Shown here piece by piece: positions 1 to 64,000 of a stretch of DNA of 64,000 bases. A model generated the notes under the pieces. It made no database searches. It was given only the letters and a program-made list of their open reading frames with translations, and had not been told where the DNA came from. The stretch is from Bacteroidia bacterium (GTDB lineage: Bacteria > Bacteroidota > Bacteroidia > B-17B0 > Aurantibacillaceae). Within the stretch, counting starts at the first letter, position 1; each line of letters opens with the position of its first letter. Both the position numbers and the translations under genes were made by a program. Location of the stretch: the NCBI GenBank assembly GCA_022841465.1, contig JALHRL010000008.1, positions 1 to 64,000 on the forward strand, in the 5' to 3' direction.

Positions 1-181
1 CGAACACACACAAATAACCCACATATCCATTATAAATTTTCATTTGAGGATAATTGGGCATGGCGGTTAAAACGGTTACATCTATACCCAAGCTTTTTAA
101 GCGTAAGGCTAATTCAAAAAGACGGTTTTGGGGTGCGCCAACCTCCGGAGGAAAATATTGTGTGAGTATAAGTAGCTTCAA
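1..181 (-). CDS. Glycosyltransferase family 4, N-terminal part (gene runs off the window)
   Basis: The first 60 codons of a minus-strand gene that continues beyond base 1. The protein opens with KLLILTQYFPPEVGAPQNR and continues to VTVLTAMPNYP, which is the beginning of WbuB/WcaI-like GT4 glycosyltransferases (GT-B fold, donor sugar transfer during polysaccharide assembly in the cytoplasm). The start is TTG at 181: an in-frame TAA lies three codons upstream and no ATG is available. It follows the next upstream gene by 31 bases on the same strand, so it is probably the distal gene of the polysaccharide operon ending here. Substrate cannot be told from this fragment. Confidence 0.75.
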   Translation of the reverse strand, partial: MKLLILTQYFPPEVGAPQNRLFELALRLKSLGIDVTVLTAMPNYPQMKIYNGYVGYLCVF

Positions 182-212
182 CTTAAATTATTTACTTTTT
201 AAAGTAAGCAAT

Positions 213-1112
213 TTATTTTTTTAGTTTACTTAAAGGCCAAGGTAAATTATTAACTTTTAAAATGTAGTATGTTAATGGCTCGCCACCCAATCCTTTATAA
301 AACTTAGCTAATCCGGGAATACCACCGCCTCCAAAATCAAACCAAAGGGCTTTGTCTTTATAAAATTCAATTGCATGAGCTAATAACGTATGCATACTGC
401 CGGTAGTATCTTTTTTATGAATTGAAACTCCTTTTAAATAAACGGCGTGTTTTCCGTTGCAAATAAAAAATCCAACAGAAATTAACTCTTCCTTATCTGT
501 ATATGCTTTAAACACGGTTAATTGTCCTTTTGAAAAACTATTCTTAATCAACTCTCTAAAATATAAACCATGCAGTTTAGGAATTCCAATTTCTTGCACC
601 AACCAGGGAATTAATAAATTATTGGTTACTTTCAGAATCATTTTAAAGTTATCCATCTCCTCTATTTTTACACCACCCTTTTGTGCCTTTTTAATGTTTC
701 TGTTCGTGTTTTCATTAAAAGAAAACCCTTCTTTGTAATTTATACAAAACGTTTGTTTTTCTTTTAAAGCAACCTGTTTATTGTAATTTAGTGTGTTTAA
801 TTCAATATTTATGTATTTAAAATTTTCTACTATAAAATTCAAAAAAAATTTTAATACCGAATCGTTTACCTTACCAAAAACACCTAATTGCGGAGTAAAT
901 GGAGGTTGAATTAAATACTTTAAATATTGTTTATTACCAAAGGTTAATGGCATTACTGCTTCGTAATCATTAAAAACTAAACCTTGCCAGTTTTCACACG
1001 TTGCATTTAAATAATAGGTTTGAGCAAAAACAACGGGGTTTTTAGAAGATAATATGCATTCATCCCATTTTTTTGAGTCAATATCTATATGAGGTACTAG
1101 TTTAAGCTTCAT
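213..1112 (-). CDS. GNAT/FemAB-like acyl- or aminoacyl-transferase of a polysaccharide locus
   Basis: A 299-residue soluble protein without signal peptide. The layout resembles the FemAB/BioF2-like branch of the GNAT superfamily: an N-terminal half with QTYYLNATCENWQG and PPFTPQLGVF, and a C-terminal acyl-CoA N-acyltransferase-like half with SVGFFICNGKHAVYLKG and WFDFGGGGIPGLAKFYKGLG (the latter near residues 258-277). Such proteins sit in Bacteroidota exopolysaccharide loci and probably modify an amino sugar or lipid-linked intermediate; the substrate is unknown. The ATG overlaps the 3' end of the deacetylase gene upstream by 11 bases, which suggests translational coupling. Family assignment is from pattern recognition only. 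Confidence 0.65.
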   Translation of the reverse strand: MKLKLVPHIDIDSKKWDECILSSKNPVVFAQTYYLNATCENWQGLVFNDYEAVMPLTFGNKQYLKYLIQPPFTPQLGVFGKVNDSVLKFFLNFIVENFKYINIELNTLNYNKQVALKEKQTFCINYKEGFSFNENTNRNIKKAQKGGVKIEEMDNFKMILKVTNNLLIPWLVQEIGIPKLHGLYFRELIKNSFSKGQLTVFKAYTDKEELISVGFFICNGKHAVYLKGVSIHKKDTTGSMHTLLAHAIEFYKDKALWFDFGGGGIPGLAKFYKGLGGEPLTYYILKVNNLPWPLSKLKK

Positions 1113-2085
1113 TTTTTAAAACTGTAAAATGGTGGCCTTTTTCTTTCGCAAAATTTATAAACTCATCTAACAAATCAAAAGAGCATTGCGCTAATGACTT
1201 GGGGTGACTTAACACCATCATTCTATTTTTATTTGATTTCGCTTGTTTAATTAATATTTGTTTTAAGCGCGAAGCAAAATAACCATCGGCGCACGCAAAA
1301 TGATTAGTAGATGAATAAAACTGTTTGTAAATTTTAAATTTATCCTTTAACCAAGATCCATCACCAACGGGCCTATAATATTCAGGATTTGACTTCATTT
1401 TCAGATAAAGATTCATGTAAAAAGTTGGTAAAATTAAATCGCCTGTTATAGCTATTTCTTTAAATTTTCCATTTGCATTTTCTACACAACAATCGTTATC
1501 AAATTTCCATTCTGTTTTATCGGGACAATTTCTAAAATCATACGAATGTGCAGGCGATTCATGAAAACCATTAAAATAAACACTTGAATCAATAAGCAAC
1601 TCGTTGTTTATTAATCCTTCTTTAATATGTTCAAAAGGCTGTATGCACCAGCCTCCTGCCCTATACGACTTACATTTAACTCCGGTAATTTCTGTTAATA
1701 CCGAATGATATTTGGTAATTATTTCTTTTGTCTCCTGTTTTGTATAATCTGCTAGCTTGTACCTGCTTGTAATCATTTTCCAGTTGTCATTTTCAATCGT
1801 ACAATCTTCCCAATGTGGATGAACATGCAATGCTATTTCATGCCCTTCATCGTGCAACTGCTTAATTTGAGCAGAAATTTGCTGATACCACTTTAAACAA
1901 AATTTATTTTCTATGTTTTTTTTAAGTTGATAAATATAACCGGCATCAATAAAAAAAATAAATGGTGTTTTATGTTTTTTCGCTAATTCTCTTAATTTAT
2001 TCGTGGGTTCTAATATGCACTTTTCAAGGGTGCCGCTATGTGCACCAAAAAACAATTCATAATCAAAACTCAAATGTATTTTCAT
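1102..2085 (-). CDS. Polysaccharide deacetylase-like (NodB-homology) protein
   Basis: A 327-residue cytoplasmic protein. It begins HLSFDYELFFG, with the acidic pair of the NodB motif 1 around Asp8, and has GHEIALHVHPHW at residues 81-92, matching the metal-binding His motif 2 (His87, His91). YRAGGWC in the middle matches the arginine-containing motif 3, and VLSHPKS near the C-terminus matches the leucine/histidine motif. The family removes N- or O-acetyl groups from sugars. No signal peptide is present, so it probably acts on a cytosolic or membrane-associated glycan intermediate. It is one base from the AAC(3)-family gene upstream and overlaps the transferase gene downstream. Confidence 0.75.
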   Translation of the reverse strand: MKIHLSFDYELFFGAHSGTLEKCILEPTNKLRELAKKHKTPFIFFIDAGYIYQLKKNIENKFCLKWYQQISAQIKQLHDEGHEIALHVHPHWEDCTIENDNWKMITSRYKLADYTKQETKEIITKYHSVLTEITGVKCKSYRAGGWCIQPFEHIKEGLINNELLIDSSVYFNGFHESPAHSYDFRNCPDKTEWKFDNDCCVENANGKFKEIAITGDLILPTFYMNLYLKMKSNPEYYRPVGDGSWLKDKFKIYKQFYSSTNHFACADGYFASRLKQILIKQAKSNKNRMMVLSHPKSLAQCSFDLLDEFINFAKEKGHHFTVLKNEA

Positions 2086-2086
2086 A

Positions 2087-2983
2087 CTAATTTAATTCTT
2101 TACCATCAGGGGTATACATGGTTATTCCGTTTTTGTAATTCTCCATAAACCAATTGTGCATTTTTACCGCGTGAATTAACTTACAATCTGCCATTCCAAT
2201 TTTAAAATTCACCATAATTCCATTCTTTAAAAACACATCTTCAAAATCATTGCATCTTCTTTTCTTCGACATTTCAGGATTATGCGCTTTTGTTACCATG
2301 GTTATTTCATTTCCATTTTCATCTTTTACACGAACTGTAAATTCATTTTTATGATACACGGGATACTTAAAATTTAAAATAGCATCTTCCGGCGTATGAA
2401 AATTAGTAACGCTTTCAAGCTTAACACCAATTAATAAAATTTTTCCTTTCCGTTCTATCAATTTCATAAACGGGCTGTGTTTATTGTATGGAGTTAACTG
2501 CCCGAAATGTTCATTTACAAAATAATCCGCTTCTTTTCCCATAACGCAAACCGAATCCGTTGGATGTAAACTACGCTTAACACCGGGCAGTTTTCTAAAA
2601 ACTTCGGTTACAATTCCCATTTTTGAAGGGGTATTCTTTACATCAAACACAGAATTGCTTTTTAAATAATCATAATTAAAACCAATTGCAGGAAATGCCG
2701 GCATTAATATGTTTCCATCAGATTCTACCACCTTTTGCAAAGCAGAAATTAAAGCTTCAGCTCCACCTTCTAAATAACCTATTTTACTTAACGATGAATG
2801 TACCATAACCGAATCGCCACTTTTAATTCCTAAATCCGTTAAAGCGTACATGATATCTTTTTCCTTCACAATAATGCCTGATTTTACCAAACGTTCTCTT
2901 GCTTGAGCCTTTTTACTGCTTTTAAAATTCTTATAAATTTTAATAAGAAAATCAGGAATTATTTTTTTTAAAAACCGTTTCAA
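2087..2983 (-). CDS. AAC(3)-family N-acetyltransferase
   Basis: A 298-residue protein with the aminoglycoside 3-N-acetyltransferase fold signature: VMVHSSLSKIGY near residues 59-70, an extended middle with NILMPAFP, RSLHPTDSVCVMG, and GKILLIGV. This family uses acetyl-CoA to acetylate an amino group. Here it lies inside a sugar-modification operon, one base from the gene on each side, next to a deacetylase and glycosyltransferases. I infer an amino-sugar acetyltransferase of surface polysaccharide synthesis rather than a resistance enzyme. The N-terminal 35 residues are rich in Lys and aromatic residues and precede the conserved domain; several closer ATG codons could be the real start. Confidence 0.8.
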   Translation of the reverse strand: MKRFLKKIIPDFLIKIYKNFKSSKKAQARERLVKSGIIVKEKDIMYALTDLGIKSGDSVMVHSSLSKIGYLEGGAEALISALQKVVESDGNILMPAFPAIGFNYDYLKSNSVFDVKNTPSKMGIVTEVFRKLPGVKRSLHPTDSVCVMGKEADYFVNEHFGQLTPYNKHSPFMKLIERKGKILLIGVKLESVTNFHTPEDAILNFKYPVYHKNEFTVRVKDENGNEITMVTKAHNPEMSKKRRCNDFEDVFLKNGIMVNFKIGMADCKLIHAVKMHNWFMENYKNGITMYTPDGKELN

Positions 2984-2984
2984 A

Positions 2985-4073
2985 TTACTTCATCAATAAT
3001 TTATTGTAAACCTCAATTTGTGCCTTTAAATTATTTTGCCAATTATAATTTTCGTTTACCTGTTTGTAGCCATTAAGTATTAACTTTTCAGTAAGTACTT
3101 TATCCGTTAAAATTCGCTCCATGGCTGCCGCTGTTGTGTTTTCATTTACTTCGTTTACATACAATCCATTCTCTTCATTGGTAACAATTTCCATTAAACC
3201 CCCTGTTGCGCTAACAATTACCGGAACCTTACAAGCCATGGCTTCAATTACACTTACACCAAAGCTTTCATATTGCGAAACATTTACCAAACAATTTAAT
3301 TTATTAAAACACTCAGGCGTTTTTGCTGAAGGTACTCTCCCGGCAAAGGTAACGGCAGATTCAATATTTAATTGTTTAACTAAAGTCTTTAAATTACTAC
3401 TTTCGGTTCCGTCACCCACCAACAATAATTCTGTTTGCAAATGTTTAGCATGCAATTTGGCAAAAGCCTTAATCAACACATCTATATTGTAAATTTTTTC
3501 TAACGATTTTACAGCACCAAATACAAATTTATTTTTGCTTTTAAACTCCATATTTGCAGAAAACAAATTCATGTCAATTCCAAACGGAATAACATGTACC
3601 GGCTTATTTACTAATTTCTTTATGTAAAAATCAAGCGTATTAGAAGTGGCGCAAATTGCATCGGCCTTGTTTAAGCTAAATTTAATTAACTTGTTCTTTA
3701 TTTTTCCTTCATAGGGAAACTTCATTACATCTGTTCCCCAGGCAGAAACAACAAATGGATGAAATTTACTGTAAGCACCCAAATAACCGTAACTGCTTGC
3801 ATAATGAGCATGTACTATATCAGGCTTAAACTCTTTAATTTTCTTTTTAATAATTTTAAAGCAATTTAAATACCTTAATTTATTGCTGTATTTGTGTTTT
3901 ACTTGCGCATCATTGGGTTGATAAACTATTTTTATGTTATCAATTTCTTTATACCATTCAAAAGTGGCCTTATTGAAAGAAAATATTCCAACCTCTAAGC
4001 CCATCTGAGCTAAGCCTCTTGCCCACTTTTCGGTATGGCCGGAAGCAATATCTGCTAATAACAAAACACGCAT
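2985..4073 (-). CDS. Glycosyltransferase family 4
   Basis: A 362-residue GT-B enzyme. The N-terminal acceptor domain opens VLLLADIASGHTEKWARGL and includes HAHYASSYGYLG and SAWGTD; the C-terminal donor domain carries the GT4 EX7E-type motif in ESFGVSVIEAM followed by ACKVPVIVSATGG (about residues 268-291). It transfers a nucleotide-activated sugar to a growing glycan at the inner membrane face. It is the first gene of the minus-strand polysaccharide operon and is separated by 100 bases from the divergent GT2 gene, so the operon promoter should lie in that gap. Confidence 0.88.
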   Translation of the reverse strand: MRVLLLADIASGHTEKWARGLAQMGLEVGIFSFNKATFEWYKEIDNIKIVYQPNDAQVKHKYSNKLRYLNCFKIIKKKIKEFKPDIVHAHYASSYGYLGAYSKFHPFVVSAWGTDVMKFPYEGKIKNKLIKFSLNKADAICATSNTLDFYIKKLVNKPVHVIPFGIDMNLFSANMEFKSKNKFVFGAVKSLEKIYNIDVLIKAFAKLHAKHLQTELLLVGDGTESSNLKTLVKQLNIESAVTFAGRVPSAKTPECFNKLNCLVNVSQYESFGVSVIEAMACKVPVIVSATGGLMEIVTNEENGLYVNEVNENTTAAAMERILTDKVLTEKLILNGYKQVNENYNWQNNLKAQIEVYNKLLMK

Positions 4074-4159
4074 TCAGTTCAAATATAGAAGAATAAGCAC
4101 AAATGTGCGTTTATTACACGAATTGTTTTAAACATTTATTTTTTAAAAAAACTAAGCCT

Positions 4160-4167
4160 TATATTTG
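4160..4167 (+). promoter_or_regulatory. Promoter -7 box (TATATTTG) of the GT2 gene
   Basis: TATATTTG fits the Bacteroidota -7 consensus TAnnTTTG exactly. It ends only six bases before the ATG of the downstream GT2 gene. I see no TTG at the expected 17-23 base distance upstream, so the -33 element is weak or absent. Confidence 0.5.
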
Positions 4168-4173
4168 TGTTAA

Positions 4174-4932
4174 ATGCCGTCATTTTCATTCATAATCCCA
4201 TCTTTTAATCAGGATAAATATATTCAGGAAACGCTTCAAAATTTAACGGATTTAAAGAAAGAGGCTGCAAAACGTAATATCCCTGTTCAGTTAATTTTAG
4301 CGGATAACTGCTCCGACCAAAAAACAATTACCATTATTGATGATTTTAAAGATGAAATAGATAACCTTTTTATTGAAAAAGATAAAGGCCAATACGATGC
4401 CATTAACAAAGGTATTAACGTGGTGGCAGGAGATTACTGGACCTGGGTAAACACCGACGATTTAATTGACAAAGAAGGCTTTTTTAAAATTGCAGAAACA
4501 CTTAGCTTAAAACCCGAAGTTGATTATATTTATGGTAATGTAGGCTATATTGATGAAAACTCTAAATTTTACAAAAGCTATACCAGCGGAAATTTTAGTT
4601 TAAATAGCTTGGTAAATACAGACGCCTCTATCAGTCAGCCCGGATCGTTTTTTAAAACTTCGTTTACCAATAAAATTGGTCCATTAGCAGCTTACCAATT
4701 TGCTTTTGATTATGAATACATTTTGCGTTGCCTTAAAAACAGTGCGCTTGTTTTAAAAATAGATAATAACGTTGCTTATTTTCGTTATTATAACGCCAGC
4801 AAATCGGGTAGTAAAGATTTTAGGTTTTTAAAAGAGCAAAAAATTATTAGCAAACAATACGGAAGAAAACTTTTCTCTAAACTCACCTTTATGTTAAACC
4901 TTAGAATTTTGAAACGCCGTTTATTTAATTGA
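4174..4932 (+). CDS. Glycosyltransferase family 2
   Basis: A 252-residue GT-A enzyme. The N-terminus FSFIIPSFNQDKYIQETL is the GT2 opening; DNCSDQKT around residues 45-52 and DKGQYDAINKG at 70-80 form the nucleotide-sugar pocket; NTDD at 93-96 supplies the metal-binding acidic pair. It adds one sugar in the cytoplasm during polysaccharide assembly. There is no membrane segment. The ATG lies six bases after a perfect -7 box, so the mRNA may have almost no leader. The stop codon overlaps the TTG start of the next glycosyltransferase (TTGA), which indicates translational coupling. Confidence 0.85.
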   Translation: MPSFSFIIPSFNQDKYIQETLQNLTDLKKEAAKRNIPVQLILADNCSDQKTITIIDDFKDEIDNLFIEKDKGQYDAINKGINVVAGDYWTWVNTDDLIDKEGFFKIAETLSLKPEVDYIYGNVGYIDENSKFYKSYTSGNFSLNSLVNTDASISQPGSFFKTSFTNKIGPLAAYQFAFDYEYILRCLKNSALVLKIDNNVAYFRYYNASKSGSKDFRFLKEQKIISKQYGRKLFSKLTFMLNLRILKRRLFN

Positions 4933-6059
4933 GCACAATAAAGGAAATAACAGTTTTTTCGGTTGGCGATGCAAATGATTTGAGTACCTGGTCAAACGTT
5001 CCTTACTTTTTTACAAAAACGCTAGAGCAAAAAGGCTTCCGCGTAAAAAGAATTAACATTGAAGAAAATAAACTCCTTTTCAATATATATAAGTACACCG
5101 TATTTACTTTCTTGAAATTAGTATACAGAAATTCCTATCATACCTATTTTAGATCGAAACTAAATTACCACCTTACCAAAAAAAAAATTGCAAAGGCTTT
5201 AAAGGAAAATCCTGATACCGATATAGCCATATTTATGACCTTCAGTTTTACAGCGCCCCCCTCTTTCAAACAGAAAGTTGTATTGTTTGGCGACTGGACC
5301 TACCTTTACTACATACAAGAGTTTAATAAACACTCCCCTTATTGGTTTGAAAAAGATGCTTTACGAAGGGAAAAAAGACATATTGAAAGTGCAAATTCGG
5401 TAATAGGCTTGTTTCCTTTGTCGAGCGCATTTATTAAACAGAATTACAATAGCAAAAATGTTCATTACCTGGGAAATGTAATAAACTGCAATTATGAGTT
5501 AAACAACGAAATTGTAAGAACAAAAATCGATAGTAAAAAAATACTTTTTATTGGAAACAGAAAGTATTTAGCTGGCGCCCTAGAGTTAATTACTGCTTTC
5601 AAAAATTTAAAATCAAAATTCACAAATATAGAATTGCATTTTATTGGCTTAACAAAAGAAGACCTTAAGGTGAACGATGCTGAAATTTTCTGTTATGGCT
5701 ATTTAAACAAAAGTAATCTCTTAGAAAATAAACTTTATTACGAACTCTTGTCACAGGCACGAGTGATAGTTAATACAACTAAAGACTGGGGAGGATTTTC
5801 GGCCACCATTGAAGCCATGTATTTTTATACGCCTGTTATTACCCGCGCTTACCCTGAGTTTACAGAAACATTTGGTAAAGACATTGATTTTGGTTTTTAC
5901 GTGAATGAAAGTAATAATCTAAACACATGCATAGAAAGAATATTACAGAAAAACGAAAACGAACAAGTACAATTGGCAAAAGCTGCTCATGAAAAAGTAA
6001 AGGATTTTACCTGGAATAATTATATTGATAAAATGTTAATGGAGGGGAAATTAATATAA
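4929..6059 (+). CDS. Glycosyltransferase, GT4-like, divergent
   Basis: A 376-residue GT-B-like protein. The C-terminal half is the recognisable part: KILFIGNRKYLAGALELI, then IELHFIGLT, and an EX7E-like stretch GGFSATIEAMYFYTPVITR (about residues 286-305). The N-terminal half is poorly conserved and has FSVGDANDLSTWSNVPYFF. The start is TTG, overlapping the previous stop codon by four bases; no ATG or GTG closer to that site fits. It forms a two-gene unit with the GT2 gene and ends the polysaccharide locus. The sugar specificity is unknown. Confidence 0.7.
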   Translation: MSTIKEITVFSVGDANDLSTWSNVPYFFTKTLEQKGFRVKRINIEENKLLFNIYKYTVFTFLKLVYRNSYHTYFRSKLNYHLTKKKIAKALKENPDTDIAIFMTFSFTAPPSFKQKVVLFGDWTYLYYIQEFNKHSPYWFEKDALRREKRHIESANSVIGLFPLSSAFIKQNYNSKNVHYLGNVINCNYELNNEIVRTKIDSKKILFIGNRKYLAGALELITAFKNLKSKFTNIELHFIGLTKEDLKVNDAEIFCYGYLNKSNLLENKLYYELLSQARVIVNTTKDWGGFSATIEAMYFYTPVITRAYPEFTETFGKDIDFGFYVNESNNLNTCIERILQKNENEQVQLAKAAHEKVKDFTWNNYIDKMLMEGKLI

Positions 6060-6133
6060 TTTAAGAATGTTTTATGGAAAAGATGGGTTACTTACATCCC
6101 AACTAAAGAATTAACAATATAAACCCATTTAAC

Positions 6134-6967
6134 ATGAAAAAAATCCATCAACTTGTACTTACCTTTTTTATTGTTGCTCTTGTTTCATGCGGCGACAAAA
6201 AAGAGGCCAATTTTTCTTCTTCACCCGGAAATTTTAAAAGCGAAGCAGGCGCGGTTGGGGATGCAGGTGGTAAAGAACTGGAAGAAAAAAATGATGCCCC
6301 GGCAATTGACCGTAAATTAATTAAAACCGGAGATATTGCTTTTCAAACAAATGATATTGAAAAAACAAGGCAAGAAATTAGCAAAGCTGTTCTTGATTTA
6401 AAGGGTTACATCTCTAAGGATAACGTTTACAGTTATTCTAACAGAACCGGGGTAACCATAGAAATTCGTTTACCTGCAAATAATTTTGATAAACTGATGG
6501 AAACGGTTTCTTTAAACGCAGAAAGAATTGAACGTAAAAATATAGACGTAAAGGATGTAACAGAGGAATACATAGATGTAGAAGCCCGTTTAAAAACCAA
6601 AAAAGAAGTTGAAAACCGATACAGAGAATTACTTGCCCAAGCTAAATCAGTTAACGATGTATTAAATATTGAGCGCGAACTCGGTAATTTACGCAGTGAA
6701 ATTGAATCTATTGAAGGACGATTGCGTTATTTAAAAGACCAAGTAGCATTTAGCACATTAACAGTAGAATTTTACAAAGAAAAAATTGGAGGGAGCGAAT
6801 TTGGCTTCTGGCAAAAATTAAAAAGTGCCGGCGGCAACGGTTGGGAATTACTGTTAATGTTTTTGGTAGGTATAGCGCATTTATGGCCGTTTGTAATACT
6901 TGCTATTGCTATCATTTACTTTATTAAATGGATAAGAAGAAGAAGAAAGCAAATTGGAATGAAGTAA
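6134..6967 (+). CDS. DUF4349 domain lipoprotein with C-terminal membrane helix
   Basis: A 277-residue envelope protein. A type II signal peptide ends in ALVSC with the lipidated Cys at residue 19. After an acidic linker comes the DUF4349 domain (about 55-215): KTGDIAFQTNDIEKTRQ, VTIEIRLPANNFDKLM, DVTEEYIDVEARLKTKKEVE, a long coiled coil with ERELGNLRSEIESIEGRL, then VAFSTLTVEFY. A hydrophobic helix follows (about 235-265), with a basic tail RRRRK. The function of DUF4349 proteins is not known. The combination of a lipid anchor and a C-terminal transmembrane helix is usual for the family. Confidence 0.85.
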   Translation: MKKIHQLVLTFFIVALVSCGDKKEANFSSSPGNFKSEAGAVGDAGGKELEEKNDAPAIDRKLIKTGDIAFQTNDIEKTRQEISKAVLDLKGYISKDNVYSYSNRTGVTIEIRLPANNFDKLMETVSLNAERIERKNIDVKDVTEEYIDVEARLKTKKEVENRYRELLAQAKSVNDVLNIERELGNLRSEIESIEGRLRYLKDQVAFSTLTVEFYKEKIGGSEFGFWQKLKSAGGNGWELLLMFLVGIAHLWPFVILAIAIIYFIKWIRRRRKQIGMK

Positions 6968-7014
6968 GTTAAAAAATTAGTATTAAATAAATTCAAAATT
7001 TCCTGAACCACTAT

Positions 7015-7031
7015 CCCCCTCTTAGAGGGGG
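7015..7031. repeat. GC-rich hairpin between convergent genes
   Basis: CCCCCTC TTA GAGGGGG is a perfect 7-bp inverted repeat with a three-base loop, followed by a further G-run and AGGTTACG. It stands out in AT-rich sequence between the end of the DUF4349 gene and the end of pheT. There is no T-run, so it is not a standard intrinsic terminator. It resembles the dispersed C-rich/G-rich intergenic repeats of Bacteroidota genomes; only one copy is in this window. Confidence 0.5.
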
Positions 7032-7064
7032 ACTAAGGGGGAGGTTACGTAATTCAATAAAATC

Positions 7065-9488
7065 CTACCTCAATTCAGCGCCAAATTTTTCTTTGTAAGA
7101 AGAAATTAGTTTCTCCATTACTTTATCAATTTGTTTATCATTAAGTGTTGCCTCTTCACTTTGTAAAATAAAACTAAGTGCATACGATTTTTTTCCGCCC
7201 AATTTTTCCCCTTCATAAACGTCAAATAAATTTACCTCTTTTAATAATTTGCGTTCTGTATTAAAAGCAAGTTTCTTTAAATCATCGTACTTAACAGATT
7301 TATCCAATAACATGGCTAAATCTCTTCTTACACTTGGATACAAAGGAAGCTCAGTGAATTGAATTTTTATCTTTTTAGTTGCTTTTAGTAAGGCATCCCA
7401 CGAAAAATCTGCGTAGTACACTTTTGTTTTAATATCAAATGTATTTAAATTCTTTTTGGTTACACTACCAAATTCAACCAGAACATTTTTACCATCAAGA
7501 TATTTTATACCGTATTCTAAATTAGGGCAAGCACTTACTTCCATGGTATAATCGTTTTTACCAATACTTTTTAATACATGTTCCACTGTTGCTTTTAAAA
7601 AATAAAAATCAACATCGTTGTTTAACCCGTACTTATTCTCTTCAAATGCTTTGCCGCTAAGCAATAATGATAGACGCTTGCTTTCATTATACTTTAAACC
7701 GTTTTCTACATTTTTGGTATACGTTTTACCTATTTCATAAAACTTTAAATTACTTTGTTTCCTGTTTAAATTGTAGGCAACTGCTTCTAATCCGCCAAAC
7801 AACAAATCTGCACGCATTACATTTAAATCATTGCTTAAAGGATTTACAACATGAACCAAATTTTCTTTCTTTTCGTAATATGCATCTTTACTTAAAGATA
7901 AACACATTATTTCCGAAAATCCGTTTGACACCAAGGCATTGGAAATTTTCTCTTCTAATACTCTATCGTAATTTTTTTCTTCGTTAAACGCAGTAAACGA
8001 AATGCTCTTAGAAACTTCCACGTTATTGTAACCGTAAATGCGCATTACCTCTTCTACAACATCGGCTGGGCGAGTTACATCAGTTTTATATCTTGGAACC
8101 TGCAGTAATAAACCATCTGCACCTTCAGTTTCAATAACAATTCCTAAAGCCTGAATAATGGTTTTTACTTTTGCTTTATCAATATTTTTGCCAATTAAAT
8201 TGTTGCAATAATTATACGAGAAAGCTACTTTGTAGGGTTCTAATTTTTCAGGATAAACATCCGTAGGCTCCATGCTTAATCTGCCTCCCGCTATTTCAAA
8301 AATTAAATTAGCAGCACGAACCAAAGCAGTAACCGTCATTTCCGGATCAGTACCTCTCTCAAATCTAAAAGAAGCATCGGTTTTTAAAGAATGTTTTTTT
8401 GAAGATTTACGAATAAAACTTGGCTCAAAATAGGCACTTTCTAAAAATATACTAGTAGTTTTTTCAGTAACTCCACTTTCTTCACCACCAAAAACTCCAG
8501 CAATACACATGGGATCCTTCTCGTTACAAATCATTAAATCGCTTGCAGCTAAAGTTCTTTCAACTCCATCTAATGTTTTAAATTTCTGACCTTCTTTTGC
8601 TAAATCAACAATTACCTTTTTTCCGGTAATTTTTTCATAATCAAAAGCGTGTAATGGTTGGCCTGTTTCGTGTAAAACAAAATTGGTAATATCTACTATG
8701 TTGTTAATGGGCCTTAAACCTATGGCTAATAATTTGTTTTTTAACCAATCCGGACTTTCCTTCACCTCTACTCCACTTATTACACAACCGGTATAACGCT
8801 TGCAAGCATCGGCATTTTTAATTTCAATGCTTGCTTTATTTAAACCCGTAGCTTCGGGCAATTCATTTAATCCGGGTAAGTATACTTTATATACTTTTTC
8901 ACTTTGCTGAGAATTTAAAATAGCTGCTAAATCCCTGGCAACACCAAAATGCGAGGCCGCATCGCTTCTGTTGGGTGTTAAACCAATTTCTAATACAGTA
9001 TCATTTTCAATTTTAAAATAATCTGCAGCGGGTAAACCAATCTTAGTATCATCAGGCAACACCATTATTCCTGCATGGCTGGCGCCTAAACCAATTTCAT
9101 CTTCAGCACATAACATTCCTTCGCTGGCAACTCCTCTAATTTTAGATTTTTTTATTTCTAAGGTTTCACCCGAAGACGTGTGAAGAACTGAACCAATGGT
9201 AGCAACAATTACTTTTTGCCCGGCTGCTACATTTGGCGCACCACAAACAATGTTTAATTTTTCACCGGTACCAATATCAACAGTTGTAACTTTTAATTTA
9301 TCGGCATCGGGGTGTTTTTCACAAGTAATAACTTGGCCAATAACCACACCTTTTAAACCACCTTTTACGCTTTCAAAATTCTCAACACCTTCTACTTCTA
9401 AGCCACAAGCTGTAAGTAATTTTGCAGCTTCTTCTGCACTTATATCAACGTTAATTAAGGTTTTTAACCAATTATAGGAAATTTTCAT
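7065..9488 (-). CDS. pheT: Phenylalanine-tRNA ligase beta subunit
   Basis: An 807-residue protein, the usual length for bacterial PheT. It has the EMAP/tRNA-binding OB domain near residues 40-155 (VVIGQVITCEKHPDADKL, NIVCGAPNV), the B3/4 domain (about 210-390, with FRFERGTDPEM at its end), the B5 domain with PRYKTDVTRPADVVEEVMR, the inactive synthetase-like core, and the C-terminal anticodon-binding FDX-ACB domain (about 713-806, LPLYPSVRRDLAMLLD). It pairs with PheS (not in this window) as an alpha2-beta2 enzyme that charges tRNA-Phe and edits mischarged tyrosine. It is a single-gene unit here; its 5' side is a 330-base intergenic region. Confidence 0.97.
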   Translation of the reverse strand: MKISYNWLKTLINVDISAEEAAKLLTACGLEVEGVENFESVKGGLKGVVIGQVITCEKHPDADKLKVTTVDIGTGEKLNIVCGAPNVAAGQKVIVATIGSVLHTSSGETLEIKKSKIRGVASEGMLCAEDEIGLGASHAGIMVLPDDTKIGLPAADYFKIENDTVLEIGLTPNRSDAASHFGVARDLAAILNSQQSEKVYKVYLPGLNELPEATGLNKASIEIKNADACKRYTGCVISGVEVKESPDWLKNKLLAIGLRPINNIVDITNFVLHETGQPLHAFDYEKITGKKVIVDLAKEGQKFKTLDGVERTLAASDLMICNEKDPMCIAGVFGGEESGVTEKTTSIFLESAYFEPSFIRKSSKKHSLKTDASFRFERGTDPEMTVTALVRAANLIFEIAGGRLSMEPTDVYPEKLEPYKVAFSYNYCNNLIGKNIDKAKVKTIIQALGIVIETEGADGLLLQVPRYKTDVTRPADVVEEVMRIYGYNNVEVSKSISFTAFNEEKNYDRVLEEKISNALVSNGFSEIMCLSLSKDAYYEKKENLVHVVNPLSNDLNVMRADLLFGGLEAVAYNLNRKQSNLKFYEIGKTYTKNVENGLKYNESKRLSLLLSGKAFEENKYGLNNDVDFYFLKATVEHVLKSIGKNDYTMEVSACPNLEYGIKYLDGKNVLVEFGSVTKKNLNTFDIKTKVYYADFSWDALLKATKKIKIQFTELPLYPSVRRDLAMLLDKSVKYDDLKKLAFNTERKLLKEVNLFDVYEGEKLGGKKSYALSFILQSEEATLNDKQIDKVMEKLISSYKEKFGAELR

Positions 9489-9820
9489 TTTTTAAAATTC
9501 AGTAAAATAACAAACAGTAAAGATAACCAATAAGCCACAATAAAATAATTTAATACGTTTAAATTAGTTGTCACTCAAAAAGTTATTTTTTATTATGTGG
9601 GCGCCTTTTCGTGCTTTCTCTTCAAGCTCCGTAGTATTTTGCTTATGCGCTAAATCTGCCGGGGCTTTCCGTTCTATCACGGGCGCAGCATTACGTTAAA
9701 TTCTCAATGAAAACATCTACCGAATTTTCACTTCTTTTTCTAGATTTTTGATAAATTTTTGTCTCCTAATTTCAGCAAATTTTAACTAATTCGGAAGTTT
9801 TATGAGAAATGGAGTGCCTT
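9489..9820. other. Intergenic region with a GC-rich block, no gene seen
   Basis: This 332-base gap lies between the pheT start and the end of the metalloprotease gene, both on the minus strand. The flanks are AT-rich, but 9598-9695 is clearly GC-richer and contains GGGCGCC, TTCAAGCTCCG, GCCGGGGCTTTCCG and ATCACGGGCGCAGC. No open frame of plausible length, tRNA fold or intrinsic terminator was found. The block resembles degenerate copies of Bacteroidota intergenic repeats that contain GGGCTTTCCG. The pheT promoter should also lie here, but I could not find a clear TAnnTTTG box. Confidence 0.4.
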
Positions 9821-11845
9821 TTAATTAAGAACAATTTTCTTTACAAAAGAACCGTTTAATGTATTGACTTTTAACAAGTAAACACCTTTACTTAAATCAA
9901 TGTTTGAAAATATAAAATGCTTTTGGTTTATGTTTTCCCGCTTCAACAACTCTTTGCCGGTAATATCGGATATGATTACTTTATCAATATTTTCACCTAA
10001 ACTATTTATCTCTAATTTATTTTGAAAAGGATTTGGGTAAATTTCAATTTGCGAAGAAAGATTGTTTTCAAATAAACCAACAGTACCAATTAAATTAATA
10101 TCATCCATAAAAAAATTGTTTCCCGGTCCGTTTTCATCGGGAGTAAATTCAAATTTAAAAAACACATTGTTTTCATTTTGAAAACCCGTTGGATCTACCA
10201 ATTGTTCTTTCCATTCGCTTGCTGTAGGAATTTGGTATGACATATTATTAATATTTGCGCGTGTTGCCAAGTTGCTTCCTCCAACATTGTATATGGCATT
10301 CCAAGTTTGTCCACAATCTTTACTTGCGTATATTCTCAATAAATCGTTATTGTTGTTTTGTTGAGCGTAGGCGTATTTAAAACGTAGCTTGGCATTACTT
10401 ACATTGCTTAAATTAAACTTAGGTGTATAAAGTATTGCAGGTTCGCTGGGATTATCGGTATAATTATTAATAAACATACACTTTGTACCGGTACTCCCCG
10501 CATTATTTTTTTGCACAAACCCTGAGCCATATTGGGGTATAGAAGCAATCCATTGATTATTTGGATAAATACCATCTTCAAAACTTTGAACTACGTTTAC
10601 AGTAGATCCATTGTTAGATAAGATAGTAATGTATTGGTTTTTTGTAACAGAGTCACTTCCAAAACTATTACTAACCTTTAGCTTAACAGGCAATAAGCCG
10701 GAATTTCCAAAAATTAATTGTCCGTTTTGAATGGTAGATGTATTTATTGCAGCAGGCGAATTCCATTCCCAAGCAGTAATATTTCCGTTGTAACTATAAT
10801 CAATAAATGGATGCGTAACGTTTTGACAATTTACTAAATTTAAACTTCCAAATTCAGGTTTTGGCGGGCAATTATAATTAGGGTTCAATATTCCTGTAGC
10901 CACCATATTGGCCGAACTTACCAATTTATCTCTATCGGCAATGCTGCTTGCTAATACGCCATTCATTAAGTTAGACTGCCCCAATGTAAACATACGCGAA
11001 CAAAAGGCATACTCCATGTAATTTTGAATATTTTCTACAATGCCCGGAGTACACTCTATGGCGTTGCTTAAATTACACCAATTATGTCCTTCGGTAATAG
11101 GTGTATCGCTTACACCATCATCGCCACAAGTAACGTTAACATTATTGGTGTTTCCCCAAACATGACTTAAACCGAGCCAATGCCCTACCTCGTGTGTTAA
11201 AGAGCGCGAACCAAAAGGGCTTCCTGTACCAATACTTCCAAAATAATTATGCAGAATTACAATTGCATCGGCGTACACCGGAATGGTACCGGGTAAAAAA
11301 GTATAACCGGCAGTGCCGGCCGGTAATCCTTTAACCACATATATATTTAAATATTTATCGGGCGGCCAAGTGTAGGTATAATACGCTAAATCAATTATCC
11401 AATTTGCCTTAGAATCGTAATGGCGGGTAATGCCGTTGGTACACTTTCCATCCGGGTCAATAGAAGCAAGTTTAAATTCAATATTACAATCGCTTGCAAT
11501 AGTTTTAAATTCATTTACTATATCAGTAGTATCGGCATTTTGTTTTCTAAAATCTCTGGTTAAAATATTTATGGCATCTTGTACCTGTGCATCTGAAATA
11601 TTTTCTGAACCACCCAAGTGTAATATATGTACTACAACAGGAATAGTAAGGGTAAGGGCTGCCCTTTTAAAAGAAGCGTTGCTTTGAAACTGCTCAAAAG
11701 CTTTTAGTTTTAGCGAATAATCACTTACCTGTGTTTTAATAATTTCTTGAGCATAATTAAAACCACAGCCAGGCTGGTTTTGAGCATTAATTACAACAAG
11801 TAATAAAGATGCTGTAATTGCAAATAATTTCTTTTTAGTTCTCAC
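9821..11845 (-). CDS. Secreted M43-family (pappalysin-like) zinc metalloprotease with type IX sorting domain
   Basis: A 674-residue exported protein. A signal peptide (residues 1-22, ending VVINAQ) is followed by a short prosegment and the catalytic domain. The zinc site is HEVGHWLGLSH at 218-228 (ligands His218, His222, His228; catalytic Glu219). YMEYAFCSRMFT further on fits the Met-turn of M43 metzincins. Next come a PKD-like domain (about 343-415) and a beta-sandwich with FEDGIYPNNQW and MDDINLIG. The last 70 residues (IYPNPFQNKLEI ... KGVYLLKVN ... VKKIVLN) are a type A type IX secretion sorting domain. The start is GTG. It is presumably secreted or surface-anchored and degrades proteins or peptides. 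Confidence 0.92.
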   Translation of the reverse strand: MRTKKKLFAITASLLLVVINAQNQPGCGFNYAQEIIKTQVSDYSLKLKAFEQFQSNASFKRAALTLTIPVVVHILHLGGSENISDAQVQDAINILTRDFRKQNADTTDIVNEFKTIASDCNIEFKLASIDPDGKCTNGITRHYDSKANWIIDLAYYTYTWPPDKYLNIYVVKGLPAGTAGYTFLPGTIPVYADAIVILHNYFGSIGTGSPFGSRSLTHEVGHWLGLSHVWGNTNNVNVTCGDDGVSDTPITEGHNWCNLSNAIECTPGIVENIQNYMEYAFCSRMFTLGQSNLMNGVLASSIADRDKLVSSANMVATGILNPNYNCPPKPEFGSLNLVNCQNVTHPFIDYSYNGNITAWEWNSPAAINTSTIQNGQLIFGNSGLLPVKLKVSNSFGSDSVTKNQYITILSNNGSTVNVVQSFEDGIYPNNQWIASIPQYGSGFVQKNNAGSTGTKCMFINNYTDNPSEPAILYTPKFNLSNVSNAKLRFKYAYAQQNNNNDLLRIYASKDCGQTWNAIYNVGGSNLATRANINNMSYQIPTASEWKEQLVDPTGFQNENNVFFKFEFTPDENGPGNNFFMDDINLIGTVGLFENNLSSQIEIYPNPFQNKLEINSLGENIDKVIISDITGKELLKRENINQKHFIFSNIDLSKGVYLLKVNTLNGSFVKKIVLN

Positions 11846-11898
11846 TCTTTAAAGGTATTAAATTGTTTTATTTTTCTTTACTTTGTACCCATAATTTT

Positions 11899-13041
11899 AT
11901 GTTTCAAAAAACCATACAAGAGCTGTCTATAGGCATTTTAGGCGGTGGCCAATTGGGTAAAATGCTTATCCAAAGCGGAATGAACTATAATTTAAACATT
12001 TCCATTTTAGACCCAGATAAAAATGCGCCCTGTAAAAATTTGGTTGGAAAATTTGTGGTGGGCAGTTTAACCGATTTTGATACCGTTTACAAGTTTGGTA
12101 AAGACAAGGATTTGGTTACCATTGAAATTGAAAATGTAAACATTGAAGCATTAAAAAAATTAGAAAAAGAAGGTGTTGAAGTATATCCGCAACCACATAT
12201 TATTGAAATGATTCAGGATAAAGGCTTGCAAAAAATGTTTTACCAACGCAATAACATTCCAAGTCCTGATTTCTTTTTAACCGAAAGCAAAGCGCAAATT
12301 GCAAAATATGCCGATTTTTTTCCATTCTTTCAAAAGCTTCGTAAAGGTGGGTATGATGGCCGCGGAGTTGTAAAATTAGTTTCTCCGCATCATTTAGAAA
12401 AAGCATTTGAAGAACCAAGTGTATTAGAACGTTTAGTAGATTTTGATAAAGAACTTTCTGTTATTGTTTCCAGAAATAAAAATGGGGAAGTAAAATGTTT
12501 TCCGGTGGTTGAATGCGAATTTAATCCACAAGCTAATTTGGTTGAGTTTTTGTTTTGCCCTGCTAATATTAAAAAACAAACCGAAAAAGAAGCCATTGCC
12601 ATTGCCACAAAAATTATAGAAAAATTAGAAATGGTGGGGCTTTTAGCGGTAGAATTATTTTTAACAAAAGACGGTAAAGTTCTTGTAAATGAAATTGCGC
12701 CGCGCGTACATAATAGCGGGCACCAAACCATAGAGTCTAACATTACATCGCAATTTGAACAACAGTGGCGAGCCATTTTAAATTTACCATTGGGCGATAC
12801 TGCTTTGGTAAAACCCGGTGTTATGATTAACTTATTGGGTGATTTTGGCCACGAAGGTTTAGCCCGTTACGAGGGCCTAGAAGATATTTTAAAATTTAGT
12901 GGTGTTTACGTTCATTTATACGGCAAACTTCAAACTAAACCTTTTCGCAAAATGGGCCACATTACGGTGGTTGATGATGACATTACTAAAGCCAAACAAA
13001 AGGCCAAAATGATTAAGAATTTGATTAAAGTAGTGGCTTAA
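11899..13041 (+). CDS. purK: 5-(carboxyamino)imidazole ribonucleotide synthase
   Basis: An ATP-grasp enzyme of about 380 residues that carboxylates aminoimidazole ribonucleotide with bicarbonate and ATP in purine synthesis. The N-terminal LSIGILGGGQLGKMLIQ is the PurK opening; KLRKGGYDGRG is the ATP-grasp loop; NEIAPRVHNSGHQTIE holds the metal and ADP ligands near residues 262-277. I chose the ATG at 11899 because the protein then begins MFQKTIQELSIGIL; a TTG at 11863 would add 12 unconserved residues. The gene is divergent from the metalloprotease. purE is not next to it. The stop codon directly abuts a copy of another gene's 3' end. Confidence 0.95.
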   Translation: MFQKTIQELSIGILGGGQLGKMLIQSGMNYNLNISILDPDKNAPCKNLVGKFVVGSLTDFDTVYKFGKDKDLVTIEIENVNIEALKKLEKEGVEVYPQPHIIEMIQDKGLQKMFYQRNNIPSPDFFLTESKAQIAKYADFFPFFQKLRKGGYDGRGVVKLVSPHHLEKAFEEPSVLERLVDFDKELSVIVSRNKNGEVKCFPVVECEFNPQANLVEFLFCPANIKKQTEKEAIAIATKIIEKLEMVGLLAVELFLTKDGKVLVNEIAPRVHNSGHQTIESNITSQFEQQWRAILNLPLGDTALVKPGVMINLLGDFGHEGLARYEGLEDILKFSGVYVHLYGKLQTKPFRKMGHITVVDDDITKAKQKAKMIKNLIKVVA

Positions 13042-13100
13042 ATTACTTCCCAATTCTATACCCTATTCCAAAACAAAAACTAATAGTTGAAATACTTTGA
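13041..13100 (-). repeat. Detached copy of the 3' end of the beta-barrel gene (copy A)
   Basis: These 60 bases match 13955-14014 at 58 positions. On the minus strand they encode SISTISFCFGIGYRIGK and a stop, versus ...YRIGR in the intact gene. The reading frame stays open upstream for at least 25 more codons without similarity to the intact gene. It begins right at the purK stop codon. Confidence 0.9.
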
Positions 13101-13104
13101 TCCT

Positions 13105-13119
13105 CTACCGAGCGAATCC
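13105..13119. repeat. 15-base GC-rich junction motif, copy 1
   Basis: CTACCGAGCGAATCC occurs four bases after copy A of the duplicated gene end. The same string with one change (CTACCGCGCGAATCC) occurs at 42045-42059, at the equivalent position beside the second duplicated gene end. Confidence 0.65.
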
Positions 13120-13170
13120 ATAAATAAGTATGAAAAAGCACAAAAAAGTTTTGGATAATTAGACGAAGAA

Positions 13171-13506
13171 TTACCTTTCCAATAAACTTTCGATTTCAAC
13201 TTCAAGCTTAGGAAGGTCGCGAATAATTATTGCCCAAATAATATCGTCTGAAACGGAATCGTAACCATGCGAAATTCTGTTTCGGGTATCAACAATTTTT
13301 CGAGAGTTTGATATTTCAATATTGGGATTTTGACTTAAAATTCTATTGACAGCCTCTCCAATAATTTCGAGATTTCGTTCAATGGCTCTTTTTGTTTTAA
13401 GGTCTTTTTGAAATTCTTTAAATAATTTTTTGTCAGGGATAAATTGATTTATTTCAGAAATTGCTTGTTTAATATCTGAAAGCCAAACCTTAATTTCCTT
13501 TTCCAT
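13171..13506 (-). CDS. hepT: HepT-like toxin (HEPN domain, DUF86)
   Basis: A 111-residue all-alpha HEPN protein when started at the ATG at 13506; the longer frame from 13530 adds eight unconserved residues. RNRISHGY at residues 75-82 is the RX4HXY active-site motif of HepT (Arg75, His80, Tyr82). In characterised pairs, HepT is an RNase or its activity is controlled by AMPylation of this Tyr by MntA. It overlaps the end of the antitoxin gene by 17 bases, the standard arrangement of antitoxin first. The pair lies between two copies of a neighbouring gene's 3' end, which suggests that the module was inserted. Confidence 0.88.
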   Translation of the reverse strand: MEKEIKVWLSDIKQAISEINQFIPDKKLFKEFQKDLKTKRAIERNLEIIGEAVNRILSQNPNIEISNSRKIVDTRNRISHGYDSVSDDIIWAIIIRDLPKLEVEIESLLER

Positions 13507-13798
13507 AAACCAGTACTTTAGAATTTTCAATATTTTGAATTAAATATTGATTTTTAATGGCTCTTAGTTCAAGTAAGTCTACATTTCTTTTGAGCACTTT
13601 TTCCAAATTAAATTTAAGGCCAAAATAATTATCAGAATATGTAATGGGATCATTACTTTCAATGTCAACAATTAAATCTATATCACTTGTAGGTTTAAGT
13701 TCGTTTCTAGCCACTGAGCCAAATGCAAATAAAGACTTAACATGATATTTATCACAAAGAGCTTTGATTGATTCGATATTTAAAGAAATTAAATTCAT
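13490..13798 (-). CDS. mntA: MntA-like minimal nucleotidyltransferase antitoxin
   Basis: A 102-residue nucleotidyltransferase. The core motif is GS at 27-28, then Asp39 and Asp41 (GSVARNELKPTSDIDL), exactly the GSX10DXD pattern of MNT proteins. In the HepT/MntA family it neutralises HepT by transferring AMP to the toxin's active-site Tyr. It is transcribed first and overlaps hepT. The 158 bases upstream, between it and the beta-barrel gene, are AT-rich and should hold its promoter, but no clear box was recognised. Confidence 0.88.
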   Translation of the reverse strand: MNLISLNIESIKALCDKYHVKSLFAFGSVARNELKPTSDIDLIVDIESNDPITYSDNYFGLKFNLEKVLKRNVDLLELRAIKNQYLIQNIENSKVLVYGKGN

Positions 13799-13954
13799 TG
13801 CTATTTCAAAGATACTAAATTTTAAGAAATATTATCTCAATAGATAAAATCAATATTCTAGCGATTAAATTGCTTTAAAAAAAGGTTACGATTTTAAATT
13901 ATTTATGTTTTGAATCTCCTTCTACCTAAATTTTATAATAGTAATAAAGTACAG

Positions 13955-14014
13955 AATTACCTCCCAATTCTATACCCAATTCCAAAACAAAAACTAATAG
14001 TTGAAATACTTTGA
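13955..14014 (-). repeat. 3' end of the beta-barrel gene (copy B, in place)
   Basis: The resident copy of the 60-base direct repeat also present at 13041-13100. It covers the last codons (SISTISFCFGIGYRIGR) and the stop codon of the beta-barrel gene. The two differences from copy A are one synonymous Ile codon and Arg versus Lys. Confidence 0.9.
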
Positions 14015-14760
14015 GCAGTGTTTAAGTTATCAAAATAAGGCTTATTGATGTTGCGCCCGGTAGAAGAATAAAAGAAATCAGGATTTAATGAAAGTGTAAA
14101 CTTATCATTTAAATTTTTCTTTAATCCAAAGCCTAATTTAAATGCAAACCTGGTTTCAGAATTACTGGCAATGGTTTCGCTTACTGATGTTGCTTTTGCT
14201 GAACTGGGTTCAAAAACATACTCGGGAGTTTTGCTAACACATAAACCAACTAAAAAACGAGGAGTAAAATAATTATCTTCTCCTAACTTAAATTCATATG
14301 AACCACCAAGCAAAATAAAGTTATTACGCCAGTTTTCGTTCACCTTTAGCACATAATTATTTTTTTTCGCTAAGGCATTTTTAGAAAACTCTGCTTCTTT
14401 AAAATCGTTTGTTTGACGCGAGTAGGAAACTAAAAAATCAATATTCTCTTTTACTCTAATGGAAAAATTTAATCCAATAGAAAGGCCCTCACGCGCATAA
14501 CCTGCTAATGGATTTGCAAAATAATCGTTGTTATAATTTCCTATAGGTTTAGATAAACCAAAATGAAACTCAATTGAAATAAAATCTTTTTTAGTTACTT
14601 TTTTTGAGGTGTCAGCCGGTGCAATGCTATCTATAATTGCTGTATGAATTATTAAACTTGTATCCGGTCTTAACGTTGCTTTAACCGAAAGTGAATCTGT
14701 TTGAGCAAAGCATAAACTGCTAATTAAAATTAAATACGTTAATGCTATGCCTTGCTTCAT
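13957..14760 (-). CDS. Outer membrane beta-barrel protein
   Basis: A 267-residue protein. The signal peptide is residues 1-19 (ALTYLILISSLCFAQ). A Ser/Thr/Asp-rich linker precedes a barrel-like region from about residue 60, with alternating hydrophobic strands: FISIEFHFGLSKPIG, LSIGLNFSIRVKENIDFLVSYSRQ, FTLSLNPDFFYSSTG, and a final SFCFGIGYRI. It resembles the PorT/OmpW-like small barrels annotated as outer membrane beta-barrel proteins in Bacteroidota; no specific function can be given. The last strand is the part duplicated beyond the toxin-antitoxin pair. Confidence 0.75.
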   Translation of the reverse strand: MKQGIALTYLILISSLCFAQTDSLSVKATLRPDTSLIIHTAIIDSIAPADTSKKVTKKDFISIEFHFGLSKPIGNYNNDYFANPLAGYAREGLSIGLNFSIRVKENIDFLVSYSRQTNDFKEAEFSKNALAKKNNYVLKVNENWRNNFILLGGSYEFKLGEDNYFTPRFLVGLCVSKTPEYVFEPSSAKATSVSETIASNSETRFAFKLGFGLKKNLNDKFTLSLNPDFFYSSTGRNINKPYFDNLNTAQSISTISFCFGIGYRIGR

Positions 14761-14777
14761 AAGTTGAGTAAAGATAC

Positions 14778-16103
14778 TTAAATTTCCTTTTCTTCAAAAG
14801 TAATTCCCAATGAGTTAAGTTCTTGAAGCAAAGGAAGATATATTTCTTTACTTATAGGAATTTGAACTCCTGTTAAACTAAACTTTTTACTTAAGAAATT
14901 TTTTAAAGTAATAGCCAATGGTAAACCCACAGTTTTGGCCATTGCGGTATGTTCTTCATCATCACCCTTTACCATTAAAGATGAAGTAATTATTGACGCT
15001 TTCCCATTTAACTCAAACTCAAAAATGTGTTGCATAACAATCATATCCTTATCGCCAGGTGCCAACTTCCATTTTTCCTCTAGTAATGCTTGTAAAATTT
15101 GTGCAGGAGAAGCTTCTTTTAAATTTATTTTTTTGTTTCCAAACACTTCCAAATAATCTAGTTTTTCTTCGATGGAAGCATTGTAATTTACACCCATAAA
15201 ATCCTTCATTCTCGCTTTCAAATCTCCCGTTCCCTTTGGTAAAAACGAATCTAATAAATCTGCCCAGGTTAATTTATCGGCATTATTAATTTTATAAGTA
15301 TCATCGGTTAATCCCAGTTTCACAAATACATTCCAGGCTTCGCAATAACCCGGCATTCGTAAAGTTCCTCTTAATAATGTTTTTACCTGGTTCAACTTAT
15401 ATGGTTCTTTGTACGAAATACTATCACGGTTTGCGTATGCTTCAAACTTACCATGTTTACCCATATCAATTATTTCAGTTTGGGTAAACAACCTATTGTA
15501 TGGAATAAATTTTAATTTTCCGTTTTCTATATATTGAGCGGTACTTTGTCCTGCTAATACCACATTTCTGGGGTTCCAACTAAATTTGTATCCCCATGGA
15601 TTATTATTAAACTCAGGTGCTACAAGTCCGCCACAAAAAGACTTAAAAGAGGTAATGGTAGCGCCTTTCGCGTGCAATTCGTCAATTATTTTCATTGCAG
15701 AGGCATGGTCAATTCCCGGATCAAGACCAATTTCATTCATCAATAAAACTCCTTTGCTTTTTGCTTCCGCATCCAATTGTTTCATTTCATCACTCACATA
15801 ACTGGCGGTAAACAAATGCTTCCCAAACTTCACACAATCGCGGGCAACATCACCGTGCATAAACGCAGGTAACATAGAAACAACAACATCGTTTTTTTGA
15901 ATTAATCCGCTTCTTAAATTTTCATCTGTTACATTAAAAGATGTTGCTTCACAATTAGAAAAACCATTTGTTTTGGTTTTCGCCAAATTAACATCCATAT
16001 CGGCAACGGTAACAAACCAATTATTTGAAGCTGCATTGTTTAACAGATAAGAAATTAAACTAGAAGTAGAACGACCAGCACCTATAACTAAAATTTTTGT
16101 CAT
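14778..16103 (-). CDS. Saccharopine dehydrogenase family protein
   Basis: About 441 residues from the ATG at 16103; the TTG at 16112 would add three residues. It has an N-terminal Rossmann fold with ILVIGAGRSTSSLISYLL, then GLDPGIDHASAMKIID and the saccharopine dehydrogenase C-terminal domain with SFCGGLVAPEFNNNPWGYKFSW. This matches the reductase of the LYS9/AASS type, acting on saccharopine or a related lysine-pathway compound with NAD(P). Two substrates are possible and no lysine-degradation neighbour is present, so I do not assign a symbol. A TAAATTTG box at 16126-16133 on the minus strand, 22 bases before the ATG, is a likely -7 element. Confidence 0.85.
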   Translation of the reverse strand: MTKILVIGAGRSTSSLISYLLNNAASNNWFVTVADMDVNLAKTKTNGFSNCEATSFNVTDENLRSGLIQKNDVVVSMLPAFMHGDVARDCVKFGKHLFTASYVSDEMKQLDAEAKSKGVLLMNEIGLDPGIDHASAMKIIDELHAKGATITSFKSFCGGLVAPEFNNNPWGYKFSWNPRNVVLAGQSTAQYIENGKLKFIPYNRLFTQTEIIDMGKHGKFEAYANRDSISYKEPYKLNQVKTLLRGTLRMPGYCEAWNVFVKLGLTDDTYKINNADKLTWADLLDSFLPKGTGDLKARMKDFMGVNYNASIEEKLDYLEVFGNKKINLKEASPAQILQALLEEKWKLAPGDKDMIVMQHIFEFELNGKASIITSSLMVKGDDEEHTAMAKTVGLPLAITLKNFLSKKFSLTGVQIPISKEIYLPLLQELNSLGITFEEKEI

Positions 16104-16125
16104 ACAAATCAAAATTTAAAGATGC

Positions 16126-16133
16126 CAAATTTA
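16126..16133 (-). promoter_or_regulatory. Promoter -7 box (TAAATTTG) of the saccharopine dehydrogenase-like gene
   Basis: An exact TAnnTTTG match on the minus strand, 22 bases upstream of the chosen ATG. It lies in the 65-base divergent gap with the DUF4476 protein gene. No clear -33 TTG at normal spacing. Confidence 0.45.
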
Positions 16134-16168
16134 TTTCAATTGATAGATATTAATCTCTAACTTTAAGC

Positions 16169-17263
16169 ATGTTTTTTAGGTTATTGGTATTAATTTTATT
16201 CGGCACTTTTTTGCAGGCGCAAAATAACCTTATTATTTATAGCAGTAACGGCAAAGCTTTTCATTTATCTTCTAAAAATATAGCGGTTAATGAAACAACT
16301 GCCGCAGAATATAGCTTTCCTAATTTATTAATTGATACAATTGATCTTACCCTAATTTCAAAAAATAAAAAAATTAAATTAAACAGTACTGTATACTTAT
16401 TAAATAAAGGCGCAAAAACAACGAACAAAACTTTTATTTACGCTTTAGAAACAGATACAGTTAAATCTAAATTTAATTTGCGCTTTTTAGGCATTCAAGA
16501 TAGTCCTAAATTACCAAATCCATTAGTTCCGGATGTTCCTTACATTGATACTTCTTACAAAATGTTGAATAAATTATACGGTGATATTTTTGAATTAAAA
16601 GACGGAAAACCTCTTTTCTTTAATAATTTACCCAAAAGCAAAAAATGTTTAACACCAACATCCGACAAAAACGTATCACATGTACTAAACTTAAATAAAA
16701 AAACAAATGTAAAAACAGATCGGGTTAAATTTTCATTAGAAACAATAAACAATAACTGTGTTACCTGTGCGCAAGTAGCATTGCTTTGCCAAACCTTAGA
16801 TTTTGAATTAGATAGAATTAAAGTAATTAAAGAAGCTTTTAAAAACATTACCGATCCTGAAAACAAAAAATTATTAGAAGAAAGTGTAACCTTTGAATCA
16901 GGAAAAAAAGAAATTAGAGAATCTTTAGTTATTAAGTCTCAAAACCAACTAAAAAACACCAAAGTTTGTGCGGTAGCAGTACCGGATAGTGTTGTCAAAT
17001 TACTTTATGATAATTTAAAGTTGTATAATAACGATTTTGACAGGGTTATTTATTTAAAAAGCATTGATAAAAACAATTGTTATACAAGCATTCAATTAAA
17101 AAATTTACTGAATACTTTTTTGCACGACAGAGAAAAACTGGAAGTATGTAAACTTTATTATCACAATATTGTAGATAAAGAAAACCTAGAAAGTTATAAC
17201 GATGTATTTTCGTTTAACGAAACCTACAATAAATATTTAGATTTTTTAAAACAACCCGATTAA
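16169..17263 (+). CDS. Secreted protein with two DUF4476 domains
   Basis: A 364-residue exported protein with signal peptide 1-18 (LLVLILFGTFLQAQ). The N-terminal 120 residues form a beta-rich region. Two DUF4476-like helical repeats follow: the first at about 193-258 (CAQVALLCQTLDFELDRIKV and KEAFKNITDPENK), the second at about 270-357 (LYDNLKLYNNDFDRVIYLKS, LKNLLNTFLHDREKLEVC). DUF4476 occurs in Bacteroidota periplasmic or surface proteins of unknown function. The stop codon is four bases from the DUF423 gene, so the two may be co-transcribed. Confidence 0.75.
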   Translation: MFFRLLVLILFGTFLQAQNNLIIYSSNGKAFHLSSKNIAVNETTAAEYSFPNLLIDTIDLTLISKNKKIKLNSTVYLLNKGAKTTNKTFIYALETDTVKSKFNLRFLGIQDSPKLPNPLVPDVPYIDTSYKMLNKLYGDIFELKDGKPLFFNNLPKSKKCLTPTSDKNVSHVLNLNKKTNVKTDRVKFSLETINNNCVTCAQVALLCQTLDFELDRIKVIKEAFKNITDPENKKLLEESVTFESGKKEIRESLVIKSQNQLKNTKVCAVAVPDSVVKLLYDNLKLYNNDFDRVIYLKSIDKNNCYTSIQLKNLLNTFLHDREKLEVCKLYYHNIVDKENLESYNDVFSFNETYNKYLDFLKQPD

Positions 17264-17267
17264 CAAA

Positions 17268-17681
17268 ATGATTTCACGTAAATACGCAATTATTGGAATT
17301 TTAGGAGCTACCGCAGTAGCCATTGGAGCCTATGGCGCCCATGGATTAAAAAGCTATTTAGAAAGCGGATTAATGACTCCCGATTTATTAAATGGTTTTG
17401 ATACCGGTGTTAAATATCAAATGTATCATACACTGGCCATGTTTTTGGTTTTGCTTTTAAATAAAGACAATAACAACAAACTACTTCGTTTTTCATTTAA
17501 TCTGTTTTTAGGTGGAATCATTTTATTCTCGGGTTCATTGTACTTTTTAACTACCCGTTATGTTTTGGGTATGGAAGGTTTAAAATTTCTTGGCCCCATT
17601 ACCCCAATTGGCGGCTTATTGTTTATTGCCGCATGGTTGTTGTTGGTAATTGCAGCAGTTAAATCAAAATCAAATTCCTAA
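17268..17681 (+). CDS. DUF423 family inner membrane protein
   Basis: A 137-residue protein with four predicted membrane helices. The N-terminal signature AIGAYGAHGLKSYLE and YQMYHTLAMFLVLLL, then FSGSLYFL and GPITPIGGLLFIAAWLLL, are the conserved blocks of the YgdD/DUF423 family. The role of this family is not established. It lies four bases after the DUF4476 gene and nine bases before a small lipoprotein gene. Confidence 0.92.
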   Translation: MISRKYAIIGILGATAVAIGAYGAHGLKSYLESGLMTPDLLNGFDTGVKYQMYHTLAMFLVLLLNKDNNNKLLRFSFNLFLGGIILFSGSLYFLTTRYVLGMEGLKFLGPITPIGGLLFIAAWLLLVIAAVKSKSNS

Positions 17682-17690
17682 ATTCGTTTT

Positions 17691-18044
17691 ATGAAAAATT
17701 TAATTACAATAATTTGTCTGTTTTTATTAGGTGGTATTTTATTGCTTTCCTGTAAATCAAAAGCAAAGGCTGAAGTAACCGGTAATGTAAATACAAGTTC
17801 CTGCAAAGTGCAAATTAATTTTGGAAGCAGAGGTGATGGAATTAACGAAGCCAAATACAATGAGCTAATTGAACTTTTAAAAAAGGAAAAAATAAAATAC
17901 AGTGAAAAATCGGCAGGCCGCGAAGGAGAAAAAGAAATTTGCTTGCCTTTATCTGAATTAAAGGATAAGGAAAAGAACGACTTTATTGAGCGGTTGAAAA
18001 AATTTGAAGATAAGGAATCATTTATCTCATTATCAATTAATTAA
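17691..18044 (+). CDS. Small lipoprotein of unknown function
   Basis: A 117-residue protein with a type II signal peptide; the lipobox LLLSC places the lipidated Cys at residue 21, followed by Lys. The remaining 95 residues are highly charged (many Lys and Glu) with a second Cys in NTSSCKVQINFGSRGDG and EICLPLSELKDKEK. I do not recognise a family. It follows the DUF423 gene by nine bases, so it is probably co-transcribed with it. It does not appear broken. Confidence 0.7.
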   Translation: MKNLITIICLFLLGGILLLSCKSKAKAEVTGNVNTSSCKVQINFGSRGDGINEAKYNELIELLKKEKIKYSEKSAGREGEKEICLPLSELKDKEKNDFIERLKKFEDKESFISLSIN

Positions 18045-18105
18045 ACTTATTTAACCAACGGTTCTGAATGTGAAAAATATCACATTTTAGCTGCCTTATT
18101 TTTGC

Positions 18106-18113
18106 TAATTTTG
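18106..18113 (+). promoter_or_regulatory. Promoter -7 box (TAATTTTG) of pckA
   Basis: An exact TAnnTTTG match followed by CAGCACTAA, 26 bases before the pckA ATG. The upstream sequence TTTTAGCTGCC lies at the right distance for a -33 region but lacks a clean TTG. Confidence 0.6.
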
Positions 18114-18139
18114 CAGCACTAATCTTAAAAAAAATTGTA

Positions 18140-19753
18140 ATGAACGAATTGGGCTTAAAAGCAAGCAATGTTTCTATTGCCGACCTAGGTATAGGAAACG
18201 TTGAAATGGCTTACTGGAACATGCATCCAAGTGAACTTGTAGAAGAAACAATTATACGCGGAGAAGGCGTTTTAACCGATGTTGGAGCCTTAGCAATTGA
18301 TACCGGTGAATTTACAGGACGATCGCCAAAAGATAAATTTGTAGTTTACGATGAAAACACAAAAGATAGCGTTTGGTGGGGAGATGTAAACAACCGTTTT
18401 GAATCGGATAAATTTGATTTATTGCACAACCGAATGCTTGCCTACCTTGGCGGTAAAGAGGTTTGGGTGCGTGATGCTTATGCTTGCGCCGATCCTGCAC
18501 ACCGCATTAACATTCGTGTGGTAAACGAATTTCCTTGGAGTAATTTATTTTCTTATAATTTATTTTTACGTCCAACCAACGAGCAAATTAAAAACTTTAA
18601 ACACGATTGGTTAATTTTAAACGCACCGGGCTTTAAAGCCGACCCAAAAATTGACGGAACTCGTCAGCATAATTTTGCCATCATTAATTTTACCAAAAAA
18701 ATTATTTTAATTGGTGGCACCGGATATACCGGAGAAATTAAAAAATCTATTTTTGCTGTATTAAACTATATTTTACCACACGAGAAAAAAGTATTAAGTA
18801 TGCACTGCTCTGCCAATATTGGCAAAGCCGGCGATACTGCTATTTTCTTTGGGTTATCGGGTACAGGAAAAACAACGCTATCGGCCGACCCTAACCGTAA
18901 ATTAATTGGCGATGACGAGCACGGCTGGAGCGATACAGGTGTGTTTAACTTTGAAGGTGGATGTTACGCTAAATGTGTTGACTTAACCGCAGAAAAAGAA
19001 CCACAAATTTTTAGCGCCATTAAATTTGGTTCGTTGTTAGAGAACATTAATTTTCATGAAGGAAGCACAACTGTAGATTATGCGAATATTTCAAAAACAG
19101 AAAACACACGTGTAAGTTACCCTGCTAATTATATTGATAACGCAGTTACACCTGCAATTGGCGATATTCCAAAAAACATTTTCTTTTTAACCTGCGATGC
19201 ATTTGGCGTTTTACCTCCTATTAGTAAATTAACCAATGCACAAGCAATGTACCACTTTATTAGTGGTTATACTGCTAAGGTTGCAGGTACTGAAATGGGA
19301 ATTACAGAACCAACTACTACCTTCTCTGCTTGTTTTGGTAAAGCATTTTTACCATTGCATCCAACAAAATACGCTGAGTTATTAGGAGAAAAATTGAAGA
19401 AACACAAAGTAAACGTTTGGTTATTAAATACCGGATGGGTTGGCGGAAGCTATGGTGTTGGCAGTAGAATTAAATTAACATACACCCGTGCTTTAATTAC
19501 AGCTGCTTTAAATGGAGAACTGGATAATGTAGAATATGGTAAAACACCTTATTTTGGTTTGCATTTCCCAAAGGCTTGTCCAAATGTTCCAACAGAAATT
19601 TTAGAACCAATGAATGCTTGGAAAGATAAGGATTCGTTTAGAAATACGGCGCAAAACTTAGCCGGGCAATTCGTAAAAAACTTTGCTCAATATGCGTCTG
19701 CAGCGAATGATGAAATTTTATCTGCAGCACCTAAAGTAGAAGCTACCGTTTAA
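18140..19753 (+). CDS. pckA: Phosphoenolpyruvate carboxykinase (ATP)
   Basis: A 537-residue cytosolic enzyme, the usual size for the ATP-dependent form. It converts oxaloacetate and ATP to phosphoenolpyruvate and CO2, the first committed step of gluconeogenesis. It has TGRSPKDKF near residue 58 (substrate loop), the kinase P-loop GLSGTGKTTL at about 238-247, DDEHGW directly after, and the adenine-binding TGWVGGSYGVGSRI near residue 433. It is monocistronic, with its own -7 box upstream and a strong intrinsic terminator downstream. fbp, the other gluconeogenic key enzyme, is also in this window, at 54170. Confidence 0.98.
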   Translation: MNELGLKASNVSIADLGIGNVEMAYWNMHPSELVEETIIRGEGVLTDVGALAIDTGEFTGRSPKDKFVVYDENTKDSVWWGDVNNRFESDKFDLLHNRMLAYLGGKEVWVRDAYACADPAHRINIRVVNEFPWSNLFSYNLFLRPTNEQIKNFKHDWLILNAPGFKADPKIDGTRQHNFAIINFTKKIILIGGTGYTGEIKKSIFAVLNYILPHEKKVLSMHCSANIGKAGDTAIFFGLSGTGKTTLSADPNRKLIGDDEHGWSDTGVFNFEGGCYAKCVDLTAEKEPQIFSAIKFGSLLENINFHEGSTTVDYANISKTENTRVSYPANYIDNAVTPAIGDIPKNIFFLTCDAFGVLPPISKLTNAQAMYHFISGYTAKVAGTEMGITEPTTTFSACFGKAFLPLHPTKYAELLGEKLKKHKVNVWLLNTGWVGGSYGVGSRIKLTYTRALITAALNGELDNVEYGKTPYFGLHFPKACPNVPTEILEPMNAWKDKDSFRNTAQNLAGQFVKNFAQYASAANDEILSAAPKVEATV

Positions 19754-19772
19754 AAAAATAATTTATAAAATC

Positions 19773-19806
19773 AAAAGCCCCAACAATACTTGCTGGGGCT
19801 TTTTTA
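19773..19806. terminator. Bidirectional intrinsic terminator of pckA and the TonB receptor gene
   Basis: A 10-bp perfect stem, AAAAGCCCCA (19773-19782) and TGGGGCTTTT (19794-19803), with an 11-base loop and flanking T/A runs. It sits between the convergent pckA and TonB receptor genes and can serve both. Confidence 0.93.
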
Positions 19807-19810
19807 TTTA

Positions 19811-22243
19811 TTAAAACTTGTAACGCAAACTTGCTATAAAATTTCTTCCGGGCGCACTAATGCCGGAGGCAAACGGACGGTACAATTGATCGGTTATGTT
19901 TTCTACACCTGCTGTTAATGAAAAGCCATAACTTACGAAGTAAGAAACTTTAAAATTTAAAGTATACCAAAACGGAACGTAAGGATTTCCGTTTTTATCT
20001 TTTGCATACAAATAAGCTTCTAATCTTTCAGACAAAGGCAAATCGGTATAATCAACCCTGCCGTTGTAGTTAAAATAAAAATCGGCCTTTACTCTTTTGG
20101 CGGCGTATAAAGCGTGTATACTGCCATAAAGCGGAACAGCATGAGATAAGGGAAAGTAATTGGTGCTATCAGAATTATACTCTTTACCTGATTGCATGGT
20201 AATACTGTTTCTTAAGGAAAAACCATAACCAAAATAAATTTCTAGATTACTTTGCAAACCATAAACATAAGCATGCGTTGCATTTTGTAAGGCAAAAACT
20301 TTACTCATTTCACCATTATACTCAATACTATCCTTTCCATTATAATTAAAAGGTCTTCTTACTAAAGCATTTTTTAAATACGTATAAAACAGTGCAGCGT
20401 CTAATTTTAACCTGTTTCCAAAAATTGTTGCCAGCCCTACTTCACCGTTATAAGCATATTCACCTTTTAAATTAGGGTTTGGCACAACAACAGCGCCTGG
20501 TTGCGAATCAAATACTTTACCAATATCATCAATATTTGGGGCTCTAAAACCGGTTGAAGCATTTGCGTATAAACTAATGTTTTTTACCGGAGTAAACACA
20601 ATACCCATACTGCCATTTAAAGCATCGTTATTTAATTTACTTTCCGTTACCGGATAAACAAATAAGGTTGTATCAAATTTTGCATAAATGGAATAATAAG
20701 AATAACGCAGTCCAGAATTAAAAATCAATTTTTCATTAAATTTGTGTTTAAGACTTAAATAGAGTCCGCCTAACTGCCAAGTAGAACCGTTTGGATATCT
20801 TGGGTTTACCTTTTGTTCAACATTTGTAAAAACATTAACGCGTTGTGCATTAGAATTTATTTTATTAAAAATGTATTCTGCACCATAGTATAAAACTGTT
20901 TTCTCGCCTAATTTTTTATCTAAGTCTAAATTAAAAGAATAGGCATCCAATTTCTCAAATTGATTCCTTAAACGCGCATTTCCGCTTGTAGTGCTTCCCG
21001 ACGCATTTAATCTTCTATCATGTCTACTTTCCTCAAATTGTTGATATGCCGCAATAAATTTAAAATGATCGAACATTTTTGTTTTGTTATTATAACTCAA
21101 ACCAAGACGATGCATTTGCCAAATTTGAGGTCCGTAATACCATTCCGAAAAATCTAACACGCCATCTTTATTTGCATCTGCTATTAAACGATCGTAACGA
21201 GGTACATTACTTGTTGCAGAATAATGATAGGCATAATCAAATATCAAATTCTTTGAAGGCGCAAAAACTATTTTCTGCATAAAGTTTAACTGACTAAAGC
21301 CTGAGTTTAGTTGTAAAGAAGGTTTATGGTTAACTATTTGCGTATCTTTTTTATCAAGAATCTTTTGATATACCGACCTCCAATAAGCCGAATCACCTCC
21401 AATCGTACCCGCCATTAAATCATTGTATTTTGAATATGTTATTGAAGATAAAAAAGCAATTTTTTTAAACCCAATATTTATATCAAAATGACTCGTGTTT
21501 TCATTATTGGCTGTTGCATACCTCGCCAATGCGTTTAACTTAATTATTGGTTTACTGCTATCCGATAAAGTTGCTTTTCTAGTATGAAAATCCATTACTC
21601 CCCCAATAGCATCACTACCATACATAACTGCACCCGGACCAAACAAAACCTCTGCACTTTCCAACGAATTTGCATCTATTGAAATAACATTTTGCACGTT
21701 TCCCGATCTAAAAATAGCATTATTCATTCTTACACCGTCAACAACTAACATTACTCTATTGGTTGCAAACCCTCGCAACATGGGCGATCCACCACCCTGC
21801 TGACTTTTTTGTATGTAAACACCGCTCCCTGCGCCTAACAAATCTGCCGTTGTTTGCGGGTTTTGCAAAGCCATATCTTTCATGTTTAATTTTTCAACTC
21901 TTACCGCATTTTCTTTTTCTTCTTCTTCCCATCTACTTGCAGAAACAATTACTTCTTCCAAATCAATATTAGACTCAGTTAATTCTATTCTAAAATTTAC
22001 ATCCTTTTCCTTAATTACAAACCACTTTAACTGATAACCAATACATTTAGCTTGAATACTGTCGTTTAAGTTAAACGAACTTAAATTTGCTTTCCCTTTT
22101 GCGTTGGTTAAAACAGCATTCTCTTTATTCTTAATAACAACACCGGGTATTGCTTCACGTGTAGATTTATCAATTACCGTGATGGTTTGCGAATAATACT
22201 GCATAGTAATGCACAGTATTAACCACAATAAATATTTTTTCAT
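19811..22243 (-). CDS. TonB-dependent outer membrane receptor
   Basis: About 810 residues from the ATG at 22243, which gives a clean signal peptide (KKYLLWLILCITMQYYSQ); the longer frame adds eight residues before it. A carboxypeptidase-regulatory-like domain (about 20-95) precedes the plug (about 120-230: LLGAGSGVYIQKS, GGGSPMLRGFATNRVM, VDGVRMNNAIFRSGN, LFGPGAVMYGSDAIGG). The 22-strand barrel follows and ends in RNFIASLRYKF, the typical C-terminal aromatic residue. Plug features (MLRGFATNRV, VDGVRMNNA) are like haem/siderophore receptors, so iron or haem uptake is likely but not proven. No partner gene is adjacent. Confidence 0.93.
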   Translation of the reverse strand: MKKYLLWLILCITMQYYSQTITVIDKSTREAIPGVVIKNKENAVLTNAKGKANLSSFNLNDSIQAKCIGYQLKWFVIKEKDVNFRIELTESNIDLEEVIVSASRWEEEEKENAVRVEKLNMKDMALQNPQTTADLLGAGSGVYIQKSQQGGGSPMLRGFATNRVMLVVDGVRMNNAIFRSGNVQNVISIDANSLESAEVLFGPGAVMYGSDAIGGVMDFHTRKATLSDSSKPIIKLNALARYATANNENTSHFDINIGFKKIAFLSSITYSKYNDLMAGTIGGDSAYWRSVYQKILDKKDTQIVNHKPSLQLNSGFSQLNFMQKIVFAPSKNLIFDYAYHYSATSNVPRYDRLIADANKDGVLDFSEWYYGPQIWQMHRLGLSYNNKTKMFDHFKFIAAYQQFEESRHDRRLNASGSTTSGNARLRNQFEKLDAYSFNLDLDKKLGEKTVLYYGAEYIFNKINSNAQRVNVFTNVEQKVNPRYPNGSTWQLGGLYLSLKHKFNEKLIFNSGLRYSYYSIYAKFDTTLFVYPVTESKLNNDALNGSMGIVFTPVKNISLYANASTGFRAPNIDDIGKVFDSQPGAVVVPNPNLKGEYAYNGEVGLATIFGNRLKLDAALFYTYLKNALVRRPFNYNGKDSIEYNGEMSKVFALQNATHAYVYGLQSNLEIYFGYGFSLRNSITMQSGKEYNSDSTNYFPLSHAVPLYGSIHALYAAKRVKADFYFNYNGRVDYTDLPLSERLEAYLYAKDKNGNPYVPFWYTLNFKVSYFVSYGFSLTAGVENITDQLYRPFASGISAPGRNFIASLRYKF

Positions 22244-22319
22244 AATTACATGAATTAAAAACTTCAATATTGCAATACAATATTGTTTAAAAATTACTTA
22301 ATTAAAATCAGGGAGGAAA

Positions 22320-22883
22320 TTATCCGTTAATAGAATTACCGGGTGATATGGGAGGAGGTGTACTAACAGTGGTATAACCAATATTGGTATTAGTTTTGCT
22401 TTCAGATGCAAAACAAACGGAAGTATCGTTAATTGGTTTACAAACCCCCAGTGGATTATCAATTATTACTTTTATAGAAAACAATTCTTTTAATGGATTA
22501 CCGGATGCTTTTTTACTATTGTTTTCATTTAAGCTATTAGCAATTTGATTATAGTTCTTCTTTAAGGCTTTTTCATTGGTATCGTTAACCAAATAAATTT
22601 TAACCTTATTACCCAAGTGTTTTATTTTAACTACATCGTATAACTGGCCGTTCATTTCAATTTCTTTATTATCATCAAGCCAAGTGATTTTTGAACCGTT
22701 TTTATAAAGTTGGTTAGAGGCAATCTCCACACTTTCCCATTTTTCTTCGGGTAAAGTTTTTAAATACTCTTTAAAGTTTTTCTTGTATTGATTTTGTACG
22801 GTTTTAAAAACAAAATAATGTCCGCTTATAAATACCAACATTATCAAAAGTGTACTAAATATTAAAATTCTTTTGAATTTCAT
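22320..22883 (-). CDS. Membrane-anchored or secreted protein of unknown function
   Basis: A 187-residue protein with one N-terminal hydrophobic segment (about residues 5-27, RILIFSTLLIMLVFISGHYF) that may be an uncleaved anchor. The remainder is hydrophilic, with KWESVEIASNQLYKNGSKI, a possible beta hairpin ITWLDDNKEIEMNGQLYDVV, and a C-terminal Cys pair (VCKPINDTSVC) that could form a disulfide. No family recognised. It lies between the TonB receptor and the rluD-like gene on the same strand, with gaps of 57-77 bases, so co-transcription is uncertain. Confidence 0.6.
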   Translation of the reverse strand: MKFKRILIFSTLLIMLVFISGHYFVFKTVQNQYKKNFKEYLKTLPEEKWESVEIASNQLYKNGSKITWLDDNKEIEMNGQLYDVVKIKHLGNKVKIYLVNDTNEKALKKNYNQIANSLNENNSKKASGNPLKELFSIKVIIDNPLGVCKPINDTSVCFASESKTNTNIGYTTVSTPPPISPGNSING

Positions 22884-22940
22884 TTAAAATGCTTCTACCA
22901 AATATAGCGATTTTATTTCTGTAAGAAAAGAAGCTAATTT

Positions 22941-24017
22941 TTAGTTAGAATTAATAGTTTGACTAAAAATATCCCATTTATCAAGCACTTGCTTCATATC
23001 ATCTGGTAATTCACTGTCAAAAAACAAGTCTTTTTCTGTTATGGGGTGCTTGAAACCAAGTGTTTTGGCGTGTAAGGCTTGGCGTGGTAAAATATCAAAA
23101 CAATTCTGAATAAATTGCTTGTATTTAGCAGTATTTACACCCTTTAAAACTTTATCGCCACCGTATTCGTTATCGTTAAATAAAGGGTGACCAATGTGCT
23201 TAAAATGTACCCTTATTTGATGCGTTCTTCCTGTTTCTAACTTACATTCTATTAAAGTAATGTAACCGTAACGTTTTAAAACTTTGTAATGCGTTACAGC
23301 GTGCTTGCCATGTTCGCTTCCTTCCGGAAAAACATTCATCACTTTTCTGTTTTTCAAATCGCGACCAACATTTCCTACAATAGTTCCGGCATCCTCTTTT
23401 AAATTTCCCCAAACAATAGCAATGTATTTTCTATCAATATCTCTATCGAAAAACTTTTTAGACAAAATTGCCATTGCTTTTTCTGTTTTGGCAATTAAAA
23501 TAATTCCGCTTGTGTTTTTATCTATTCGATGCACCAATCCTATTCTTTCAAAACTTATTTCGTCGCCAAATGTATTTGTTCTGGATGGAAGGTTTTTAAA
23601 ATGAAAAGCCAGTGCATTTAATAAAGTGCCGCTGTAATTTCCAAAACCGGGATGTACAACCATTCCGGGAGGTTTATTTATTAAAGCTAAATAATCGTCT
23701 TCAAAAACAATGTTTAAAGGAATGTTTTCAGGAACAATTTCTACATTACGAGGCGGAACAGATAATTGAACTGAAATTTCATCGCCGGGTTTAATTCTGT
23801 AATTGGCTTTTGCAATTTTACCATTAACAAATACATTGCCCGATTCGCAGGCATGTTGAATTTTTGTACGAGTACTATTGGAAATGCGAATAGACATAAA
23901 TTTATCTAATCGCATCATTACCTGCCCCTTCTCCACTTTTATATTGTGGTGTTCGTAAAGTTTGGATTCTTCTTCGCCGTCAAACTCTTCTTCTAATTCA
24001 TCATCTAATTCAAGCAT
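22941..24017 (-). CDS. rluD: RluD-type 23S rRNA pseudouridine synthase
   Basis: A 358-residue enzyme. An acidic N-terminal tail (1-25) precedes an S4 RNA-binding domain (about 33-95, RLDKFMSIRISNSTRTKIQH). The catalytic domain has LINKPPGMVVHPG and HRID at 163-166, with Asp166 as the catalytic residue, then TSGIILIAKT. C-terminal blocks KLETGRTHQIRVH and RQALHAKTLGFKHP are standard for RluA/RluD. By family it isomerises uridines in large-subunit rRNA helix 69, though RluC-like specificity cannot be excluded. It follows the type IX cargo gene by one base and belongs to the PASTA operon. Confidence 0.9.
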   Translation of the reverse strand: MLELDDELEEEFDGEEESKLYEHHNIKVEKGQVMMRLDKFMSIRISNSTRTKIQHACESGNVFVNGKIAKANYRIKPGDEISVQLSVPPRNVEIVPENIPLNIVFEDDYLALINKPPGMVVHPGFGNYSGTLLNALAFHFKNLPSRTNTFGDEISFERIGLVHRIDKNTSGIILIAKTEKAMAILSKKFFDRDIDRKYIAIVWGNLKEDAGTIVGNVGRDLKNRKVMNVFPEGSEHGKHAVTHYKVLKRYGYITLIECKLETGRTHQIRVHFKHIGHPLFNDNEYGGDKVLKGVNTAKYKQFIQNCFDILPRQALHAKTLGFKHPITEKDLFFDSELPDDMKQVLDKWDIFSQTINSN

Positions 24018-24018
24018 A

Positions 24019-25935
24019 CTAATGTTGAATCAAAATTTTTGATTGGTAAAGTAATGTACCTTCAGGGTTTTTCACAAAAACAAAATACATTCCATTGTTT
24101 AAAGATTCTGTGTGAATAAGGTTGTGTTCCTCTATTAAATTTCCACTTAAAACTTCTTTTCCTTCAATAGAAACTATTTGATAAACGACCTTCTGGTTTT
24201 TAGAATTGTTTTCTAAATAAAATAATTTATCGGAAGGGTTTGGATAAAGTTTAAAATTGTTATTACTAAAACTAGATTCGTTTAAACCTACGGGCGATTC
24301 AATTTTTTTACCAAAAACCGGGCGAATTAACACGGCTCCTTTAACAGATGAAGGCGTCCAGCCACTTCCCGAATCAAAAAACAAATTGCTGTTAAAGTTA
24401 TAATTTCTATCAATTCCAACTGTAATACCGTTGGCCACAAATTGCTGAAAACCTATAAAATAAATACCCGGGTTTAACACCAAAGGCGATGTTAATTTAT
24501 ACTCAGCAAAACCATTGTGCCCGCTTTTAGAGTATTTTGGATTCATGATAGAATCTTTTAAAATTAAGGTTCCGGGTCCAAACGAACCATTTTGAAAAAC
24601 ATTAATTCTAAAATTATATGTTTCGCTAAGTGAAATTGAACCGGCCGGATCGAAATAAATTCTTAATGCCTGTAAAGTATCGGTAACATTTAGTTTGTAT
24701 CGGTAAGCCATTTTTGCGGCGGTGCCCATTACGTAATAACCTGTTTCTGCACTTCCATCATCGTAAGCAAAATAATTTCTGAATTTCTGAAATTGAAAAA
24801 CAGTATCGTTATTTATGCTTAAATCTCCGGCTAAGTTTAACATGTAATGTTTTATGGTAAAATCTGCACTATCTGTTAAAGGTGCAAACGTGTAATTAAT
24901 AGAAGGGAAAGCATGTGCTAAGTTGTGTTGCCACCCACCCGAATAAAATGGCGGAAGATTAGCAGCTCCATAAGATACGCCGTTTAATAAATTGTTATTA
25001 CTATCATATATTTTATAATCGTAAGTTGTGTTAACTGTAGTTGTGCCATTAAAACGTATGTAATTAGAATAATTGTTTCCCATTTCAAAATCTTGATACT
25101 GGTTCCATGGCATTGCGCTGTAGTTCTTTAAAAAAGGCGTAGGAACGTAGCCAATAGATAAATCGTTCCATAAAGTATCGTTAATAATGCTCCTATTTCT
25201 ATCTAAATAAACATAATCTATATTCCAATTATCGTAATTACCATTGGTTCCTGCTTTATTTCTGAATCTGAATTTAAAACCATCATGAAAATAGGCAGTA
25301 TCTGTAACCCAAATAAAAGCGCGTTTCATAATTGTATCAACATTATTAGGGTTAACGTTACCGCGCAGTGCCCATACTCTTTTATTCCATGTATCTTCTA
25401 ATGGTTTATAAAAATCTACCATTAACGAATCTTGTATTTCCGGCGAATCTCCGTTACCGGTTAACTGATAATAAAAAATTAATGCAATACTATCTGATGG
25501 TTGTAATGTTAAAGAGCCTGCGGTATATAAATTAATAGCTTGCGAGGTTAAGGTATCTGCATAATTAGCCTGTGTAGAAGTAAAATTTGCATTAGGTGTG
25601 TATGGAAAACCAAATTTATTTAAACCATCAAAAGTGGCTACACCTATACTTAGCGGTGCTTTTGCCATACCTGTATTCACATAAACGCTAGAATCTGACC
25701 AATAAATTTGACTGGGATAGGCAGATTTACAGGCATAATAAAAATCATCAAAAAAAGGAATTTCTAAACCTAACGAGGAGGTTTTTTGCGAAGCAGGGCT
25801 TTGATTTATATTTGATTTAGGTGTTAAATCCCCATAAAAGTAATTAAGGTTAGAACTAAGCGGCCGTGTACCCTCTTGCCCCTTTACCAAAGAAAAAAAG
25901 GCAAAAAATAATATTAGGCTTATTTTATTCTTCAT
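24019..25935 (-). CDS. Secreted protein with type IX sorting domain
   Basis: About 638 residues from the ATG at 25935, giving the signal peptide NKISLILFFAFFSLVKGQ; the frame begins five residues earlier. The middle is beta-rich with FFDDFYYA, an immunoglobulin-like/jelly-roll pattern (DSIALIFYYQLTGNGD, FRFRNKAGTNGNYDNWNIDYV) and FAYDDGSAETGYYVMG. The last 75 residues (FKLYPNPSDKLFYLEN, GMYFVFVKNPEG, KILIQH) are a type A type IX sorting domain. No enzymatic motif seen; it may be an adhesin or structural surface protein. It overlaps the end of the PASTA gene and is one base from rluD. Confidence 0.85.
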   Translation of the reverse strand: MKNKISLILFFAFFSLVKGQEGTRPLSSNLNYFYGDLTPKSNINQSPASQKTSSLGLEIPFFDDFYYACKSAYPSQIYWSDSSVYVNTGMAKAPLSIGVATFDGLNKFGFPYTPNANFTSTQANYADTLTSQAINLYTAGSLTLQPSDSIALIFYYQLTGNGDSPEIQDSLMVDFYKPLEDTWNKRVWALRGNVNPNNVDTIMKRAFIWVTDTAYFHDGFKFRFRNKAGTNGNYDNWNIDYVYLDRNRSIINDTLWNDLSIGYVPTPFLKNYSAMPWNQYQDFEMGNNYSNYIRFNGTTTVNTTYDYKIYDSNNNLLNGVSYGAANLPPFYSGGWQHNLAHAFPSINYTFAPLTDSADFTIKHYMLNLAGDLSINNDTVFQFQKFRNYFAYDDGSAETGYYVMGTAAKMAYRYKLNVTDTLQALRIYFDPAGSISLSETYNFRINVFQNGSFGPGTLILKDSIMNPKYSKSGHNGFAEYKLTSPLVLNPGIYFIGFQQFVANGITVGIDRNYNFNSNLFFDSGSGWTPSSVKGAVLIRPVFGKKIESPVGLNESSFSNNNFKLYPNPSDKLFYLENNSKNQKVVYQIVSIEGKEVLSGNLIEEHNLIHTESLNNGMYFVFVKNPEGTLLYQSKILIQH

Positions 25936-26536
25936 CTTTAAATCCTTCATCTTTTGTTGCAGTAGTATCGTTACTGGCGTTATAATAATACTCTTTTATC
26001 CCAACCACCAAATCAATTACACTTCCTTTTTTAATTCCGGTTCCCGGTTCAATTGTTTTACCTTTATACAATTGTTCCATCACACAGCCATTGCAATCTG
26101 CACTTTTTGTAATTACTTTTCCTACTTTAAGGCCATAGCTGTTAATTATCAGTTTCGCCTGTCTTTCACTCCTGTCTTGCAATTTTGGCATTATAACCTG
26201 AGGCGGAACAATACTGGTAACGTATAAATAGATGTTTCTATTGTGTTTAACCTTCGTTTTTGCAAGGGGGTCTTGTTTTAAAACTACTCCCGGTTTCTTT
26301 GAGGGGTCGTAAACACTATCTACAATTATGTAATTTACCTCTTTACCCTCAATAAAAGCTTTTAACTCAAAAACCGTTTTATCAGAAAAATCAGGCACTT
26401 CTACAAACTCATTATGTCCGGTATAGGACGATAAAAACTTAATTAAAACAAAAAGTATAATTAATAAAGTACCCAGAGCAATACCAAAATGTAACAGAAA
26501 CTGTTTTGACTTAATAAATTTTAATAAATCGCCCAT
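25925..26536 (-). CDS. PASTA domain membrane protein
   Basis: About 203 residues from the ATG at 26536 (a TTG two codons earlier is also open). A single transmembrane helix (about 14-36, FLLHFGIALGTLLIILFVLI) anchors it; the rest is periplasmic and has two or three PASTA repeats: VEVPDFSDKTVFELKAFIEG, then VIMPKLQDRSERQAKLIINS, with GVVLKQDPLAKTKVKH and GTGIKKGSVIDLVVG as repeat ends. PASTA domains bind peptidoglycan or muropeptides. There is no kinase or penicillin-binding domain. In many Bacteroidota a PASTA gene precedes rluD; here a type IX cargo gene lies between them. A TAATTTAG box (26548-26555, minus) is a possible promoter. Confidence 0.88.
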   Translation of the reverse strand: MGDLLKFIKSKQFLLHFGIALGTLLIILFVLIKFLSSYTGHNEFVEVPDFSDKTVFELKAFIEGKEVNYIIVDSVYDPSKKPGVVLKQDPLAKTKVKHNRNIYLYVTSIVPPQVIMPKLQDRSERQAKLIINSYGLKVGKVITKSADCNGCVMEQLYKGKTIEPGTGIKKGSVIDLVVGIKEYYYNASNDTTATKDEGFKDEE

Positions 26537-26658
26537 ATACAATTAGGCTAAATTAGTTAATTTTTTGCGACTAAAAGGCATTTTATAGACTAAAATTTGA
26601 ATGATTTTGTTGTTTTTATCCGTTAAAAAAAGGTAACAATTCCTATTTAATTAAAGCC

Positions 26659-26687
26659 TTGCAGTTTCATATAAAACCTTAATTTAG
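26659..26687 (+). promoter_or_regulatory. Promoter of the alpha-2-macroglobulin gene
   Basis: TTG at 26659-26661 and TAATTTAG at 26680-26687 (seven of eight positions of TAnnTTTG) with an 18-base spacer, 19 bases upstream of the ATG. This lies in the 170-base divergent gap with the PASTA gene. Confidence 0.45.
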
Positions 26688-26706
26688 ATTACTAATTAAA
26701 ATTAAA

Positions 26707-29700
26707 ATGATAGTAACAAAATTAAAGTGGATGGCAATTGGTGTGGTTACAACCATATCAACCGTATGGGTATACAACAATTGGGATGTTTTTAAAAACT
26801 TAAGCGGCAGTAATTACAACACCACAAGCTTAAATAATATAAACCCCGAGTTTGCAAGCTATGTAAGCGCCTTTACAACCGGTCACATTTCCACCGGTTC
26901 TACCATTAAAATAAGATTAAGTAACGAATTTGGCAGTAACACACAATTAAATACACCTATAGATGAAAATTATTTTTCGTTTGAACCCGGTATAGATGGC
27001 GAAACCGTGTGGAAAGATGCCCAAACACTGGAATTTAAACCCAAAGAACGATTAAAGCCCGGGCAAAAATACAAAGCAACATTTCACCTTGATAAACTTG
27101 TAGAAGTTAAAAAAGAATTAGAAAATTTTGATTTTAGTTTTTACGCCATTAAACAATCTGTTCAATTTAATGTAGGCGATTTAAAAACGTATCATTCTAA
27201 CGATTTTGATTTGTACCATTTAACAGGTAACGTTTCTACCGCCGATTTTTCAGATAATAATACCATTGAAAAACTGTTGCAAAGTAAACTGGGTTCAAAT
27301 AACATTAACGTTAAATGGCAACATAACGATAAAGGAACATTACACTCTTTTTTAATTGATAGTATTAAAAGACCGAATACCGGTAATTCAGAACTTAATT
27401 TAAGTTTTAATGCAAATGAATTGGATATAGATTTTAAAGAAAATAAAACAGTTAAAATACCTGCAAAAGACAGTTTTAAATTATTAAATACTTCTCTAAT
27501 AAGTGATAACGAACAATATGTTCAATTAACTTTTTCTAATCCTATAGACCAAAATAAAAGTATTGAAGGTTTAATTGAACTTGGAAATTTTAATGATTTA
27601 AAATTTATAATAAGTAATAACCAAGTTTTAATTTATCCCAATAATTTAAAGTCGGGCTCCTATAAATTAATTATACAGGGAGGAATTACAGATACCAAAG
27701 GAAATGTTATAAACGAAACAGCGGAACATAGCATAGTATTTAATGAAGTTAAACCTGCTGTTAAGTTTTCAGGAAACGGAAACATACTGCCATCCAGCAA
27801 CAATCTTAACCTACCTTTTGAAACAGTTAACTTAAAAGCAATAGATGTAAAAATTATTAAGATTTACGAAAACAATGTTTTGCAATTTTTACAAAGTAAT
27901 GATTTTAACGGCGGAAGCAACCTGGCACAAGTAGGTAAAAAAGTAATTGAAAAAAGAATCAATTTAGGTATTTCAAACCCTGCTGATTTTGGTGTTTGGA
28001 AAAATTTCACTCTTGATCTTTCTACCTTAATTAAAGCCGAACCCGGCGCCATTTATAGAGTGTTTTTATCTTTTAAAAAAACATATTCTACCTACCCTTG
28101 CTTAGGTAATGGCGATGATGATAAATTTGAAATGGAAGAAATTAAAGAGGTAAAAGAAGAAGAATACTCTTATTACGGATACGATTACGATGATTATTAC
28201 GGCAATAGTTACGATTATGAATACGACGATGACTATAGCTGGAAAGACCGCGACAACCCATGTAAATCGGCTTACTACCGCCAATACGAAAGAACTGTAT
28301 CCAGAAATATTTTAGCCTCAGATATAGGTCTTACCGTTAAAAAAGGAAACGATGGTAATTTATTTGTTGTAGTAAATGATATTGTAAACACAAGCCCGCT
28401 ATCAGATGTAAGTATTGAATTATACGATTATCAAAAACAAATTATTCAAACCGAAAAAACAAATAAAGACGGACAAGTATTTATAACCGTAAAACAAAAG
28501 CCCTATTTTATAGTTGCAAAAAAAGAGAATCAACGCGCATACTTAAGACTGGACGACGGAAGCAGTCTTTCATTAAGCATGTACGATGTTTCAGGTGAAG
28601 CTGTTAAAAAAGGAATTAAAGGCTTTATTTATGGTGAACGCGGCGTTTGGCGTCCGGGCGATTCCTTATACCTGAGTTTTATTTTAGAAGACAAAAACGA
28701 AAACATTCCGGAAAATCATCCTGTTGTTTTTGAATTAACAAATCCTCAGGGACAATTGTATAAACGTATTTTTAAAAACAAAAGCGTTGATGGCTTTTAC
28801 GACTTTTTTACAGCTACCGATAAAAATGCACCAACCGGTTTATGGAATGCAGAAGTAAGAGTTGGTTCCGTTAAATTCAACAAAAGCATTCGTATTGAAA
28901 GTATTATGCCCAATCGCTTAAAATTAGAAGTAAACGTTGGCGATAATAAAATGATAACGAGCGACGGAAAAACAATGGTGAGTTTGCATGCAGCGTGGTT
29001 AACCGGTGCTAAAGTGCATAATCTTCCTGCAAATATTTCAGTAGCGCTTAGTTCTACGGAAACAAGTTTTGAAAAATATAAAGATTATAGTTTTGATGAC
29101 GGAAGTATTCGTTTTGAAGCACAAAACATAAGCATATTTGATGAAAAACTGGACGATAACGGCGATGCTGCATTTCCATTAAATATAAATTTAGAAAACA
29201 ATGCTCCCGGATTTTTAAAGGCGAGTTTTACAACGCGTGTATACGAACAAGGTGGAGCATTTAGTGTAGATAGATTTTCTGTACCCTACTCACCTTACCA
29301 ATTTTACGCAGGAGTTAAAGTTCCGAAAGGAGAAAAAAATACCGGAATACTGCATACCGGAAAAGATCACATGATTCAAATTGCAACGGTTGATTACAAA
29401 GGAAATCCTGCATCTAGACGCAAATTAAAATTTGATTTATATAAAATGGAATGGCGTTGGTGGTGGGATCAATACGAATACGAATTAGCAAACTACGCAT
29501 CAGACGAATACCACAAACCTGTGCAAACAGAAATTGTTTCTTCCAGCAATGGAAAGGCTTCCGTTAGAGTAAATGTAAGCGAAAGCAATTGGGGGCGATA
29601 TTTAATTAGAGTAACCGATATGGAAAGCGGACACTCTTCTACTCAAATCGCTTATTTCGATTGGCCAAACTGGATGGACAGAGAAGGAGGTTCTGATAAT

Positions 29701-32343
29701 AAAATTATTTCTAACATGCTTCAGTTTACCACTGATAAAACTGCATACAAAACCGGCGAAGAAGTTACGGTTACAATCCCTTCTCCTGAAAAAGGAAGAG
29801 CATTAATTACCATTGAAAATGGAAGTAAAGTATTAGAGGCACATTGGTTAGACACCGAAAAAGGAAATACTGTTTTTAAATTTAAAATTAAGCCCGAAAT
29901 GGCGCCCAATGTCTATTTACACGCCTCTTTAATGCAACCACACAAACGTGCCAACGATTTACCAATTCGTATGTACGGTGTAATTCCAATAAATGTTGAT
30001 GACCCCGGAACGCATTTAAAACCGGTTATTTCTATGCCAAATGAATTAATGCCGGAACAAAATGTAAGTATTACTGTAAGCGAAGAGCAAGGAAAAGAAA
30101 TGGCATTTACGCTTGCTATAGTTGACGAAGGTTTACTGGATATTACACGATTTAAAACACCAAATCCTTGGAATACTTTTTACGCCAAAGAAGCTTTAGG
30201 CGTAAAATCGTGGGATGTTTACGATAACGTTATTGGTGCTTTTGGTGCAGAATTAGAAAGAATACTAAGCATTGGTGGTGATGGTAATGAAATTGGCGAC
30301 GATGGCGCAAAGGCGAATAGGTTTAAACCAATGGTAAAATATTTCGGACCAATACACGTAAAAAAAGGAGAAAAGAAAACCATTAATTTTAAAATGCCTG
30401 TTTATGTTGGTTCGGTAAGAACCATGCTAATTGCAGGTTACAAAGGCGCATACGGTATTGCCGAAAAAACAACTCCGGTTAAAGCACCACTAATGGTGTT
30501 AGGCACTTTACCACGTGTATTAAGCGTTACCGAAGAAGTAAAATTACCGGTATCTGTTTTTGGCGGAAGTAAAAACATAGGTAAAACAACTGTAAAAATT
30601 GAAACAAACGATTTTGTACAAGTTGTTGGAGGTAACAACAAAACTGTAAACATTAGTAAAGACGATGAAAAACTGGTAACGTTTAACTTAAAAGTAAAAA
30701 ACAAAACAGGTATTGCTAAGGTAAAAATAACAGCAACCGGCGGAGGTCATACCAGCAATTATGAAATGGAATTGGATGTTAGAAATCCGAACCCATATCA
30801 AACAGTTGTAAAAGATTTATGGGTTGATGCCGGAAAAACTTTAAATGAAAATGTAAATTCGGTTGGATTAGTTGGAACTAATTCTGGAGTTATAGAACTT
30901 TCTACTATTCCACCTATAAATTTAGAAGATAGATTACATTACTTAATCAGTTATCCGCACGGTTGTATTGAACAAACTACCTCCCAAACTTTTGCTCAAT
31001 TGTATTTAACCGATATAATGGATTTAAATGCAGAAAGAAAAACTGCAATAGAATCAAACATTAAAGGAGGAATAAATGAAATTAGAAAGTTTCAGGTTGG
31101 CAACGGTGGTTTTGCTTATTGGCAAGGATTAACAGAGGCAAACGATTGGGGCACAAGTTATGCGGGCCACTTTTTAATTAGTGCCGAAAAGAAAGGGTAT
31201 ACCTTACCTCCGGGACTTAAGAAAAACTGGTTAAGTTATCAATTAAATCAGGCCCAAAATTTTGAGATTAATAAAAACACTTATTACAGTAACGATGTTT
31301 TGCAAGCCTACCGCCTTTATGTTTTAGCGCTTGCCAATGCACCCGCTTTAAGTGCCATGAACAGGTTAAGAGAATATCCAAACCTATCCATACAAGCTCG
31401 CTGGTTTTTGGCAGGTTCATATGCATTAATTGGACAGGTTGGCGAATCAGAAAAATTAATTGCTAAAGCGACTACTTCTATCGAATCATACAGAGTAAAT
31501 TATTACACCTATGGTTCATCGGAAAGAGATTTAGCGGTAATTTTAGATGTGCTGTGTCAAATGAATAAAAAATCACAAGCCATGGCGCAACTTAAAAAAG
31601 TTTCGGCATTCTTGTCTTCAAAATCTTGGCTAAGCACTCAAACTACAGCTTTTGGATTGGTTTCGGTAAGCAATTTCATTAAAAAATTTGGTGGTTCTTC
31701 TGCAATGCAAGCTGAGCTAACACTAAACGGAAAAGAAATAAGTTTAAAAGGAAATGCTGCCATTATGCAAATACCTTTAGATTATAAAGCCGGTAAAACA
31801 AATAGTTTTAAATTAGAAAATAACGGCAAGGGCGCACTTTATGTAAGAATTATAAACCGCGGTAAACCACCTATTGGCAGCGAAGTAGAAGCAAATGAAA
31901 ACATAAGTGTATCGGCTATTTATAAAGACATGAACGGCAATATTATTAGTGTTGATGAATTAGCACAAAGCAGTAATTTTATGTTATCGGTAACGGTTAA
32001 AAACTTAGGCTTAATGGGCGAATTGAAAAATTTAGCGTTAATGAATTACATTCCTTCGGGCTGGGAAATTCACAATGCAAGAATGGATGATAACGAAGAA
32101 GCATTAAAAAATGCCAGCTATACGTATCAGGATATAAAAGACGATAAGGTGCTAACGTATTTTGATTTGTATAACAACGAAAGTAAAACGTTTAACATTA
32201 TGCTGAATGCAAGCTACGAAGGAAATTACTATTTACCTTCCATAAATGTAGAAGCCATGTACGACAACAGCGTATTTGCTCGCACAAAAGGCCAATGGAT
32301 AAAGGTGGTAAAACAAAGTAACCCAAGTGTTGCAGAAAAGTAA
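26707..32343 (+). CDS. Bacterial alpha-2-macroglobulin family protein with intact thioester motif
   Basis: A 1,878-residue envelope protein. An N-terminal hydrophobic segment (about 6-24) would anchor it in the inner membrane; there is no lipobox. A chain of macroglobulin-like beta domains follows, with an MG2-type region near 630-720 (YGERGVWRPGDSLYLSFI), a bait/MG region, and VPITAxLPR-like blocks. The thioester motif GCIEQ has Cys1420 and Gln1423, preceded by SYPHG, inside an alpha-toroid TED domain (about 1385-1690). It presumably traps proteases covalently in the periplasm. Residues about 482-512 are an unusual Asp/Tyr/Glu-rich stretch. It is divergent from the PASTA gene; no penicillin-binding protein 1C gene is adjacent. 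Confidence 0.93.
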   Translation: MIVTKLKWMAIGVVTTISTVWVYNNWDVFKNLSGSNYNTTSLNNINPEFASYVSAFTTGHISTGSTIKIRLSNEFGSNTQLNTPIDENYFSFEPGIDGETVWKDAQTLEFKPKERLKPGQKYKATFHLDKLVEVKKELENFDFSFYAIKQSVQFNVGDLKTYHSNDFDLYHLTGNVSTADFSDNNTIEKLLQSKLGSNNINVKWQHNDKGTLHSFLIDSIKRPNTGNSELNLSFNANELDIDFKENKTVKIPAKDSFKLLNTSLISDNEQYVQLTFSNPIDQNKSIEGLIELGNFNDLKFIISNNQVLIYPNNLKSGSYKLIIQGGITDTKGNVINETAEHSIVFNEVKPAVKFSGNGNILPSSNNLNLPFETVNLKAIDVKIIKIYENNVLQFLQSNDFNGGSNLAQVGKKVIEKRINLGISNPADFGVWKNFTLDLSTLIKAEPGAIYRVFLSFKKTYSTYPCLGNGDDDKFEMEEIKEVKEEEYSYYGYDYDDYYGNSYDYEYDDDYSWKDRDNPCKSAYYRQYERTVSRNILASDIGLTVKKGNDGNLFVVVNDIVNTSPLSDVSIELYDYQKQIIQTEKTNKDGQVFITVKQKPYFIVAKKENQRAYLRLDDGSSLSLSMYDVSGEAVKKGIKGFIYGERGVWRPGDSLYLSFILEDKNENIPENHPVVFELTNPQGQLYKRIFKNKSVDGFYDFFTATDKNAPTGLWNAEVRVGSVKFNKSIRIESIMPNRLKLEVNVGDNKMITSDGKTMVSLHAAWLTGAKVHNLPANISVALSSTETSFEKYKDYSFDDGSIRFEAQNISIFDEKLDDNGDAAFPLNINLENNAPGFLKASFTTRVYEQGGAFSVDRFSVPYSPYQFYAGVKVPKGEKNTGILHTGKDHMIQIATVDYKGNPASRRKLKFDLYKMEWRWWWDQYEYELANYASDEYHKPVQTEIVSSSNGKASVRVNVSESNWGRYLIRVTDMESGHSSTQIAYFDWPNWMDREGGSDNKIISNMLQFTTDKTAYKTGEEVTVTIPSPEKGRALITIENGSKVLEAHWLDTEKGNTVFKFKIKPEMAPNVYLHASLMQPHKRANDLPIRMYGVIPINVDDPGTHLKPVISMPNELMPEQNVSITVSEEQGKEMAFTLAIVDEGLLDITRFKTPNPWNTFYAKEALGVKSWDVYDNVIGAFGAELERILSIGGDGNEIGDDGAKANRFKPMVKYFGPIHVKKGEKKTINFKMPVYVGSVRTMLIAGYKGAYGIAEKTTPVKAPLMVLGTLPRVLSVTEEVKLPVSVFGGSKNIGKTTVKIETNDFVQVVGGNNKTVNISKDDEKLVTFNLKVKNKTGIAKVKITATGGGHTSNYEMELDVRNPNPYQTVVKDLWVDAGKTLNENVNSVGLVGTNSGVIELSTIPPINLEDRLHYLISYPHGCIEQTTSQTFAQLYLTDIMDLNAERKTAIESNIKGGINEIRKFQVGNGGFAYWQGLTEANDWGTSYAGHFLISAEKKGYTLPPGLKKNWLSYQLNQAQNFEINKNTYYSNDVLQAYRLYVLALANAPALSAMNRLREYPNLSIQARWFLAGSYALIGQVGESEKLIAKATTSIESYRVNYYTYGSSERDLAVILDVLCQMNKKSQAMAQLKKVSAFLSSKSWLSTQTTAFGLVSVSNFIKKFGGSSAMQAELTLNGKEISLKGNAAIMQIPLDYKAGKTNSFKLENNGKGALYVRIINRGKPPIGSEVEANENISVSAIYKDMNGNIISVDELAQSSNFMLSVTVKNLGLMGELKNLALMNYIPSGWEIHNARMDDNEEALKNASYTYQDIKDDKVLTYFDLYNNESKTFNIMLNASYEGNYYLPSINVEAMYDNSVFARTKGQWIKVVKQSNPSVAEK

Positions 32344-32436
32344 ATTTTGAATTCGTTGATTTTTGTTCTACATTAACATGACAGAAATCAATTTTATAAT
32401 AAAAGAATAGTTATAGATTTAAGAAATAATATAAAC

Positions 32437-33273
32437 ATGAAAAAAGTACTTGTAACTACAGATTTTTCTTCTAATTCTAAAGCTGGAATTAAGTTTGCCA
32501 TTCAATTAGCAAAACAAAGCAAATGCGAACTTGTTTTTTATCACAATATTGAAATTTTGCAACCTACATCGTGGAGTCCCGAAAAATATCATGCGTTTGC
32601 TAAAATAGAAAACGAAAGAGCTACAAAAAAACTAGAGTTGTTTGTTAAAGGAGTTTATAAAACCATGAAAGTTGCTCCCGGAAAAAACACATACATTACA
32701 GAAATTGGTGTTAACGTTTCTGAATTAACAATTGCATACGCAAAAAAAACGAAAGCAAACTTTATCTGTTTAGGAACACGCGGCGCAAGCGGTGTAAAAA
32801 AACTTTTTGGTACACATGCCTCTAATTTAATAAACCACTCTCCAATTCCTGTTTTTGCCATTCCAAAATCTTATAAAACCTCTACCATAAAAAACATTTG
32901 GTACTCATCCGATTTTGAAAATGTTGCCAAGGAAATTAGTCACATAGAACCGGTTGCAAAATCATTAAAGGCAAATATTGACGTGCATCATTACAATTAC
33001 TTGTTATCCGACCCTGCAACCAAAAACATGTTGGAAGCTGCTGCAAAAAAATTAAAAAATAAAACAATTAGTTTTGTGTTTCATAAGTTAGGCTTAGATT
33101 ACTCTTTAACACATTATCTTGAAAAAGATGTGAAAAAGACAAAACCTTCAATTGTAGCATTATTTACCAAGCAAAACAGAAACTGGTTTAGCCGTTTGTT
33201 TTTAGGGAGCAATAGTACCGAAATGAGTTTTGCTACACATACACCCCTTTTAATTTTTAGAAAAACGAAATAA
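32437..33273 (+). CDS. Tandem universal stress protein (UspA family)
   Basis: A 278-residue cytosolic protein with two Usp domains. Domain 1 (1-145) opens KVLVTTDFSSNSKAGIKFAI and has the ATP-binding signature GTRGASGVKKLFGTHAS followed by SPIPVFAIP. Domain 2 (about 150-278) opens IKNIWYSSDFENVAKEI but lacks a clear GX2GX9G motif, so only the first domain is expected to bind ATP. UspA proteins respond to starvation and redox stress; the exact role is unknown. A TerB-like gene follows 19 bases downstream, so the two are probably co-transcribed. Confidence 0.9.
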   Translation: MKKVLVTTDFSSNSKAGIKFAIQLAKQSKCELVFYHNIEILQPTSWSPEKYHAFAKIENERATKKLELFVKGVYKTMKVAPGKNTYITEIGVNVSELTIAYAKKTKANFICLGTRGASGVKKLFGTHASNLINHSPIPVFAIPKSYKTSTIKNIWYSSDFENVAKEISHIEPVAKSLKANIDVHHYNYLLSDPATKNMLEAAAKKLKNKTISFVFHKLGLDYSLTHYLEKDVKKTKPSIVALFTKQNRNWFSRLFLGSNSTEMSFATHTPLLIFRKTK

Positions 33274-33292
33274 TAATTTAAAATAAAACACC

Positions 33293-33715
33293 ATGACAAA
33301 AAATTCATTTAGCGAAAGCGGATTAAACTTAAAAAACTTTTATAAAGAATTAGGTCAGTTATTGTACTCAGTTGCATATGCAGATGGTACAGTAAGAAAA
33401 CAGGAAGTAGAAGCATTACGTGAATTTATTTTAAAAGATTTACTACCAATTGAATTCAGTCACGATTCTTCCGGTATGAACCACGCATTTTATACCCAAT
33501 TTGAATTTGAAGAACTTGCCGAAAAAAAAACACCGCCACAGTTAGTGTTTTTAAATTTTCATCAATATTTAAAAGATCATGCTGCGCAAATTGATGCTGT
33601 TCGCAAAGAAGCCATTGTAAAATCTGTAGAAAAAGTTGCTGCTGCCTACAAAGGAATTAACAAAACCGAACAAGAATTAATTGATACCTTAAAAACGGAA
33701 ATTGCGAAACTTTAA
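33293..33715 (+). CDS. TerB-like helical protein
   Basis: A 140-residue all-alpha protein. LLYSVAYADGTVRKQEVEAL (about 24-43) matches the TerB/DjlA N-terminal motif, in which an Asp-Gly turn after a helix coordinates metal. The rest has FVDF-like helices and a C-terminal EKVAAAYKGINKTEQELID. TerB-like proteins are associated with tellurite or metal stress, but the biochemical role is not settled. It follows the uspA gene on the same strand and its stop codon touches the end of the convergent lipoprotein gene with no gap. Confidence 0.65.
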   Translation: MTKNSFSESGLNLKNFYKELGQLLYSVAYADGTVRKQEVEALREFILKDLLPIEFSHDSSGMNHAFYTQFEFEELAEKKTPPQLVFLNFHQYLKDHAAQIDAVRKEAIVKSVEKVAAAYKGINKTEQELIDTLKTEIAKL

Positions 33716-34087
33716 TTAGTGCTTCTCAGTAACCGGTAAATCGGCTACTACTTTCTCGTTTGTTCTTACTTTAACTGGAACACCACCTGCTACTTCATAG
33801 GGTGAGGGTATTGCAAAATCATATCCAAAACCATAGATGTAGTAATTTCCTTTATACACTTCAAACTTATAATAACCTAAAGAATCAGGGCGTACTTTTG
33901 CATCATAAATAGTGGTATCGCTTCCCGGAAATTCCTTAGCATTAAATTTAATAAAAACAGAACCCCTTGAAATAGCTTTGCTATGATGTTTCATGTTCCC
34001 TTCAATAACTGCATCACCTCCAAGTTTGTTTTTCTTGCAACTAAAAAATAAAACCAAAACAATAATAAAACTCAATAATTTCTTCAT
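33716..34087 (-). CDS. Small lipoprotein of the MbnP/MbnH-like operon
   Basis: A 123-residue lipoprotein; lipobox LFFSC with Cys17, then KKNK. The mature part is one small beta-sandwich of the carboxypeptidase-regulatory type: DAVIEGNMKHHSKAISRGSV, then SLGYYKFEVYKGNYYIYGFG and VPVKVRTNEKVVADL. Three His residues (HH in the first strand, one at the very C-terminus) could bind metal, which is my inference. It is the third gene of the operon, four bases after the di-haem peroxidase gene. The family is not known to me. Confidence 0.65.
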   Translation of the reverse strand: MKKLLSFIIVLVLFFSCKKNKLGGDAVIEGNMKHHSKAISRGSVFIKFNAKEFPGSDTTIYDAKVRPDSLGYYKFEVYKGNYYIYGFGYDFAIPSPYEVAGGVPVKVRTNEKVVADLPVTEKH

Positions 34088-34091
34088 ACAA

Positions 34092-35147
34092 TTAATTTAT
34101 ACCTGGGTCAGCAAATCGTTTATCGCCAATAAACTTATAATCATTTAAGGTTTTTAAAAACTCAATAATATCAGATTTTTGCTGCGCATTCATGGGTATC
34201 CCGTTAGGCAACAACAAAGGATCAAGATTAACCATGTTCACTACATTATTGGTATAATGGTCTAAACACTGTTGAAGCGTGGCGTATCTACCATCGTGCA
34301 TATATGGAGCCGATAATGCAATATTTCTTAAACTCGGCACTTTAAATTTAAACTTATCTTCTGGCAATTGGGTAATGTGTGCTCTACCGGAATCGTTAAT
34401 CAATGCATTTACAGTTAAACCATTGTTTCTGTAACTAAAATCAGTAAATAATGGTTCTTTATGGCACGAATTACAATTCGCTAAAAACAACTGATAACCT
34501 CTTTGCTCTTGCTCTGTAAAAGTCACCCCATTTTCTCCCCGCTTAAACATATCATACCTACTGTTGTAAGAATACATTAAACCCATAAACTGCGCCATTG
34601 CCTTTAACATACGCGATGAAGTTACATTTTCATCACCATATGCAGCAGCAAAAAGTTTTTTGTATCTGTTACTGTTTTTTAATTTTTCCAACGCATCATT
34701 AAATGCTAAATCCATCTCTACCGGATTTTGAATAGGTGCAACGGGCATCACCTCTATGTGATTAACACCCCCATCGTGCATAAACGCAGGATGCCAGTTT
34801 AAATTAAACATTCCGGGCGCATTTCGTGTTCCAAGTTTGTCATCTACACCATGACTAAAACCATGATCGGCGTGTGCAAAAGCTGCAAATTGTTGATGGC
34901 ACGAACCACATGAAACTGTATTGTCTTTTGAAAGAATAGGATCATAAAACAAGGCTCTTCCTAAAACAAAAACTTGTTCTTTTATAGGGTTGTTATTAAA
35001 GCGGTAAACAGGTTCCGGCCAACCCGGTGGAATAATTTCTTTTAAATCATCGCTGGGTAAAATGGGATTAATTTTCGGGTCAACTTTACACGAAAAAAAA
35101 ACCAATAATGAAGAAAAAAATAAAAAATATTTTTTAAAAGTCGTCAA
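34092..35147 (-). CDS. Di-haem cytochrome c peroxidase / MbnH-like lipoprotein
   Basis: A 351-residue lipoprotein (lipobox VFFSC, Cys20). It has two covalent haem sites: CGSCH at 80-84 and CNSCH at 225-229, plus the sequence FSHGVDDKLGTRNAPGMFN and PSLRNIALSAPYMHDGRY typical of the bacterial CcpA/MauG superfamily. Family members reduce peroxide or, as with MauG and MbnH, oxidise tryptophan residues in a partner protein. The upstream gene encodes an MbnP-like protein and the two are two bases apart, so I favour the MbnH role: modifying a Trp of MbnP to form a copper-binding site. Periplasmic, anchored by lipid. Confidence 0.88.
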   Translation of the reverse strand: MTTFKKYFLFFSSLLVFFSCKVDPKINPILPSDDLKEIIPPGWPEPVYRFNNNPIKEQVFVLGRALFYDPILSKDNTVSCGSCHQQFAAFAHADHGFSHGVDDKLGTRNAPGMFNLNWHPAFMHDGGVNHIEVMPVAPIQNPVEMDLAFNDALEKLKNSNRYKKLFAAAYGDENVTSSRMLKAMAQFMGLMYSYNSRYDMFKRGENGVTFTEQEQRGYQLFLANCNSCHKEPLFTDFSYRNNGLTVNALINDSGRAHITQLPEDKFKFKVPSLRNIALSAPYMHDGRYATLQQCLDHYTNNVVNMVNLDPLLLPNGIPMNAQQKSDIIEFLKTLNDYKFIGDKRFADPGIN

Positions 35148-35149
35148 TT

Positions 35150-35929
35150 TTACTGCACTATTTCTTTAAAGCTTGTCATGTCTTGGTAATTATTTGCAAA
35201 GGTATTTGCTCTTAATCCTTCCGACATTATAAAATAATCTTGTGTAAAATCATAAACATTTGGATTCTTAAAAAGTTCATTTACATTAGTAGAAAGTTTC
35301 AATTCCGGATTTTTTGTTGCAGAAATCGTAAGATTTGTAGGGAAATTAATACTCACCCATCTTAAAACATTATTTGCGCCTTTAAAGCCCCCAGTGTGAA
35401 ATTGAATAGATTTATCTACTGTTCCTGATACCGGCGAATAACCCTCCAACTTTAACATAATATACCCAGTATTCCAATCCCAAAACATATTTTTTTCAGG
35501 CGCCAAATCTCCATCTTGCACTCCCGAAACATTTCGTGCGCTATCTACACCAATTAAATAAGTGATTTTTTTGTATGTTCCTTCCGGAATTCCTGAAAGG
35601 TTTACAATATGATTAGCTAAGTCATTACCCCTATTAATTAAATGGTAACTATTAGGCACTTTATAAACACTTTCATCTGTTTTTGTAAGTGTAATATTAC
35701 TAACATAATACATAAATTTATTTACGTTAAATGTATCTCCATTGGCATTTTTATAAAATGTGCCGTAAACCAAGGGAAGCGAATCTACCATATTGGCAAA
35801 ACTTATTTTTAAGGTTCCACCAGTGGCTGCAGGCGTGTTGTTAACGGGCGGAGTTGGCTCAGTAACAGTATCTTTTTTGCACGCCACAAAAATTAACATG
35901 GATACAATAATAAAGACAATATTTTTCAT
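35150..35929 (-). CDS. MbnP-like (copper-binding) periplasmic lipoprotein
   Basis: A 259-residue lipoprotein (lipobox IFVAC, Cys17). The mature domain matches the MbnP family: LKISFANMVDSLPLV, FNVNKFMYYVSNITL, GIPEGTYKKITYLIGVDSA, then NMFWDWNTGYIMLKLEGYS and IQFHTGG. MbnP proteins bind copper after an MbnH partner oxidises a conserved Trp; candidates here are Trp150, Trp152 and Trp191. It is first in a three-gene operon with the di-haem enzyme and a small lipoprotein. There is no methanobactin gene nearby. Whether it binds copper here is inferred from family membership only. Confidence 0.82.
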   Translation of the reverse strand: MKNIVFIIVSMLIFVACKKDTVTEPTPPVNNTPAATGGTLKISFANMVDSLPLVYGTFYKNANGDTFNVNKFMYYVSNITLTKTDESVYKVPNSYHLINRGNDLANHIVNLSGIPEGTYKKITYLIGVDSARNVSGVQDGDLAPEKNMFWDWNTGYIMLKLEGYSPVSGTVDKSIQFHTGGFKGANNVLRWVSINFPTNLTISATKNPELKLSTNVNELFKNPNVYDFTQDYFIMSEGLRANTFANNYQDMTSFKEIVQ

Positions 35930-36063
35930 AGCAATTTTCTTTAAACCTTAAAGTTACAAAAAAACAAGGCTAAATGCAATTTATTAGAGATAAGAATAAT
36001 CATCTTGTTTGTAAAAATTTGAATAAATAAAGGTTTAAATGTAACAAGCATATAATCCTTCTT

Positions 36064-36071
36064 TATATTTG
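36064..36071 (+). promoter_or_regulatory. Promoter -7 box (TATATTTG) of the glmM-like gene
   Basis: Exact TAnnTTTG match 19 bases before the GTG at 36091. Its position rules out the in-frame TTG at 36073, which would lie at or before the transcription start. Confidence 0.6.
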
Positions 36072-36090
36072 TTTGTTAAAAAAAAATAAA

Positions 36091-37488
36091 GTGACTCTTA
36101 TAAAAAGTATTTCAGGAATTAGAGGAACCATTGGCGGTAAACCCGGTGATGGATTAAGCCCTTTAGATATTGTTAAATTTAGTTCTGCTTATGCAATCTG
36201 GTTAATTAAAAAAAATCCTAAAGCAAAAAAAATTAAAGTAATCATTGGAAGAGATGCACGCATAAGCGGGGAAATGGTAAACCAATTAGTGGGCGGAACT
36301 TTAATTGGCATGGGTATTGATGTAATTGATGTAGGATTAAGCACCACCCCTACAGTGGAAGTGGGCGTTACAGAATTAAATGCAAACGGCGGAATTATTC
36401 TTACAGCCAGCCATAATCCTAAACAATGGAACGCTCTTAAACTTTTAAATGAAAAAGGTGAGTTTATTAGTGATGAAGATGGAAAATTAATTTTGAAACT
36501 AGCAGAAACCGAAGATTTTAATTATGCCGAAGTGGATACACTAGGTACGTATTCTTTAAATACCGATTTACTAGATATTCACATTCAAAAAATTTTAAAA
36601 TTACCTTATGTGGATGTAAAAGCCATTCAAGCTAAAAATTTCTCCATTGTTGTTGATCCTGTAAATTCTACGGGCGCTTTTGCTGTTCCGGAGTTACTAA
36701 AAGCATTGGGTGTTACAAATATTACGGTAATAAACGAACAAGTAAACGGACATTTTGCGCATAACCCCGAGCCTTTACCCGAACACTTAACTGAATTAAG
36801 CAGTGTAATTGTTAAGAAAAATGCAAATTTGGGAATAAGTGTTGACCCCGATGTTGACCGCCTGGCCTTGGTTTGCGAAGACGGTGAAATGTTTGGCGAA
36901 GAATATACCTTAGTTGCCGTTGCCGATTACGTATTACAACATCACAAAAATGGTAATACTGTAAGCAATTTATCAAGCACACGAGCTTTAAGAGATATCA
37001 CTGAAAAAAACGGAGGAAAATATGCTGCCAGTGCCGTTGGTGAAGTTAATGTGGTAAACATGATGAAAGAAACCCAAGCCGTAATTGGAGGCGAAGGTAA
37101 TGGCGGTGTAATTTTACCTGAGCTGCATTACGGAAGAGATGCTTTAGTTGGAATCGCCATTTTTCTAACGCATTTAGCAAAGTTTGGTAAACCCGTTTCT
37201 GTCTTAAGAAGAAGCTATCCTAATTACCATATTAGTAAAAATAAAATTGAACTAACACCTCAAATTAATGTAGATAAAGTACTGGAAAGCATTAAATTAA
37301 AGTATAGTAAAAACCCGGTGAATGATGTAGATGGTGTTAAAATTGAATTTGATAAAGAATGGGTTCACCTACGAAAAAGCAACACAGAGCCCATCATTCG
37401 AATTTATAGCGAAAGCGAAAGCCAATCAACCGCCGATAGTTTAGCTAAGAAAATTATAGCCGATATTAAAGAAATCATCAAAAATTAA
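36091..37488 (+). CDS. glmM: Phosphoglucosamine mutase
   Basis: About 465 residues from the GTG at 36091, so the protein begins MTLIKSISGIRGTIGG as in Bacteroidota relatives; the TTG at 36073 is too close to the promoter. It is an alpha-D-phosphohexomutase with active-site serine loop TASHNP (Ser107), metal-binding loop DPDVDR, sugar-specificity loop GEGNGGV and C-terminal phosphate loop RKSNTEPIIRI. It converts glucosamine-6-phosphate to glucosamine-1-phosphate for peptidoglycan and lipopolysaccharide. Phosphomannomutase activity cannot be excluded by sequence alone. It is followed by the cysteine desulfurase gene 41 bases on. Confidence 0.85.
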   Translation: MTLIKSISGIRGTIGGKPGDGLSPLDIVKFSSAYAIWLIKKNPKAKKIKVIIGRDARISGEMVNQLVGGTLIGMGIDVIDVGLSTTPTVEVGVTELNANGGIILTASHNPKQWNALKLLNEKGEFISDEDGKLILKLAETEDFNYAEVDTLGTYSLNTDLLDIHIQKILKLPYVDVKAIQAKNFSIVVDPVNSTGAFAVPELLKALGVTNITVINEQVNGHFAHNPEPLPEHLTELSSVIVKKNANLGISVDPDVDRLALVCEDGEMFGEEYTLVAVADYVLQHHKNGNTVSNLSSTRALRDITEKNGGKYAASAVGEVNVVNMMKETQAVIGGEGNGGVILPELHYGRDALVGIAIFLTHLAKFGKPVSVLRRSYPNYHISKNKIELTPQINVDKVLESIKLKYSKNPVNDVDGVKIEFDKEWVHLRKSNTEPIIRIYSESESQSTADSLAKKIIADIKEIIKN

Positions 37489-37529
37489 AGCTTAAATTTG
37501 TTGCTCCTTGCAATAACAAAGCATAACAC

Positions 37530-38672
37530 ATGAAAGTATATTTTGATAATGCTGCCACAACTCCGTTAGACGAAAAGGTTTTAGAAGCCATGATTCCGAT
37601 AATGCGTGATGAGTTTGGCAACCCTTCTTCTATTCATGCAACCGGCAGAAAAGTAAGAAGCTTAATAGAGAACGCACGAAAAACAGTGGCAAAGCTAATG
37701 AACGTTACTCCTGCAGAAATTTTCTTTACTTCAGGCGGTACAGAAGCTGATAATATGGCTATATGTCAAACAATTGAAAGTCATAATATTACACACGTTA
37801 TCTCAAGTAAAATTGAGCATCATGCGGTAGAACACACCATTTGTAATTTAGAGAAATTAGGAAAAATAAAGGCATCGTGGGTAAAGTTAGATAGCAAGGG
37901 TAATGTAGATTTAAATCACTTAGAAGAATTACTTAAAAACAATCCGCGCAGCTTAGTTTCATTAATGCACGCCAATAACGAAATAGGAACCTTATTGCCA
38001 ATAAAAGAAGTGGGCGAATTGTGCGAAAAATACAATGCCATTTTCCATAGCGACACCGTTCAAACAGTAGGCCACTACCCCATTAATTTAAAAGAAATTA
38101 AAGTTCATTTTATTACCTGCGCAGCCCATAAGTTTCATGGCCCTAAGGGTGTAGGGTTTTTGTATATAAACCATGCATTAAAAATTACGCCCTTTATTAA
38201 TGGTGGCTCGCAAGAAAGAAACATGCGTGGCGGAACCGAAAACGTATACGGAATTGTAGGCTTGGCAAAAGCGCTAGAAATTGCTTACGCTGAAATGGAT
38301 GAACATATTAAACATGTAAGCGGCCTTAAACAATACATGATGGAGAAGTTAAAAACTACCATTCCGGGAATTGAATTTAATGGCGAAACCGCTCCCGATA
38401 AGGCTTTATACACGGTTTTAAATTGCTGTTTTCCCCAACATCCAAATGCCGAAATGTTATTATTTAATTTAGATATTGCCGGTATTTCAGCTAGTGGCGG
38501 AAGTGCCTGTACCAGCGGAAGCAATCAAGGAAGTCACGTTTTGCGAGGTATTGGCGCTAATATGGATAGAGCTTCTGTTCGTTTCAGCTTTAGCAAATAC
38601 AATAAAAAAGAAGAAATAGACTTTGTGGTAGATAAGCTTAAAGAGCTATTTGCCGTTAAAGAAACTGCTTAA
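37530..38672 (+). CDS. Cysteine desulfurase (NifS/IscS family)
   Basis: A 380-residue PLP enzyme that takes sulfur from cysteine for Fe-S clusters and tRNA thiolation. It starts VYFDNAATTPLDEKVL; TSGGTEADN is the cofactor pocket; the PLP lysine is Lys201 in HKFHGPKG; the catalytic cysteine is Cys327 in SACTSGSNQGSH. The length and the short active-site loop place it in the NifS/IscS group rather than SufS. No scaffold gene (iscU, nifU) is adjacent. It lies between the glmM-like gene and rpsU, each on the same strand but with separate spacing. Confidence 0.93.
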   Translation: MKVYFDNAATTPLDEKVLEAMIPIMRDEFGNPSSIHATGRKVRSLIENARKTVAKLMNVTPAEIFFTSGGTEADNMAICQTIESHNITHVISSKIEHHAVEHTICNLEKLGKIKASWVKLDSKGNVDLNHLEELLKNNPRSLVSLMHANNEIGTLLPIKEVGELCEKYNAIFHSDTVQTVGHYPINLKEIKVHFITCAAHKFHGPKGVGFLYINHALKITPFINGGSQERNMRGGTENVYGIVGLAKALEIAYAEMDEHIKHVSGLKQYMMEKLKTTIPGIEFNGETAPDKALYTVLNCCFPQHPNAEMLLFNLDIAGISASGGSACTSGSNQGSHVLRGIGANMDRASVRFSFSKYNKKEEIDFVVDKLKELFAVKETA

Positions 38673-38685
38673 AAAAGAGATAAAA

Positions 38686-38718
38686 TTGTTTGCGAATTGT
38701 TTTTTTTCACTATATTTG
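38686..38718 (+). promoter_or_regulatory. Promoter of rpsU
   Basis: TTG at 38686-38688 and TATATTTG at 38711-38718 with a 22-base spacer; a second TTG at 38690-38692 gives 18 bases. This is the best match to the Bacteroidota consensus in the window and lies 32 bases before the rpsU ATG. Confidence 0.75.
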
Positions 38719-38738
38719 CAGCCTTAAATTACTAAAAC

Positions 38739-38744
38739 AGAGGA
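38739..38744 (+). promoter_or_regulatory. Shine-Dalgarno sequence of rpsU (AGAGGA)
   Basis: AGAGGA followed by AACAAA and the ATG. Most genes in this window have no such purine motif. In Flavobacterium, rpsU is known to keep a Shine-Dalgarno sequence although the ribosome's anti-SD is normally hidden by bS21. Confidence 0.7.
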
Positions 38745-38750
38745 AACAAA

Positions 38751-38948
38751 ATGTTAGTTGTACAAATAAAAGAAGGCGATACTATTGAGAAAGCCTTAAA
38801 AAAATACAAAAAGAAATTTGAAAAAACAGGCGTAGTTAAACAATTACGTGCTCGTCAAAAGTTTACTAAACCTTCTGTTCGTCGCAGAGAAGAAATAATT
38901 AAGGCGGTTTACAAGCAAAAGCTTCAAAACGGTCTTATCGAAAAATAA
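38751..38948 (+). CDS. rpsU: 30S ribosomal protein bS21
   Basis: A 65-residue basic protein: VVQIKEGDTIEKALKKYKKK at the N-terminus and KPSVRRREEIIKAVYK in the C-terminal half are the bS21 family blocks. It sits on the 30S platform next to the 3' end of 16S rRNA. In Bacteroidota studied so far, bS21 helps hide the anti-Shine-Dalgarno sequence and is autoregulated through its own SD. It has its own consensus promoter and is followed by an intrinsic terminator that runs into the xerC start codon. Confidence 0.97.
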   Translation: MLVVQIKEGDTIEKALKKYKKKFEKTGVVKQLRARQKFTKPSVRRREEIIKAVYKQKLQNGLIEK

Positions 38949-38968
38949 GATTTAACGTTATTTACTTG

Positions 38969-39011
38969 AAATCCTAAATTGAATTTGCTAAATTCGGTTT
39001 AGGATTTTTTT
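38969..39011 (+). terminator. Intrinsic terminator of rpsU, abutting the xerC start codon
   Basis: Stem AAATCCTAAA (38969-38978) with TTTAGGATTT (38998-39007), loop of 19 bases, T-run 39005-39011. The ATG of xerC is the next base. Termination here would leave no leader for xerC. Confidence 0.85.
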
Positions 39012-39905
39012 ATGGACGGAAGTTTGGTTGATATATATATTGAATATCTTAAAAAGATAAAAAAACTAAGTCCGCATACCCTTGTTTCCTATAAAAACGA
39101 CCTCCTCCAGTTTCAAGAATATCTTTTAAACGAAGTTGGCCGAAACACTATTAAAGATGTCAATCACCAAGATTTAAGAGGCTTTGTGGCTAAGTTAATG
39201 GATGAAGGTATACAAGCCAAATCGGTTAACAGAAAAATTTCAAGCGTTAAGTCTTATTTTAAATTCTTATTAAAAGAAGGTGAAATAAAACACAACACCA
39301 TTGCTAAGGTGCAAGGACCAAAAACACCAAAAAAACTTCCGGTTTTTGTTGAGGAAGAAAATATTAACACCCTTTTAGATAAGGTTGTTTTTGAAGATTC
39401 ATTTAATGGAATAAGAGATAAATTGGTTTTAAGTTTACTTTATTTAACCGGCATAAGACGCTCAGAATTAACAGGTTTAAACAACAATGACGTTGATTTG
39501 TTTAACAACGAAATTAAGGTTTTAGGAAAGCGAAATAAAGAAAGAATTATTCCAATAAGTTTAGAGCTTAAACGTAACCTTGAAACCTGGTTTAACGTAA
39601 AAAAAGAAAAGGATTTGAGCTGCGAATATATGTTTGTTTCTTCACAAAATAAGCCCTTAACTGCTAACCAAATTTACAACATTGTAAAGAAACACTTAAG
39701 CCTTGTTACATCACTTCATAAAAAAAGTCCGCACATTTTACGTCACACATTTGCCACCCATTTATTAAACAATGGTGCAGATATTAATGCGGTAAAAGAG
39801 TTGTTAGGTCACTCTAGCCTTGCAGCAACGCAAATTTACACACACAACAACATAGAGAAGTTGAAACAAACATATAAACAAGCGCATCCACGTTCAGGTA
39901 ACTAA
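39012..39905 (+). CDS. xerC: Tyrosine recombinase XerC/XerD
   Basis: A 297-residue site-specific recombinase that resolves chromosome dimers at dif with its partner. N-terminal SAM-like core-binding domain (about 3-90: [20 protein letters not shown]) and catalytic domain with Arg149 (TGIRRSEL), His241 and Arg244 ([10 protein letters not shown]), His267 (GHSS) and nucleophile Tyr276 (TQIYTH). All catalytic residues are present. Context next to rpsU and hpf is the usual one for the housekeeping Xer protein in Bacteroidota, which argues against a mobile-element integrase. XerC and XerD are hard to separate by sequence. Its start codon follows directly on the rpsU terminator. Confidence 0.92.
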
Positions 39906-39927
39906 AATTTAATAACTAACAATTAAA

Positions 39928-39933
39928 AGGAGG
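39928..39933 (+). promoter_or_regulatory. Strong Shine-Dalgarno sequence of hpf (AGGAGG)
   Basis: A full AGGAGG, nine bases before the hpf ATG. It is the strongest such motif I noticed in front of a gene in this window, in a phylum where these motifs are rare. Confidence 0.75.
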
Positions 39934-39942
39934 AAACACAAC

Positions 39943-40242
39943 ATGACAATCAACATTCAATCAGTGCATTTTAATGCCGATCAAAAATTAATTGGTTTTA
40001 TAAACGAAAAAGTTAGCAAATTAAAAACCTTTCATAGTGGTTTAATAAACAGTGAAGTTATTTTAAGATTAGATAAAAGCAGCAGTGCAGAAAATAAAAT
40101 TGCCGAAATAAAAATGCTTGGTAAAGGCCAAGAATTTTTTGCAAAAAAACAATGTGCAAGCTTTGAGGAAGCAACCGACCTAGCCTGCGAAGCACTAAAA
40201 ACACAAGTCAAAAAGCATAAAGAGAAATTAATTAACACTTAA
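39943..40242 (+). CDS. hpf: Ribosome hibernation promoting factor, short form (HPF/RaiA)
   Basis: A 99-residue protein with the beta-alpha-beta-beta-beta-alpha fold of HPF/YfiA: INIQSVHFNADQKLIGFINE, KLKTFHSGLINSEVILRLD, then FEEATDLACEALKTQVKKHK. It binds the decoding region of the 30S subunit and blocks mRNA and tRNA in stationary phase. The short length means no C-terminal dimerisation domain, so 100S formation would need another factor. It lies 37 bases after xerC and has an AGGAGG motif, and a strong terminator follows. Confidence 0.92.
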   Translation: MTINIQSVHFNADQKLIGFINEKVSKLKTFHSGLINSEVILRLDKSSSAENKIAEIKMLGKGQEFFAKKQCASFEEATDLACEALKTQVKKHKEKLINT

Positions 40243-40250
40243 TACTGGTA

Positions 40251-40278
40251 AAGTCCCGAATTTCTTCGGGACTTTTTT
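40251..40278 (+). terminator. Intrinsic terminator of hpf
   Basis: Perfect 10-bp stem AAGTCCCGAA (40251-40260) with TTCGGGACTT (40265-40274), a four-base loop and a T-run. It ends the rpsU-xerC-hpf cluster. Confidence 0.95.
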
Positions 40279-40320
40279 GTTTAGACATTTATCGATACCT
40301 TCGTACTATTACAAGGGTAA

Positions 40321-40710
40321 ATGAAAAAAATTTCAACCAAAGGAGCGCAAATACATTTCAGACCGGATGGAATAATTCATGTTCATTACGATGATGAATT
40401 ATTAGATTTGGAAACTGTAAAAAATGTTTTTTTCGTTACTCGAGAAAACTCTCCTTGGGATATTGCACCCATTTATATAACCGGAGGCACCTTTACCAAT
40501 CAAGAAAAAGAAGCTCGCAAATTTAGCGGTAGCGAAGATGTAATGAGGCATTGCAGTGCCATTGCCTTTTTATCTAAAGCTGCAGGAGAAAAATTATTGG
40601 CTAACTTTTTTATTAAATTTATGAAACCTTCAAAACCAACCAAATTTTTTAATACCGAAGAAGAAGCTATTAATTGGTTAAAAGGTTTTGTTGTTACTGA
40701 TAATAAATAA
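40321..40710 (+). CDS. Small STAS/SpoIIAA-like protein of unknown function
   Basis: A 129-residue soluble protein. The order of beta strands and helices (RPDGIIHVHYDDELLDLETV, then APIYITGG, CSAIAFLSKAAGEKLLANFF, FFNTEEEAINWLKGF) resembles the STAS-like DUF7793/SpoIIAA group found in Bacteroidota. No phosphorylatable Ser in a classic DSxG motif was found. The gene lies 26 bases before the cystathionine enzyme gene and could be co-transcribed with it. Function cannot be assigned. Confidence 0.6.
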   Translation: MKKISTKGAQIHFRPDGIIHVHYDDELLDLETVKNVFFVTRENSPWDIAPIYITGGTFTNQEKEARKFSGSEDVMRHCSAIAFLSKAAGEKLLANFFIKFMKPSKPTKFFNTEEEAINWLKGFVVTDNK

Positions 40711-40736
40711 TTTCATTTTAAACTTAAATAATTTAT

Positions 40737-41894
40737 ATGAGCGATTTTTCTAAACACAAATTTGGCACCAAGGCTATTCATGCCGGTGCTGATCCAGATC
40801 CATCAACCGGAGCAATTATGACTCCCATATTTCAAACATCAACCTACGTGCAACAATCGCCGGGTGTTAACAAAGGTTATGGTTATGCGCGCGGAAAAAA
40901 CCCTACACGCGAAGCATTACAAAAAAATATTGCAGCGCTTGAAAACGGTAAACATTGCGTATGCTTTAGTTCGGGTATGGGTGCCACAGATGCAGTAATG
41001 CGCATGTTACGCCCCGGTGATGAAGTAATTACAGGCGATGATTTATACGGAGGCTCTTACCGAATGTTTACCAAAATTTACGAAAACTACGGCATTAAAT
41101 TTCACTTCATTAATTTAACCGATGTCGAAAATATTAAAAAGTACATCAATAAAAACACTAAGCTAATTTGGGCAGAAACACCTACCAACCCAACGATGCA
41201 AATCATAGACATTGAAGCTTGTTCTAAAATTGCAAAAGCCAATAATTTAATTTTAGCGGTTGATAATACGTTTGCTTCCCCTTATTTACAAAACCCATTG
41301 GCCCTGGGGGCAGATATTGTAATGCATTCGGTAACTAAATACCTGGGCGGACATAGTGACGTAGTTATGGGAGCCTTGGTAATGAACGATGATAAATTGC
41401 ACGAGCAAATTTATTTTATTCTAAACAGCTGCGGCGCCAACCCGGGGCCTATGGATTGCTTTTTAGTAATGCGCGGTATTAAAACCTTGCATTTACGTAT
41501 GGAGCGCCATTGTTTTAACGGAAAAAAAATTGCCGAGTTTTTAAAAACACATCCGAAAATTGAAAAAATATACTGGCCTGGTTTTACCGACCATCCTAAC
41601 CACCAAATTGCCAAAAAACAAATGCGCGATTTTGGAGGAATGATTTCCATTGTATTAAAAGGTGCAAGTATTGAGGATACATTTAAAATTGCATCCTCAT
41701 TTAAAGTGTTTTCATTGGCAGAAAGTTTAGGTGGTGTTGAATCGTTAATTAACCATCCGGCAACTATGACGCATGCTTCTATTCCTAAAGCAGAGCGCGA
41801 AAAGGCAGGAGTGGTTGATAACCTGTTGCGTTTAAGTGTGGGCGTAGAAGATGTAGAAGATTTGATAGAAGATTTAAAACAAGCTTTAGCATAA
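40737..41894 (+). CDS. Cystathionine gamma-lyase / gamma-synthase family PLP enzyme
   Basis: A 385-residue Cys/Met-metabolism PLP enzyme. KFGTKAIHAGADPDPSTGAI and YGYARGKNPTREALQ are the N-terminal blocks; FSSGMGATDAV starts the cofactor site; the PLP lysine is Lys201 in SVTKYLGGHSD; SLGGVESLINHPATMTH is the substrate carboxylate-binding segment. Lyase and synthase cannot be told apart reliably by eye. A cystathionine beta-synthase gene is 2 kb away, so gamma-lyase in the reverse transsulfuration pathway is the better guess. Its last codons and the terminator behind it are duplicated at 42109-42160. Confidence 0.88.
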   Translation: MSDFSKHKFGTKAIHAGADPDPSTGAIMTPIFQTSTYVQQSPGVNKGYGYARGKNPTREALQKNIAALENGKHCVCFSSGMGATDAVMRMLRPGDEVITGDDLYGGSYRMFTKIYENYGIKFHFINLTDVENIKKYINKNTKLIWAETPTNPTMQIIDIEACSKIAKANNLILAVDNTFASPYLQNPLALGADIVMHSVTKYLGGHSDVVMGALVMNDDKLHEQIYFILNSCGANPGPMDCFLVMRGIKTLHLRMERHCFNGKKIAEFLKTHPKIEKIYWPGFTDHPNHQIAKKQMRDFGGMISIVLKGASIEDTFKIASSFKVFSLAESLGGVESLINHPATMTHASIPKAEREKAGVVDNLLRLSVGVEDVEDLIEDLKQALA

Positions 41895-41899
41895 ATAAA

Positions 41900-41930
41900 A
41901 AATCCCCGAAAATATTCGGGGATTTTTTAA
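41900..41930. terminator. Intrinsic terminator after the cystathionine enzyme gene
   Basis: Stem AAATCCCCGAA (41900-41910) with TTCGGGGATTT (41915-41925), four-base loop, then a T-run. It has a diverged counterpart at 42134-42160 in which both arms changed together. Confidence 0.93.
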
Positions 41931-41945
41931 ACCTTTATTTCTTTC

Positions 41946-42036
41946 TTAGCTTTTAAACTTATTCATTTTATCAGCCAATTTAATAGCCTCATACAAATTA
42001 ATTAAACCGGCGTTTTTACCTAATTCTTCAAACTTT
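41946..42036 (-). pseudogene. Detached C-terminal fragment of a subtilase gene
   Basis: On the minus strand this encodes KFEELGKNAGLINLYEAI and KLADKMNKFKS, then a stop. The first 23 residues equal the C-terminal region of the intact subtilase at 42183-43817, but the last seven (MNKFKS versus VYSIRVPF) differ. All three base differences within the homologous part are synonymous. An in-frame stop lies just upstream, so the fragment cannot be expressed as a protein. Confidence 0.85.
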
Positions 42037-42044
42037 ACCCTACG

Positions 42045-42059
42045 CTACCGCGCGAATCC
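42045..42059. repeat. 15-base GC-rich junction motif, copy 2
   Basis: CTACCGCGCGAATCC, eight bases after the detached subtilase end; one mismatch to the copy at 13105-13119. Confidence 0.65.
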
Positions 42060-42070
42060 CTTCGCGTGGT
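42047..42070. repeat. 10-bp hairpin between the duplicated gene ends
   Basis: ACCGCGCGAA (42047-42056) pairs with TTCGCGTGGT (42061-42070) around a TCCC loop; one pair is G-T. It contains most of the junction motif. No T-run follows. It looks like a short REP-like palindrome. Confidence 0.65.
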
Positions 42071-42108
42071 GGCAATTATTTATTTTTTTCACAATCTAAT
42101 TCCAAAAA

Positions 42109-42279
42109 TTAAAACAAGCATTAGCATAAATAAAAAAGCTCCGAAAATTTCGGAGCTTTTTAGTTGGAAAGAACTTTTAATATTAAAAAGGAACTCGAAT
42201 AGAATAAACTTTATCAGCCAATTTAATAGCCTCATACAAATTAATTAAACCGGCATTTTTACCTAGTTCTTCAAATTTT
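42109..42279. repeat. Second copy of the duplicated convergent gene-end segment (U2)
   Basis: It begins with a detached copy of the last codons of the cystathionine enzyme (KQALA and stop at 42112-42129), continues with a second terminator, and runs into the real 3' end of the subtilase gene. Confidence 0.88.
42134..42160. terminator. Intrinsic terminator after the subtilase gene (diverged duplicate)
   Basis: AAAAGCTCCGAAA (42134-42146) and TTTCGGAGCTTTT (42148-42160), an almost perfect palindrome with A-run and T-run on the two sides, so it can act on both strands. It derives from the same ancestor as the terminator at 41900, with paired changes in the stem. Confidence 0.9.
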
Positions 42280-43817
42280 ATGTAACGGTCTTTTTCACCT
42301 TTTTTGCTACCGGGTTTAATTACCTTTTTTCCTTTGTAGGTTTTTAAACTGCTCTTTATTAGAATAGTTTTAATTTGTTCAGGTGTAAGTTTTGGGTAGT
42401 ACGATTTTAAAACCGCTGCAACACCGGCAGCTACAGGTGTTGCCATACTAGTACCACTTGCATCTTGATACTTACCTTCCGGTGCGGTTGAGTAAATATC
42501 TACTCCAGGTGCAAACAAATCAATAGATTTTTTTCCGTAGTTTGTAAATGGCGCTGCAATTAAACTATCGGGCTTCCAACTTAAAGCGCCAATGGTTATC
42601 ATATTGCTTGCATAACCTTTATCCTCATATTTTGCTGTTGGGTAATGTGTAATTTTATCAATATTTAAATGATCGTTACCCGCGGCGTGCATTAACAATA
42701 CCCCTTTCTTTTGTGCATATTTCACAGCATCATCTACCACTTTTTTATTCCACGAATATTTTTTACCAAAACTCATATTTATTATTTGAGCGCCGTTATC
42801 AACTGCATATAAAATTGCATTGGCTATATCTTTATCGTGCTCATCGCCATTTGGTACACATCTAACCGACATAATTTTTACATCTGCAGCAACCCCATCC
42901 ATACCTACTCCATTGTTTCTTTTTGCAGCAATAATACCTGCAACGTGTGTTCCATGAAAACTATGCGGGCCTTTGCAATCTGCATTACCATAATTTTTTT
43001 CGTATAAATTATTATAATCATCTCCCACTATTTCTCTAGGGTTAACATCGGGATTTAAACCCACTTCAATCATGGTTGACATTTGTCCCCAACCTTCTTC
43101 AACACTTTCTTTAAATTCATCGTAAGTGGTTTTACCCGATTTTAATGACATAGAAACAATTGCTTTAATTTGCTTTGCTTCCTTATCTTCAGGGCTGTAT
43201 TTTTCTAAGGTTTCCTTTGTAATAACGGTGGTACTTTGTTGAGCCTTAATTGCCTCTTCCATTTTCACCATTCCTTCTCTAATAAACTTCAGCTGGTTAT
43301 AACCCGGCTCGTACTTCGCCTTCGTTGCTTCCATATCTTTTTTAACGGCTTCGTAAATTGCCAATTCTTCTTTTTCTTGTTTTGATTTAAAATCAGCTTT
43401 GGTTTTACCTTCGTATTTAGGTTTGTATTTTCTGTACAAACGTGTCATTTCTAAATTCTCCGCATCCACATTTTTACCGTCTTTACCGCCTAAAAAACTC
43501 CAACCATGTATATCATCAATGTATCCATTTTTATCATCGTCTATTCCATTCCCTGGAATTTCTCCTGGATTAACCCACATTACATCTTTTAAATCTTCGT
43601 GATAATAATCTACACCACTGTCTAAAACAGCAACTACTACAGGAACCGGTTTTCTGTCTTTCAACAGCTCTTTATAAGTACGCTCGGTACTTACGCCATT
43701 TACCTTATCGGTAGTTGGATCGAGGTTAAACCAATTATCCGGACGCTTTGCCGGAGTTTGAGCCAACATAAAACCGCCTAATAAAAGCGCGGAAATGGAC
43801 AGAATAATTCTCTTCAT
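42183..43817 (-). CDS. Secreted subtilisin-like serine protease (S8 family)
   Basis: A 544-residue exported protease with signal peptide 1-20 (IILSISALLLGGFMLAQ). The catalytic triad is Asp66 (VAVLDSGVD), His288 (HGTHVAGI) and Ser457 (GTSMATPVAAG). A highly charged insert of about 200 residues (roughly 90-280, many Lys and Glu, EEKTK-like) lies between the Asp and His, a feature of the Bacteroidota group of these subtilases. There is no type IX sorting domain, so it is probably periplasmic or outer-membrane associated. The C-terminal tail (VYSIRVPF) differs from that in the detached copy at 41946. Confidence 0.93.
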   Translation of the reverse strand: MKRIILSISALLLGGFMLAQTPAKRPDNWFNLDPTTDKVNGVSTERTYKELLKDRKPVPVVVAVLDSGVDYYHEDLKDVMWVNPGEIPGNGIDDDKNGYIDDIHGWSFLGGKDGKNVDAENLEMTRLYRKYKPKYEGKTKADFKSKQEKEELAIYEAVKKDMEATKAKYEPGYNQLKFIREGMVKMEEAIKAQQSTTVITKETLEKYSPEDKEAKQIKAIVSMSLKSGKTTYDEFKESVEEGWGQMSTMIEVGLNPDVNPREIVGDDYNNLYEKNYGNADCKGPHSFHGTHVAGIIAAKRNNGVGMDGVAADVKIMSVRCVPNGDEHDKDIANAILYAVDNGAQIINMSFGKKYSWNKKVVDDAVKYAQKKGVLLMHAAGNDHLNIDKITHYPTAKYEDKGYASNMITIGALSWKPDSLIAAPFTNYGKKSIDLFAPGVDIYSTAPEGKYQDASGTSMATPVAAGVAAVLKSYYPKLTPEQIKTILIKSSLKTYKGKKVIKPGSKKGEKDRYIKFEELGKNAGLINLYEAIKLADKVYSIRVPF

Positions 43818-43891
43818 ATAATTTATTATTTAATCTAATTTAAAGATAAATTCAACATTGCAAAATACCGTTTGTATATATTAACAAACAT

Positions 43892-45265
43892 TTATACCGT
43901 CATTTTTGCTACCGCTTGAATTATATCGTGCTTAGTAATAATGTGTACGTTACCGCCTAAATCGCGCATAAGTACTGCATTATTATCTTTATTTATTAAT
44001 TTACTTACTTCTTCAATGGTTGCTTGCTCACCCACAATTGGAAATGGTTTTTGCATTAAATCTTTCACCGTTTTATTCTTAACATCTGAGCTTTCAATAA
44101 GTTTATTAAACAAGTAATTATCGTTTAAAGAGCCAATGTATTCTCCGTTTTCTAAAACAGGTATTTGCGAAATGTTGAATTTATTCATTACATCTAATGC
44201 CTCATTAACCTTTGCATTACTGTTAACCGTTAACAATTTTTGATTTTTGTGGCTTGCAATTAAATCAGCTGCCTTAGGTTTTAAAACTTCTAAAAAGTTA
44301 CGGTCGCGCATCCAATCGTCGTTAAACATTTTACCCATGTAACGTGTACCATGATCATGAAAAATAACAACCACTACATCGCCCTTTTTGTACATGTGTT
44401 TCATTTGCATTAATCCCGCCATAGCAGAGCCTGCGCTATTTCCAACAAATATTCCTTCTTCTTTAGGAATACGACGCGTCATAATTGCTGCCTCTTTATC
44501 GGTTACTTTTTCAAAATGATCGATGATAGAAAAATCAACATTTTGTGGTAAAAAATCTTCTCCAATACCTTCGGTGATGTATGGGTAAATTTCATTTTTA
44601 TCAAAAACACCTGTTTCTTTATATTTTTTAAATACCGAGCCATAGGTATCAATACCTAATATTTTAATGTTCGGATTTTTTTCTTTTAAATATTTTCCGG
44701 TTCCGCAAATGGTTCCGCCGGTTCCAACACCAACAACAAGGTGAGTGATTTTCCCTTCTGTTTGATCCCAAATTTCAGGACCTGTTTGTTCGTAATGCGC
44801 TAATGAGTTGCTTAAGTTATCGTATTGGTTAGGTTTCCAAGAATTTGGAATTTCGTTTACTAAACGCGATGAAACAGAGTAATAAGAACGTGGATCTTCC
44901 GGATCAACATCTGTAGGGCAAACAATTACTTCGGCACCAAATGCACGTAAAGCATCTACCTTTTCTTTGCTTTGTTTATCGGTAGTGGTAAAAATACATT
45001 TGTAACCTTTAATTACTGCGGCAATAGCAAGGCCCATACCTGTGTTTCCGCTGGTTCCTTCAATAATGGTTCCGCCCGGTTTTAAAACACCTGATTTTTC
45101 GGCATCTTCAATCATTTTAAGCGCCATACGGTCTTTAATAGAATTTCCGGGATTAAAAGTTTCTACTTTTGCGTATACTTCGCAAGGTAAATCTTTTACA
45201 ATTTTATTTAATTTAACCATTGGTGTATTACCAATTGTTTCCAATATATTTTTACAAACTTTCAT
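43892..45265 (-). CDS. Cystathionine beta-synthase with CBS domain pair
   Basis: About 457 residues from the ATG at 45265; the frame from 45295 would overlap the asparaginase gene and add ten unconserved residues. The PLP domain has ETIGNTPMVKLNKI and the PLP lysine Lys44 in NPGNSIKDR; GTSGNTGMGLAIAA binds the cofactor phosphate; GTGGTICGTGKYLKE is the second phosphate loop. A pair of CBS domains (about 335-457) with AKVNEALDVMNKFNISQIPV probably regulates activity by adenosine ligands. It makes cystathionine from homocysteine and serine. It lies ten bases after ansA on the same strand, so they form an operon. Confidence 0.9.
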   Translation of the reverse strand: MKVCKNILETIGNTPMVKLNKIVKDLPCEVYAKVETFNPGNSIKDRMALKMIEDAEKSGVLKPGGTIIEGTSGNTGMGLAIAAVIKGYKCIFTTTDKQSKEKVDALRAFGAEVIVCPTDVDPEDPRSYYSVSSRLVNEIPNSWKPNQYDNLSNSLAHYEQTGPEIWDQTEGKITHLVVGVGTGGTICGTGKYLKEKNPNIKILGIDTYGSVFKKYKETGVFDKNEIYPYITEGIGEDFLPQNVDFSIIDHFEKVTDKEAAIMTRRIPKEEGIFVGNSAGSAMAGLMQMKHMYKKGDVVVVIFHDHGTRYMGKMFNDDWMRDRNFLEVLKPKAADLIASHKNQKLLTVNSNAKVNEALDVMNKFNISQIPVLENGEYIGSLNDNYLFNKLIESSDVKNKTVKDLMQKPFPIVGEQATIEEVSKLINKDNNAVLMRDLGGNVHIITKHDIIQAVAKMTV

Positions 45266-45275
45266 TTTTATAATT

Positions 45276-46307
45276 TTAATTTGATAGTTCACCACGTAAA
45301 TTGCCGGCGAGCGCTTTTTTAATTTGTGTTGTTGCGCTTTTTGAGCCTAACAAAAACATGAGCTTGGTAATGGCACTTTCAAAAGTAATATCACTTCCGC
45401 CAATTACACCAATTTGTTTTAATTTACTACTTGTTTGATACATCCCTTGCACTACCCTACCCTGTTGGCATTGTGTAACATTGTAAATTATAATTCCTTT
45501 TTTTATGGCTGTTTTTAATTCATCAATAAACCAATCTTTTGTGGTAGCATTACCGGCACCAAAGGTGAGTATAACAACTGCTTTTAAACCTTTACTTTGT
45601 AAAATAGTAGTTGTAATTTTTTTGCTTATTCCCGGAAACAAGTGCAACACAGCAATATCATTATTTAATGAAGTGTGTAGTTTTAATTTTCCTTTTGATG
45701 CTTTTGCAATAGCAGGTTTGTTATACATTATTTCTACACCGGCCTCTGCTAAATGCGGATAGTTAGGAGATTTAAATGCATCAAAATGTTCGCTGTTGTA
45801 TTTAAATGTTCGGTTACCGCGGTACAATTTGTATTCAAAATAAATACAAACTTCTGTTATTATTGGCTTTCCTTTTTCTTGTGCGGCAGCAATTTCAATA
45901 GCAGTAATTAAATTTTCTTTACCATCAGTTCTAATGGTTCCTATTGGTAATTGCGAACCCGTTAAAATTACCGGCTTAGCCAAATTCTCTAACATAAAAC
46001 TTAATGCGCTTGCTGTAAAACTCATGGTATCTGAACCGTGCAATACAACAAAACCATCAAATGAATTATAGTGCAAGCCAATTAATTCTGCTAACTCCAC
46101 CCAAATTTCGGGCTTCATATCAGATGAATCTATTGGGTTTTTAAAAGACACAGAACTTAATTCAACATTAAAGTTTTTAAGTTCCGGAATTTGAAGAGAT
46201 AGTGATTTAAAATCAAAAGGCTTTAAAGAACCGGTATTGGGATCGTTTATCATTCCAATGGTTCCGCCTGTATAAATTAAAAGTACTTTTGGCCTTTTTT
46301 GTTTCAT
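45276..46307 (-). CDS. ansA: L-asparaginase, type I
   Basis: A 343-residue cytosolic enzyme without signal peptide, which fits the type I (AnsA-like) group. It hydrolyses asparagine to aspartate and ammonia. The nucleophile motif YTGGTIGMI lies at residues 12-20 (catalytic Thr16), and the second motif VVLHGSDTMSFTASAL is near residue 85-100. The ATG follows directly on the T-run of an intrinsic terminator at 46308-46353. It is followed by the cystathionine beta-synthase gene at ten bases; the combination is not a known pathway and may be simple co-transcription. Confidence 0.92.
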   Translation of the reverse strand: MKQKRPKVLLIYTGGTIGMINDPNTGSLKPFDFKSLSLQIPELKNFNVELSSVSFKNPIDSSDMKPEIWVELAELIGLHYNSFDGFVVLHGSDTMSFTASALSFMLENLAKPVILTGSQLPIGTIRTDGKENLITAIEIAAAQEKGKPIITEVCIYFEYKLYRGNRTFKYNSEHFDAFKSPNYPHLAEAGVEIMYNKPAIAKASKGKLKLHTSLNNDIAVLHLFPGISKKITTTILQSKGLKAVVILTFGAGNATTKDWFIDELKTAIKKGIIIYNVTQCQQGRVVQGMYQTSSKLKQIGVIGGSDITFESAITKLMFLLGSKSATTQIKKALAGNLRGELSN

Positions 46308-46353
46308 AAAAAAAACCGGTTTAACTTTTGTATAGCAACATCAGTTAAACCGG
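46308..46353 (-). terminator. Intrinsic terminator of the DUF3127 gene, abutting the ansA start codon
   Basis: On the minus strand: CCGGTTTAAC (46353-46344) and GTTAAACCGG (46325-46316), a perfect 10-bp stem with an 18-base loop, then eight T residues (46315-46308) and immediately the ansA ATG at 46307-46305. Confidence 0.88.
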
Positions 46354-46364
46354 AATTAAATTAA

Positions 46365-46766
46365 TTAAAATGGTAAATCTTCGTTATCGTCAACACTTGT
46401 TGTAAACACGGCACTTCCTGCATCAAAACTGCCTGATTGTGTGTTTGATTGTTGAGTATTTTGTGTTTGCGCCACCGGATTAGCGGCGTTATTAAATTTT
46501 TCTATACGCCAAGCTTCAAGGGTATTAAAATACTTAATTCCTTGAGGTCCGTTCCATTCGCGACCACGTAAATTAAATTGAACTTTTAATTCATCACCCA
46601 CATTGTACTGATCAAGAATAGAACATTTGTCTTGTGTAATTTGAAAACTTACATGTTGAGGGTACGGTGTGCTTGCTTCGGTTGTTAATACAAACTCACG
46701 TTTTTGAAAACGATCACTCACCTTTTGAGTATCGAATTTTACTTTTAGGGTTCCTGTTACTTCCAT
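46365..46766 (-). CDS. DUF3127 protein (OB-fold, single-stranded DNA-binding-like)
   Basis: A 133-residue protein. The N-terminal domain (about 1-95) matches DUF3127: EVTGTLKVKFDTQKVSDRFQ, REFVLTTEASTPYPQHVSFQ, and DELKVQFNLRGREWNGPQG, a five-strand OB-like pattern. The C-terminal tail is rich in Gln, Asn and Ser and ends in DDNEDLPF, which closely resembles the acidic C-terminal tip of SSB that recruits partner proteins. I infer a nucleic-acid-binding role with SSB-like partner recruitment; the function of DUF3127 is not established. Confidence 0.85.
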   Translation of the reverse strand: MEVTGTLKVKFDTQKVSDRFQKREFVLTTEASTPYPQHVSFQITQDKCSILDQYNVGDELKVQFNLRGREWNGPQGIKYFNTLEAWRIEKFNNAANPVAQTQNTQQSNTQSGSFDAGSAVFTTSVDDNEDLPF

Positions 46767-46797
46767 TTTATATTTGTTTTTATTATTTACTTTTTAA

Positions 46798-47670
46798 TTA
46801 TGCCGTTGCTTCTGCTCCGCTCAACAACAACAACCAGGCATCTTTTACTTTGTTATTTTCTAATAATTCTTTAGCAGCTTTATGTCTTTCTTCATCACTT
46901 TTATAAAAAGCCATTGATTTTTTAAAACTTTCAATTTCTTCTTTACTTGGCAATGCTTCAACACTACCCAACAAACCTAAGTTATTTCCGCTTAAAACCT
47001 TGCTATGTTTTATAGAATCTGGAATGGCATCAAAACCAATTCCAATGGTTGTTATGGGTTTTTCTACTTCAAACAAACTATTCCCTGAGGCGCGGCAATA
47101 CCAGTTATCGCCCATACGCGAAACCAAATCAATTTTTTTGGTATCAATATTTTTTTCTGCGTTTAAAACAGCTTCATCTACATGAATTTTTACTACTTCG
47201 CATATTACCAAATTACCTGCCCCGCCTTGGGTACCTAAAGATTTTACTTCATTAACGATGCATTCAATTTGTACCGGAGATTCTTTTACACGAAAAGGTT
47301 TTACTAATTCAGATTTAATGGGGGTAAAGCCTGCCTTTTCAAATTCATTTACTCCTTTTGGGAAAGGGCTGCTGGCTAAACTCATTTGGTGCACCATGTT
47401 ATAATTCACCATGTTTATTACCACTTCCGGAACTTCTAAAACATTATCCAATGTATCTTTTGTTGCCCCGGTTCGTCCGCTGCGTGCCGGTGAAAAAACC
47501 AAAATAGGCGGATTGCTGGAAAAAACATTAAAAAAACTAAAGGGTGCTAAGTTTGGCTTACCATCTTTACTAATTGTACTGGCAAAACAAATAGGGCGAG
47601 GTGCTACAGCGTTTTGAAGGTACTTTTGAAGTACGGGAATAGAAAGTTCTTTTGGATTAAGCGTAAGCAT
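46798..47670 (-). CDS. Flavin reductase-like (FMN-binding split-barrel) protein
   Basis: About 290 residues from the ATG at 47670; the TTG six codons upstream lies inside the promoter box. The flavoredoxin/flavin reductase domain (about 15-200) has APRPICFASTISKDGKPN, APFSFFNVFSSNPPIL, GRTGATKDTLDNV and VVINMVNYNMVHQM. It binds FMN and probably acts as a flavin reductase or electron carrier in the cytoplasm. A C-terminal extension of about 60 residues (KSMAFYKSDEERHKAAKELL) is helical. It precedes the DUF3127 gene by 31 bases. Confidence 0.85.
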   Translation of the reverse strand: MLTLNPKELSIPVLQKYLQNAVAPRPICFASTISKDGKPNLAPFSFFNVFSSNPPILVFSPARSGRTGATKDTLDNVLEVPEVVINMVNYNMVHQMSLASSPFPKGVNEFEKAGFTPIKSELVKPFRVKESPVQIECIVNEVKSLGTQGGAGNLVICEVVKIHVDEAVLNAEKNIDTKKIDLVSRMGDNWYCRASGNSLFEVEKPITTIGIGFDAIPDSIKHSKVLSGNNLGLLGSVEALPSKEEIESFKKSMAFYKSDEERHKAAKELLENNKVKDAWLLLLSGAEATA

Positions 47671-47676
47671 AGTTAA

Positions 47677-47684
47677 CAAAGTTA
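47677..47684 (-). promoter_or_regulatory. Promoter -7 box (TAACTTTG) of the flavin reductase gene
   Basis: Exact TAnnTTTG match on the minus strand; it ends six bases before the chosen ATG. It lies in a small tandem repeat, TTGTTAACT TTGTTAACT. Confidence 0.5.
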
Positions 47685-47740
47685 ACAATATTGAAATGCT
47701 TTAAAATACGATGTTGAAAAGTAAGTAAATTGTGGATATT

Positions 47741-49006
47741 TTATACAATGGTTAATAATACCAAATAGCCGCTAATAAAGCCTAAAGCAGCCAAAATAGC
47801 TATTCGTTTAAAGTACCAACCAAAGCTAATATTTTCTATACCCATAGCCACTACTCCAGCAGCAGAACCAATAATTAAAAGGCTTCCACCGGTACCTGTA
47901 GCATAGCATAATAAATGCCAAAACGGGCTGTCAACCGGCAAATCGTTTAATGAATACATTCCTTGGAATGCAGCTACTAAAGGCACATTATCTATAATAG
48001 CAGAAAAAGCTCCGGTTACCAACAACAATACACTGTTACTACTTATGTGTTCAGACAAGAAATGCGATAATTCAGTTAAAATTCCGGCGGTTTGCAAAGC
48101 ACCTACACTTAATAAAATTCCAAGAAAAAATAAAATGCTTGGGGTATCAATATTGCGTAATGCATGAGAAACGGTAAAAGTTGTTTCTATATCGTTTCTT
48201 CTTCGTGCAATTATTTCAGTAATTATCCATAAAACACTTAGGCCAAGTAACATACCCATAAAAGGTGGTACATGAAATATACTTTTTACAATAGGGACAG
48301 AAATAAGTGAAAGGATTCCTAAAAATAATATTACAGTTGCGCTTTTTTCTGGTTTTTCATCTGTTACAGGAAGTGGCTTTTCATCTAACAGACGTGTTTT
48401 TGCAAGAATAAAGTACAAAACGATAGACGGAACAATAAAACAAACTATGCTTGGTAAAATTAAATTAGTAATAAGTGGTACTGTAGTTATTTGTCCGCCA
48501 ATCCACAGCATGGTGGTGGTAACATCGCCAATAGGACTAAAAGCACCGCCTGCGTTGGATGATATAACTATTAAACCGGCAAAATACCAACGTAACTTTG
48601 GGTTTTCAATTATTTTTTTAACCAAAGAAACCATTAAAATGGTGGTAGTAAGATTATCTAAAATGGCCGATAATAAAAACGCTAATATTCCAATTATCCA
48701 AAACAATTGTCTTAAACCAAGCTTATTAATTTTATTGGTAATCACATCAAATCCTTTGTGCCCGTCAATAATCTCAACAGTTGTCATGGCCCCTAAAAGA
48801 AAGAAAAGAATACCAGCAATTTCGGAAAATGATTCTTCTAAATGATGGTTAAAATCGTGCGTATCTATTATTTGAACACCTAATAGTAACCATAACACCA
48901 CTCCTGAAAATAAAGCAAAGGCAGCTTTATTTATCTTTAATGGATGCTCAAACACTATGCCTAAATAGGTAAGAATAAAAACAACAAGTATTAGTGCATG
49001 AATCAT
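47741..49006 (-). CDS. nhaD: NhaD-type sodium/proton antiporter
   Basis: About 421 residues from the ATG at 49006; the frame from 49069 adds a 21-residue segment inside the upstream gene. Ten to twelve hydrophobic helices; conserved blocks DTHDFNHHLEESFSEIAGIL, LSAILDNLTTTILMV, SNAGGAFSPIGDVTTTMLW and, in the second half, GAFSAIIDNVPLVAA and TGTGGSLLIIGSAAGVVAMG. The duplicated DN(L/V) and GG/SP motifs are those of the NhaD/ArsB ion transporter superfamily. It exports Na+ or Li+ in exchange for H+. The start overlaps the upstream stop codon (ATGA), which suggests coupled translation. Confidence 0.9.
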   Translation of the reverse strand: MIHALILVVFILTYLGIVFEHPLKINKAAFALFSGVVLWLLLGVQIIDTHDFNHHLEESFSEIAGILFFLLGAMTTVEIIDGHKGFDVITNKINKLGLRQLFWIIGILAFLLSAILDNLTTTILMVSLVKKIIENPKLRWYFAGLIVISSNAGGAFSPIGDVTTTMLWIGGQITTVPLITNLILPSIVCFIVPSIVLYFILAKTRLLDEKPLPVTDEKPEKSATVILFLGILSLISVPIVKSIFHVPPFMGMLLGLSVLWIITEIIARRRNDIETTFTVSHALRNIDTPSILFFLGILLSVGALQTAGILTELSHFLSEHISSNSVLLLVTGAFSAIIDNVPLVAAFQGMYSLNDLPVDSPFWHLLCYATGTGGSLLIIGSAAGVVAMGIENISFGWYFKRIAILAALGFISGYLVLLTIV

Positions 49007-49797
49007 TTGATTTCTAATTTTAGTTCTTGTAAATAATTTGGCAAAGTTAATAAACGACTTCCATACCAACTAAACATTTCGCCGTCTACCAGCACAACTT
49101 TTGAACTTGTTAATTTCATTTGAAATTCCTGAACATGTGATTCGTTAAACGGAAATGGTTCGGTAGATAAAAAGCAAAAATCAGGTTTGCGCTTTTCCAA
49201 TTCTTCTATATTTATTTCAGGATATCTGTTTTTGTTTTCAAAAACATTTACAAAGCCTGAGTACTTTAATACCTCATGAATAAAGGTGTTAGAAGCTGCT
49301 ACCATATACGGTTTATTCCAAATTAAATAAGCACAGGTTTTATTTTTAAAAATTCCGGAAACAGTTTCCATTTTTTCTTTAATTGCGTTTACTAAAATTT
49401 CCGATTCCTTTTTTCTGTTACAAATTTCACCTAATTGCAGCATCATGTTAAAGGCATCATCTAAATTATTTACATCGCTCATCCAAACCGGAAAATATTT
49501 TTTTAATTCTTCTATTTGCTCTTTGGTGTTTTCTTCTTTATTACCAATAATTAAATCAGGATTTAGTTTCTTAATTTTTTCTATATCTATTTGTTTGGTA
49601 CCTCCTACTCTAATTACCTTATCAAACATTGCTTTAGGATGAATACAAAACTTTGTTATTCCTACAAGTTCATTTTGCAAACCAATATCCCACAAATACT
49701 CACTTTGCGAAGGAACCAATGAAATAATTCGTGTAGGTGTTGCAGCTATAACCAGCTTATTGTTTATTTGGTCTAAATACTCCATAAATCCATCCAT
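49003..49797 (-). CDS. BtuF-like substrate-binding domain protein without signal peptide
   Basis: A 264-residue protein of the helical-backbone metal receptor family: TRIISLVPSQSEYLWDIGLQ, GGTKQIDIEKIKKLNPDLII, then YLIWNKPYMVAASNTFIHEV and FSWYGSRLLTLPNYLQELK. These are the two lobes of cobalamin- or iron-complex-binding proteins of ABC importers. There is no signal peptide or lipobox and no permease or ATPase gene nearby, so it is predicted to be cytoplasmic. It is translationally coupled to nhaD. Similar orphan proteins are common in Bacteroidota; the ligand is unknown. Confidence 0.78.
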   Translation of the reverse strand: MDGFMEYLDQINNKLVIAATPTRIISLVPSQSEYLWDIGLQNELVGITKFCIHPKAMFDKVIRVGGTKQIDIEKIKKLNPDLIIGNKEENTKEQIEELKKYFPVWMSDVNNLDDAFNMMLQLGEICNRKKESEILVNAIKEKMETVSGIFKNKTCAYLIWNKPYMVAASNTFIHEVLKYSGFVNVFENKNRYPEINIEELEKRKPDFCFLSTEPFPFNESHVQEFQMKLTSSKVVLVDGEMFSWYGSRLLTLPNYLQELKLEIK

Positions 49798-49826
49798 AAA
49801 AGTATTTAAAATACCCGATTATTTAT

Positions 49827-49834
49827 CATATTTG
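49827..49834 (+). promoter_or_regulatory. Possible -7 box (CATATTTG) of the EamA transporter gene
   Basis: Seven of eight positions of TAnnTTTG, followed by CAGCGGT, ending seven bases before the TTG start. No -33 TTG at normal spacing. Confidence 0.35.
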
Positions 49835-49841
49835 CAGCGGT

Positions 49842-50738
49842 TTGAAAAATTCTAATGCCGGACATATAGCTTTATTAGTTGCGCAAGTTATTTACGCAAT
49901 GAATTATTCAATAGCCAAAGATTTAATGCCTGATTTTTTAGGTCCACATGCACTTGTATTGTTGCGTGTGTTGGGTGCCGGAATATTATTTTGGATTCTT
50001 TCATTATTCGTTAAAAACGAAAAAGTTGAAAAGGCCGATCTAAAAAAAATATTTTTCCTATCATTTGTTGGGGTAATTATTAATCAGGTTTTTTTTATTT
50101 GGGGCTTAAGTTTAACCAAGCCTATTAACTCTGCCATAATAATGATCTCCAACCCTATTATGGTTTTTGTGTTTGCCATTTTGGTTTTAAAAACCAAGGT
50201 AAACGTTTACAACCTAGGCGGATTAGCTCTAGCCATAATAGGTTCGTTAATTATACTTTTATTTAAAGGGAATTTAGAATTTGGCAGTAATACTATATTA
50301 GGTGATTTAATGACTTTAATTAACTCTGCATCGTGGGCCGTTTTTGTTGTAATGAGTAAGCCGCTTTATAATAAGTATAGCCCCGTTACAGTAATGAAAT
50401 GGATTTTTTTATTTGGAAGTATTATAATTTTACCAATTGGTGGATACGATGTAGCTCAAACCAACTGGCAATCGTTTACAACAGATGCAATATATGCTAC
50501 CCTTTTTGTAATAGTTGCTACCACTTTTTTAGCGTATCTATTAAATATTTATGGTTTACAACAGTTAAGTCCGCATGTGGTTAGCATGTATATTTACCTG
50601 CAACCCTTTTTAGCTTCGTTATTTGCAATTATATTGGGAAAAGATAATTTAAACCTTACAAAAATTATAGCCGGAATGTTTATTATATTAGGCTTATATT
50701 TGGTAAACATTAAAACAAAAAAAGTACAAAATGATTAA
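49842..50738 (+). CDS. EamA/DMT-family transporter
   Basis: A 298-residue membrane protein with ten predicted helices in two EamA repeats (about 8-140 and 150-290). The first repeat has LLVAQVIYAMNYSIAKDLMP, the second ILGDLMTLINSASWAVFVVM and LNIYGLQQLSPHVVSMYIYL, the usual duplicated pattern. The substrate (metabolite efflux or uptake) is unknown. The start is TTG: no ATG precedes the first helix. Its end overlaps the yicC start by eight bases, so the two are co-translated or at least co-transcribed. Confidence 0.9.
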   Translation: MKNSNAGHIALLVAQVIYAMNYSIAKDLMPDFLGPHALVLLRVLGAGILFWILSLFVKNEKVEKADLKKIFFLSFVGVIINQVFFIWGLSLTKPINSAIIMISNPIMVFVFAILVLKTKVNVYNLGGLALAIIGSLIILLFKGNLEFGSNTILGDLMTLINSASWAVFVVMSKPLYNKYSPVTVMKWIFLFGSIIILPIGGYDVAQTNWQSFTTDAIYATLFVIVATTFLAYLLNIYGLQQLSPHVVSMYIYLQPFLASLFAIILGKDNLNLTKIIAGMFIILGLYLVNIKTKKVQND

Positions 50739-51600
50739 ATCTATGACCGGCTTTGGTAAATTTTCCAAAGAATTTGGCGACAAAACCATTAACGTAGAAA
50801 TACGCTCACTTAATAGTAAAAACGCAGATATTAGTTTGCGTCTTTCATCAACGTACCGTGCATTTGAATTAGATTTACGTAATGAACTTACCAAACAACT
50901 AGAAAGAGGTAAAATAGATTTAAGTGTTTATGTAGAAAGTAAAACAGCCGAAACACCCATTGAAATTAATATAGATTTAGCCAAAGCATACCACGGTAAA
51001 TTAAAAGAATTAGCGAAGGCATTAGAAGAAGATGACGATGAGTTGATGCGTGAAGTTTTAAAAATGCCCGATGTTTTAAAAAACGAACGCAAAGAACCGG
51101 ATGAAAACACCTGGAAAGAAATTTTGGAATGTATTAACGAAGCTATTAAACAATTAAATAAATTCAGAGAAAAAGAAGGGGAATCAATTGTAGCCGATTT
51201 TAACCAACGCCTGGGCAATATTGATAGGTGTTTAACTGAGGTAATTGCCTTAGATAACAATCGAATTCAAAAAATAAAAGACAGAATAAAAGGGAATTTA
51301 AAAGAAGTTATTGGTAATGGTAAAATAGATGAAAACCGTTTTGAACAAGAACTAATTTATTACATAGAGAAATTAGATATTAATGAAGAAAAAGTGCGAT
51401 TAAAACAGCACCTTGAGTTTTTTAATCAAACAATAAAAGAAGCTTCTACCGGTAGAAAATTAAATTTTATTACACAAGAAATTGGTCGCGAAATCAATAC
51501 TATTGGTTCTAAAGCGAACGATGCCGATATTCAAAAATTGGTAGTGCAAATGAAAGACGAATTAGAGAAAATAAAAGAACAAACCAATAATGTTTTATAA
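50731..51600 (+). CDS. yicC: YicC family endoribonuclease
   Basis: A 289-residue protein. IKSMTGFGKFSKEFGDKTI and EIRSLNSKNADISLRL are the YicC N-terminal domain; the C-terminal DUF1732 part has LKQHLEFFNQTIKE, GRKLNFITQEIGREINTIGS and DADIQKLVVQMKDELEKIKE, which carries the conserved metal-binding Glu and His/Asn residues. Members cut or regulate small RNAs in Escherichia coli and Bacillus. Usually a guanylate kinase gene follows; here a secreted protein and miaA follow instead. Confidence 0.93.
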   Translation: MIKSMTGFGKFSKEFGDKTINVEIRSLNSKNADISLRLSSTYRAFELDLRNELTKQLERGKIDLSVYVESKTAETPIEINIDLAKAYHGKLKELAKALEEDDDELMREVLKMPDVLKNERKEPDENTWKEILECINEAIKQLNKFREKEGESIVADFNQRLGNIDRCLTEVIALDNNRIQKIKDRIKGNLKEVIGNGKIDENRFEQELIYYIEKLDINEEKVRLKQHLEFFNQTIKEASTGRKLNFITQEIGREINTIGSKANDADIQKLVVQMKDELEKIKEQTNNVL

Positions 51601-51638
51601 AATAAATTTCTTAAGTTTAATATACTAAAACTAAAATC

Positions 51639-52145
51639 ATGAAAAAAACACTAATTATAATTGCAGCATTAATGTTAACCATTGGTGCTAGTGCGCAAAA
51701 AAACTTTCAGTTAAGCGCTAAATCAGGTGATACCGAATTAGACGCCAGTTTAAACGAAATAAATGTAAAAGCACAAGCAGATGTTCCATTATTTAAAAAC
51801 GATTTAAAATTAGAATTCGGAGTTTCCGATTCTAAATTAGATAATATGCTTGTTAGTTTAAATATGTCGCCGGCAGATGTATACATGACTTTAGAAACTG
51901 CAAAAATTACAAAAAAACCGGATGATGAAGTGCTTAAAGTATTTACTGCTAATAAAAATAAAGGCTGGGGAGAAATTGCAAAAGAAATGGGCATTAAACC
52001 CGGATCTGCAGAGTTTCACGCACTAAAAGGAAAAGCAAAAAACAAAAAAGGCAAAGGTGGCGGATCAAAAAAAGGCGGTGCTGAGCAAGGCGGTGGCCCT
52101 TCTGAAAAAGGAAAAGGGAATGGTAAAGGAAAAGGGAAAAAATAA
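51639..52145 (+). CDS. Secreted protein with a Gly/Lys-rich C-terminal tail
   Basis: A 168-residue protein with a clear signal peptide (TLIIIAALMLTIGASAQ). The N-terminal half is a small acidic/hydrophobic domain with ADVPLFKNDLKLEFGVSD and a helical middle that contains SPADVYMTLETAKI and NKGWGEIAKEMGIKPGS. From about residue 128 the chain is almost entirely Gly, Lys and Ser, ending KGKGKGKK. No family recognised. The tail might bind nucleic acid, polysaccharide or lipopolysaccharide; this is inference from charge only. Confidence 0.7.
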   Translation: MKKTLIIIAALMLTIGASAQKNFQLSAKSGDTELDASLNEINVKAQADVPLFKNDLKLEFGVSDSKLDNMLVSLNMSPADVYMTLETAKITKKPDDEVLKVFTANKNKGWGEIAKEMGIKPGSAEFHALKGKAKNKKGKGGGSKKGGAEQGGGPSEKGKGNGKGKGKK

Positions 52146-52166
52146 TTAGTAAATTTTAATTCTTAA

Positions 52167-53081
52167 TTGGCAAGCGCACATAAATACCTTGTTGTAATAG
52201 CCGGCCCTACGGCAGTTGGAAAAACAAAATTAAGTATAGCGCTTGCCAAATTTTATAATAGCGTAGTCATTTCTGCCGACTCCAGGCAATTTTACAGAGA
52301 AATGAATATTGGAACCGCAAAACCAAGCGAAAGCGAATTAGCTACTGTAAAACATTACTTCATTAACAATAAAAACATTAACGAGCTTTTTGGTGCCGGA
52401 CATTTTGAAAAGGAAGCAATTGACTTGTTGGATGAATTATTTAAAGAAAACCAGATTGTATTTTTAGTAGGAGGTTCGGGTTTATACATTAATGCCTTAT
52501 TGCATGGTGTTGATGATTTTGAAGAAGTACCTGTATCTTACCGCAATCAATTAAATGATGAGTTGGAAAAAAAAGGGATTGAATTTTTGCAAAAGGAATT
52601 AAAAGAATGCGACCCAACCTATTACAATACTGTTGATATTAATAACAGTCAAAGAATAATAAGGGCTTTAGAAGTTTGCCGCTTTACAAACAAACCTTAC
52701 TCCGGTTTTTTAAATAAAAATAAAACACCACGTAATTTTACTCCAATTAAAATTTTAATAAACACCAATAGGGATATACTGTACAGTCAAATTAATAAGC
52801 GCGTTGATGAAATGATGAAAGCAGGTTTATTAGAGGAAGTAAAAAGTTTATTGCCGTTTAAAAACAACAATGCCCTAAAAACAGTTGGGTATAAAGAATT
52901 GTTTGAACATCTGGAAGGTAAATGTACTTTAAACCAAGCCATAGATAAAATAAAACAACACACCCGCAATTATGCCAAGCGACAATTAACCTGGTTTAGA
53001 AACCAAGATGATTTTGTAGAATTTTTACCGGAAGATGTAGAAAAAATAAAAGGATATATTGATGTGATTGTATCGAATTAA
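52167..53081 (+). CDS. miaA: tRNA dimethylallyltransferase
   Basis: A 304-residue enzyme that adds dimethylallyl to A37 of tRNAs reading codons beginning with U. The P-loop is GPTAVGKT at 13-20, then SADSRQFYREMNIGTAKPS, a motif specific to MiaA; GGSGLYINALLHGVDD follows, and the C-terminal QHTRNYAKRQLTWFRNQ block is intact. The start is TTG (52167); the gene follows the Gly/Lys-rich protein gene by 21 bases. Its stop codon is two bases from the convergent secreted-protein gene. Confidence 0.96.
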   Translation: MASAHKYLVVIAGPTAVGKTKLSIALAKFYNSVVISADSRQFYREMNIGTAKPSESELATVKHYFINNKNINELFGAGHFEKEAIDLLDELFKENQIVFLVGGSGLYINALLHGVDDFEEVPVSYRNQLNDELEKKGIEFLQKELKECDPTYYNTVDINNSQRIIRALEVCRFTNKPYSGFLNKNKTPRNFTPIKILINTNRDILYSQINKRVDEMMKAGLLEEVKSLLPFKNNNALKTVGYKELFEHLEGKCTLNQAIDKIKQHTRNYAKRQLTWFRNQDDFVEFLPEDVEKIKGYIDVIVSN

Positions 53082-53083
53082 AA

Positions 53084-53722
53084 CTAATTCTGCTGTTTCA
53101 TTTCATTCTCCTGTATTGAACTTAAACCTAGCATGCATTTTGGCACAAACCATTTATCTTTATACTTCTTTAAATCAATTATTGTTTTACCGTCGCATTC
53201 TAAAAAATTACCGTTTACATCTCGTAAAAAATAATAGGCTTTGTTTTCATTAATTAGTTTAATTACTTTTTGTTTTAGCTCTTCATAACTTAAATCTTTA
53301 TTTTCTCTTGCTAATTTTACACCAATTTCATTATTCCATAAATCCATAACACTACTTAAACTATCTGGCAATTCAATATTCTTACCTTTTCCTTTTTTAA
53401 ACTGGCGATAATTTGTTTTTTCGTGAGCCTTCCCCAACTTCAAAACCTTTTTTGCTTTCACTTTTTGTGCAAAAGCAGCCATATAAAAAACATGTCGGTA
53501 AGCATCTAATTTCCCCCCCTGTGAATAAGAGTCTAAACTGCTTATTAATTCGGCTTCGTTATAAAAAGGCTTTAATTTTTTATGAATCTTTTTAACCTTA
53601 CAGGCTGCAAAAGGATGCGCAAAAGCCCAGGCATATTCGTAACGTGAAACTTTTGTTTGTGATAGTGTTTTAAAAGTATAAAACAGCAAAGTAAATAAAG
53701 CAATAACAGTTTTTAAGTTCAT
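53084..53722 (-). CDS. Secreted protein, DUF6973-like
   Basis: About 212 residues from the ATG at 53722; the upstream TTG at 53740 lies inside the -7 box and cannot be translated. A signal peptide (KTVIALFTLLFYTFKTLSQ) is followed by SRYEYAWAFAHPFAACKVKK, GGKLDAYRHVFYMAAFAQKV, GKAHEKTN and SSVMDLWNNEIGVKLARE. This set (DAxRH, HE and DxxNN) resembles a group annotated DUF6973 in Bacteroidota and could form a metal or catalytic site, but no activity is known. It is a single-gene unit divergent from a small unknown gene. Confidence 0.65.
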   Translation of the reverse strand: MNLKTVIALFTLLFYTFKTLSQTKVSRYEYAWAFAHPFAACKVKKIHKKLKPFYNEAELISSLDSYSQGGKLDAYRHVFYMAAFAQKVKAKKVLKLGKAHEKTNYRQFKKGKGKNIELPDSLSSVMDLWNNEIGVKLARENKDLSYEELKQKVIKLINENKAYYFLRDVNGNFLECDGKTIIDLKKYKDKWFVPKCMLGLSSIQENEMKQQN

Positions 53723-53737
53723 CTTTAAAATTGTATT

Positions 53738-53745
53738 CAAATATA
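53738..53745 (-). promoter_or_regulatory. Promoter -7 box (TATATTTG) of the DUF6973-like gene
   Basis: Exact TAnnTTTG match on the minus strand, ending 15 bases before the ATG at 53722. It decides the start codon of that gene. Confidence 0.6.
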
Positions 53746-53809
53746 ACGAATTAACAATTACTTGTTAGAAACATAAAGCCAAGTTAAGCCTTTCACGCGC
53801 CTATTCAGT

Positions 53810-53817
53810 TAATTTTG
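53810..53817 (+). promoter_or_regulatory. Promoter -7 box (TAATTTTG) of the small gene at 53823
   Basis: Exact TAnnTTTG match, followed by CAGTA and the ATG only five bases later, so the mRNA would start at or next to the start codon. Confidence 0.55.
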
Positions 53818-53822
53818 CAGTA

Positions 53823-54095
53823 ATGGAAAGTACTAAAGACTTCTTAAGTAAATTGTTTAGCAAAACCACAAAATCGTTAACAACCAGCATTAACGATTTA
53901 CGTGACAAAGAATTCAGCGGACAAAAGTTGAGTTCTGACGAGAGATTTGCGCTTTCTAATTTTGATAAATACCGAATTAAAGTATTAAATTCTCAATCAA
54001 ACGAAGAAGCTTTTCATGAAACATACCGCAAAATTCAGGTAATTGCCAACCTTGGCGATTGGAAAGAGTTTTTAAAAGAGGAATATCACCAATAA
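53823..54095 (+). CDS. Small protein of unknown function
   Basis: A 90-residue, mostly helical, charged protein: TKDFLSKLFSKTTKSL at the N-terminus, then LRDKEFSGQKLSSDERFALS, and a C-terminal AFHETYRKIQVIANLGDWKE. No signal peptide, membrane helix or family recognised. It is preceded directly by a consensus -7 box and is not overlapped by a better reading frame, so I regard it as a real gene. fbp follows 74 bases downstream with its own promoter box. Confidence 0.65.
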   Translation: MESTKDFLSKLFSKTTKSLTTSINDLRDKEFSGQKLSSDERFALSNFDKYRIKVLNSQSNEEAFHETYRKIQVIANLGDWKEFLKEEYHQ

Positions 54096-54139
54096 CAATT
54101 CGTTTATAAATTTATTTTCTTTTTTTGCTATTTAAGGGT

Positions 54140-54147
54140 TACATTTG
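54140..54147 (+). promoter_or_regulatory. Promoter -7 box (TACATTTG) of fbp
   Basis: Exact TAnnTTTG match, 22 bases before the fbp ATG at 54170. Confidence 0.55.
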
Positions 54148-54169
54148 GTTACCTTATTTTTATAGCAAC

Positions 54170-55183
54170 ATGAACGTTAAAACACTTGGCCAGTTTATTA
54201 TTGAAAAACAAACCGATTTTCCATACGCAAAAGGAGAACTATCCAGATTACTGCGCGATATTGGAATAGCCTCTAAAATTGTTAACCGAGAAGTAAACAA
54301 AGCCGGTATTGCCGATATATTAGGAGAAACCGGCGAAACAAACATACAAGGAGAAATAGTTAAAAAACTTGATGTTTTTGCCAACGAACAATTTATTGCT
54401 GCTTTTAAAGCAGGTGGCGAAGTTTGTGCCATTGCCAGTGAAGAAAACGACGAAATAATTCCTATTGATTCTGAAATTTCTAAAAGTGCGAAATATGTTA
54501 TTGCAATGGATCCCTTAGATGGCTCTTCTAACATTGATGTTAACGTTTCGGTTGGTACTATTTTTTCAATATACCGCCGTAAATCATTAAGCGGCCCCGG
54601 TACTTTGGAAGATTTTATGCAACGCGGTACCGAGCAAGTTGCCGCAGGTTATGTTATTTACGGAAGCAGTTGTATGTTGGTATATACAACAGGTAAAGGT
54701 GTTAACGGATTTACATTAGACCCCAGTATTGGTGAGTTTTGTTTATCGCATCCAAACTTAAAAACTAAAAAAGACGGAAATATTTACTCTGTAAACGAAG
54801 GGAACTATTTGCATTTTCCTGACGGAGTAAAAAAATACATAAAATATTGTCAGGAAGAAGACAAAGCTACTTCTCGCCCCTATTCTTCTCGTTATATAGG
54901 ATCCGGCGTTGCTGATATTCATCGCAATTTAATTAAAGGTGGAATTTATATTTATCCAACCACCACCAAATCGCCAAAAGGAAAATTACGCTTGTTATAC
55001 GAATGCAATCCTTTGGCATTTTTAATTGAACAAGCCGGAGGTAAAGCAACAGATGGCAATAAGCGTATTATGGAATTAGAAATAAATGAACTTCATCAAC
55101 GCACGCCCTTGTTTTTAGGCAGTGCCGAAATGGTTGAAAAAGCTATGGAGTTTATGAAAAAATACGCTGAACAAAACGCATAA
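54170..55183 (+). CDS. fbp: Fructose-1,6-bisphosphatase, class 1
   Basis: About 337 residues from the ATG at 54170; the frame from 54125 would begin before the promoter box and adds 15 unconserved residues. The metal-binding motif [12 protein letters not shown] lies at 114-125, preceded by the conserved IASEE near residue 83-87; the substrate segment [20 protein letters not shown] and [17 protein letters not shown] follow. It removes the 1-phosphate of fructose-1,6-bisphosphate in gluconeogenesis. With pckA in the same window, the organism can make sugars from organic acids or amino acids. Confidence 0.97.
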
Positions 55184-55207
55184 ATACTTTTCTACTTTTT
55201 ACTGCAA

Positions 55208-56083
55208 CTAAGGCTTCGGCTTAATTACAATCGTATCAAAATATGGTGAGTAAGCTACAAAAGCACCAAACACTTTCTCATTGTTTACAAACATGCTTTT
55301 AATATTAGTTGGCGCCGAAAAAGGATTTGAATTACTGGCTTTGTTTTGGTAGTAGGTATACCAAAAATCATACTCCGCTTTTCCAATGTGGCAAAACTTA
55401 ACGGCTACTGTATCTCCCACTCTGTAATAACTTCTGTTGGGGTCATCGCGCCATTTCTGAACATCGTTGGGTTGCGGACCTCTGTCATAAGAGAAATCAA
55501 AATTCTTTCCGTCAACAAATTTATCATCAAATACAGAAAACAACGGAGCCGCAAAAAACGCATCGGTATATTTTGTATTTAAGCGTTTAGAAAACCATCT
55601 GTAATTGTTTCCTAAACCTGAAGGCTCTTTAAAATGTTGCCAAATAAATCCTAAAGAATCTTGTTCCCATTTAAAATACAAACTATCTAAAGCAATTTTT
55701 GGAAGTATGGTTGATTGAACAGAAACTTCCTCGTTATTAACTTTAACTTTTAAAGTATACATCCTTCCTTCAACGCCGTTTATTTTGCTTCCAATAAATA
55801 TATAACCAACGCTTGGGTCTAATGCCTTTAAAGTATCTACCATAACACCATCGCTAACGGTAACAAAAGCTTCTTTTACAAACGATTTTTCAGGCGTTGT
55901 AAAATCAAACTCGCCGAAATATGGAATTGAATAAGAAAGTAAAACTACAGCCGGAGACCCTGTTTCTATACTTCCTTCAACAACTAATTTTACCTGGTAC
56001 TCTGGCAATTTCACATTCACATCTTTTCGGCATGAAAATAAAACACAAACAAAAATCAATACTATGTAATTAAAATATTTCAT
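55208..56083 (-). CDS. DUF4249 family lipoprotein
   Basis: A 291-residue lipoprotein; lipobox VLFSC with Cys18, then RKD. The DUF4249 domain covers most of the rest: YQVKLVVEGSIETGSPAVVL, VKEAFVTVSDGVMVDTL, MYTLKVKVNNEEVSVQST, and KFCHIGKAEYDFWYTYYQN. Such proteins are always encoded beside a TonB receptor and probably form a surface substrate-binding lid, as SusD does for SusC; that analogy is inference. Here the upstream receptor gene ends with no gap to this start, so they are one operon. Confidence 0.9.
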   Translation of the reverse strand: MKYFNYIVLIFVCVLFSCRKDVNVKLPEYQVKLVVEGSIETGSPAVVLLSYSIPYFGEFDFTTPEKSFVKEAFVTVSDGVMVDTLKALDPSVGYIFIGSKINGVEGRMYTLKVKVNNEEVSVQSTILPKIALDSLYFKWEQDSLGFIWQHFKEPSGLGNNYRWFSKRLNTKYTDAFFAAPLFSVFDDKFVDGKNFDFSYDRGPQPNDVQKWRDDPNRSYYRVGDTVAVKFCHIGKAEYDFWYTYYQNKASNSNPFSAPTNIKSMFVNNEKVFGAFVAYSPYFDTIVIKPKP

Positions 56084-58531
56084 TTAAAATTTAAAGTTCC
56101 ATGTAAAGCTTGGTAGTATCGGAAACAACGATACTTGCTTTGCTCCCACTTTTAATGTACCATTTAAAAAATCACCTTCTCGTGTAAAATAAATAAAATA
56201 CGGATTGTAACGATTGTAAACATTAAAAACACTTAATGTAAAACTGTTGCTGAATTTTTTTGCCCACTTTTTTGCAACCTGTATGTTTGTTGTATCCTTC
56301 CCCTCTAACTTATATTGTTCAATTAATTTTTGTTTTCTTCTCTCTAATTTTTTCTCTCTGTTTGGAGTAAACGTAGCATTTAAATCCATTCTATGATAAG
56401 GAACAAATTGATAAGAATTTCGTAAACCATAATCATGACTCAAACTACCTTCGTATAAAAAGAATCCGTTTGGCAAAGTACCCCGATTACCTGTTGCGTA
56501 AACCCAAACCGCACCAAAATTCCATTGCTTATTCATATCGTAGGTTAATACTAACGATGCATCGTGTCTTCTATCATACTTCGCCAAAAAATCTCTTCCG
56601 TAATTAATTTCTTTAAACTGACGCCAAGCCCAAGATAAAGTATAACCAATCCACCCTGTAAATTTTCCTTTACTTTTTTTCACAAAAAATTCTGCGCCAT
56701 AAGCCCAACCTCTTCCGTAAGTAAAAGCATTATCGGGATTATCGTACACATTCGCACTTGGTTCAGCCCCTTCTTTATATTCAATTTGATTATCCATTGT
56801 TTTGTAATACACTTCAACACTTGTTTCAAATATATTGTCTCCAAAATTTTGGAAGTACCCTAAAGCATACTGATTCCCAATTTGTGGTTTAATTTCTTCG
56901 GTGCAAGGCATCCACACATCTGTAGGTAAACTTAAAGAAGAGATAGTTGCTAAATGAATGTATTGAAAATTTCGGGTATATGATGCTTTAATAGAAGCGC
57001 GAGGGTTAATGCTATAACGTAAGGCCAAACGAGGCTCCAAGCCATCGTAATTCACTACTTTTTCATTTGCTTTATAAAATACGGTATCGTTGATATTTCC
57101 AAACATATCTTTTTTATACCGTGTAAACGGACCAATTTGCGTAAAATTTCCATAACGCAAACCCATATTCATTTTTAAGTTTTGTGTTAAATCCCAATCA
57201 TCGCTTATATAAATTGCAGCATCGTGTGAGTACAACCTAATTACTTTACCTAAATCAAAAGTAGTTTCACCTTGTTTAGCACTTACATTGGTTGGAGTAA
57301 AAATATGGTAAATGTAATTTACACCGGCTTTAATATTGTGGCGTGAATTAGGGAAATAATTTAAATCGTACTTAAAATTAAAATCGCGTATACCACTCAT
57401 AATTTTAAACTCAAAATCATCTTGAAAAGCTTCAAAATTAAAATTGTAATTAGAGAACACAGCCGTTGCATTCGAAAATAACTTTGGATTAAAAATATGA
57501 TTCCATCTTAAACTAGCAGTTGTATTTCCCCATGGTATGCGGGTTCTGAAATCAGATTCACCATCAGTAAAATCAAAAATATCTTTTCCGTGATAGGTGC
57601 TAAAGAATAACCTGTTTTTCTCATTAAAAATGTAATTGAACTTTGCATTAAAATCATAAAAATAATACGATGTTCCTTTAAAATCTGATTTATCTAACCA
57701 GGGTTTAGCCAAAATATCTACATAGGTTCTGCGAGCACTAACAATAAAAGATGCTTTGTTTTTAATTATTGGTCCTTGAATAGTTAATCGCGAAGCAATA
57801 ATACCTATTCCACCATCTACCTGAAAGTTTTGATTATTACCTTCTTTCATATTAATATCTAACACCGCAGATAACCTACCACCATATTGTGCGGGCATGC
57901 CGCCTTTAATTAAGTTTACGTTTTTAATGGCATCACCATTAAATACAGAAAAGAAACCCATTAAATGAGACGCGTTGTAAACATTGGCTTCATCCAATAA
58001 AATTAAATTCTGATCGGGGCCGCCACCACGCACGTAAAACCCTGTGTTGCCATCACCTGCATTTTTTACTCCGGGTAATAACTGAATGGTTTTTAAAATA
58101 TCAACCTCGCCCATAAATGCGGGAATTTTTTTTATTTCAACCATATCTAAATTAACCGAACTCATTTGCGAACTCTTTACGTTTTCATCCAATGCTTTTG
58201 TAGTTACTTCCACTTCCTCTAATTGCTTTTCATCAAAAGCAATTTTTATGGTTAATGATTGACTGGAGTTTAGCTGAATACTTTGGGTGTAGGTAATATA
58301 ACCGGTTAATTGGCACACCAGTGTGTATTTACCTTTTGGTGCATTTAATGAAAAGAAGCCGTATTGATTAGTAGCAACTCCTACTCTAATTTCTTTTAAA
58401 TAAACAGTGGCTCCAATTAAAGATTCGCCGTTGGAAGCATCGTAAACACTTCCGCTAATAGAGAAGTTTTGTGCATTTACAAATTGTAAATAAAAAACTA
58501 ATAGAAAAGTATATAGGCCTCTAAAATTCAC
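56084..58531 (-). CDS. TonB-dependent receptor of a DUF4249 pair
   Basis: About 815 residues. I start at the GTG at 58531 because the first GTG (58540) lies in the -7 box; the signal peptide is then NFRGLYTFLLVFYLQFVNAQ. A carboxypeptidase-regulatory-like domain (about 22-105: FSISGSVYDASNGESLIGAT) precedes the plug (about 118-225: ILKTIQLLPGVKNAGDGNTG, FYVRGGGPDQNLILLDEANV) and the barrel, which ends LFPILPSFTWNFKF. The substrate is unknown. It forms an operon with the DUF4249 lipoprotein. Confidence 0.92.
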   Translation of the reverse strand: MNFRGLYTFLLVFYLQFVNAQNFSISGSVYDASNGESLIGATVYLKEIRVGVATNQYGFFSLNAPKGKYTLVCQLTGYITYTQSIQLNSSQSLTIKIAFDEKQLEEVEVTTKALDENVKSSQMSSVNLDMVEIKKIPAFMGEVDILKTIQLLPGVKNAGDGNTGFYVRGGGPDQNLILLDEANVYNASHLMGFFSVFNGDAIKNVNLIKGGMPAQYGGRLSAVLDINMKEGNNQNFQVDGGIGIIASRLTIQGPIIKNKASFIVSARRTYVDILAKPWLDKSDFKGTSYYFYDFNAKFNYIFNEKNRLFFSTYHGKDIFDFTDGESDFRTRIPWGNTTASLRWNHIFNPKLFSNATAVFSNYNFNFEAFQDDFEFKIMSGIRDFNFKYDLNYFPNSRHNIKAGVNYIYHIFTPTNVSAKQGETTFDLGKVIRLYSHDAAIYISDDWDLTQNLKMNMGLRYGNFTQIGPFTRYKKDMFGNINDTVFYKANEKVVNYDGLEPRLALRYSINPRASIKASYTRNFQYIHLATISSLSLPTDVWMPCTEEIKPQIGNQYALGYFQNFGDNIFETSVEVYYKTMDNQIEYKEGAEPSANVYDNPDNAFTYGRGWAYGAEFFVKKSKGKFTGWIGYTLSWAWRQFKEINYGRDFLAKYDRRHDASLVLTYDMNKQWNFGAVWVYATGNRGTLPNGFFLYEGSLSHDYGLRNSYQFVPYHRMDLNATFTPNREKKLERRKQKLIEQYKLEGKDTTNIQVAKKWAKKFSNSFTLSVFNVYNRYNPYFIYFTREGDFLNGTLKVGAKQVSLFPILPSFTWNFKF

Positions 58532-58539
58532 AAGAAGCA

Positions 58540-58547
58540 CAAAAATA
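58540..58547 (-). promoter_or_regulatory. Promoter -7 box (TATTTTTG) of the TonB receptor/DUF4249 operon
   Basis: Exact TAnnTTTG match on the minus strand, ending eight bases before the GTG at 58531 and overlapping an alternative GTG at 58540, which it therefore rules out. Confidence 0.5.
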
Positions 58548-58576
58548 GTTTAAAAAGAAATAAGTAAATGCAAAAT

Positions 58577-59956
58577 TTACTTGTAATACTTATCAATTAA
58601 ATAAATTAAACTGCCAATACCCGCTGCGCCTAATTCTAATTCACGCTTGTGAATTTTATCAAAAGTATCATCTGCCGTATGGTGTATATCAAAATAACGT
58701 TGCGTATCGGGCTCAAAACCAATTAAAGGCACGCCAAGTTTCCCAAGCGGACCAATATCTGCACCACCGCCACCAGGCTTAATACTTTCTATAAAGTAGG
58801 GTTTTAATAAACCTTCAAATTTACTAACAAGTTTATGCATGCCATTTAAAGTATCAACTCCAAAACCTCGGGGCGTATAGCCTCCTGCATCCGTTTCTAG
58901 AGCAGTTATGTGTTTTAGCTTTTTTACTTCTGCTTCTTTGGCATAAGCATAGGCTCCACCTAATCCATTTTCTTCGTTCATAAAACAAACGCAACGTATG
59001 GTGTGTTTGGGTTTTAAGTTTAATTTTTTAAACATTGCAATCATCTCAATCGTTTGCACAATTCCTGCTCCATCGTCGTGTGCACCTTGTCCATTATCCC
59101 AACTATCTAAATGACCACCTGCGATAATATATTCATTTGGTTTTTCAGAACCTTTAATTTCTCCAATTACATTAAATGATGGAGCATCGGGTAAATTCTT
59201 AGATTCGTTTTTTAAATAAACCTTTAGGTTCGGGTCTTTTTGTAAGGCATCCGATAATTCGTTGGCTGCTAAATAACTTAAAGCAAAAGCAGGAATTTTT
59301 GTTTTAGAAACAGTAGTGTCATACTTCATGTTACCGGTGTGTGGCGAATTATTTCGGTTACTGGTCATGCTTCTTACCAACATACCAATAGCACCATACT
59401 TTGCTGCTCTAGATGCTCCGTAAGCACGATAAACCACAGCTTCACCATAAGCAGCACCCTGGCGTATTTTTTTATCATCAAAATAAACATTGTAAAAAAC
59501 TATTTTCCCTTTTATTTTTTCTGTTCCCAATTTTTCTAATTCATCAAAAGAATTTACAGAAATTACATTTGCTGTTAATCCATTAACCGGTGTAGCCACG
59601 CTGCTTCCTAAAGTAACAATGGCTAACTTTTTATTTAAATTTAATTTTGGAGAAATTAATTTACAATCTTCCACTTTACCTCTCACCCAATGCGGAACCA
59701 TACAAGGTTGAAGATAAACTGTATCAGCACCTGCTTCGTACAATACTTTTTTTGCCCACTGCACCGCTTTTTCAGCCTCAGGACTCCCGCTTAAACGCCC
59801 GCCAATTTTGGTTGCCAAAAACTCTAAATTAGAATAGGTTTTACTTTGCGTTAAATAATAGTCGTATATTTTTCTGAGTATAACGGTATCGTTATCCTGA
59901 GCAAAAAAATGAAATGATAAAACAAAGGTGAATGATGCGAGTAGAATTTTTTTCAT
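58577..59956 (-). CDS. Secreted M28-family aminopeptidase
   Basis: A 459-residue exported zinc peptidase with signal peptide 1-19 (ILLASFTFVLSFHFFAQ). A PA domain (about 120-230) is inserted in the usual place. Metal ligands: His282 and Asp284 (GGHLDSWD), Asp294 (AHDDGAG), and Glu in FMNEENG; a further zinc His occurs in the C-terminal DIHHTADD. There is no type IX sorting domain, so it may be periplasmic. It frees amino acids from peptide N-termini. The gene is ten bases after a membrane protein gene on the same strand. Confidence 0.93.
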   Translation of the reverse strand: MKKILLASFTFVLSFHFFAQDNDTVILRKIYDYYLTQSKTYSNLEFLATKIGGRLSGSPEAEKAVQWAKKVLYEAGADTVYLQPCMVPHWVRGKVEDCKLISPKLNLNKKLAIVTLGSSVATPVNGLTANVISVNSFDELEKLGTEKIKGKIVFYNVYFDDKKIRQGAAYGEAVVYRAYGASRAAKYGAIGMLVRSMTSNRNNSPHTGNMKYDTTVSKTKIPAFALSYLAANELSDALQKDPNLKVYLKNESKNLPDAPSFNVIGEIKGSEKPNEYIIAGGHLDSWDNGQGAHDDGAGIVQTIEMIAMFKKLNLKPKHTIRCVCFMNEENGLGGAYAYAKEAEVKKLKHITALETDAGGYTPRGFGVDTLNGMHKLVSKFEGLLKPYFIESIKPGGGGADIGPLGKLGVPLIGFEPDTQRYFDIHHTADDTFDKIHKRELELGAAGIGSLIYLIDKYYK

Positions 59957-59965
59957 GTTGTAAAT

Positions 59966-61159
59966 TTAATATTTAGATCCGGAACCTGCGCCACCAAAAT
60001 CACCACCACCAAAATTGGTTTGTTGTTGTTGAACTTGTTGTTGCGATACAAAACCTTGTGCAATAGCTAAAGCTTCGGCATTTGTTTTTAAGAAATTATC
60101 TTCATCTTGTTCTTCTTTAAAAGTTATTCCGTGTTTATCTATTTTTAAATAACTAATAGATAAATATGCTAAAATGGTTAACACCAAACCTGCAACAGTT
60201 AATGAAACCTCGGGGTGACCCAAACTAAAATAATACTTAAACGTTAAGGCAGATACAGCTATCAGCAATAAGGCTGTCCAAATATGAAGCTTGTCTTTTA
60301 TACGCAATCCATAAAACAAATAAATAAGTGGTACCAATGCTGTAAACAAATAAAAGAAAAAAGCCAAAGGAATGTCTTCACCCGCTTGTAAATTTAGATT
60401 GAACATTTCTATACTGCTTTCTCTAATTACAAAATAATTTCCGGAAACATAGAAAACAAGTAATGATAAAAACTGTGCTGTTTTAATACATGATTTGTAG
60501 TAGAACATCGATTGTTTTTTGTATTCTATTTTAGTAAAAAAATACAAACCTGCAGATAGTGCCATTAAAGCAAAAGGCATTATTAATTTGGCAATTTCAC
60601 CAAGCCTTAACAGGAATAAAAAACAAATTGCAAAAAAGCAAAACACAAATACTAATGTTAAAATCTTATCGGCATAACGCGCAATACCAAATAATAAAAC
60701 AGGAAACATTACTAAAAATATATTTAAAAAAAACCGCTCTTCGTTTTCAGAATTTAAACTAAAACCAAGAATGGAAAACAAAAAACAAACAGCACTATAA
60801 ATTAAAGCCTCTGTAATACCTGTTTTATATAGACTCTTGGCTTTAATTAATAACTCAGCTGCACCAATACATCCCGCAAACATTAGAACACAAATAACAA
60901 CCGGAATAAGATCTGAATTAGAATACTGAAAAAATGGAGAAAAAACTAAAGTGATAAGTCCTAATGTGGCCAAAACAATAAAAATGCAGAACAAAAACAA
61001 ACCTATTTTTACAAATAAATTAGGTTTATAATGCTCGGTTTTATAAGTGTTGAGTATTGCTGCCAATTGTTGATTACCAATTAACTTATTTGCATACCAA
61101 TATTTAGCCTTTTTTACAATGGCAATATTTAGCAGCAAAGTTTTGTCGTAGGCAACCAT
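59966..61159 (-). CDS. Polytopic membrane protein with Gln/Gly-rich tail, paired with a DUF2157 protein
   Basis: A 397-residue membrane protein. The first 45 residues are cytoplasmic; then ten or so hydrophobic helices (e.g. IGLFLFCIFIVLATLGLITL, FFFYLFTALVPLIYLFYGL). After about residue 340 comes a soluble tail with QEEDNFL, a Gln-rich stretch and the ending GGGDFGGAGSGSKY. Gly-rich ends of this kind also occur in TPM-domain proteins. No family is certain; the gene overlaps the DUF2157 gene by one base (TAATG), so the two products probably form one complex. Confidence 0.7.
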   Translation of the reverse strand: MVAYDKTLLLNIAIVKKAKYWYANKLIGNQQLAAILNTYKTEHYKPNLFVKIGLFLFCIFIVLATLGLITLVFSPFFQYSNSDLIPVVICVLMFAGCIGAAELLIKAKSLYKTGITEALIYSAVCFLFSILGFSLNSENEERFFLNIFLVMFPVLLFGIARYADKILTLVFVFCFFAICFLFLLRLGEIAKLIMPFALMALSAGLYFFTKIEYKKQSMFYYKSCIKTAQFLSLLVFYVSGNYFVIRESSIEMFNLNLQAGEDIPLAFFFYLFTALVPLIYLFYGLRIKDKLHIWTALLLIAVSALTFKYYFSLGHPEVSLTVAGLVLTILAYLSISYLKIDKHGITFKEEQDEDNFLKTNAEALAIAQGFVSQQQVQQQQTNFGGGDFGGAGSGSKY

Positions 61160-62124
61160 TACTTTATTTTTAAAATTCGTTTATAAAAAACAAAAAATAA
61201 TATTACTCCAACGCAGGAAGTTATTACATACATCATAGCCAACATGGCTCCAAAATCTGAATTTATAAATGAAAACAAATTAAATAAAGAATATGTTAAA
61301 CCAATGTAGCCATAAACCACACTTAATAATAAAAATAAAAACGATTGATTTTTGATGGCATAAACTAAGTAATAATAAGTGATTCCTGCTAACAAGATAA
61401 ACCATAAAGGTTTTAAGGACAAACTAAACAAGGCCGATAAGGTTGCTACAAATAAAATATTTAATGCGAAATTATTATAACTAAAAGCAAAGTGAGGTTT
61501 TATTTCTTTTTTTACGGAAACATATCCTGCTGCGGCAAATACTGCCCCAATAATTATTCCGGTGAAAATAATACTATCACTTGAAAAATCGTTCTTCTTC
61601 AACAGCTCCATTGGCGTTACCGATAATCCTGCCCAGGCTGATACACCCGTAATTCCTAACGACAATACTCCTTTATGATCAAACAAATAGGCACACGATA
61701 AATATACCATTGCCGGAATAAAGGTTGCTAAACCATAGCTATACCCAAACACATCGTATATTGCCTGAAGATAGCTTATAAAAACTCCTAACAACAAACA
61801 AGCGGTTAAAATTGCGTAATCAGGAAAAGGGGAAACGTTCTTTACTTCTTGATGCGAATAAGGCTTTCGCATTTTTACAGAATAATAAAAACCACCGGCA
61901 CATGCAATTAAAATTATAGCTAAAATAGCCTGATGTCCTATTGTATCAATATTTTGATACACCAAAACACTTATGCCTGAAATAAAAAGTAATATTCCTA
62001 AATATAAAATTGTTCTTAGTTCCCAATGCACAGAAATGGTTTTGTTTTTTTCAAACGTATCAATTGCCTCCGTTTCTTGCTGAGTCAACATTCCATTTTT
62101 ATAAAGCAAATCGGCTAAATTCAA
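61159..62124 (-). CDS. DUF2157 membrane protein
   Basis: A 321-residue polytopic protein. The first 40 residues are the conserved cytoplasmic DUF2157 head (LADLLYKNGMLTQQETEAID), followed by about nine helices, such as TILYLGILLFISGISVLVYQ and ILNILFVATLSALFSLSL. The role of DUF2157 proteins is unknown. The stop codon shares one base with the ATG of the following membrane protein. Two bases upstream is the dciA-like gene, so recF, dciA, and these two genes may be a single transcript. Confidence 0.82.
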   Translation of the reverse strand: MNLADLLYKNGMLTQQETEAIDTFEKNKTISVHWELRTILYLGILLFISGISVLVYQNIDTIGHQAILAIILIACAGGFYYSVKMRKPYSHQEVKNVSPFPDYAILTACLLLGVFISYLQAIYDVFGYSYGLATFIPAMVYLSCAYLFDHKGVLSLGITGVSAWAGLSVTPMELLKKNDFSSDSIIFTGIIIGAVFAAAGYVSVKKEIKPHFAFSYNNFALNILFVATLSALFSLSLKPLWFILLAGITYYYLVYAIKNQSFLFLLLSVVYGYIGLTYSLFNLFSFINSDFGAMLAMMYVITSCVGVILFFVFYKRILKIK

Positions 62125-62126
62125 TT

Positions 62127-62423
62127 TTACTTAACAATTAAGTTGTTTACCAATTCGTACCCGCAAAATTTATTAATTTTCTCAATTAAAAGTTGACGTT
62201 GATACGAAATTTCATTTTTAAGAACCGAAGAATCTAATTGAACAAAAACATTTTTTTTATCGTCGAAATAAATTTGTGTGGTGTGTTTTGCTACCATATC
62301 ACCTGCAATTTCGCTCCATGCATTTTTAACGGCAAACCTACTCATCTTTACATCTAACTTCTCTTGTTTAAAAAGTTTATCAATAGCATCTCCTAATTTA
62401 ATAAGATTATTGTTTTTTCTCAT
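62127..62423 (-). CDS. dciA: DciA-like DUF721 protein (replicative helicase operator)
   Basis: A 98-residue protein. LGDAIDKLFKQEKLDVKM and FAVKNAWSEIAGDMVAKHTT, then VFVQLDSSVLKNEISYQRQ are the DUF721 blocks; this is the KH-like core of DciA, which replaces DnaC/DnaI as the DnaB helicase loader in most bacteria. The long N- and C-terminal tails of larger DciA proteins are absent, which is usual for Bacteroidota. The ATG overlaps the recF stop codon (ATGA). Confidence 0.87.
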   Translation of the reverse strand: MRKNNNLIKLGDAIDKLFKQEKLDVKMSRFAVKNAWSEIAGDMVAKHTTQIYFDDKKNVFVQLDSSVLKNEISYQRQLLIEKINKFCGYELVNNLIVK

Positions 62424-63526
62424 AACCTTTCCTCTGCTACTGCATTATTTACAACAAACAATTTACTTTCTTCACTCGCAAAACCAAACAAAGCCTGCAT
62501 TCTATCGGCATGTGTATCGGTAATAAAAACCTGGCCAAAATCGTTACTCTTTACCATTTCCACTAATTTACCAAAACGTATTTCATCCAACTTATCATAT
62601 ACATCATCTAACAACAACAAAGGCTTTACGTTTTTCTTTTCTTTGATGTATTGAAACTGCGCTAATTTTAATGCCAGTAAATACGATTTTTGCTGCCCTT
62701 GAGATGCAAACTTTTTTAAAGAAAAATCGTTTATTTTAAACTCCAAATCATCTTTATGAGGACCAATGGTAGTGTATTCCAACACCCTGTCTCTTTGCAA
62801 GCAAGCCATTAAAGCAGTTTTAAAATCTCTATTTTCTAAAGAGTTTTCATAAACCAAACTTACCGTTTCATTGCTTCCGCTTATAGTATTATAAAAAGTA
62901 TTAAACATGGGAATAAATGCATTCAAAAACTCTTTGCGCTTTTCAATAATGGTGTTACCATAAATAACTAATTGCTCATCCCAAATATCCAGCAAAGCAG
63001 AATCAAGCGCATGACTGCGTGCAAATTGTTTTAGTAAAGAATTACGTTGTTTTACTGCTGCATTGTAAGCAATTAAATTATCGAGGTAAGCTTTATCGTA
63101 TTGAGAAATAATACTGTCAATAAACTTTCTTCGCACTTCGCTAACTCCCCAAATTAATTCATTGTCGTTAGGGCTAATCATTACCAAAGGAAACAAACCA
63201 ATGTGCTCACTCAATTTTTGATATTCGCGTCCGTTACGCTTAAAAACCTTTTTTTGATTTCGTTTAATTCCACAATAAACAGCTTCATTTTCATCATATT
63301 TATTAAACTCTCCCTGAATTAAAAAAAAACCTTCGGTGTTTCTTATATTCTGACTATCAATAGCGTTAAAATAACTTTTGCATAAGGATAAGTAATGAAT
63401 GGCATCTAAAAGATTAGTTTTGCCCGAGCCATTATTGCCCGCAAAACAGTTAATTTTAGGAGAAAACGTTGCCGAAAACTCCGTATAATTTTTAAAATTT
63501 ACTAATGATAACTGCTTCAAAAACAT
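62420..63526 (-). CDS. recF: DNA replication/repair protein RecF
   Basis: About 368 residues from the ATG at 63526; a TTG two codons upstream is also open. It is an SMC-like ABC ATPase: Walker A GNNGSGKT at 30-37, signature FASQGQQKSYLLALKLAQF near residue 290, and Walker B LLLDDVYDKLD. It binds gapped DNA and helps RecOR load RecA. dnaA, dnaN and gyrB are not adjacent, as is normal in Bacteroidota. The 5' side is divergent from the TPR protein gene. Confidence 0.95.
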   Translation of the reverse strand: MFLKQLSLVNFKNYTEFSATFSPKINCFAGNNGSGKTNLLDAIHYLSLCKSYFNAIDSQNIRNTEGFFLIQGEFNKYDENEAVYCGIKRNQKKVFKRNGREYQKLSEHIGLFPLVMISPNDNELIWGVSEVRRKFIDSIISQYDKAYLDNLIAYNAAVKQRNSLLKQFARSHALDSALLDIWDEQLVIYGNTIIEKRKEFLNAFIPMFNTFYNTISGSNETVSLVYENSLENRDFKTALMACLQRDRVLEYTTIGPHKDDLEFKINDFSLKKFASQGQQKSYLLALKLAQFQYIKEKKNVKPLLLLDDVYDKLDEIRFGKLVEMVKSNDFGQVFITDTHADRMQALFGFASEESKLFVVNNAVAEERL

Positions 63527-63606
63527 GGCCAATACACAAAAATACGCTTCCTTTTAAAGCCAATTACCAGTGTTTAAAAAAATTTCTGAATTTGAGTAAA
63601 AAAACC

Positions 63607-63614
63607 TATTTTTG
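63607..63614 (+). promoter_or_regulatory. Promoter -7 box (TATTTTTG) of the TPR protein gene
   Basis: Exact TAnnTTTG match, followed by CACC, 20 bases before the ATG at 63635. Confidence 0.6.
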
Positions 63615-63634
63615 CACCCTATTAATTTTAACAA

Positions 63635-64000
63635 ATGGCTGAGACTAAAGACGAAACAACGGTTGATAACACGGAGTTAAACGAACAAGAAACTGCAGAA
63701 GAAACAATTGAAGAAACCGAAGAAAGGGTAATTGATCCTAATTTAACAGGAATTCAACTTTTTTTCGAGAAAAATAAAAAGGCAATTACTTATGGTGGCG
63801 GTGCTTTGGTATTGCTTATTGCAGGCCTTGTATACTGGAATTTTATTTACCTTCCTGAGAAAGAAAACGAAGCTTCTAACGAGGCAATGTGGGCTCAAAA
63901 GTTTTTTGATATTGATAGTTTTAAAGTGGCTTTAAATGGCGGTGTTAATGTATATACTGCCGATGGTCAGAAAATGGTGATGGGTTTTGAACAAATTAGT
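63635..64000 (+). CDS. TPR-type membrane-anchored protein, N-terminal part (gene runs off the window)
   Basis: The first 122 codons of a gene that continues past base 64000. An acidic cytoplasmic head (Glu/Thr-rich, residues 1-45) is followed by GIQLFFEKNKKAITYGGGAL and one membrane helix (about 52-72, LVLLIAGLVYWNFIY), then a periplasmic region beginning KENEASNEAMWAQKFFDIDS. This matches Bacteroidota tetratricopeptide proteins related to YfgM, encoded between recF and ribH; ribH would be the expected next gene beyond the window. Confidence 0.75.
   Translation, partial: MAETKDETTVDNTELNEQETAEETIEETEERVIDPNLTGIQLFFEKNKKAITYGGGALVLLIAGLVYWNFIYLPEKENEASNEAMWAQKFFDIDSFKVALNGGVNVYTADGQKMVMGFEQIS

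What the first reader, a model, noticed from the sequence alone, without database searches (positions are those of the whole stretch)
13041..14014. HepT/MntA toxin-antitoxin pair bracketed by two copies of a neighbouring gene's 3' end
The last 60 bases of the beta-barrel gene (13955-14014) are repeated at 13041-13100 with 58 of 60 matches, exactly on the far side of the toxin-antitoxin genes and starting at the purK stop codon. The two differences are one synonymous change and Arg to Lys, so the detached copy seems to come from a functional relative, not from decay in place. Beyond the shared part, copy A stays in an open frame with unrelated residues (HTYLWIRSVEDQ). This looks like a module brought in with its own version of the host gene end, or inserted into a paralogue and leaving only its tail.
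Basis: partly seen in the sequence, partly recalled or inferred. Interest (0 to 1): 0.72.

Follow-up and report, generated by a model that had tools for sequence, protein, structure and literature searches.

The report
Toxin-antitoxin insertion with duplicated gene end
A common toxin-antitoxin gene pair landed between two bacterial genes and left a 60-base duplicate of one neighbour's end as a scar; a similar scar without any toxin genes lies 29 kb away, and both scars touch a piece of the same small palindromic repeat.

Summary
13041-13100 and 13955-14014 match at 58/60 positions, occur nowhere else in the genome, and bracket an intact HepT/MntA pair. The only relative found with both neighbours, G008, has an empty site: purK and the barrel gene converge, with overlapping stop codons and no toxin-antitoxin genes. 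Copy A therefore sits where the native gene end should be, and copy B restores the barrel gene beyond an 854-bp insert. The two differences between the copies do not show that one came from a functional relative; random change would look as benign about 18% of the time.

Two findings change the picture. First, the insert begins with half of a REP palindrome whose family surrounds a Y1 (RAYT-type) transposase in this genome. The 'unrelated residues' IRSVED are translated from it. Second, a similar scar without toxin-antitoxin genes lies at 41967-42280: a 71-bp duplicate of a subtilase gene's end, with a full REP at the same edge. These are the genome's only two exact copies of this REP subtype. 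Related modules in the genus have no flanking repeats.

I read it as an insertion with long target duplication, known for restriction-modification systems, and REP-linked here rather than caused by the toxin-antitoxin pair. The joining mechanism is inferred.

The parts
11902..13041 (+). purK (5-(carboxyamino)imidazole ribonucleotide synthase), left neighbour, intact
   Evidence: NCBIfam PRK06019 390 bits, over its cut-off; 88% identical in G008 and G043
13041..13100 (-). Copy A: detached 3' end of the beta-barrel gene, at the native position against purK (encodes QSISTISFCFGIGYRIGK*)
   Evidence: 58/60 to copy B; G008 has the gene end at this position
13105..13119 (+). Half REP, CTACCGAGCGAATCC: left arm plus part of the loop of the palindrome
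   Evidence: only exact CTACCGMGCGAATCC match in the genome besides 42045; REP family; hairpin
13120..13170 (.). Insert DNA of unknown origin between the half REP and the HepT stop codon
   Evidence: no convincing match to any fetched locus
13171..13506 (-). HepT-like HEPN RNase toxin, intact, RX4HXY motif at residue 75
   Evidence: PF01934 E 4e-22; motif
13490..13798 (-). MntA-like nucleotidyltransferase antitoxin, intact, GSX10DXD motif at residue 27; overlaps the HepT start
   Evidence: PF01909 E 1e-16; motif
13169..13834 (-). Homologous core of the module shared with five other loci of the genus (75-80% DNA identity), including a promoter-like stretch just before MntA
13835..13954 (.). Insert DNA of unknown origin upstream of the module
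   Evidence: no convincing match to fetched loci; resemblance to the purK end or to a second REP half not significant
13955..14014 (-). Copy B: 3' end still attached to the beta-barrel gene (encodes QSISTISFCFGIGYRIGR*)
13957..14760 (-). Outer-membrane beta-barrel gene, intact
   Evidence: PF13505 E 1.5e-5, 25.7 bits, just below its 28.7 cut-off; 41% identical to its counterpart at the G008 empty site
41967..42037 (-). Second scar: detached copy of the 3' end of the S8 peptidase gene, carrying the native-looking C-terminus ...KLADKMNKFKS*
   Evidence: 96% of 71 nt to 42210-42280; relatives end ...KLADKMNGFKG / KLADKMNNFKG
42041..42074 (+). Full REP palindrome at the edge of the second scar (13-bp stem, TCCC loop)
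42104..42161 (+). Diverged copy of the end and terminator of gene 40737-41894, inside the insert of the second scar
   Evidence: 89% over the best 54 columns of 41874-41927; alignment
42210..42280 (-). Attached copy of the S8 peptidase 3' end; the gene now ends ...KLADKVYSIRVPF*

Best explanation
An 854-bp piece of DNA carrying a functional-looking HepT/MntA module was inserted into the last codons of the beta-barrel gene, where that gene converges on purK with no space between. The insertion duplicated 60 bp of the target. The native gene end (copy A) stayed beside purK, and a second copy (B) was left attached to the gene body, so neither neighbour was broken. The likely route is opening of the target with widely staggered single-strand ends, or template switching during repair, capture of a fragment that began at a REP palindrome, and filling in, giving X-insert-X. 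The same outcome without toxin-antitoxin genes 29 kb away suggests that the REP or ordinary repair, not the toxin-antitoxin pair, drove the event; the pair was a passenger or a later arrival in the REP. Shown: the duplication, its position, the empty site in one relative, the REP at both edges, the intact motifs. Inferred: the order of events and the joining mechanism.
For: Empty site in G008 with abutting convergent stop codons and one gene end. Repeat unique in the genome. Exact REP-subtype motif at the left edge of both inserts; only two exact copies genome-wide. In 1.26 Mb scanned (the window plus 1.2 Mb), detached copies of gene ends of this size (60 and 71 bp) were found at these two places only. 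REP family tied to a Y1 transposase gene flanked by REPs. Second scar: the detached copy keeps the C-terminus seen in relatives and the attached copy has a new one, so insertion with duplication is the simplest reading. Related modules elsewhere in the genus lack flanking repeats. [quoted passage not shown] PMC3031569).
Against: Only one relative has the barrel gene at this site, at 41% protein identity, so the empty site rests on one distant genome. None of the other REPs of this genome is bracketed by comparable repeats, nor, apart from one weak 57-bp, 82% case in G103, are REPs in other genomes, so a REP is not sufficient. Only half a REP is present here, and no second half was found at the other edge. 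Random genome sites show internal repeats of this strength in about 2% of trials. No closely related strain was available.
Confidence: 0.55

Rival explanations
1. Import with the donor's own gene end: a fragment from a relative carrying HepT/MntA and that relative's version of the barrel gene end recombined by homology on the gene side and joined illegitimately on the other, so copy B is foreign and copy A native.
For: Copy A is at the native position, so B is the newcomer. The two copies differ. At the second scar the piece 42104-42161 is a diverged gene end with a different terminator stem, as foreign allelic DNA would be. Merodiploids formed by transformation are known (PMC3784515, listed; not read beyond the abstract).
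Against: The two differences fit neutral drift of a detached copy (P 0.18). The DNA just before copy B is not a convincing purK end (255 of 4000 genomic stretches align as well). No donor found.
Confidence: 0.2
2. Self-mobile addiction module: HepT/MntA itself moves with long target duplication, as proposed for restriction-modification systems; the REP fragment is incidental.
For: Five related modules sit in other places of the genus, with homology ending near the genes in comparison with the window. Precedent for restriction-modification systems (PMC3874152).
Against: Those modules have no flanking repeats. A similar scar without the genes exists.
Confidence: 0.12
3. Attachment-site integration: the gene end is an attB, copies A and B are attL/attR of a reduced element that lost its integrase.
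For: Geometry fits: identity covers the gene end to the stop codon, mismatches lie only on the stop side of a 36-bp exact block.
Against: No integrase among the ORFs of the 854-bp insert; no other copy of the 60 bp in the genome or of 52 of its bases in viral contigs.
Confidence: 0.07
4. Remnant of a tandem paralogue of the barrel gene, most of it replaced by the module.
For: The gene end is duplicated and the frame upstream of copy A is open.
Against: Identity stops abruptly after 60 bp and the next bases are a REP; G008 has a single gene there; no relative with that end.
Confidence: 0.03
5. Assembly artefact of a draft genome.
Against: The copies differ, the longest exact run is 36 bp, shorter than usual assembly words, the contig is 135 kb and the gene order on both sides matches G008.
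Confidence: 0.03

Closest known systems
Insertion with long target duplication of restriction-modification systems (Nobusato et al. 2000; Furuta et al. 2010; described in PMC3874152 and PMC3031569)
   Same: A small two-gene addiction module lies between direct copies of target DNA of the order of 100 bp, with no integrase or transposase of its own; the neighbouring genes stay intact.
   Different: Toxin-antitoxin instead of restriction-modification; uncultured Bacteroidia; REP palindrome at the insert edge; an equivalent scar without the module. The two primary papers were not read (one not held) and are cited through PMC3874152 and PMC3031569.
HepT/MntA (HEPN-MNT, type VII) toxin-antitoxin systems (PMC7641770)
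   Same: PF01934 and PF01909 pair with RX4HXY and GSX10DXD motifs and overlapping genes.
   Different: Below the NCBIfam equivalog cut-offs (38.7 and 50.1 against 60 bits); otherwise ordinary.
REP elements and RAYT (TnpA-REP) transposases (PMC6006769; PMC8266576 seen as abstract only)
   Same: Dispersed GC-rich palindromes, also flanking a Y1 transposase gene in the same genome.
   Different: Here REP copies sit at the edge of inserts bracketed by 60-71 bp duplications; I recall no such duplication for REP spread, and the papers were not read in full for it.
Integrative elements that use a gene's 3' end as attachment site (from general knowledge)
   Same: Direct repeats that rebuild the gene end.
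   Different: No integrase among the insert's ORFs and no second occurrence of the site.

Membership tests
HepT/MntA type VII toxin-antitoxin (class I) | Adjacent PF01934 toxin and PF01909 antitoxin | tested here: met
   both above the Pfam cut-off
HepT/MntA type VII toxin-antitoxin (class I) | RX4HXY in HepT and GSX10DXD in MntA | tested here: met
   RNRISHGY and GSVARNELKPTSDID; definition from PMC7641770
HepT/MntA type VII toxin-antitoxin (class I) | NCBIfam equivalog cut-off | tested here: not met
   38.7 and 50.1 bits against 60; a score threshold, not a mechanistic feature
HepT/MntA type VII toxin-antitoxin (class I) | RNase toxicity neutralised by adenylylation of the HepT tyrosine | not testable with these tools
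   needs expression and mass spectrometry
Insertion with long target duplication | Insert bracketed by direct repeats of the order of 100 bp made of target sequence | tested here: met
   60 bp and 71 bp; size given in PMC3874152
[quoted passage not shown]
   G008, one relative only and distant; for the second scar no relative with both neighbours was found
Insertion with long target duplication | The module itself causes the movement | tested here: inconclusive
   module-free scar at 41967-42280; related modules without repeats
REP/RAYT | Dispersed GC-rich palindrome, copies next to a Y1 transposase gene | tested here: met
   about 15 copies in G000
REP/RAYT | Complete palindrome at this site | tested here: not met
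   only one arm, 13105-13119
Integrative element at a gene 3' end | Integrase gene within the element | tested here: not met
   no such ORF in 13101-13954

The most novel reading that the evidence does not exclude
REP palindromes handled by a RAYT-type transposase can mark or trigger insertions that duplicate 60-70 bp of a gene's 3' end, so that DNA, including toxin-antitoxin pairs, enters densely packed gene junctions without destroying the gene, sometimes giving it a new C-terminus.
Probability: 0.12. Interest if true: 0.72.

Novelty: new variant of a known kind. Interest (0 to 1): 0.42.

Why it matters
How small toxin-antitoxin modules without transposases enter chromosomes is largely unexplained. 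Here the scar of one such event is readable, with native gene end, insert edge and restored gene, and a module-free twin shows that the insertion process need not depend on the module. If the REP link holds, it gives a testable role for REP palindromes in duplicating and altering gene ends.

Tried and rejected
A relative ending ...SVEDQSIS: none found. Close relatives of the barrel gene in the 84,980-species collection: none. The repeat in viral contigs: none. Extension of the duplication into the purK end: 255 of 4000 genomic stretches align as well, so not claimed. A second REP half at 13912-13922: 818 of 4000, rejected. Shared right edges of the two inserts: 729 of 20000, not claimed. REP insertion always duplicating its target: rejected, since the other REPs of the genome have no comparable flanking repeats and among REPs of other genomes only one weak case appeared. 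The TGTCCGCCACAACTGGTAACAGC block as a genome-wide cassette array: rejected, its exact copies sit only beside HepT genes.

Full report
Observation. The repeat is real: 58 of 60 bases, no gaps, abrupt edges, no third copy in the 3.77-Mb genome. The bracketed genes are an intact HepT-like toxin (13171-13506, minus) and an MntA-like antitoxin (13490-13798, minus), with the signature motifs RNRISHGY and GSVARNELKPTSDID, which define class I HepT/MntA pairs (PMC7641770). They fall below the NCBIfam equivalog cut-offs.

Empty site. The window lies in a draft genome (G000, 125 contigs) of an unnamed member of Bacteroidia; its named relatives are metagenome-assembled Bacteroidota. Of 40 genomes of the genus, purK is 88% identical in G008 and G043. 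In G008, purK and a 41% identical barrel gene converge with overlapping stop codons, with no toxin-antitoxin genes and the same neighbours beyond. In G043 the barrel gene is absent and a 99-codon ORF stands there. Copy A, abutting purK, therefore holds the native position; copy B closes the reading frame of the gene on the far side of the insert. This rests on one distant relative.

The two differences. Lys/Arg and a synonymous Ile codon look benign, but two random substitutions in this stretch are both synonymous or conservative with probability about 0.18, so nothing follows about a functional relative.

What lies at the break. Directly behind copy A comes TCCT-CTACCGAGCGAATCC. The motif CTACCG[AC]GCGAATCC occurs exactly twice in the genome, here and at 42045-42059. 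There it is the left arm of a palindrome, GCTACCGCGCGAA-TCCC-TTCGCGTGGTGGC, predicted to form a 13-bp hairpin. About fifteen related palindromes, mostly with CTCCCG at this place, are scattered over the genome, three of them around a 186-codon gene of the IS200-like Y1 transposase family (PF01797, E 3e-8) at contig 33. This is the arrangement of REP elements and RAYT transposases; Bacteroidetes have their own subclass with atypical REPs (PMC6006769). At the toxin-antitoxin locus only the left arm and part of the loop remain; a second half was not found. With 11 places within one mismatch of this motif in 3.77 Mb, a REP within about 10 bases of a given break has a chance of the order of 1 in 10,000 (my estimate).

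The second scar. A scan of 1.26 Mb (the window plus 1.2 Mb of the genome) for close direct repeats gave few hits. Two are detached gene ends of this size, both in this window; a 41-bp hit touching a gene end on contig 3 proved on inspection to be part of an intergenic repeat series. The second is 41967-42037, a 71-bp copy (96%) of the end of the S8 peptidase gene 42183-43817. The detached copy ends ...KLADKMNKFKS*, as relatives do (...KLADKMNGFKG...KLADKMNNFKG), while the attached gene ends ...KLADKVYSIRVPF*. The full REP stands at the edge of the 172-bp insert, next to the detached copy, in the same orientation as at the first scar. The insert also holds a diverged end and terminator of the other neighbour, a Cys/Met metabolism PLP enzyme gene. 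No relative with both neighbours was found, so there is no empty site for this one.

The module in relatives. HepT-like genes occur in 19 of 40 genomes of the genus. Five loci in other genomes share only the block corresponding to 13169-13834 with the window, at unrelated places, and none has flanking repeats. Several share among themselves a further 3' block beginning TGTGTCCGCCACAACTGGTAACAGC that the window copy lacks. The module moves, but not with this kind of scar as a rule.

Interpretation. X-insert-X with X of 60 and 71 bp and a REP at the same edge is best read as insertion with long target duplication. That structure was described for restriction-modification systems, with duplications of the order of 100 bp and no linked mobile element (PMC3874152; PMC3031569). 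In a junction where two genes touch, only an insertion that duplicates the gene end leaves both genes whole, so surviving insertions may be biased towards it (inference). Whether copy B was made from the target or came with a donor fragment cannot be decided without a close strain. A REP alone is not sufficient: apart from the two scars, no REP of this genome is bracketed by comparable repeats, and in other genomes only one weak case (57 bp, 82%, G103) was seen. At random sites repeats of similar strength appear in about 2% of trials, mostly within genes I would guess, so the case rests on exact position and gene-end content.

Verdict. The toxin-antitoxin pair is ordinary. The REP-linked, module-free twin scar is the most interesting part and lies outside the original coordinates.

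Noticed in passing
window 41869-42280: Twin scar: 71-bp duplicate of the end of the S8 peptidase gene around a REP, with a diverged copy of the other neighbour's end and terminator whose stem bases differ; the peptidase gene has gained a new C-terminus (VYSIRVPF).
   Followed up: yes
G000:C33:16204-16958 (L268): RAYT-type Y1 transposase gene flanked by three REP palindromes; related REP-transposase units in G014:C4 and G049:C111.
   Followed up: partly
L096, L097, L085, L088 (downstream of HepT): Related HepT/MntA modules share a non-coding block after HepT beginning TGTGTCCGCCACAACTGGTAACAGC and, in some, before MntA a sequence close to its inverted repeat; a possible end of a mobile unit.
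   Followed up: partly
L101, L105, L110, L112, L119, L120: HepT loci of other Bacteroidia with direct repeats of about 50-200 bp nearby on both sides; may be cassette-like arrays or unrelated repeats.
   Followed up: no
L247 6899-7848 and 8189-8828 (G000:C17): 133-bp perfect direct repeat about 340 bp before the genome's second HepT/MntA pair, in a field of CCCCCTTCGCCAAGGGGG-type repeats around a small ORF (7186-7545).
   Followed up: no
L204 2196-4169 (G051:C186): HepT/MntA pair directly beside an insertion-sequence-like transposase pair; HepT carries an in-frame TGA.
   Followed up: no
L231 16300-16760 (G000:C3): Two neighbouring genes both end in EQVDDVCIIGIRL, with tandem palindromic repeats (GCATTATAGGCGAATGCCTAT) after one of them.
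   Followed up: no
L320 (G103:C1:10341): A REP in another genome with a 57-bp, 82% direct repeat on both sides, not at a gene end.
   Followed up: partly

Follow-up and report, generated by a model that had tools for sequence, protein, structure and literature searches.

RAYT (TnpA_REP) proteins are held responsible for the spread of REP sequences, by a mechanism left open in the parts of PMC8266576 and PMC3116915 consulted. A Bacteroidetes group of these enzymes, RAYT subclass 2.6 (Bertels group 5), was outlined in 2018 together with 'atypical secondary structures' that have copies elsewhere in the genome; its members carry the motifs NH[LIV]H, WQ and YIH[QN]NP and have a median length of 179 aa, while a consensus, insertion boundary, flank duplication or cargo is not given in the sections consulted (PMC6006769). 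In Pseudomonas fluorescens SBW25, RAYT-linked palindromes are likewise dispersed and some tandem REPIN clusters include their flanking sequence, but the replicative unit there is a REP doublet, whereas the hairpins described here can sit singly at a duplication junction (PMC3116915, in part). The Y1 HUH chemistry of IS200/IS605 elements such as IS608, with a hairpin beside the cut site and a 5' phosphotyrosine, offers a further parallel (PMC8266576, in part). These elements make no target duplications according to the part of PMC7290912 consulted, in contrast to our hairpins, which are accompanied by duplications at some of their sites. They also transpose in their entirety, both ends being defined, unlike our hairpins, which lack the fixed adjoining target tetranucleotide of this family. 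One-ended transposition of IS91, ISCR and Helitron elements, with one precise and one imprecise end and capture of neighbouring genes, resembles the layout reported below, although other HUH enzymes and rolling-circle replication are involved and a long target duplication is not expected.

The DNA analysed here (the window) is a stretch of 64,000 nucleotides from a draft genome of 3.77 Mb in 125 contigs. A first-pass annotation had pointed to one 15-base string beside two duplicated gene ends, CTACCGAGCGAATCC (13105-13119) and CTACCGCGCGAATCC (42045-42059), and had judged a chance match unlikely. Both strings and both duplications are real: the window holds four matches at up to 3 mismatches, a number reached in only 2 of 100 window shuffles, and the exact pattern occurs nowhere else in it. 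In the whole source genome CTACCGNGCGAATCC occurs 11 times (up to 1 mismatch) and the full hairpin at 14 sites (up to 3 mismatches), against 0 for the reversed-pattern controls in both cases. The string forms the left half of a ~31-nt hairpin (consensus CCCCCGCTNCCGCGCGAATCCTTTCGCGTGGT) that is dispersed in the genome and also found in other Bacteroidota. As the annotation had proposed, the 42045 copy forms a hairpin, and its fold is stable (-10.7 kcal/mol, z -3.96). Loss of the right arm has left the 13105 copy unable to fold (z -0.37), and it is too decayed to be counted among the 14 sites. Of the four stretches folded, one (L040:1344-1376, z -0.79) is uninformative, having stopped short of the right arm.

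The stem is maintained by paired changes (GCGCG/CGCG versus GCACG/CGTG, plus CGAGTCCTCTCG variants), and two paired variants, including the CCGCACGAATCCTTTCGTGTG(G) type, recur around F. sasangense, in 22 of 120 genomes. A logo of 247 sites shows conservation beginning where the duplications end, with no conserved bases beyond the outer edge. The GT[AG]G tetranucleotide of canonical REPs is not constant 5' of the hairpin foot; on the reverse strand G[T/G/C]AG stands 3' of the stem with a variable second base (forward position -2: A 45, C 26, G 26, T 3 percent). Rfam gave 0 matches at gathering scores on L282, L040, L041 and L061, a plasmid search returned 18 chance-like records (E 0.7-9), and a phage search with a CTACC-containing query returned 0.

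The annotation had also recommended looking in the rest of the genome for a RAYT/IS200-like gene, and one is present. This intact gene (C33:16356-16913) encodes a product of 186 aa that scores 92.3 bits against NCBIfam NF047646 (cut-off 80) and 34.1 bits against Pfam PF01797 (Y1_Tnp; cut-off 23); a sequence search of the PDB gave four weak matches (best E 0.027), with the TnpA_REP structure 4er8 at E 0.17. As in known RAYT/TnpA_REP systems, inverted REP-like hairpins flank the gene (C33 16207+, 16291+, 16934-) and further copies are scattered over the genome (the 14 sites). Two relatives in the genus carry RAYTs 79% and 77% identical to it, each bracketed by an inverted pair of CCGCACGAATCCTTTCGTGTG(G), i.e. 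a paired stem change. The agreement with subclass 2.6, as far as the consulted account goes, extends to a transposase-like gene of the Y1 HUH type (~180 aa) with NHVH and Y[IV]HQNP (here YVHQNP), probably to the phylum, judging by named contigs that carry the same hairpin, and to inverted flanking hairpins that lack a constant GT[AG]G and have copies elsewhere; the listed WQ is replaced by WR in our protein (PMC6006769). Since the source genome contains an intact RAYT gene bracketed by inverted copies, the hairpin probably corresponds, judged by sequence, to the 'atypical' REP described for RAYT subclass 2.6/group 5 of Bacteroidetes, and the copies were probably spread by this RAYT, located elsewhere in the source genome. 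The annotation's "undescribed small element" is small and dispersed, but its class is already in print (PMC6006769, in part).

Features of the two loci in the window (locus 1, purK/outer-membrane-protein gene; locus 2, cystathionine gamma-synthase-like/S8 peptidase genes)
Feature	Position	Strand	Basis or remark
Locus 1: detached copy X, 3' end of outer-membrane-protein gene	13043..13100	-	native position against purK stop codon
Locus 1: decayed REP hairpin, left half (TCCT CTACCGAGCGAATCC)	13101..13119	+	outer end adjoins detached gene end
Locus 1: HepT-like HEPN RNase toxin gene, cargo between duplicated ends	13171..13530	-	Pfam PF01934, 78.1 bits (cut-off 23.5)
Locus 1: MntA-like nucleotidyltransferase antitoxin gene, cargo	13490..13798	-	Pfam PF01909 and PF18765 over cut-off
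Locus 1: possible second hairpin remnant GAATC-T-CCTTC ahead of X'	13912..13922	+	post hoc pattern test
Locus 1: resident copy X' of outer-membrane-protein gene end	13957..14014	-	sequence comparison
Locus 2: left copy X (cystathionine gamma-synthase-like gene end, terminator, S8 peptidase gene end)	41874..42037	.	stops at hairpin C-rich edge
Locus 2: intact REP hairpin CCCTACGCTACCGCGCGAATCCCTTCGCGTGG	42038..42069	+	pattern match, fold
Locus 2: AT-rich 39-bp filler between hairpin and X'	42070..42108	.	
Locus 2: right copy X', continuing into resident S8 peptidase gene	42109..42280	.	middle ~45 bp without match to X

Both loci share with other duplicated sites the layout X, hairpin (followed by filler or a gene), X', in which the left copy ends at the C-rich outer edge of the hairpin and the right copy begins, depending on the site, 25 to ~1000 bp away. 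At locus 1 the copies differ at 2 of 58 bases, and in a relative (G008, locus L199) the purK and outer-membrane-protein genes abut with nothing between them. The intervening genes score below the NCBIfam cut-offs of 60 (hepT-like, NF047751, 38.3 bits; mntA-like, NF047752, 50.1 bits). They may lie inside a split hairpin: what had been termed a weak match to the right half, near 13912, is present and was understated, as GAATC(T)CCTTC is the hairpin core with one extra T. The pattern GAATCN{0,2}CCTTC occurs in the window only at the 13912 and 42054 cores (0.14 expected; two in 1 of 100 shuffles, in this post hoc test). An element specific to the toxin-antitoxin genes was considered and rejected: the mntA-hepT stretch finds a long match in each of eight genus relatives, and ~1.5 kb at each of the seven loci checked held no clear hairpin, one weak fuzzy match in L067 being at about the rate of shuffled sequence. 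The pair therefore looks like cargo and not like part of the element.

At locus 2 the duplication had been read as that of a single gene end; it is real and includes the ends of both convergent genes. The peptidase parts of X and X' show three internal differences, all synonymous, over 23 residues compared, one of which is altered by border bases, while the terminators differ by paired changes. These changes and the unmatched middle of X' show that locus 2 is not a simple recent duplication, and no uninterrupted junction was found in relatives (another gene in between in G008, a 2.6-kb gap in G033). Such differences give the impression that X and X' derive from two diverged strains, as would follow from Campbell-type integration, in which a circle bearing hairpin, cargo and a related strain's piece of the target recombined by homology into the native junction. 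Its product would likewise be X-hairpin-cargo-X', yet it leaves unexplained why left copies end at the outer edge of the hairpin in several unrelated genomes, and we regard it as improbable.

Duplications anchored at the outer edge (score >=14) were found at 27 of 222 element-like sites and, for comparison, at 73 of 3330 anchors placed at random (Fisher P 2e-11, the sites not being independent). Generic hairpins gave 1 of 30; on the opposing side, 2 of 36 sites that lack the outer motif of the element gave such duplications as well. A chance association of a common hairpin with unrelated short repeats, or an assembly artefact, might be suspected from the draft state of the assembly and from the clear flank duplications at only 3 of 13 source-genome sites (12 of the 14 full-hairpin sites plus locus 1). 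This enrichment and the occurrence of cases in isolate genomes (L282, F. aciduliphilum; L167, F. terrisoli) speak against it and make it very improbable; moreover, the window copies are not assembler duplicates, since substitutions separate them. The annotation had taken commonness of the string at unduplicated sites as evidence against its reading: duplication is indeed not clear at 10 of 13 sites, but where duplications are present they stop at the edge of the hairpin above the random rate.

The inner (GTGG) edge is anchored equally often (27 of 222), mostly in hairpin-X-hairpin-X arrays, so that the one-ended asymmetry rests on a few single-type cases. Among all duplications 18 of 51 end 7-13 nt ahead of the core; where no hairpin precedes X, 6 of 19 do so and the other 13 do not end at the edge. 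The first set has six single-type cases. One of them, L113, is counted with a warning because the DNA around it is locally repetitive (L274 was left uncounted for the same reason), and in two others, L282 and L234, a hairpin also follows X'. A search of relatives for uninterrupted L274 and L113 sites was negative, and no insertion was found to be polymorphic within a species. Held-out variant loci gave a weaker result, 2 precise rows of 16 (uniform P 0.015; the rows overlap and two genomes are shared with the first set), namely L340 and L339, with duplications of 160 and 103 bp respectively and in both cases an ORF separating X from X'.

A quite conceivable alternative, although we lean away from it, is that RAYT inserts REPs cleanly and that later, at a hairpin already in place, a nick by the RAYT or a stalled fork causes local re-replication or tandem duplication with the breakpoint at the hairpin. 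The equal anchoring of the inner edge agrees with this, as do the arrays whose right copy starts 2-4 nt past the hairpin (L119, L144, L348), the many source-genome hairpins without duplication and the Pseudomonas tandem REPIN clusters with their flanks (PMC3116915, in part). It accounts poorly for single-type cases without a hairpin ahead of X and for locus 1, where X is native and adjoins purK as seamlessly as it does in the uninterrupted relative, so that insertion into X fits better.

On balance we favour, by a modest margin of confidence, the reading that the ~31-nt REP of a Bacteroidetes-type RAYT (2.6/group 5) inserts one-endedly at its outer edge, with a duplication made by repair and sometimes with capture of a gene; one-ended insertion completed by repair is suggested because IS200/IS605 elements make no target duplications. 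The RAYT, a single-tyrosine HUH nuclease, would cleave single-stranded DNA at the hairpin's outer edge, so that the hairpin carries a 5' phosphotyrosine; attack on this by a free 3' end in target X would give the precise X/CCCC junction. At the other end there would be no second strand transfer; repair or template switching would restart upstream and copy X again. The product would be a duplication of ~20-165 bp in which X' is separated from the hairpin by variable filler and in some cases by a captured gene, here mntA-hepT.

Duplications ending at one hairpin edge would then be fossil evidence of the RAYT reaction, marking the likely cut site and the end joined first, and suggesting that host repair finishes the other; the dissemination of REPs would become directly testable in Flavobacterium. 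A search of the open-access literature found no earlier report of boundary-precise duplication at such hairpins, which is weak evidence of absence. More tentatively, Bacteroidota RAYTs in general could insert hairpins one-endedly from single strands with long, variable target duplications and host-gene capture, making REPs small carriers of gene cassettes. The carriage of cargo proposed in the first-pass annotation is borne out by a gene between the copies in some cases (mntA-hepT at locus 1, ORFs in L282 and L340). If correct, the favoured reading would also account for the duplicated ends of genes, and for stray accessory genes, at convergent junctions. The expectation of many sites at convergent 3' ends with the same layout holds for position and not for duplication (3 of 13): of nine places in the source genome, the RAYT locus excluded, six are convergent, three tandem and none divergent.

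The 15-base string that the first-pass annotation placed beside duplicated gene ends is indeed present at two loci (13105-13119 and 42045-42059), adjoining such ends at each. It forms the left half of a hairpin of about 31 nt. In the genome as a whole there are 11 copies of the string at up to one mismatch and 14 of the hairpin at up to three; neither reversed pattern gave a match. The constant unit of the aligned copies is CCCCCGCTNC + CGCGCGAA-TCCT-TTCGCG + TGGT, with limits at -10 and about +21 (logo of 247 sites). The hairpin pattern was found in at least 114 stretches of public genomes. Where the CCGCTNC and TGG parts are complete, the stretch is in most cases a Bacteroidota contig, and several of these contigs have one + and one - hairpin about 640 bp from each other; a few such stretches come from MAGs labelled as non-Bacteroidota. 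The many GC-rich matches outside the phylum that lack the CCGCTNC and TGG parts look like chance matches.

A transposase gene of the RAYT/IS200-like type had been anticipated elsewhere in the genome, and a Y1_Tnp search returned two genes. One, on contig C33 with hairpins on both sides, encodes a 186-aa protein above the NCBIfam cut-off for REP-associated tyrosine transposases (RAYTs; 92.3 versus 80 bits); the other (L039, G000:C5:24320-24664) scores 81 bits to PF01797. Two relatives have RAYTs of 79% and 77% identity, each accompanied by two copies of the hairpin in inverted orientation with a paired change in the stem. Rather than being undescribed, as first proposed, the element belongs to the known REP/RAYT kind, as a member defined by its sequence, and probably to RAYT subclass 2.6 with atypical secondary structures, as named in the excerpt of PMC6006769 considered here. 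Around 16 more distant RAYT genes of the genus, long inverted repeats (21-29 nt) of other sequence were found in four cases, only short ones (10-15 nt) in seven and none in five. Those with long repeats of their own (L295, L299, L303 and L307, genus relatives; e.g. TCGCGCGGATTTGCAATCCGTGC, CCGCTCCGCAGGATTTGTAATCCTGCGG) look as if RAYT and REP co-evolve.

Coordinates and content of the features discussed
Feature	Coordinates	Description
Locus 1, left copy (X)	window 13043-13100	detached end of outer-membrane-protein gene, 58 nt
Locus 1, right copy (X')	window 13957-14014	resident end of the same gene
Locus 2, left copy	window 41874-42037	recurs as right copy
Locus 2, hairpin	window 42038-42069	between the copies
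Locus 2, right copy	window 42109-42280	
RAYT gene	G000:C33:16356-16913	hairpins 16207+ and 16291+ on one side, 16934- on the other
L340 (held-out set)		duplication of 160 bp enclosing three hairpins and an ORF of 139 aa that reads as hydrophobic
L339 (held-out set)		duplication of 103 bp enclosing two hairpins in inverted orientation and a mechanical ORF of 110 aa

The expectation of many sites at convergent 3' ends with the same layout held in part. With the RAYT locus excluded, genes (mechanical ORFs of at least 80 aa) were convergent at 6 of 9 hairpin places in the genome, tandem at 3 and divergent at none, but a flank duplication was clear at only 3 of 13 sites, namely the two window loci and C4:121871 (about 40 bp, its left copy preceded by a decayed hairpin). 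These 13 comprise locus 1 and 12 of the 14 hairpins (two close neighbours left out); 400-bp flanks were compared, and the locus 1 duplication, which extends beyond them, was taken from a separate alignment. For the hairpin on contig C27, there is overlap with a mechanical ORF roughly 100 aa long.

At locus 1 the two copies differ at two positions. Since the detached end joins purK without a break (stop codons one base apart), and since in the relative G008 (L199) purK (88% identity) abuts the homologous membrane-protein gene (40%) with neither hairpin nor toxin-antitoxin genes between them, the native state was most likely a single X, which is now X, a hairpin remnant, the toxin-antitoxin pair mntA-hepT and X'. 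In two homologous stretches (L062 of G036, L063 of G024), imperfect inverted repeats (TTACC..TAATGGCGGGAC and GTCCGCCACAACTGGTAACAGC) stand on either side of mntA-hepT, which may point to a further type of cassette.

The locus 2 block spans the ends of two genes, a cystathionine gamma-synthase-like gene on the + strand and an S8 peptidase gene on the - strand, with a terminator between them; therefore the whole convergent junction was duplicated. In the DNA of G008 and a second relative, G033, the match to the detached peptidase end extends as far as the final codons, while that to the resident copy breaks off at TTATCAGCC; the C-terminus is ADKMNGFKG in G008 and ADKVYSIRVPF in the resident gene. 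A portion of the resident copy has been replaced. At 42183-42215 the resident gene lacks the ancestral C-terminal residues, which the detached copy retains just before 41968. The terminators (41896-41929 and 42133-42161) are of the type A-run / CCCCGAAA..TTTCGGGG / T-run and recur elsewhere in several genus relatives.

Upstream and downstream flanks were locally aligned at 288 distinct hairpin-like sites from this genome, the public stretches, genus relatives and stretches from among the matches listed in 29 genomes. Duplications scoring at least 20 were found at 51 of 279 testable sites (1656 mismatched flank pairs: 99th percentile 17.5, 99.5th 23.5), and 18 of these have a left copy that stops 7-13 nt short of the hairpin core, at the C-rich outer edge. 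Alignments forced to end there scored at least 14 at 27/222 element-like sites versus 73/3330 anchors placed at random within those sequences; the corresponding counts were 2/36 for sites without the outer motif (their random anchors, 17/540) and 1/30 for generic hairpins. P values are only indicative, as many sites share a genome or array. The inner (GTGG) edge is equally enriched (27/222), largely because of hairpin-X-hairpin-X arrays. Such arrays, like the Pseudomonas REPIN clusters described in the part of PMC3116915 consulted, favour the main alternative, that the duplication arose later at an already resident hairpin, which we regard as the less likely course.

Our preference leans, without great confidence, towards one-ended RAYT insertion completed by repair, giving X-hairpin-(cargo)-X'. 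Enzymes of this class, as portrayed in the available text of PMC8266576, cut single-stranded DNA next to a hairpin, holding the 5' end on tyrosine and freeing the 3' end. The target 3' end would join the outer 5' end of the hairpin, producing the precise left border; were second strand transfer then to fail, repair starting again at a point tens to hundreds of bases upstream would recopy X and might add filler or foreign DNA. Only tentatively do we extend this to Bacteroidota RAYTs in general, as spreading single hairpins by one-ended insertion with long target duplications and being able to capture host genes. IS200/IS605 elements differ in making no target duplications, according to the portion of PMC7290912 consulted. 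Long duplications that end precisely at the hairpin boundary, in some cases enclosing cargo, add a new feature to this known kind of element. So far they are backed by statistics and by a single uninterrupted site rather than by an event within one species.

Among 19 duplications without a hairpin just before X, six, including both window loci, end at the outer edge, their right copies beginning 25, 41, 48, 95, 826 or 1009 bp past the hairpin. L113 lies in locally repetitive DNA, and in L282 and L234 another hairpin follows the right copy; because three of the six are thus qualified, the one-ended insertion and gene-capture readings are rated slightly lower, and later duplication slightly higher. 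The X-hairpin-X' layout recurs, more weakly, in a held-out set drawn mostly from variant hairpins (50 loci with 71 sites, of which 70 were tested; two genomes shared with the first set): 16 alignment rows were obtained, two of them precise (L340 and L339), and the same score was reached in 4/529 mismatched pairs.

In L282 (Flavobacterium aciduliphilum, G074:C1), positions 1850-5400 look like a cassette array, without Rfam match, of single-gene units that follow the hairpin, a second repeat resembling CCAGGAACNCCNANGCCTGAATCAAGTAGG, or both; they encode two hydrophobic ORFs without Pfam match and one HSDR_N-type nuclease.
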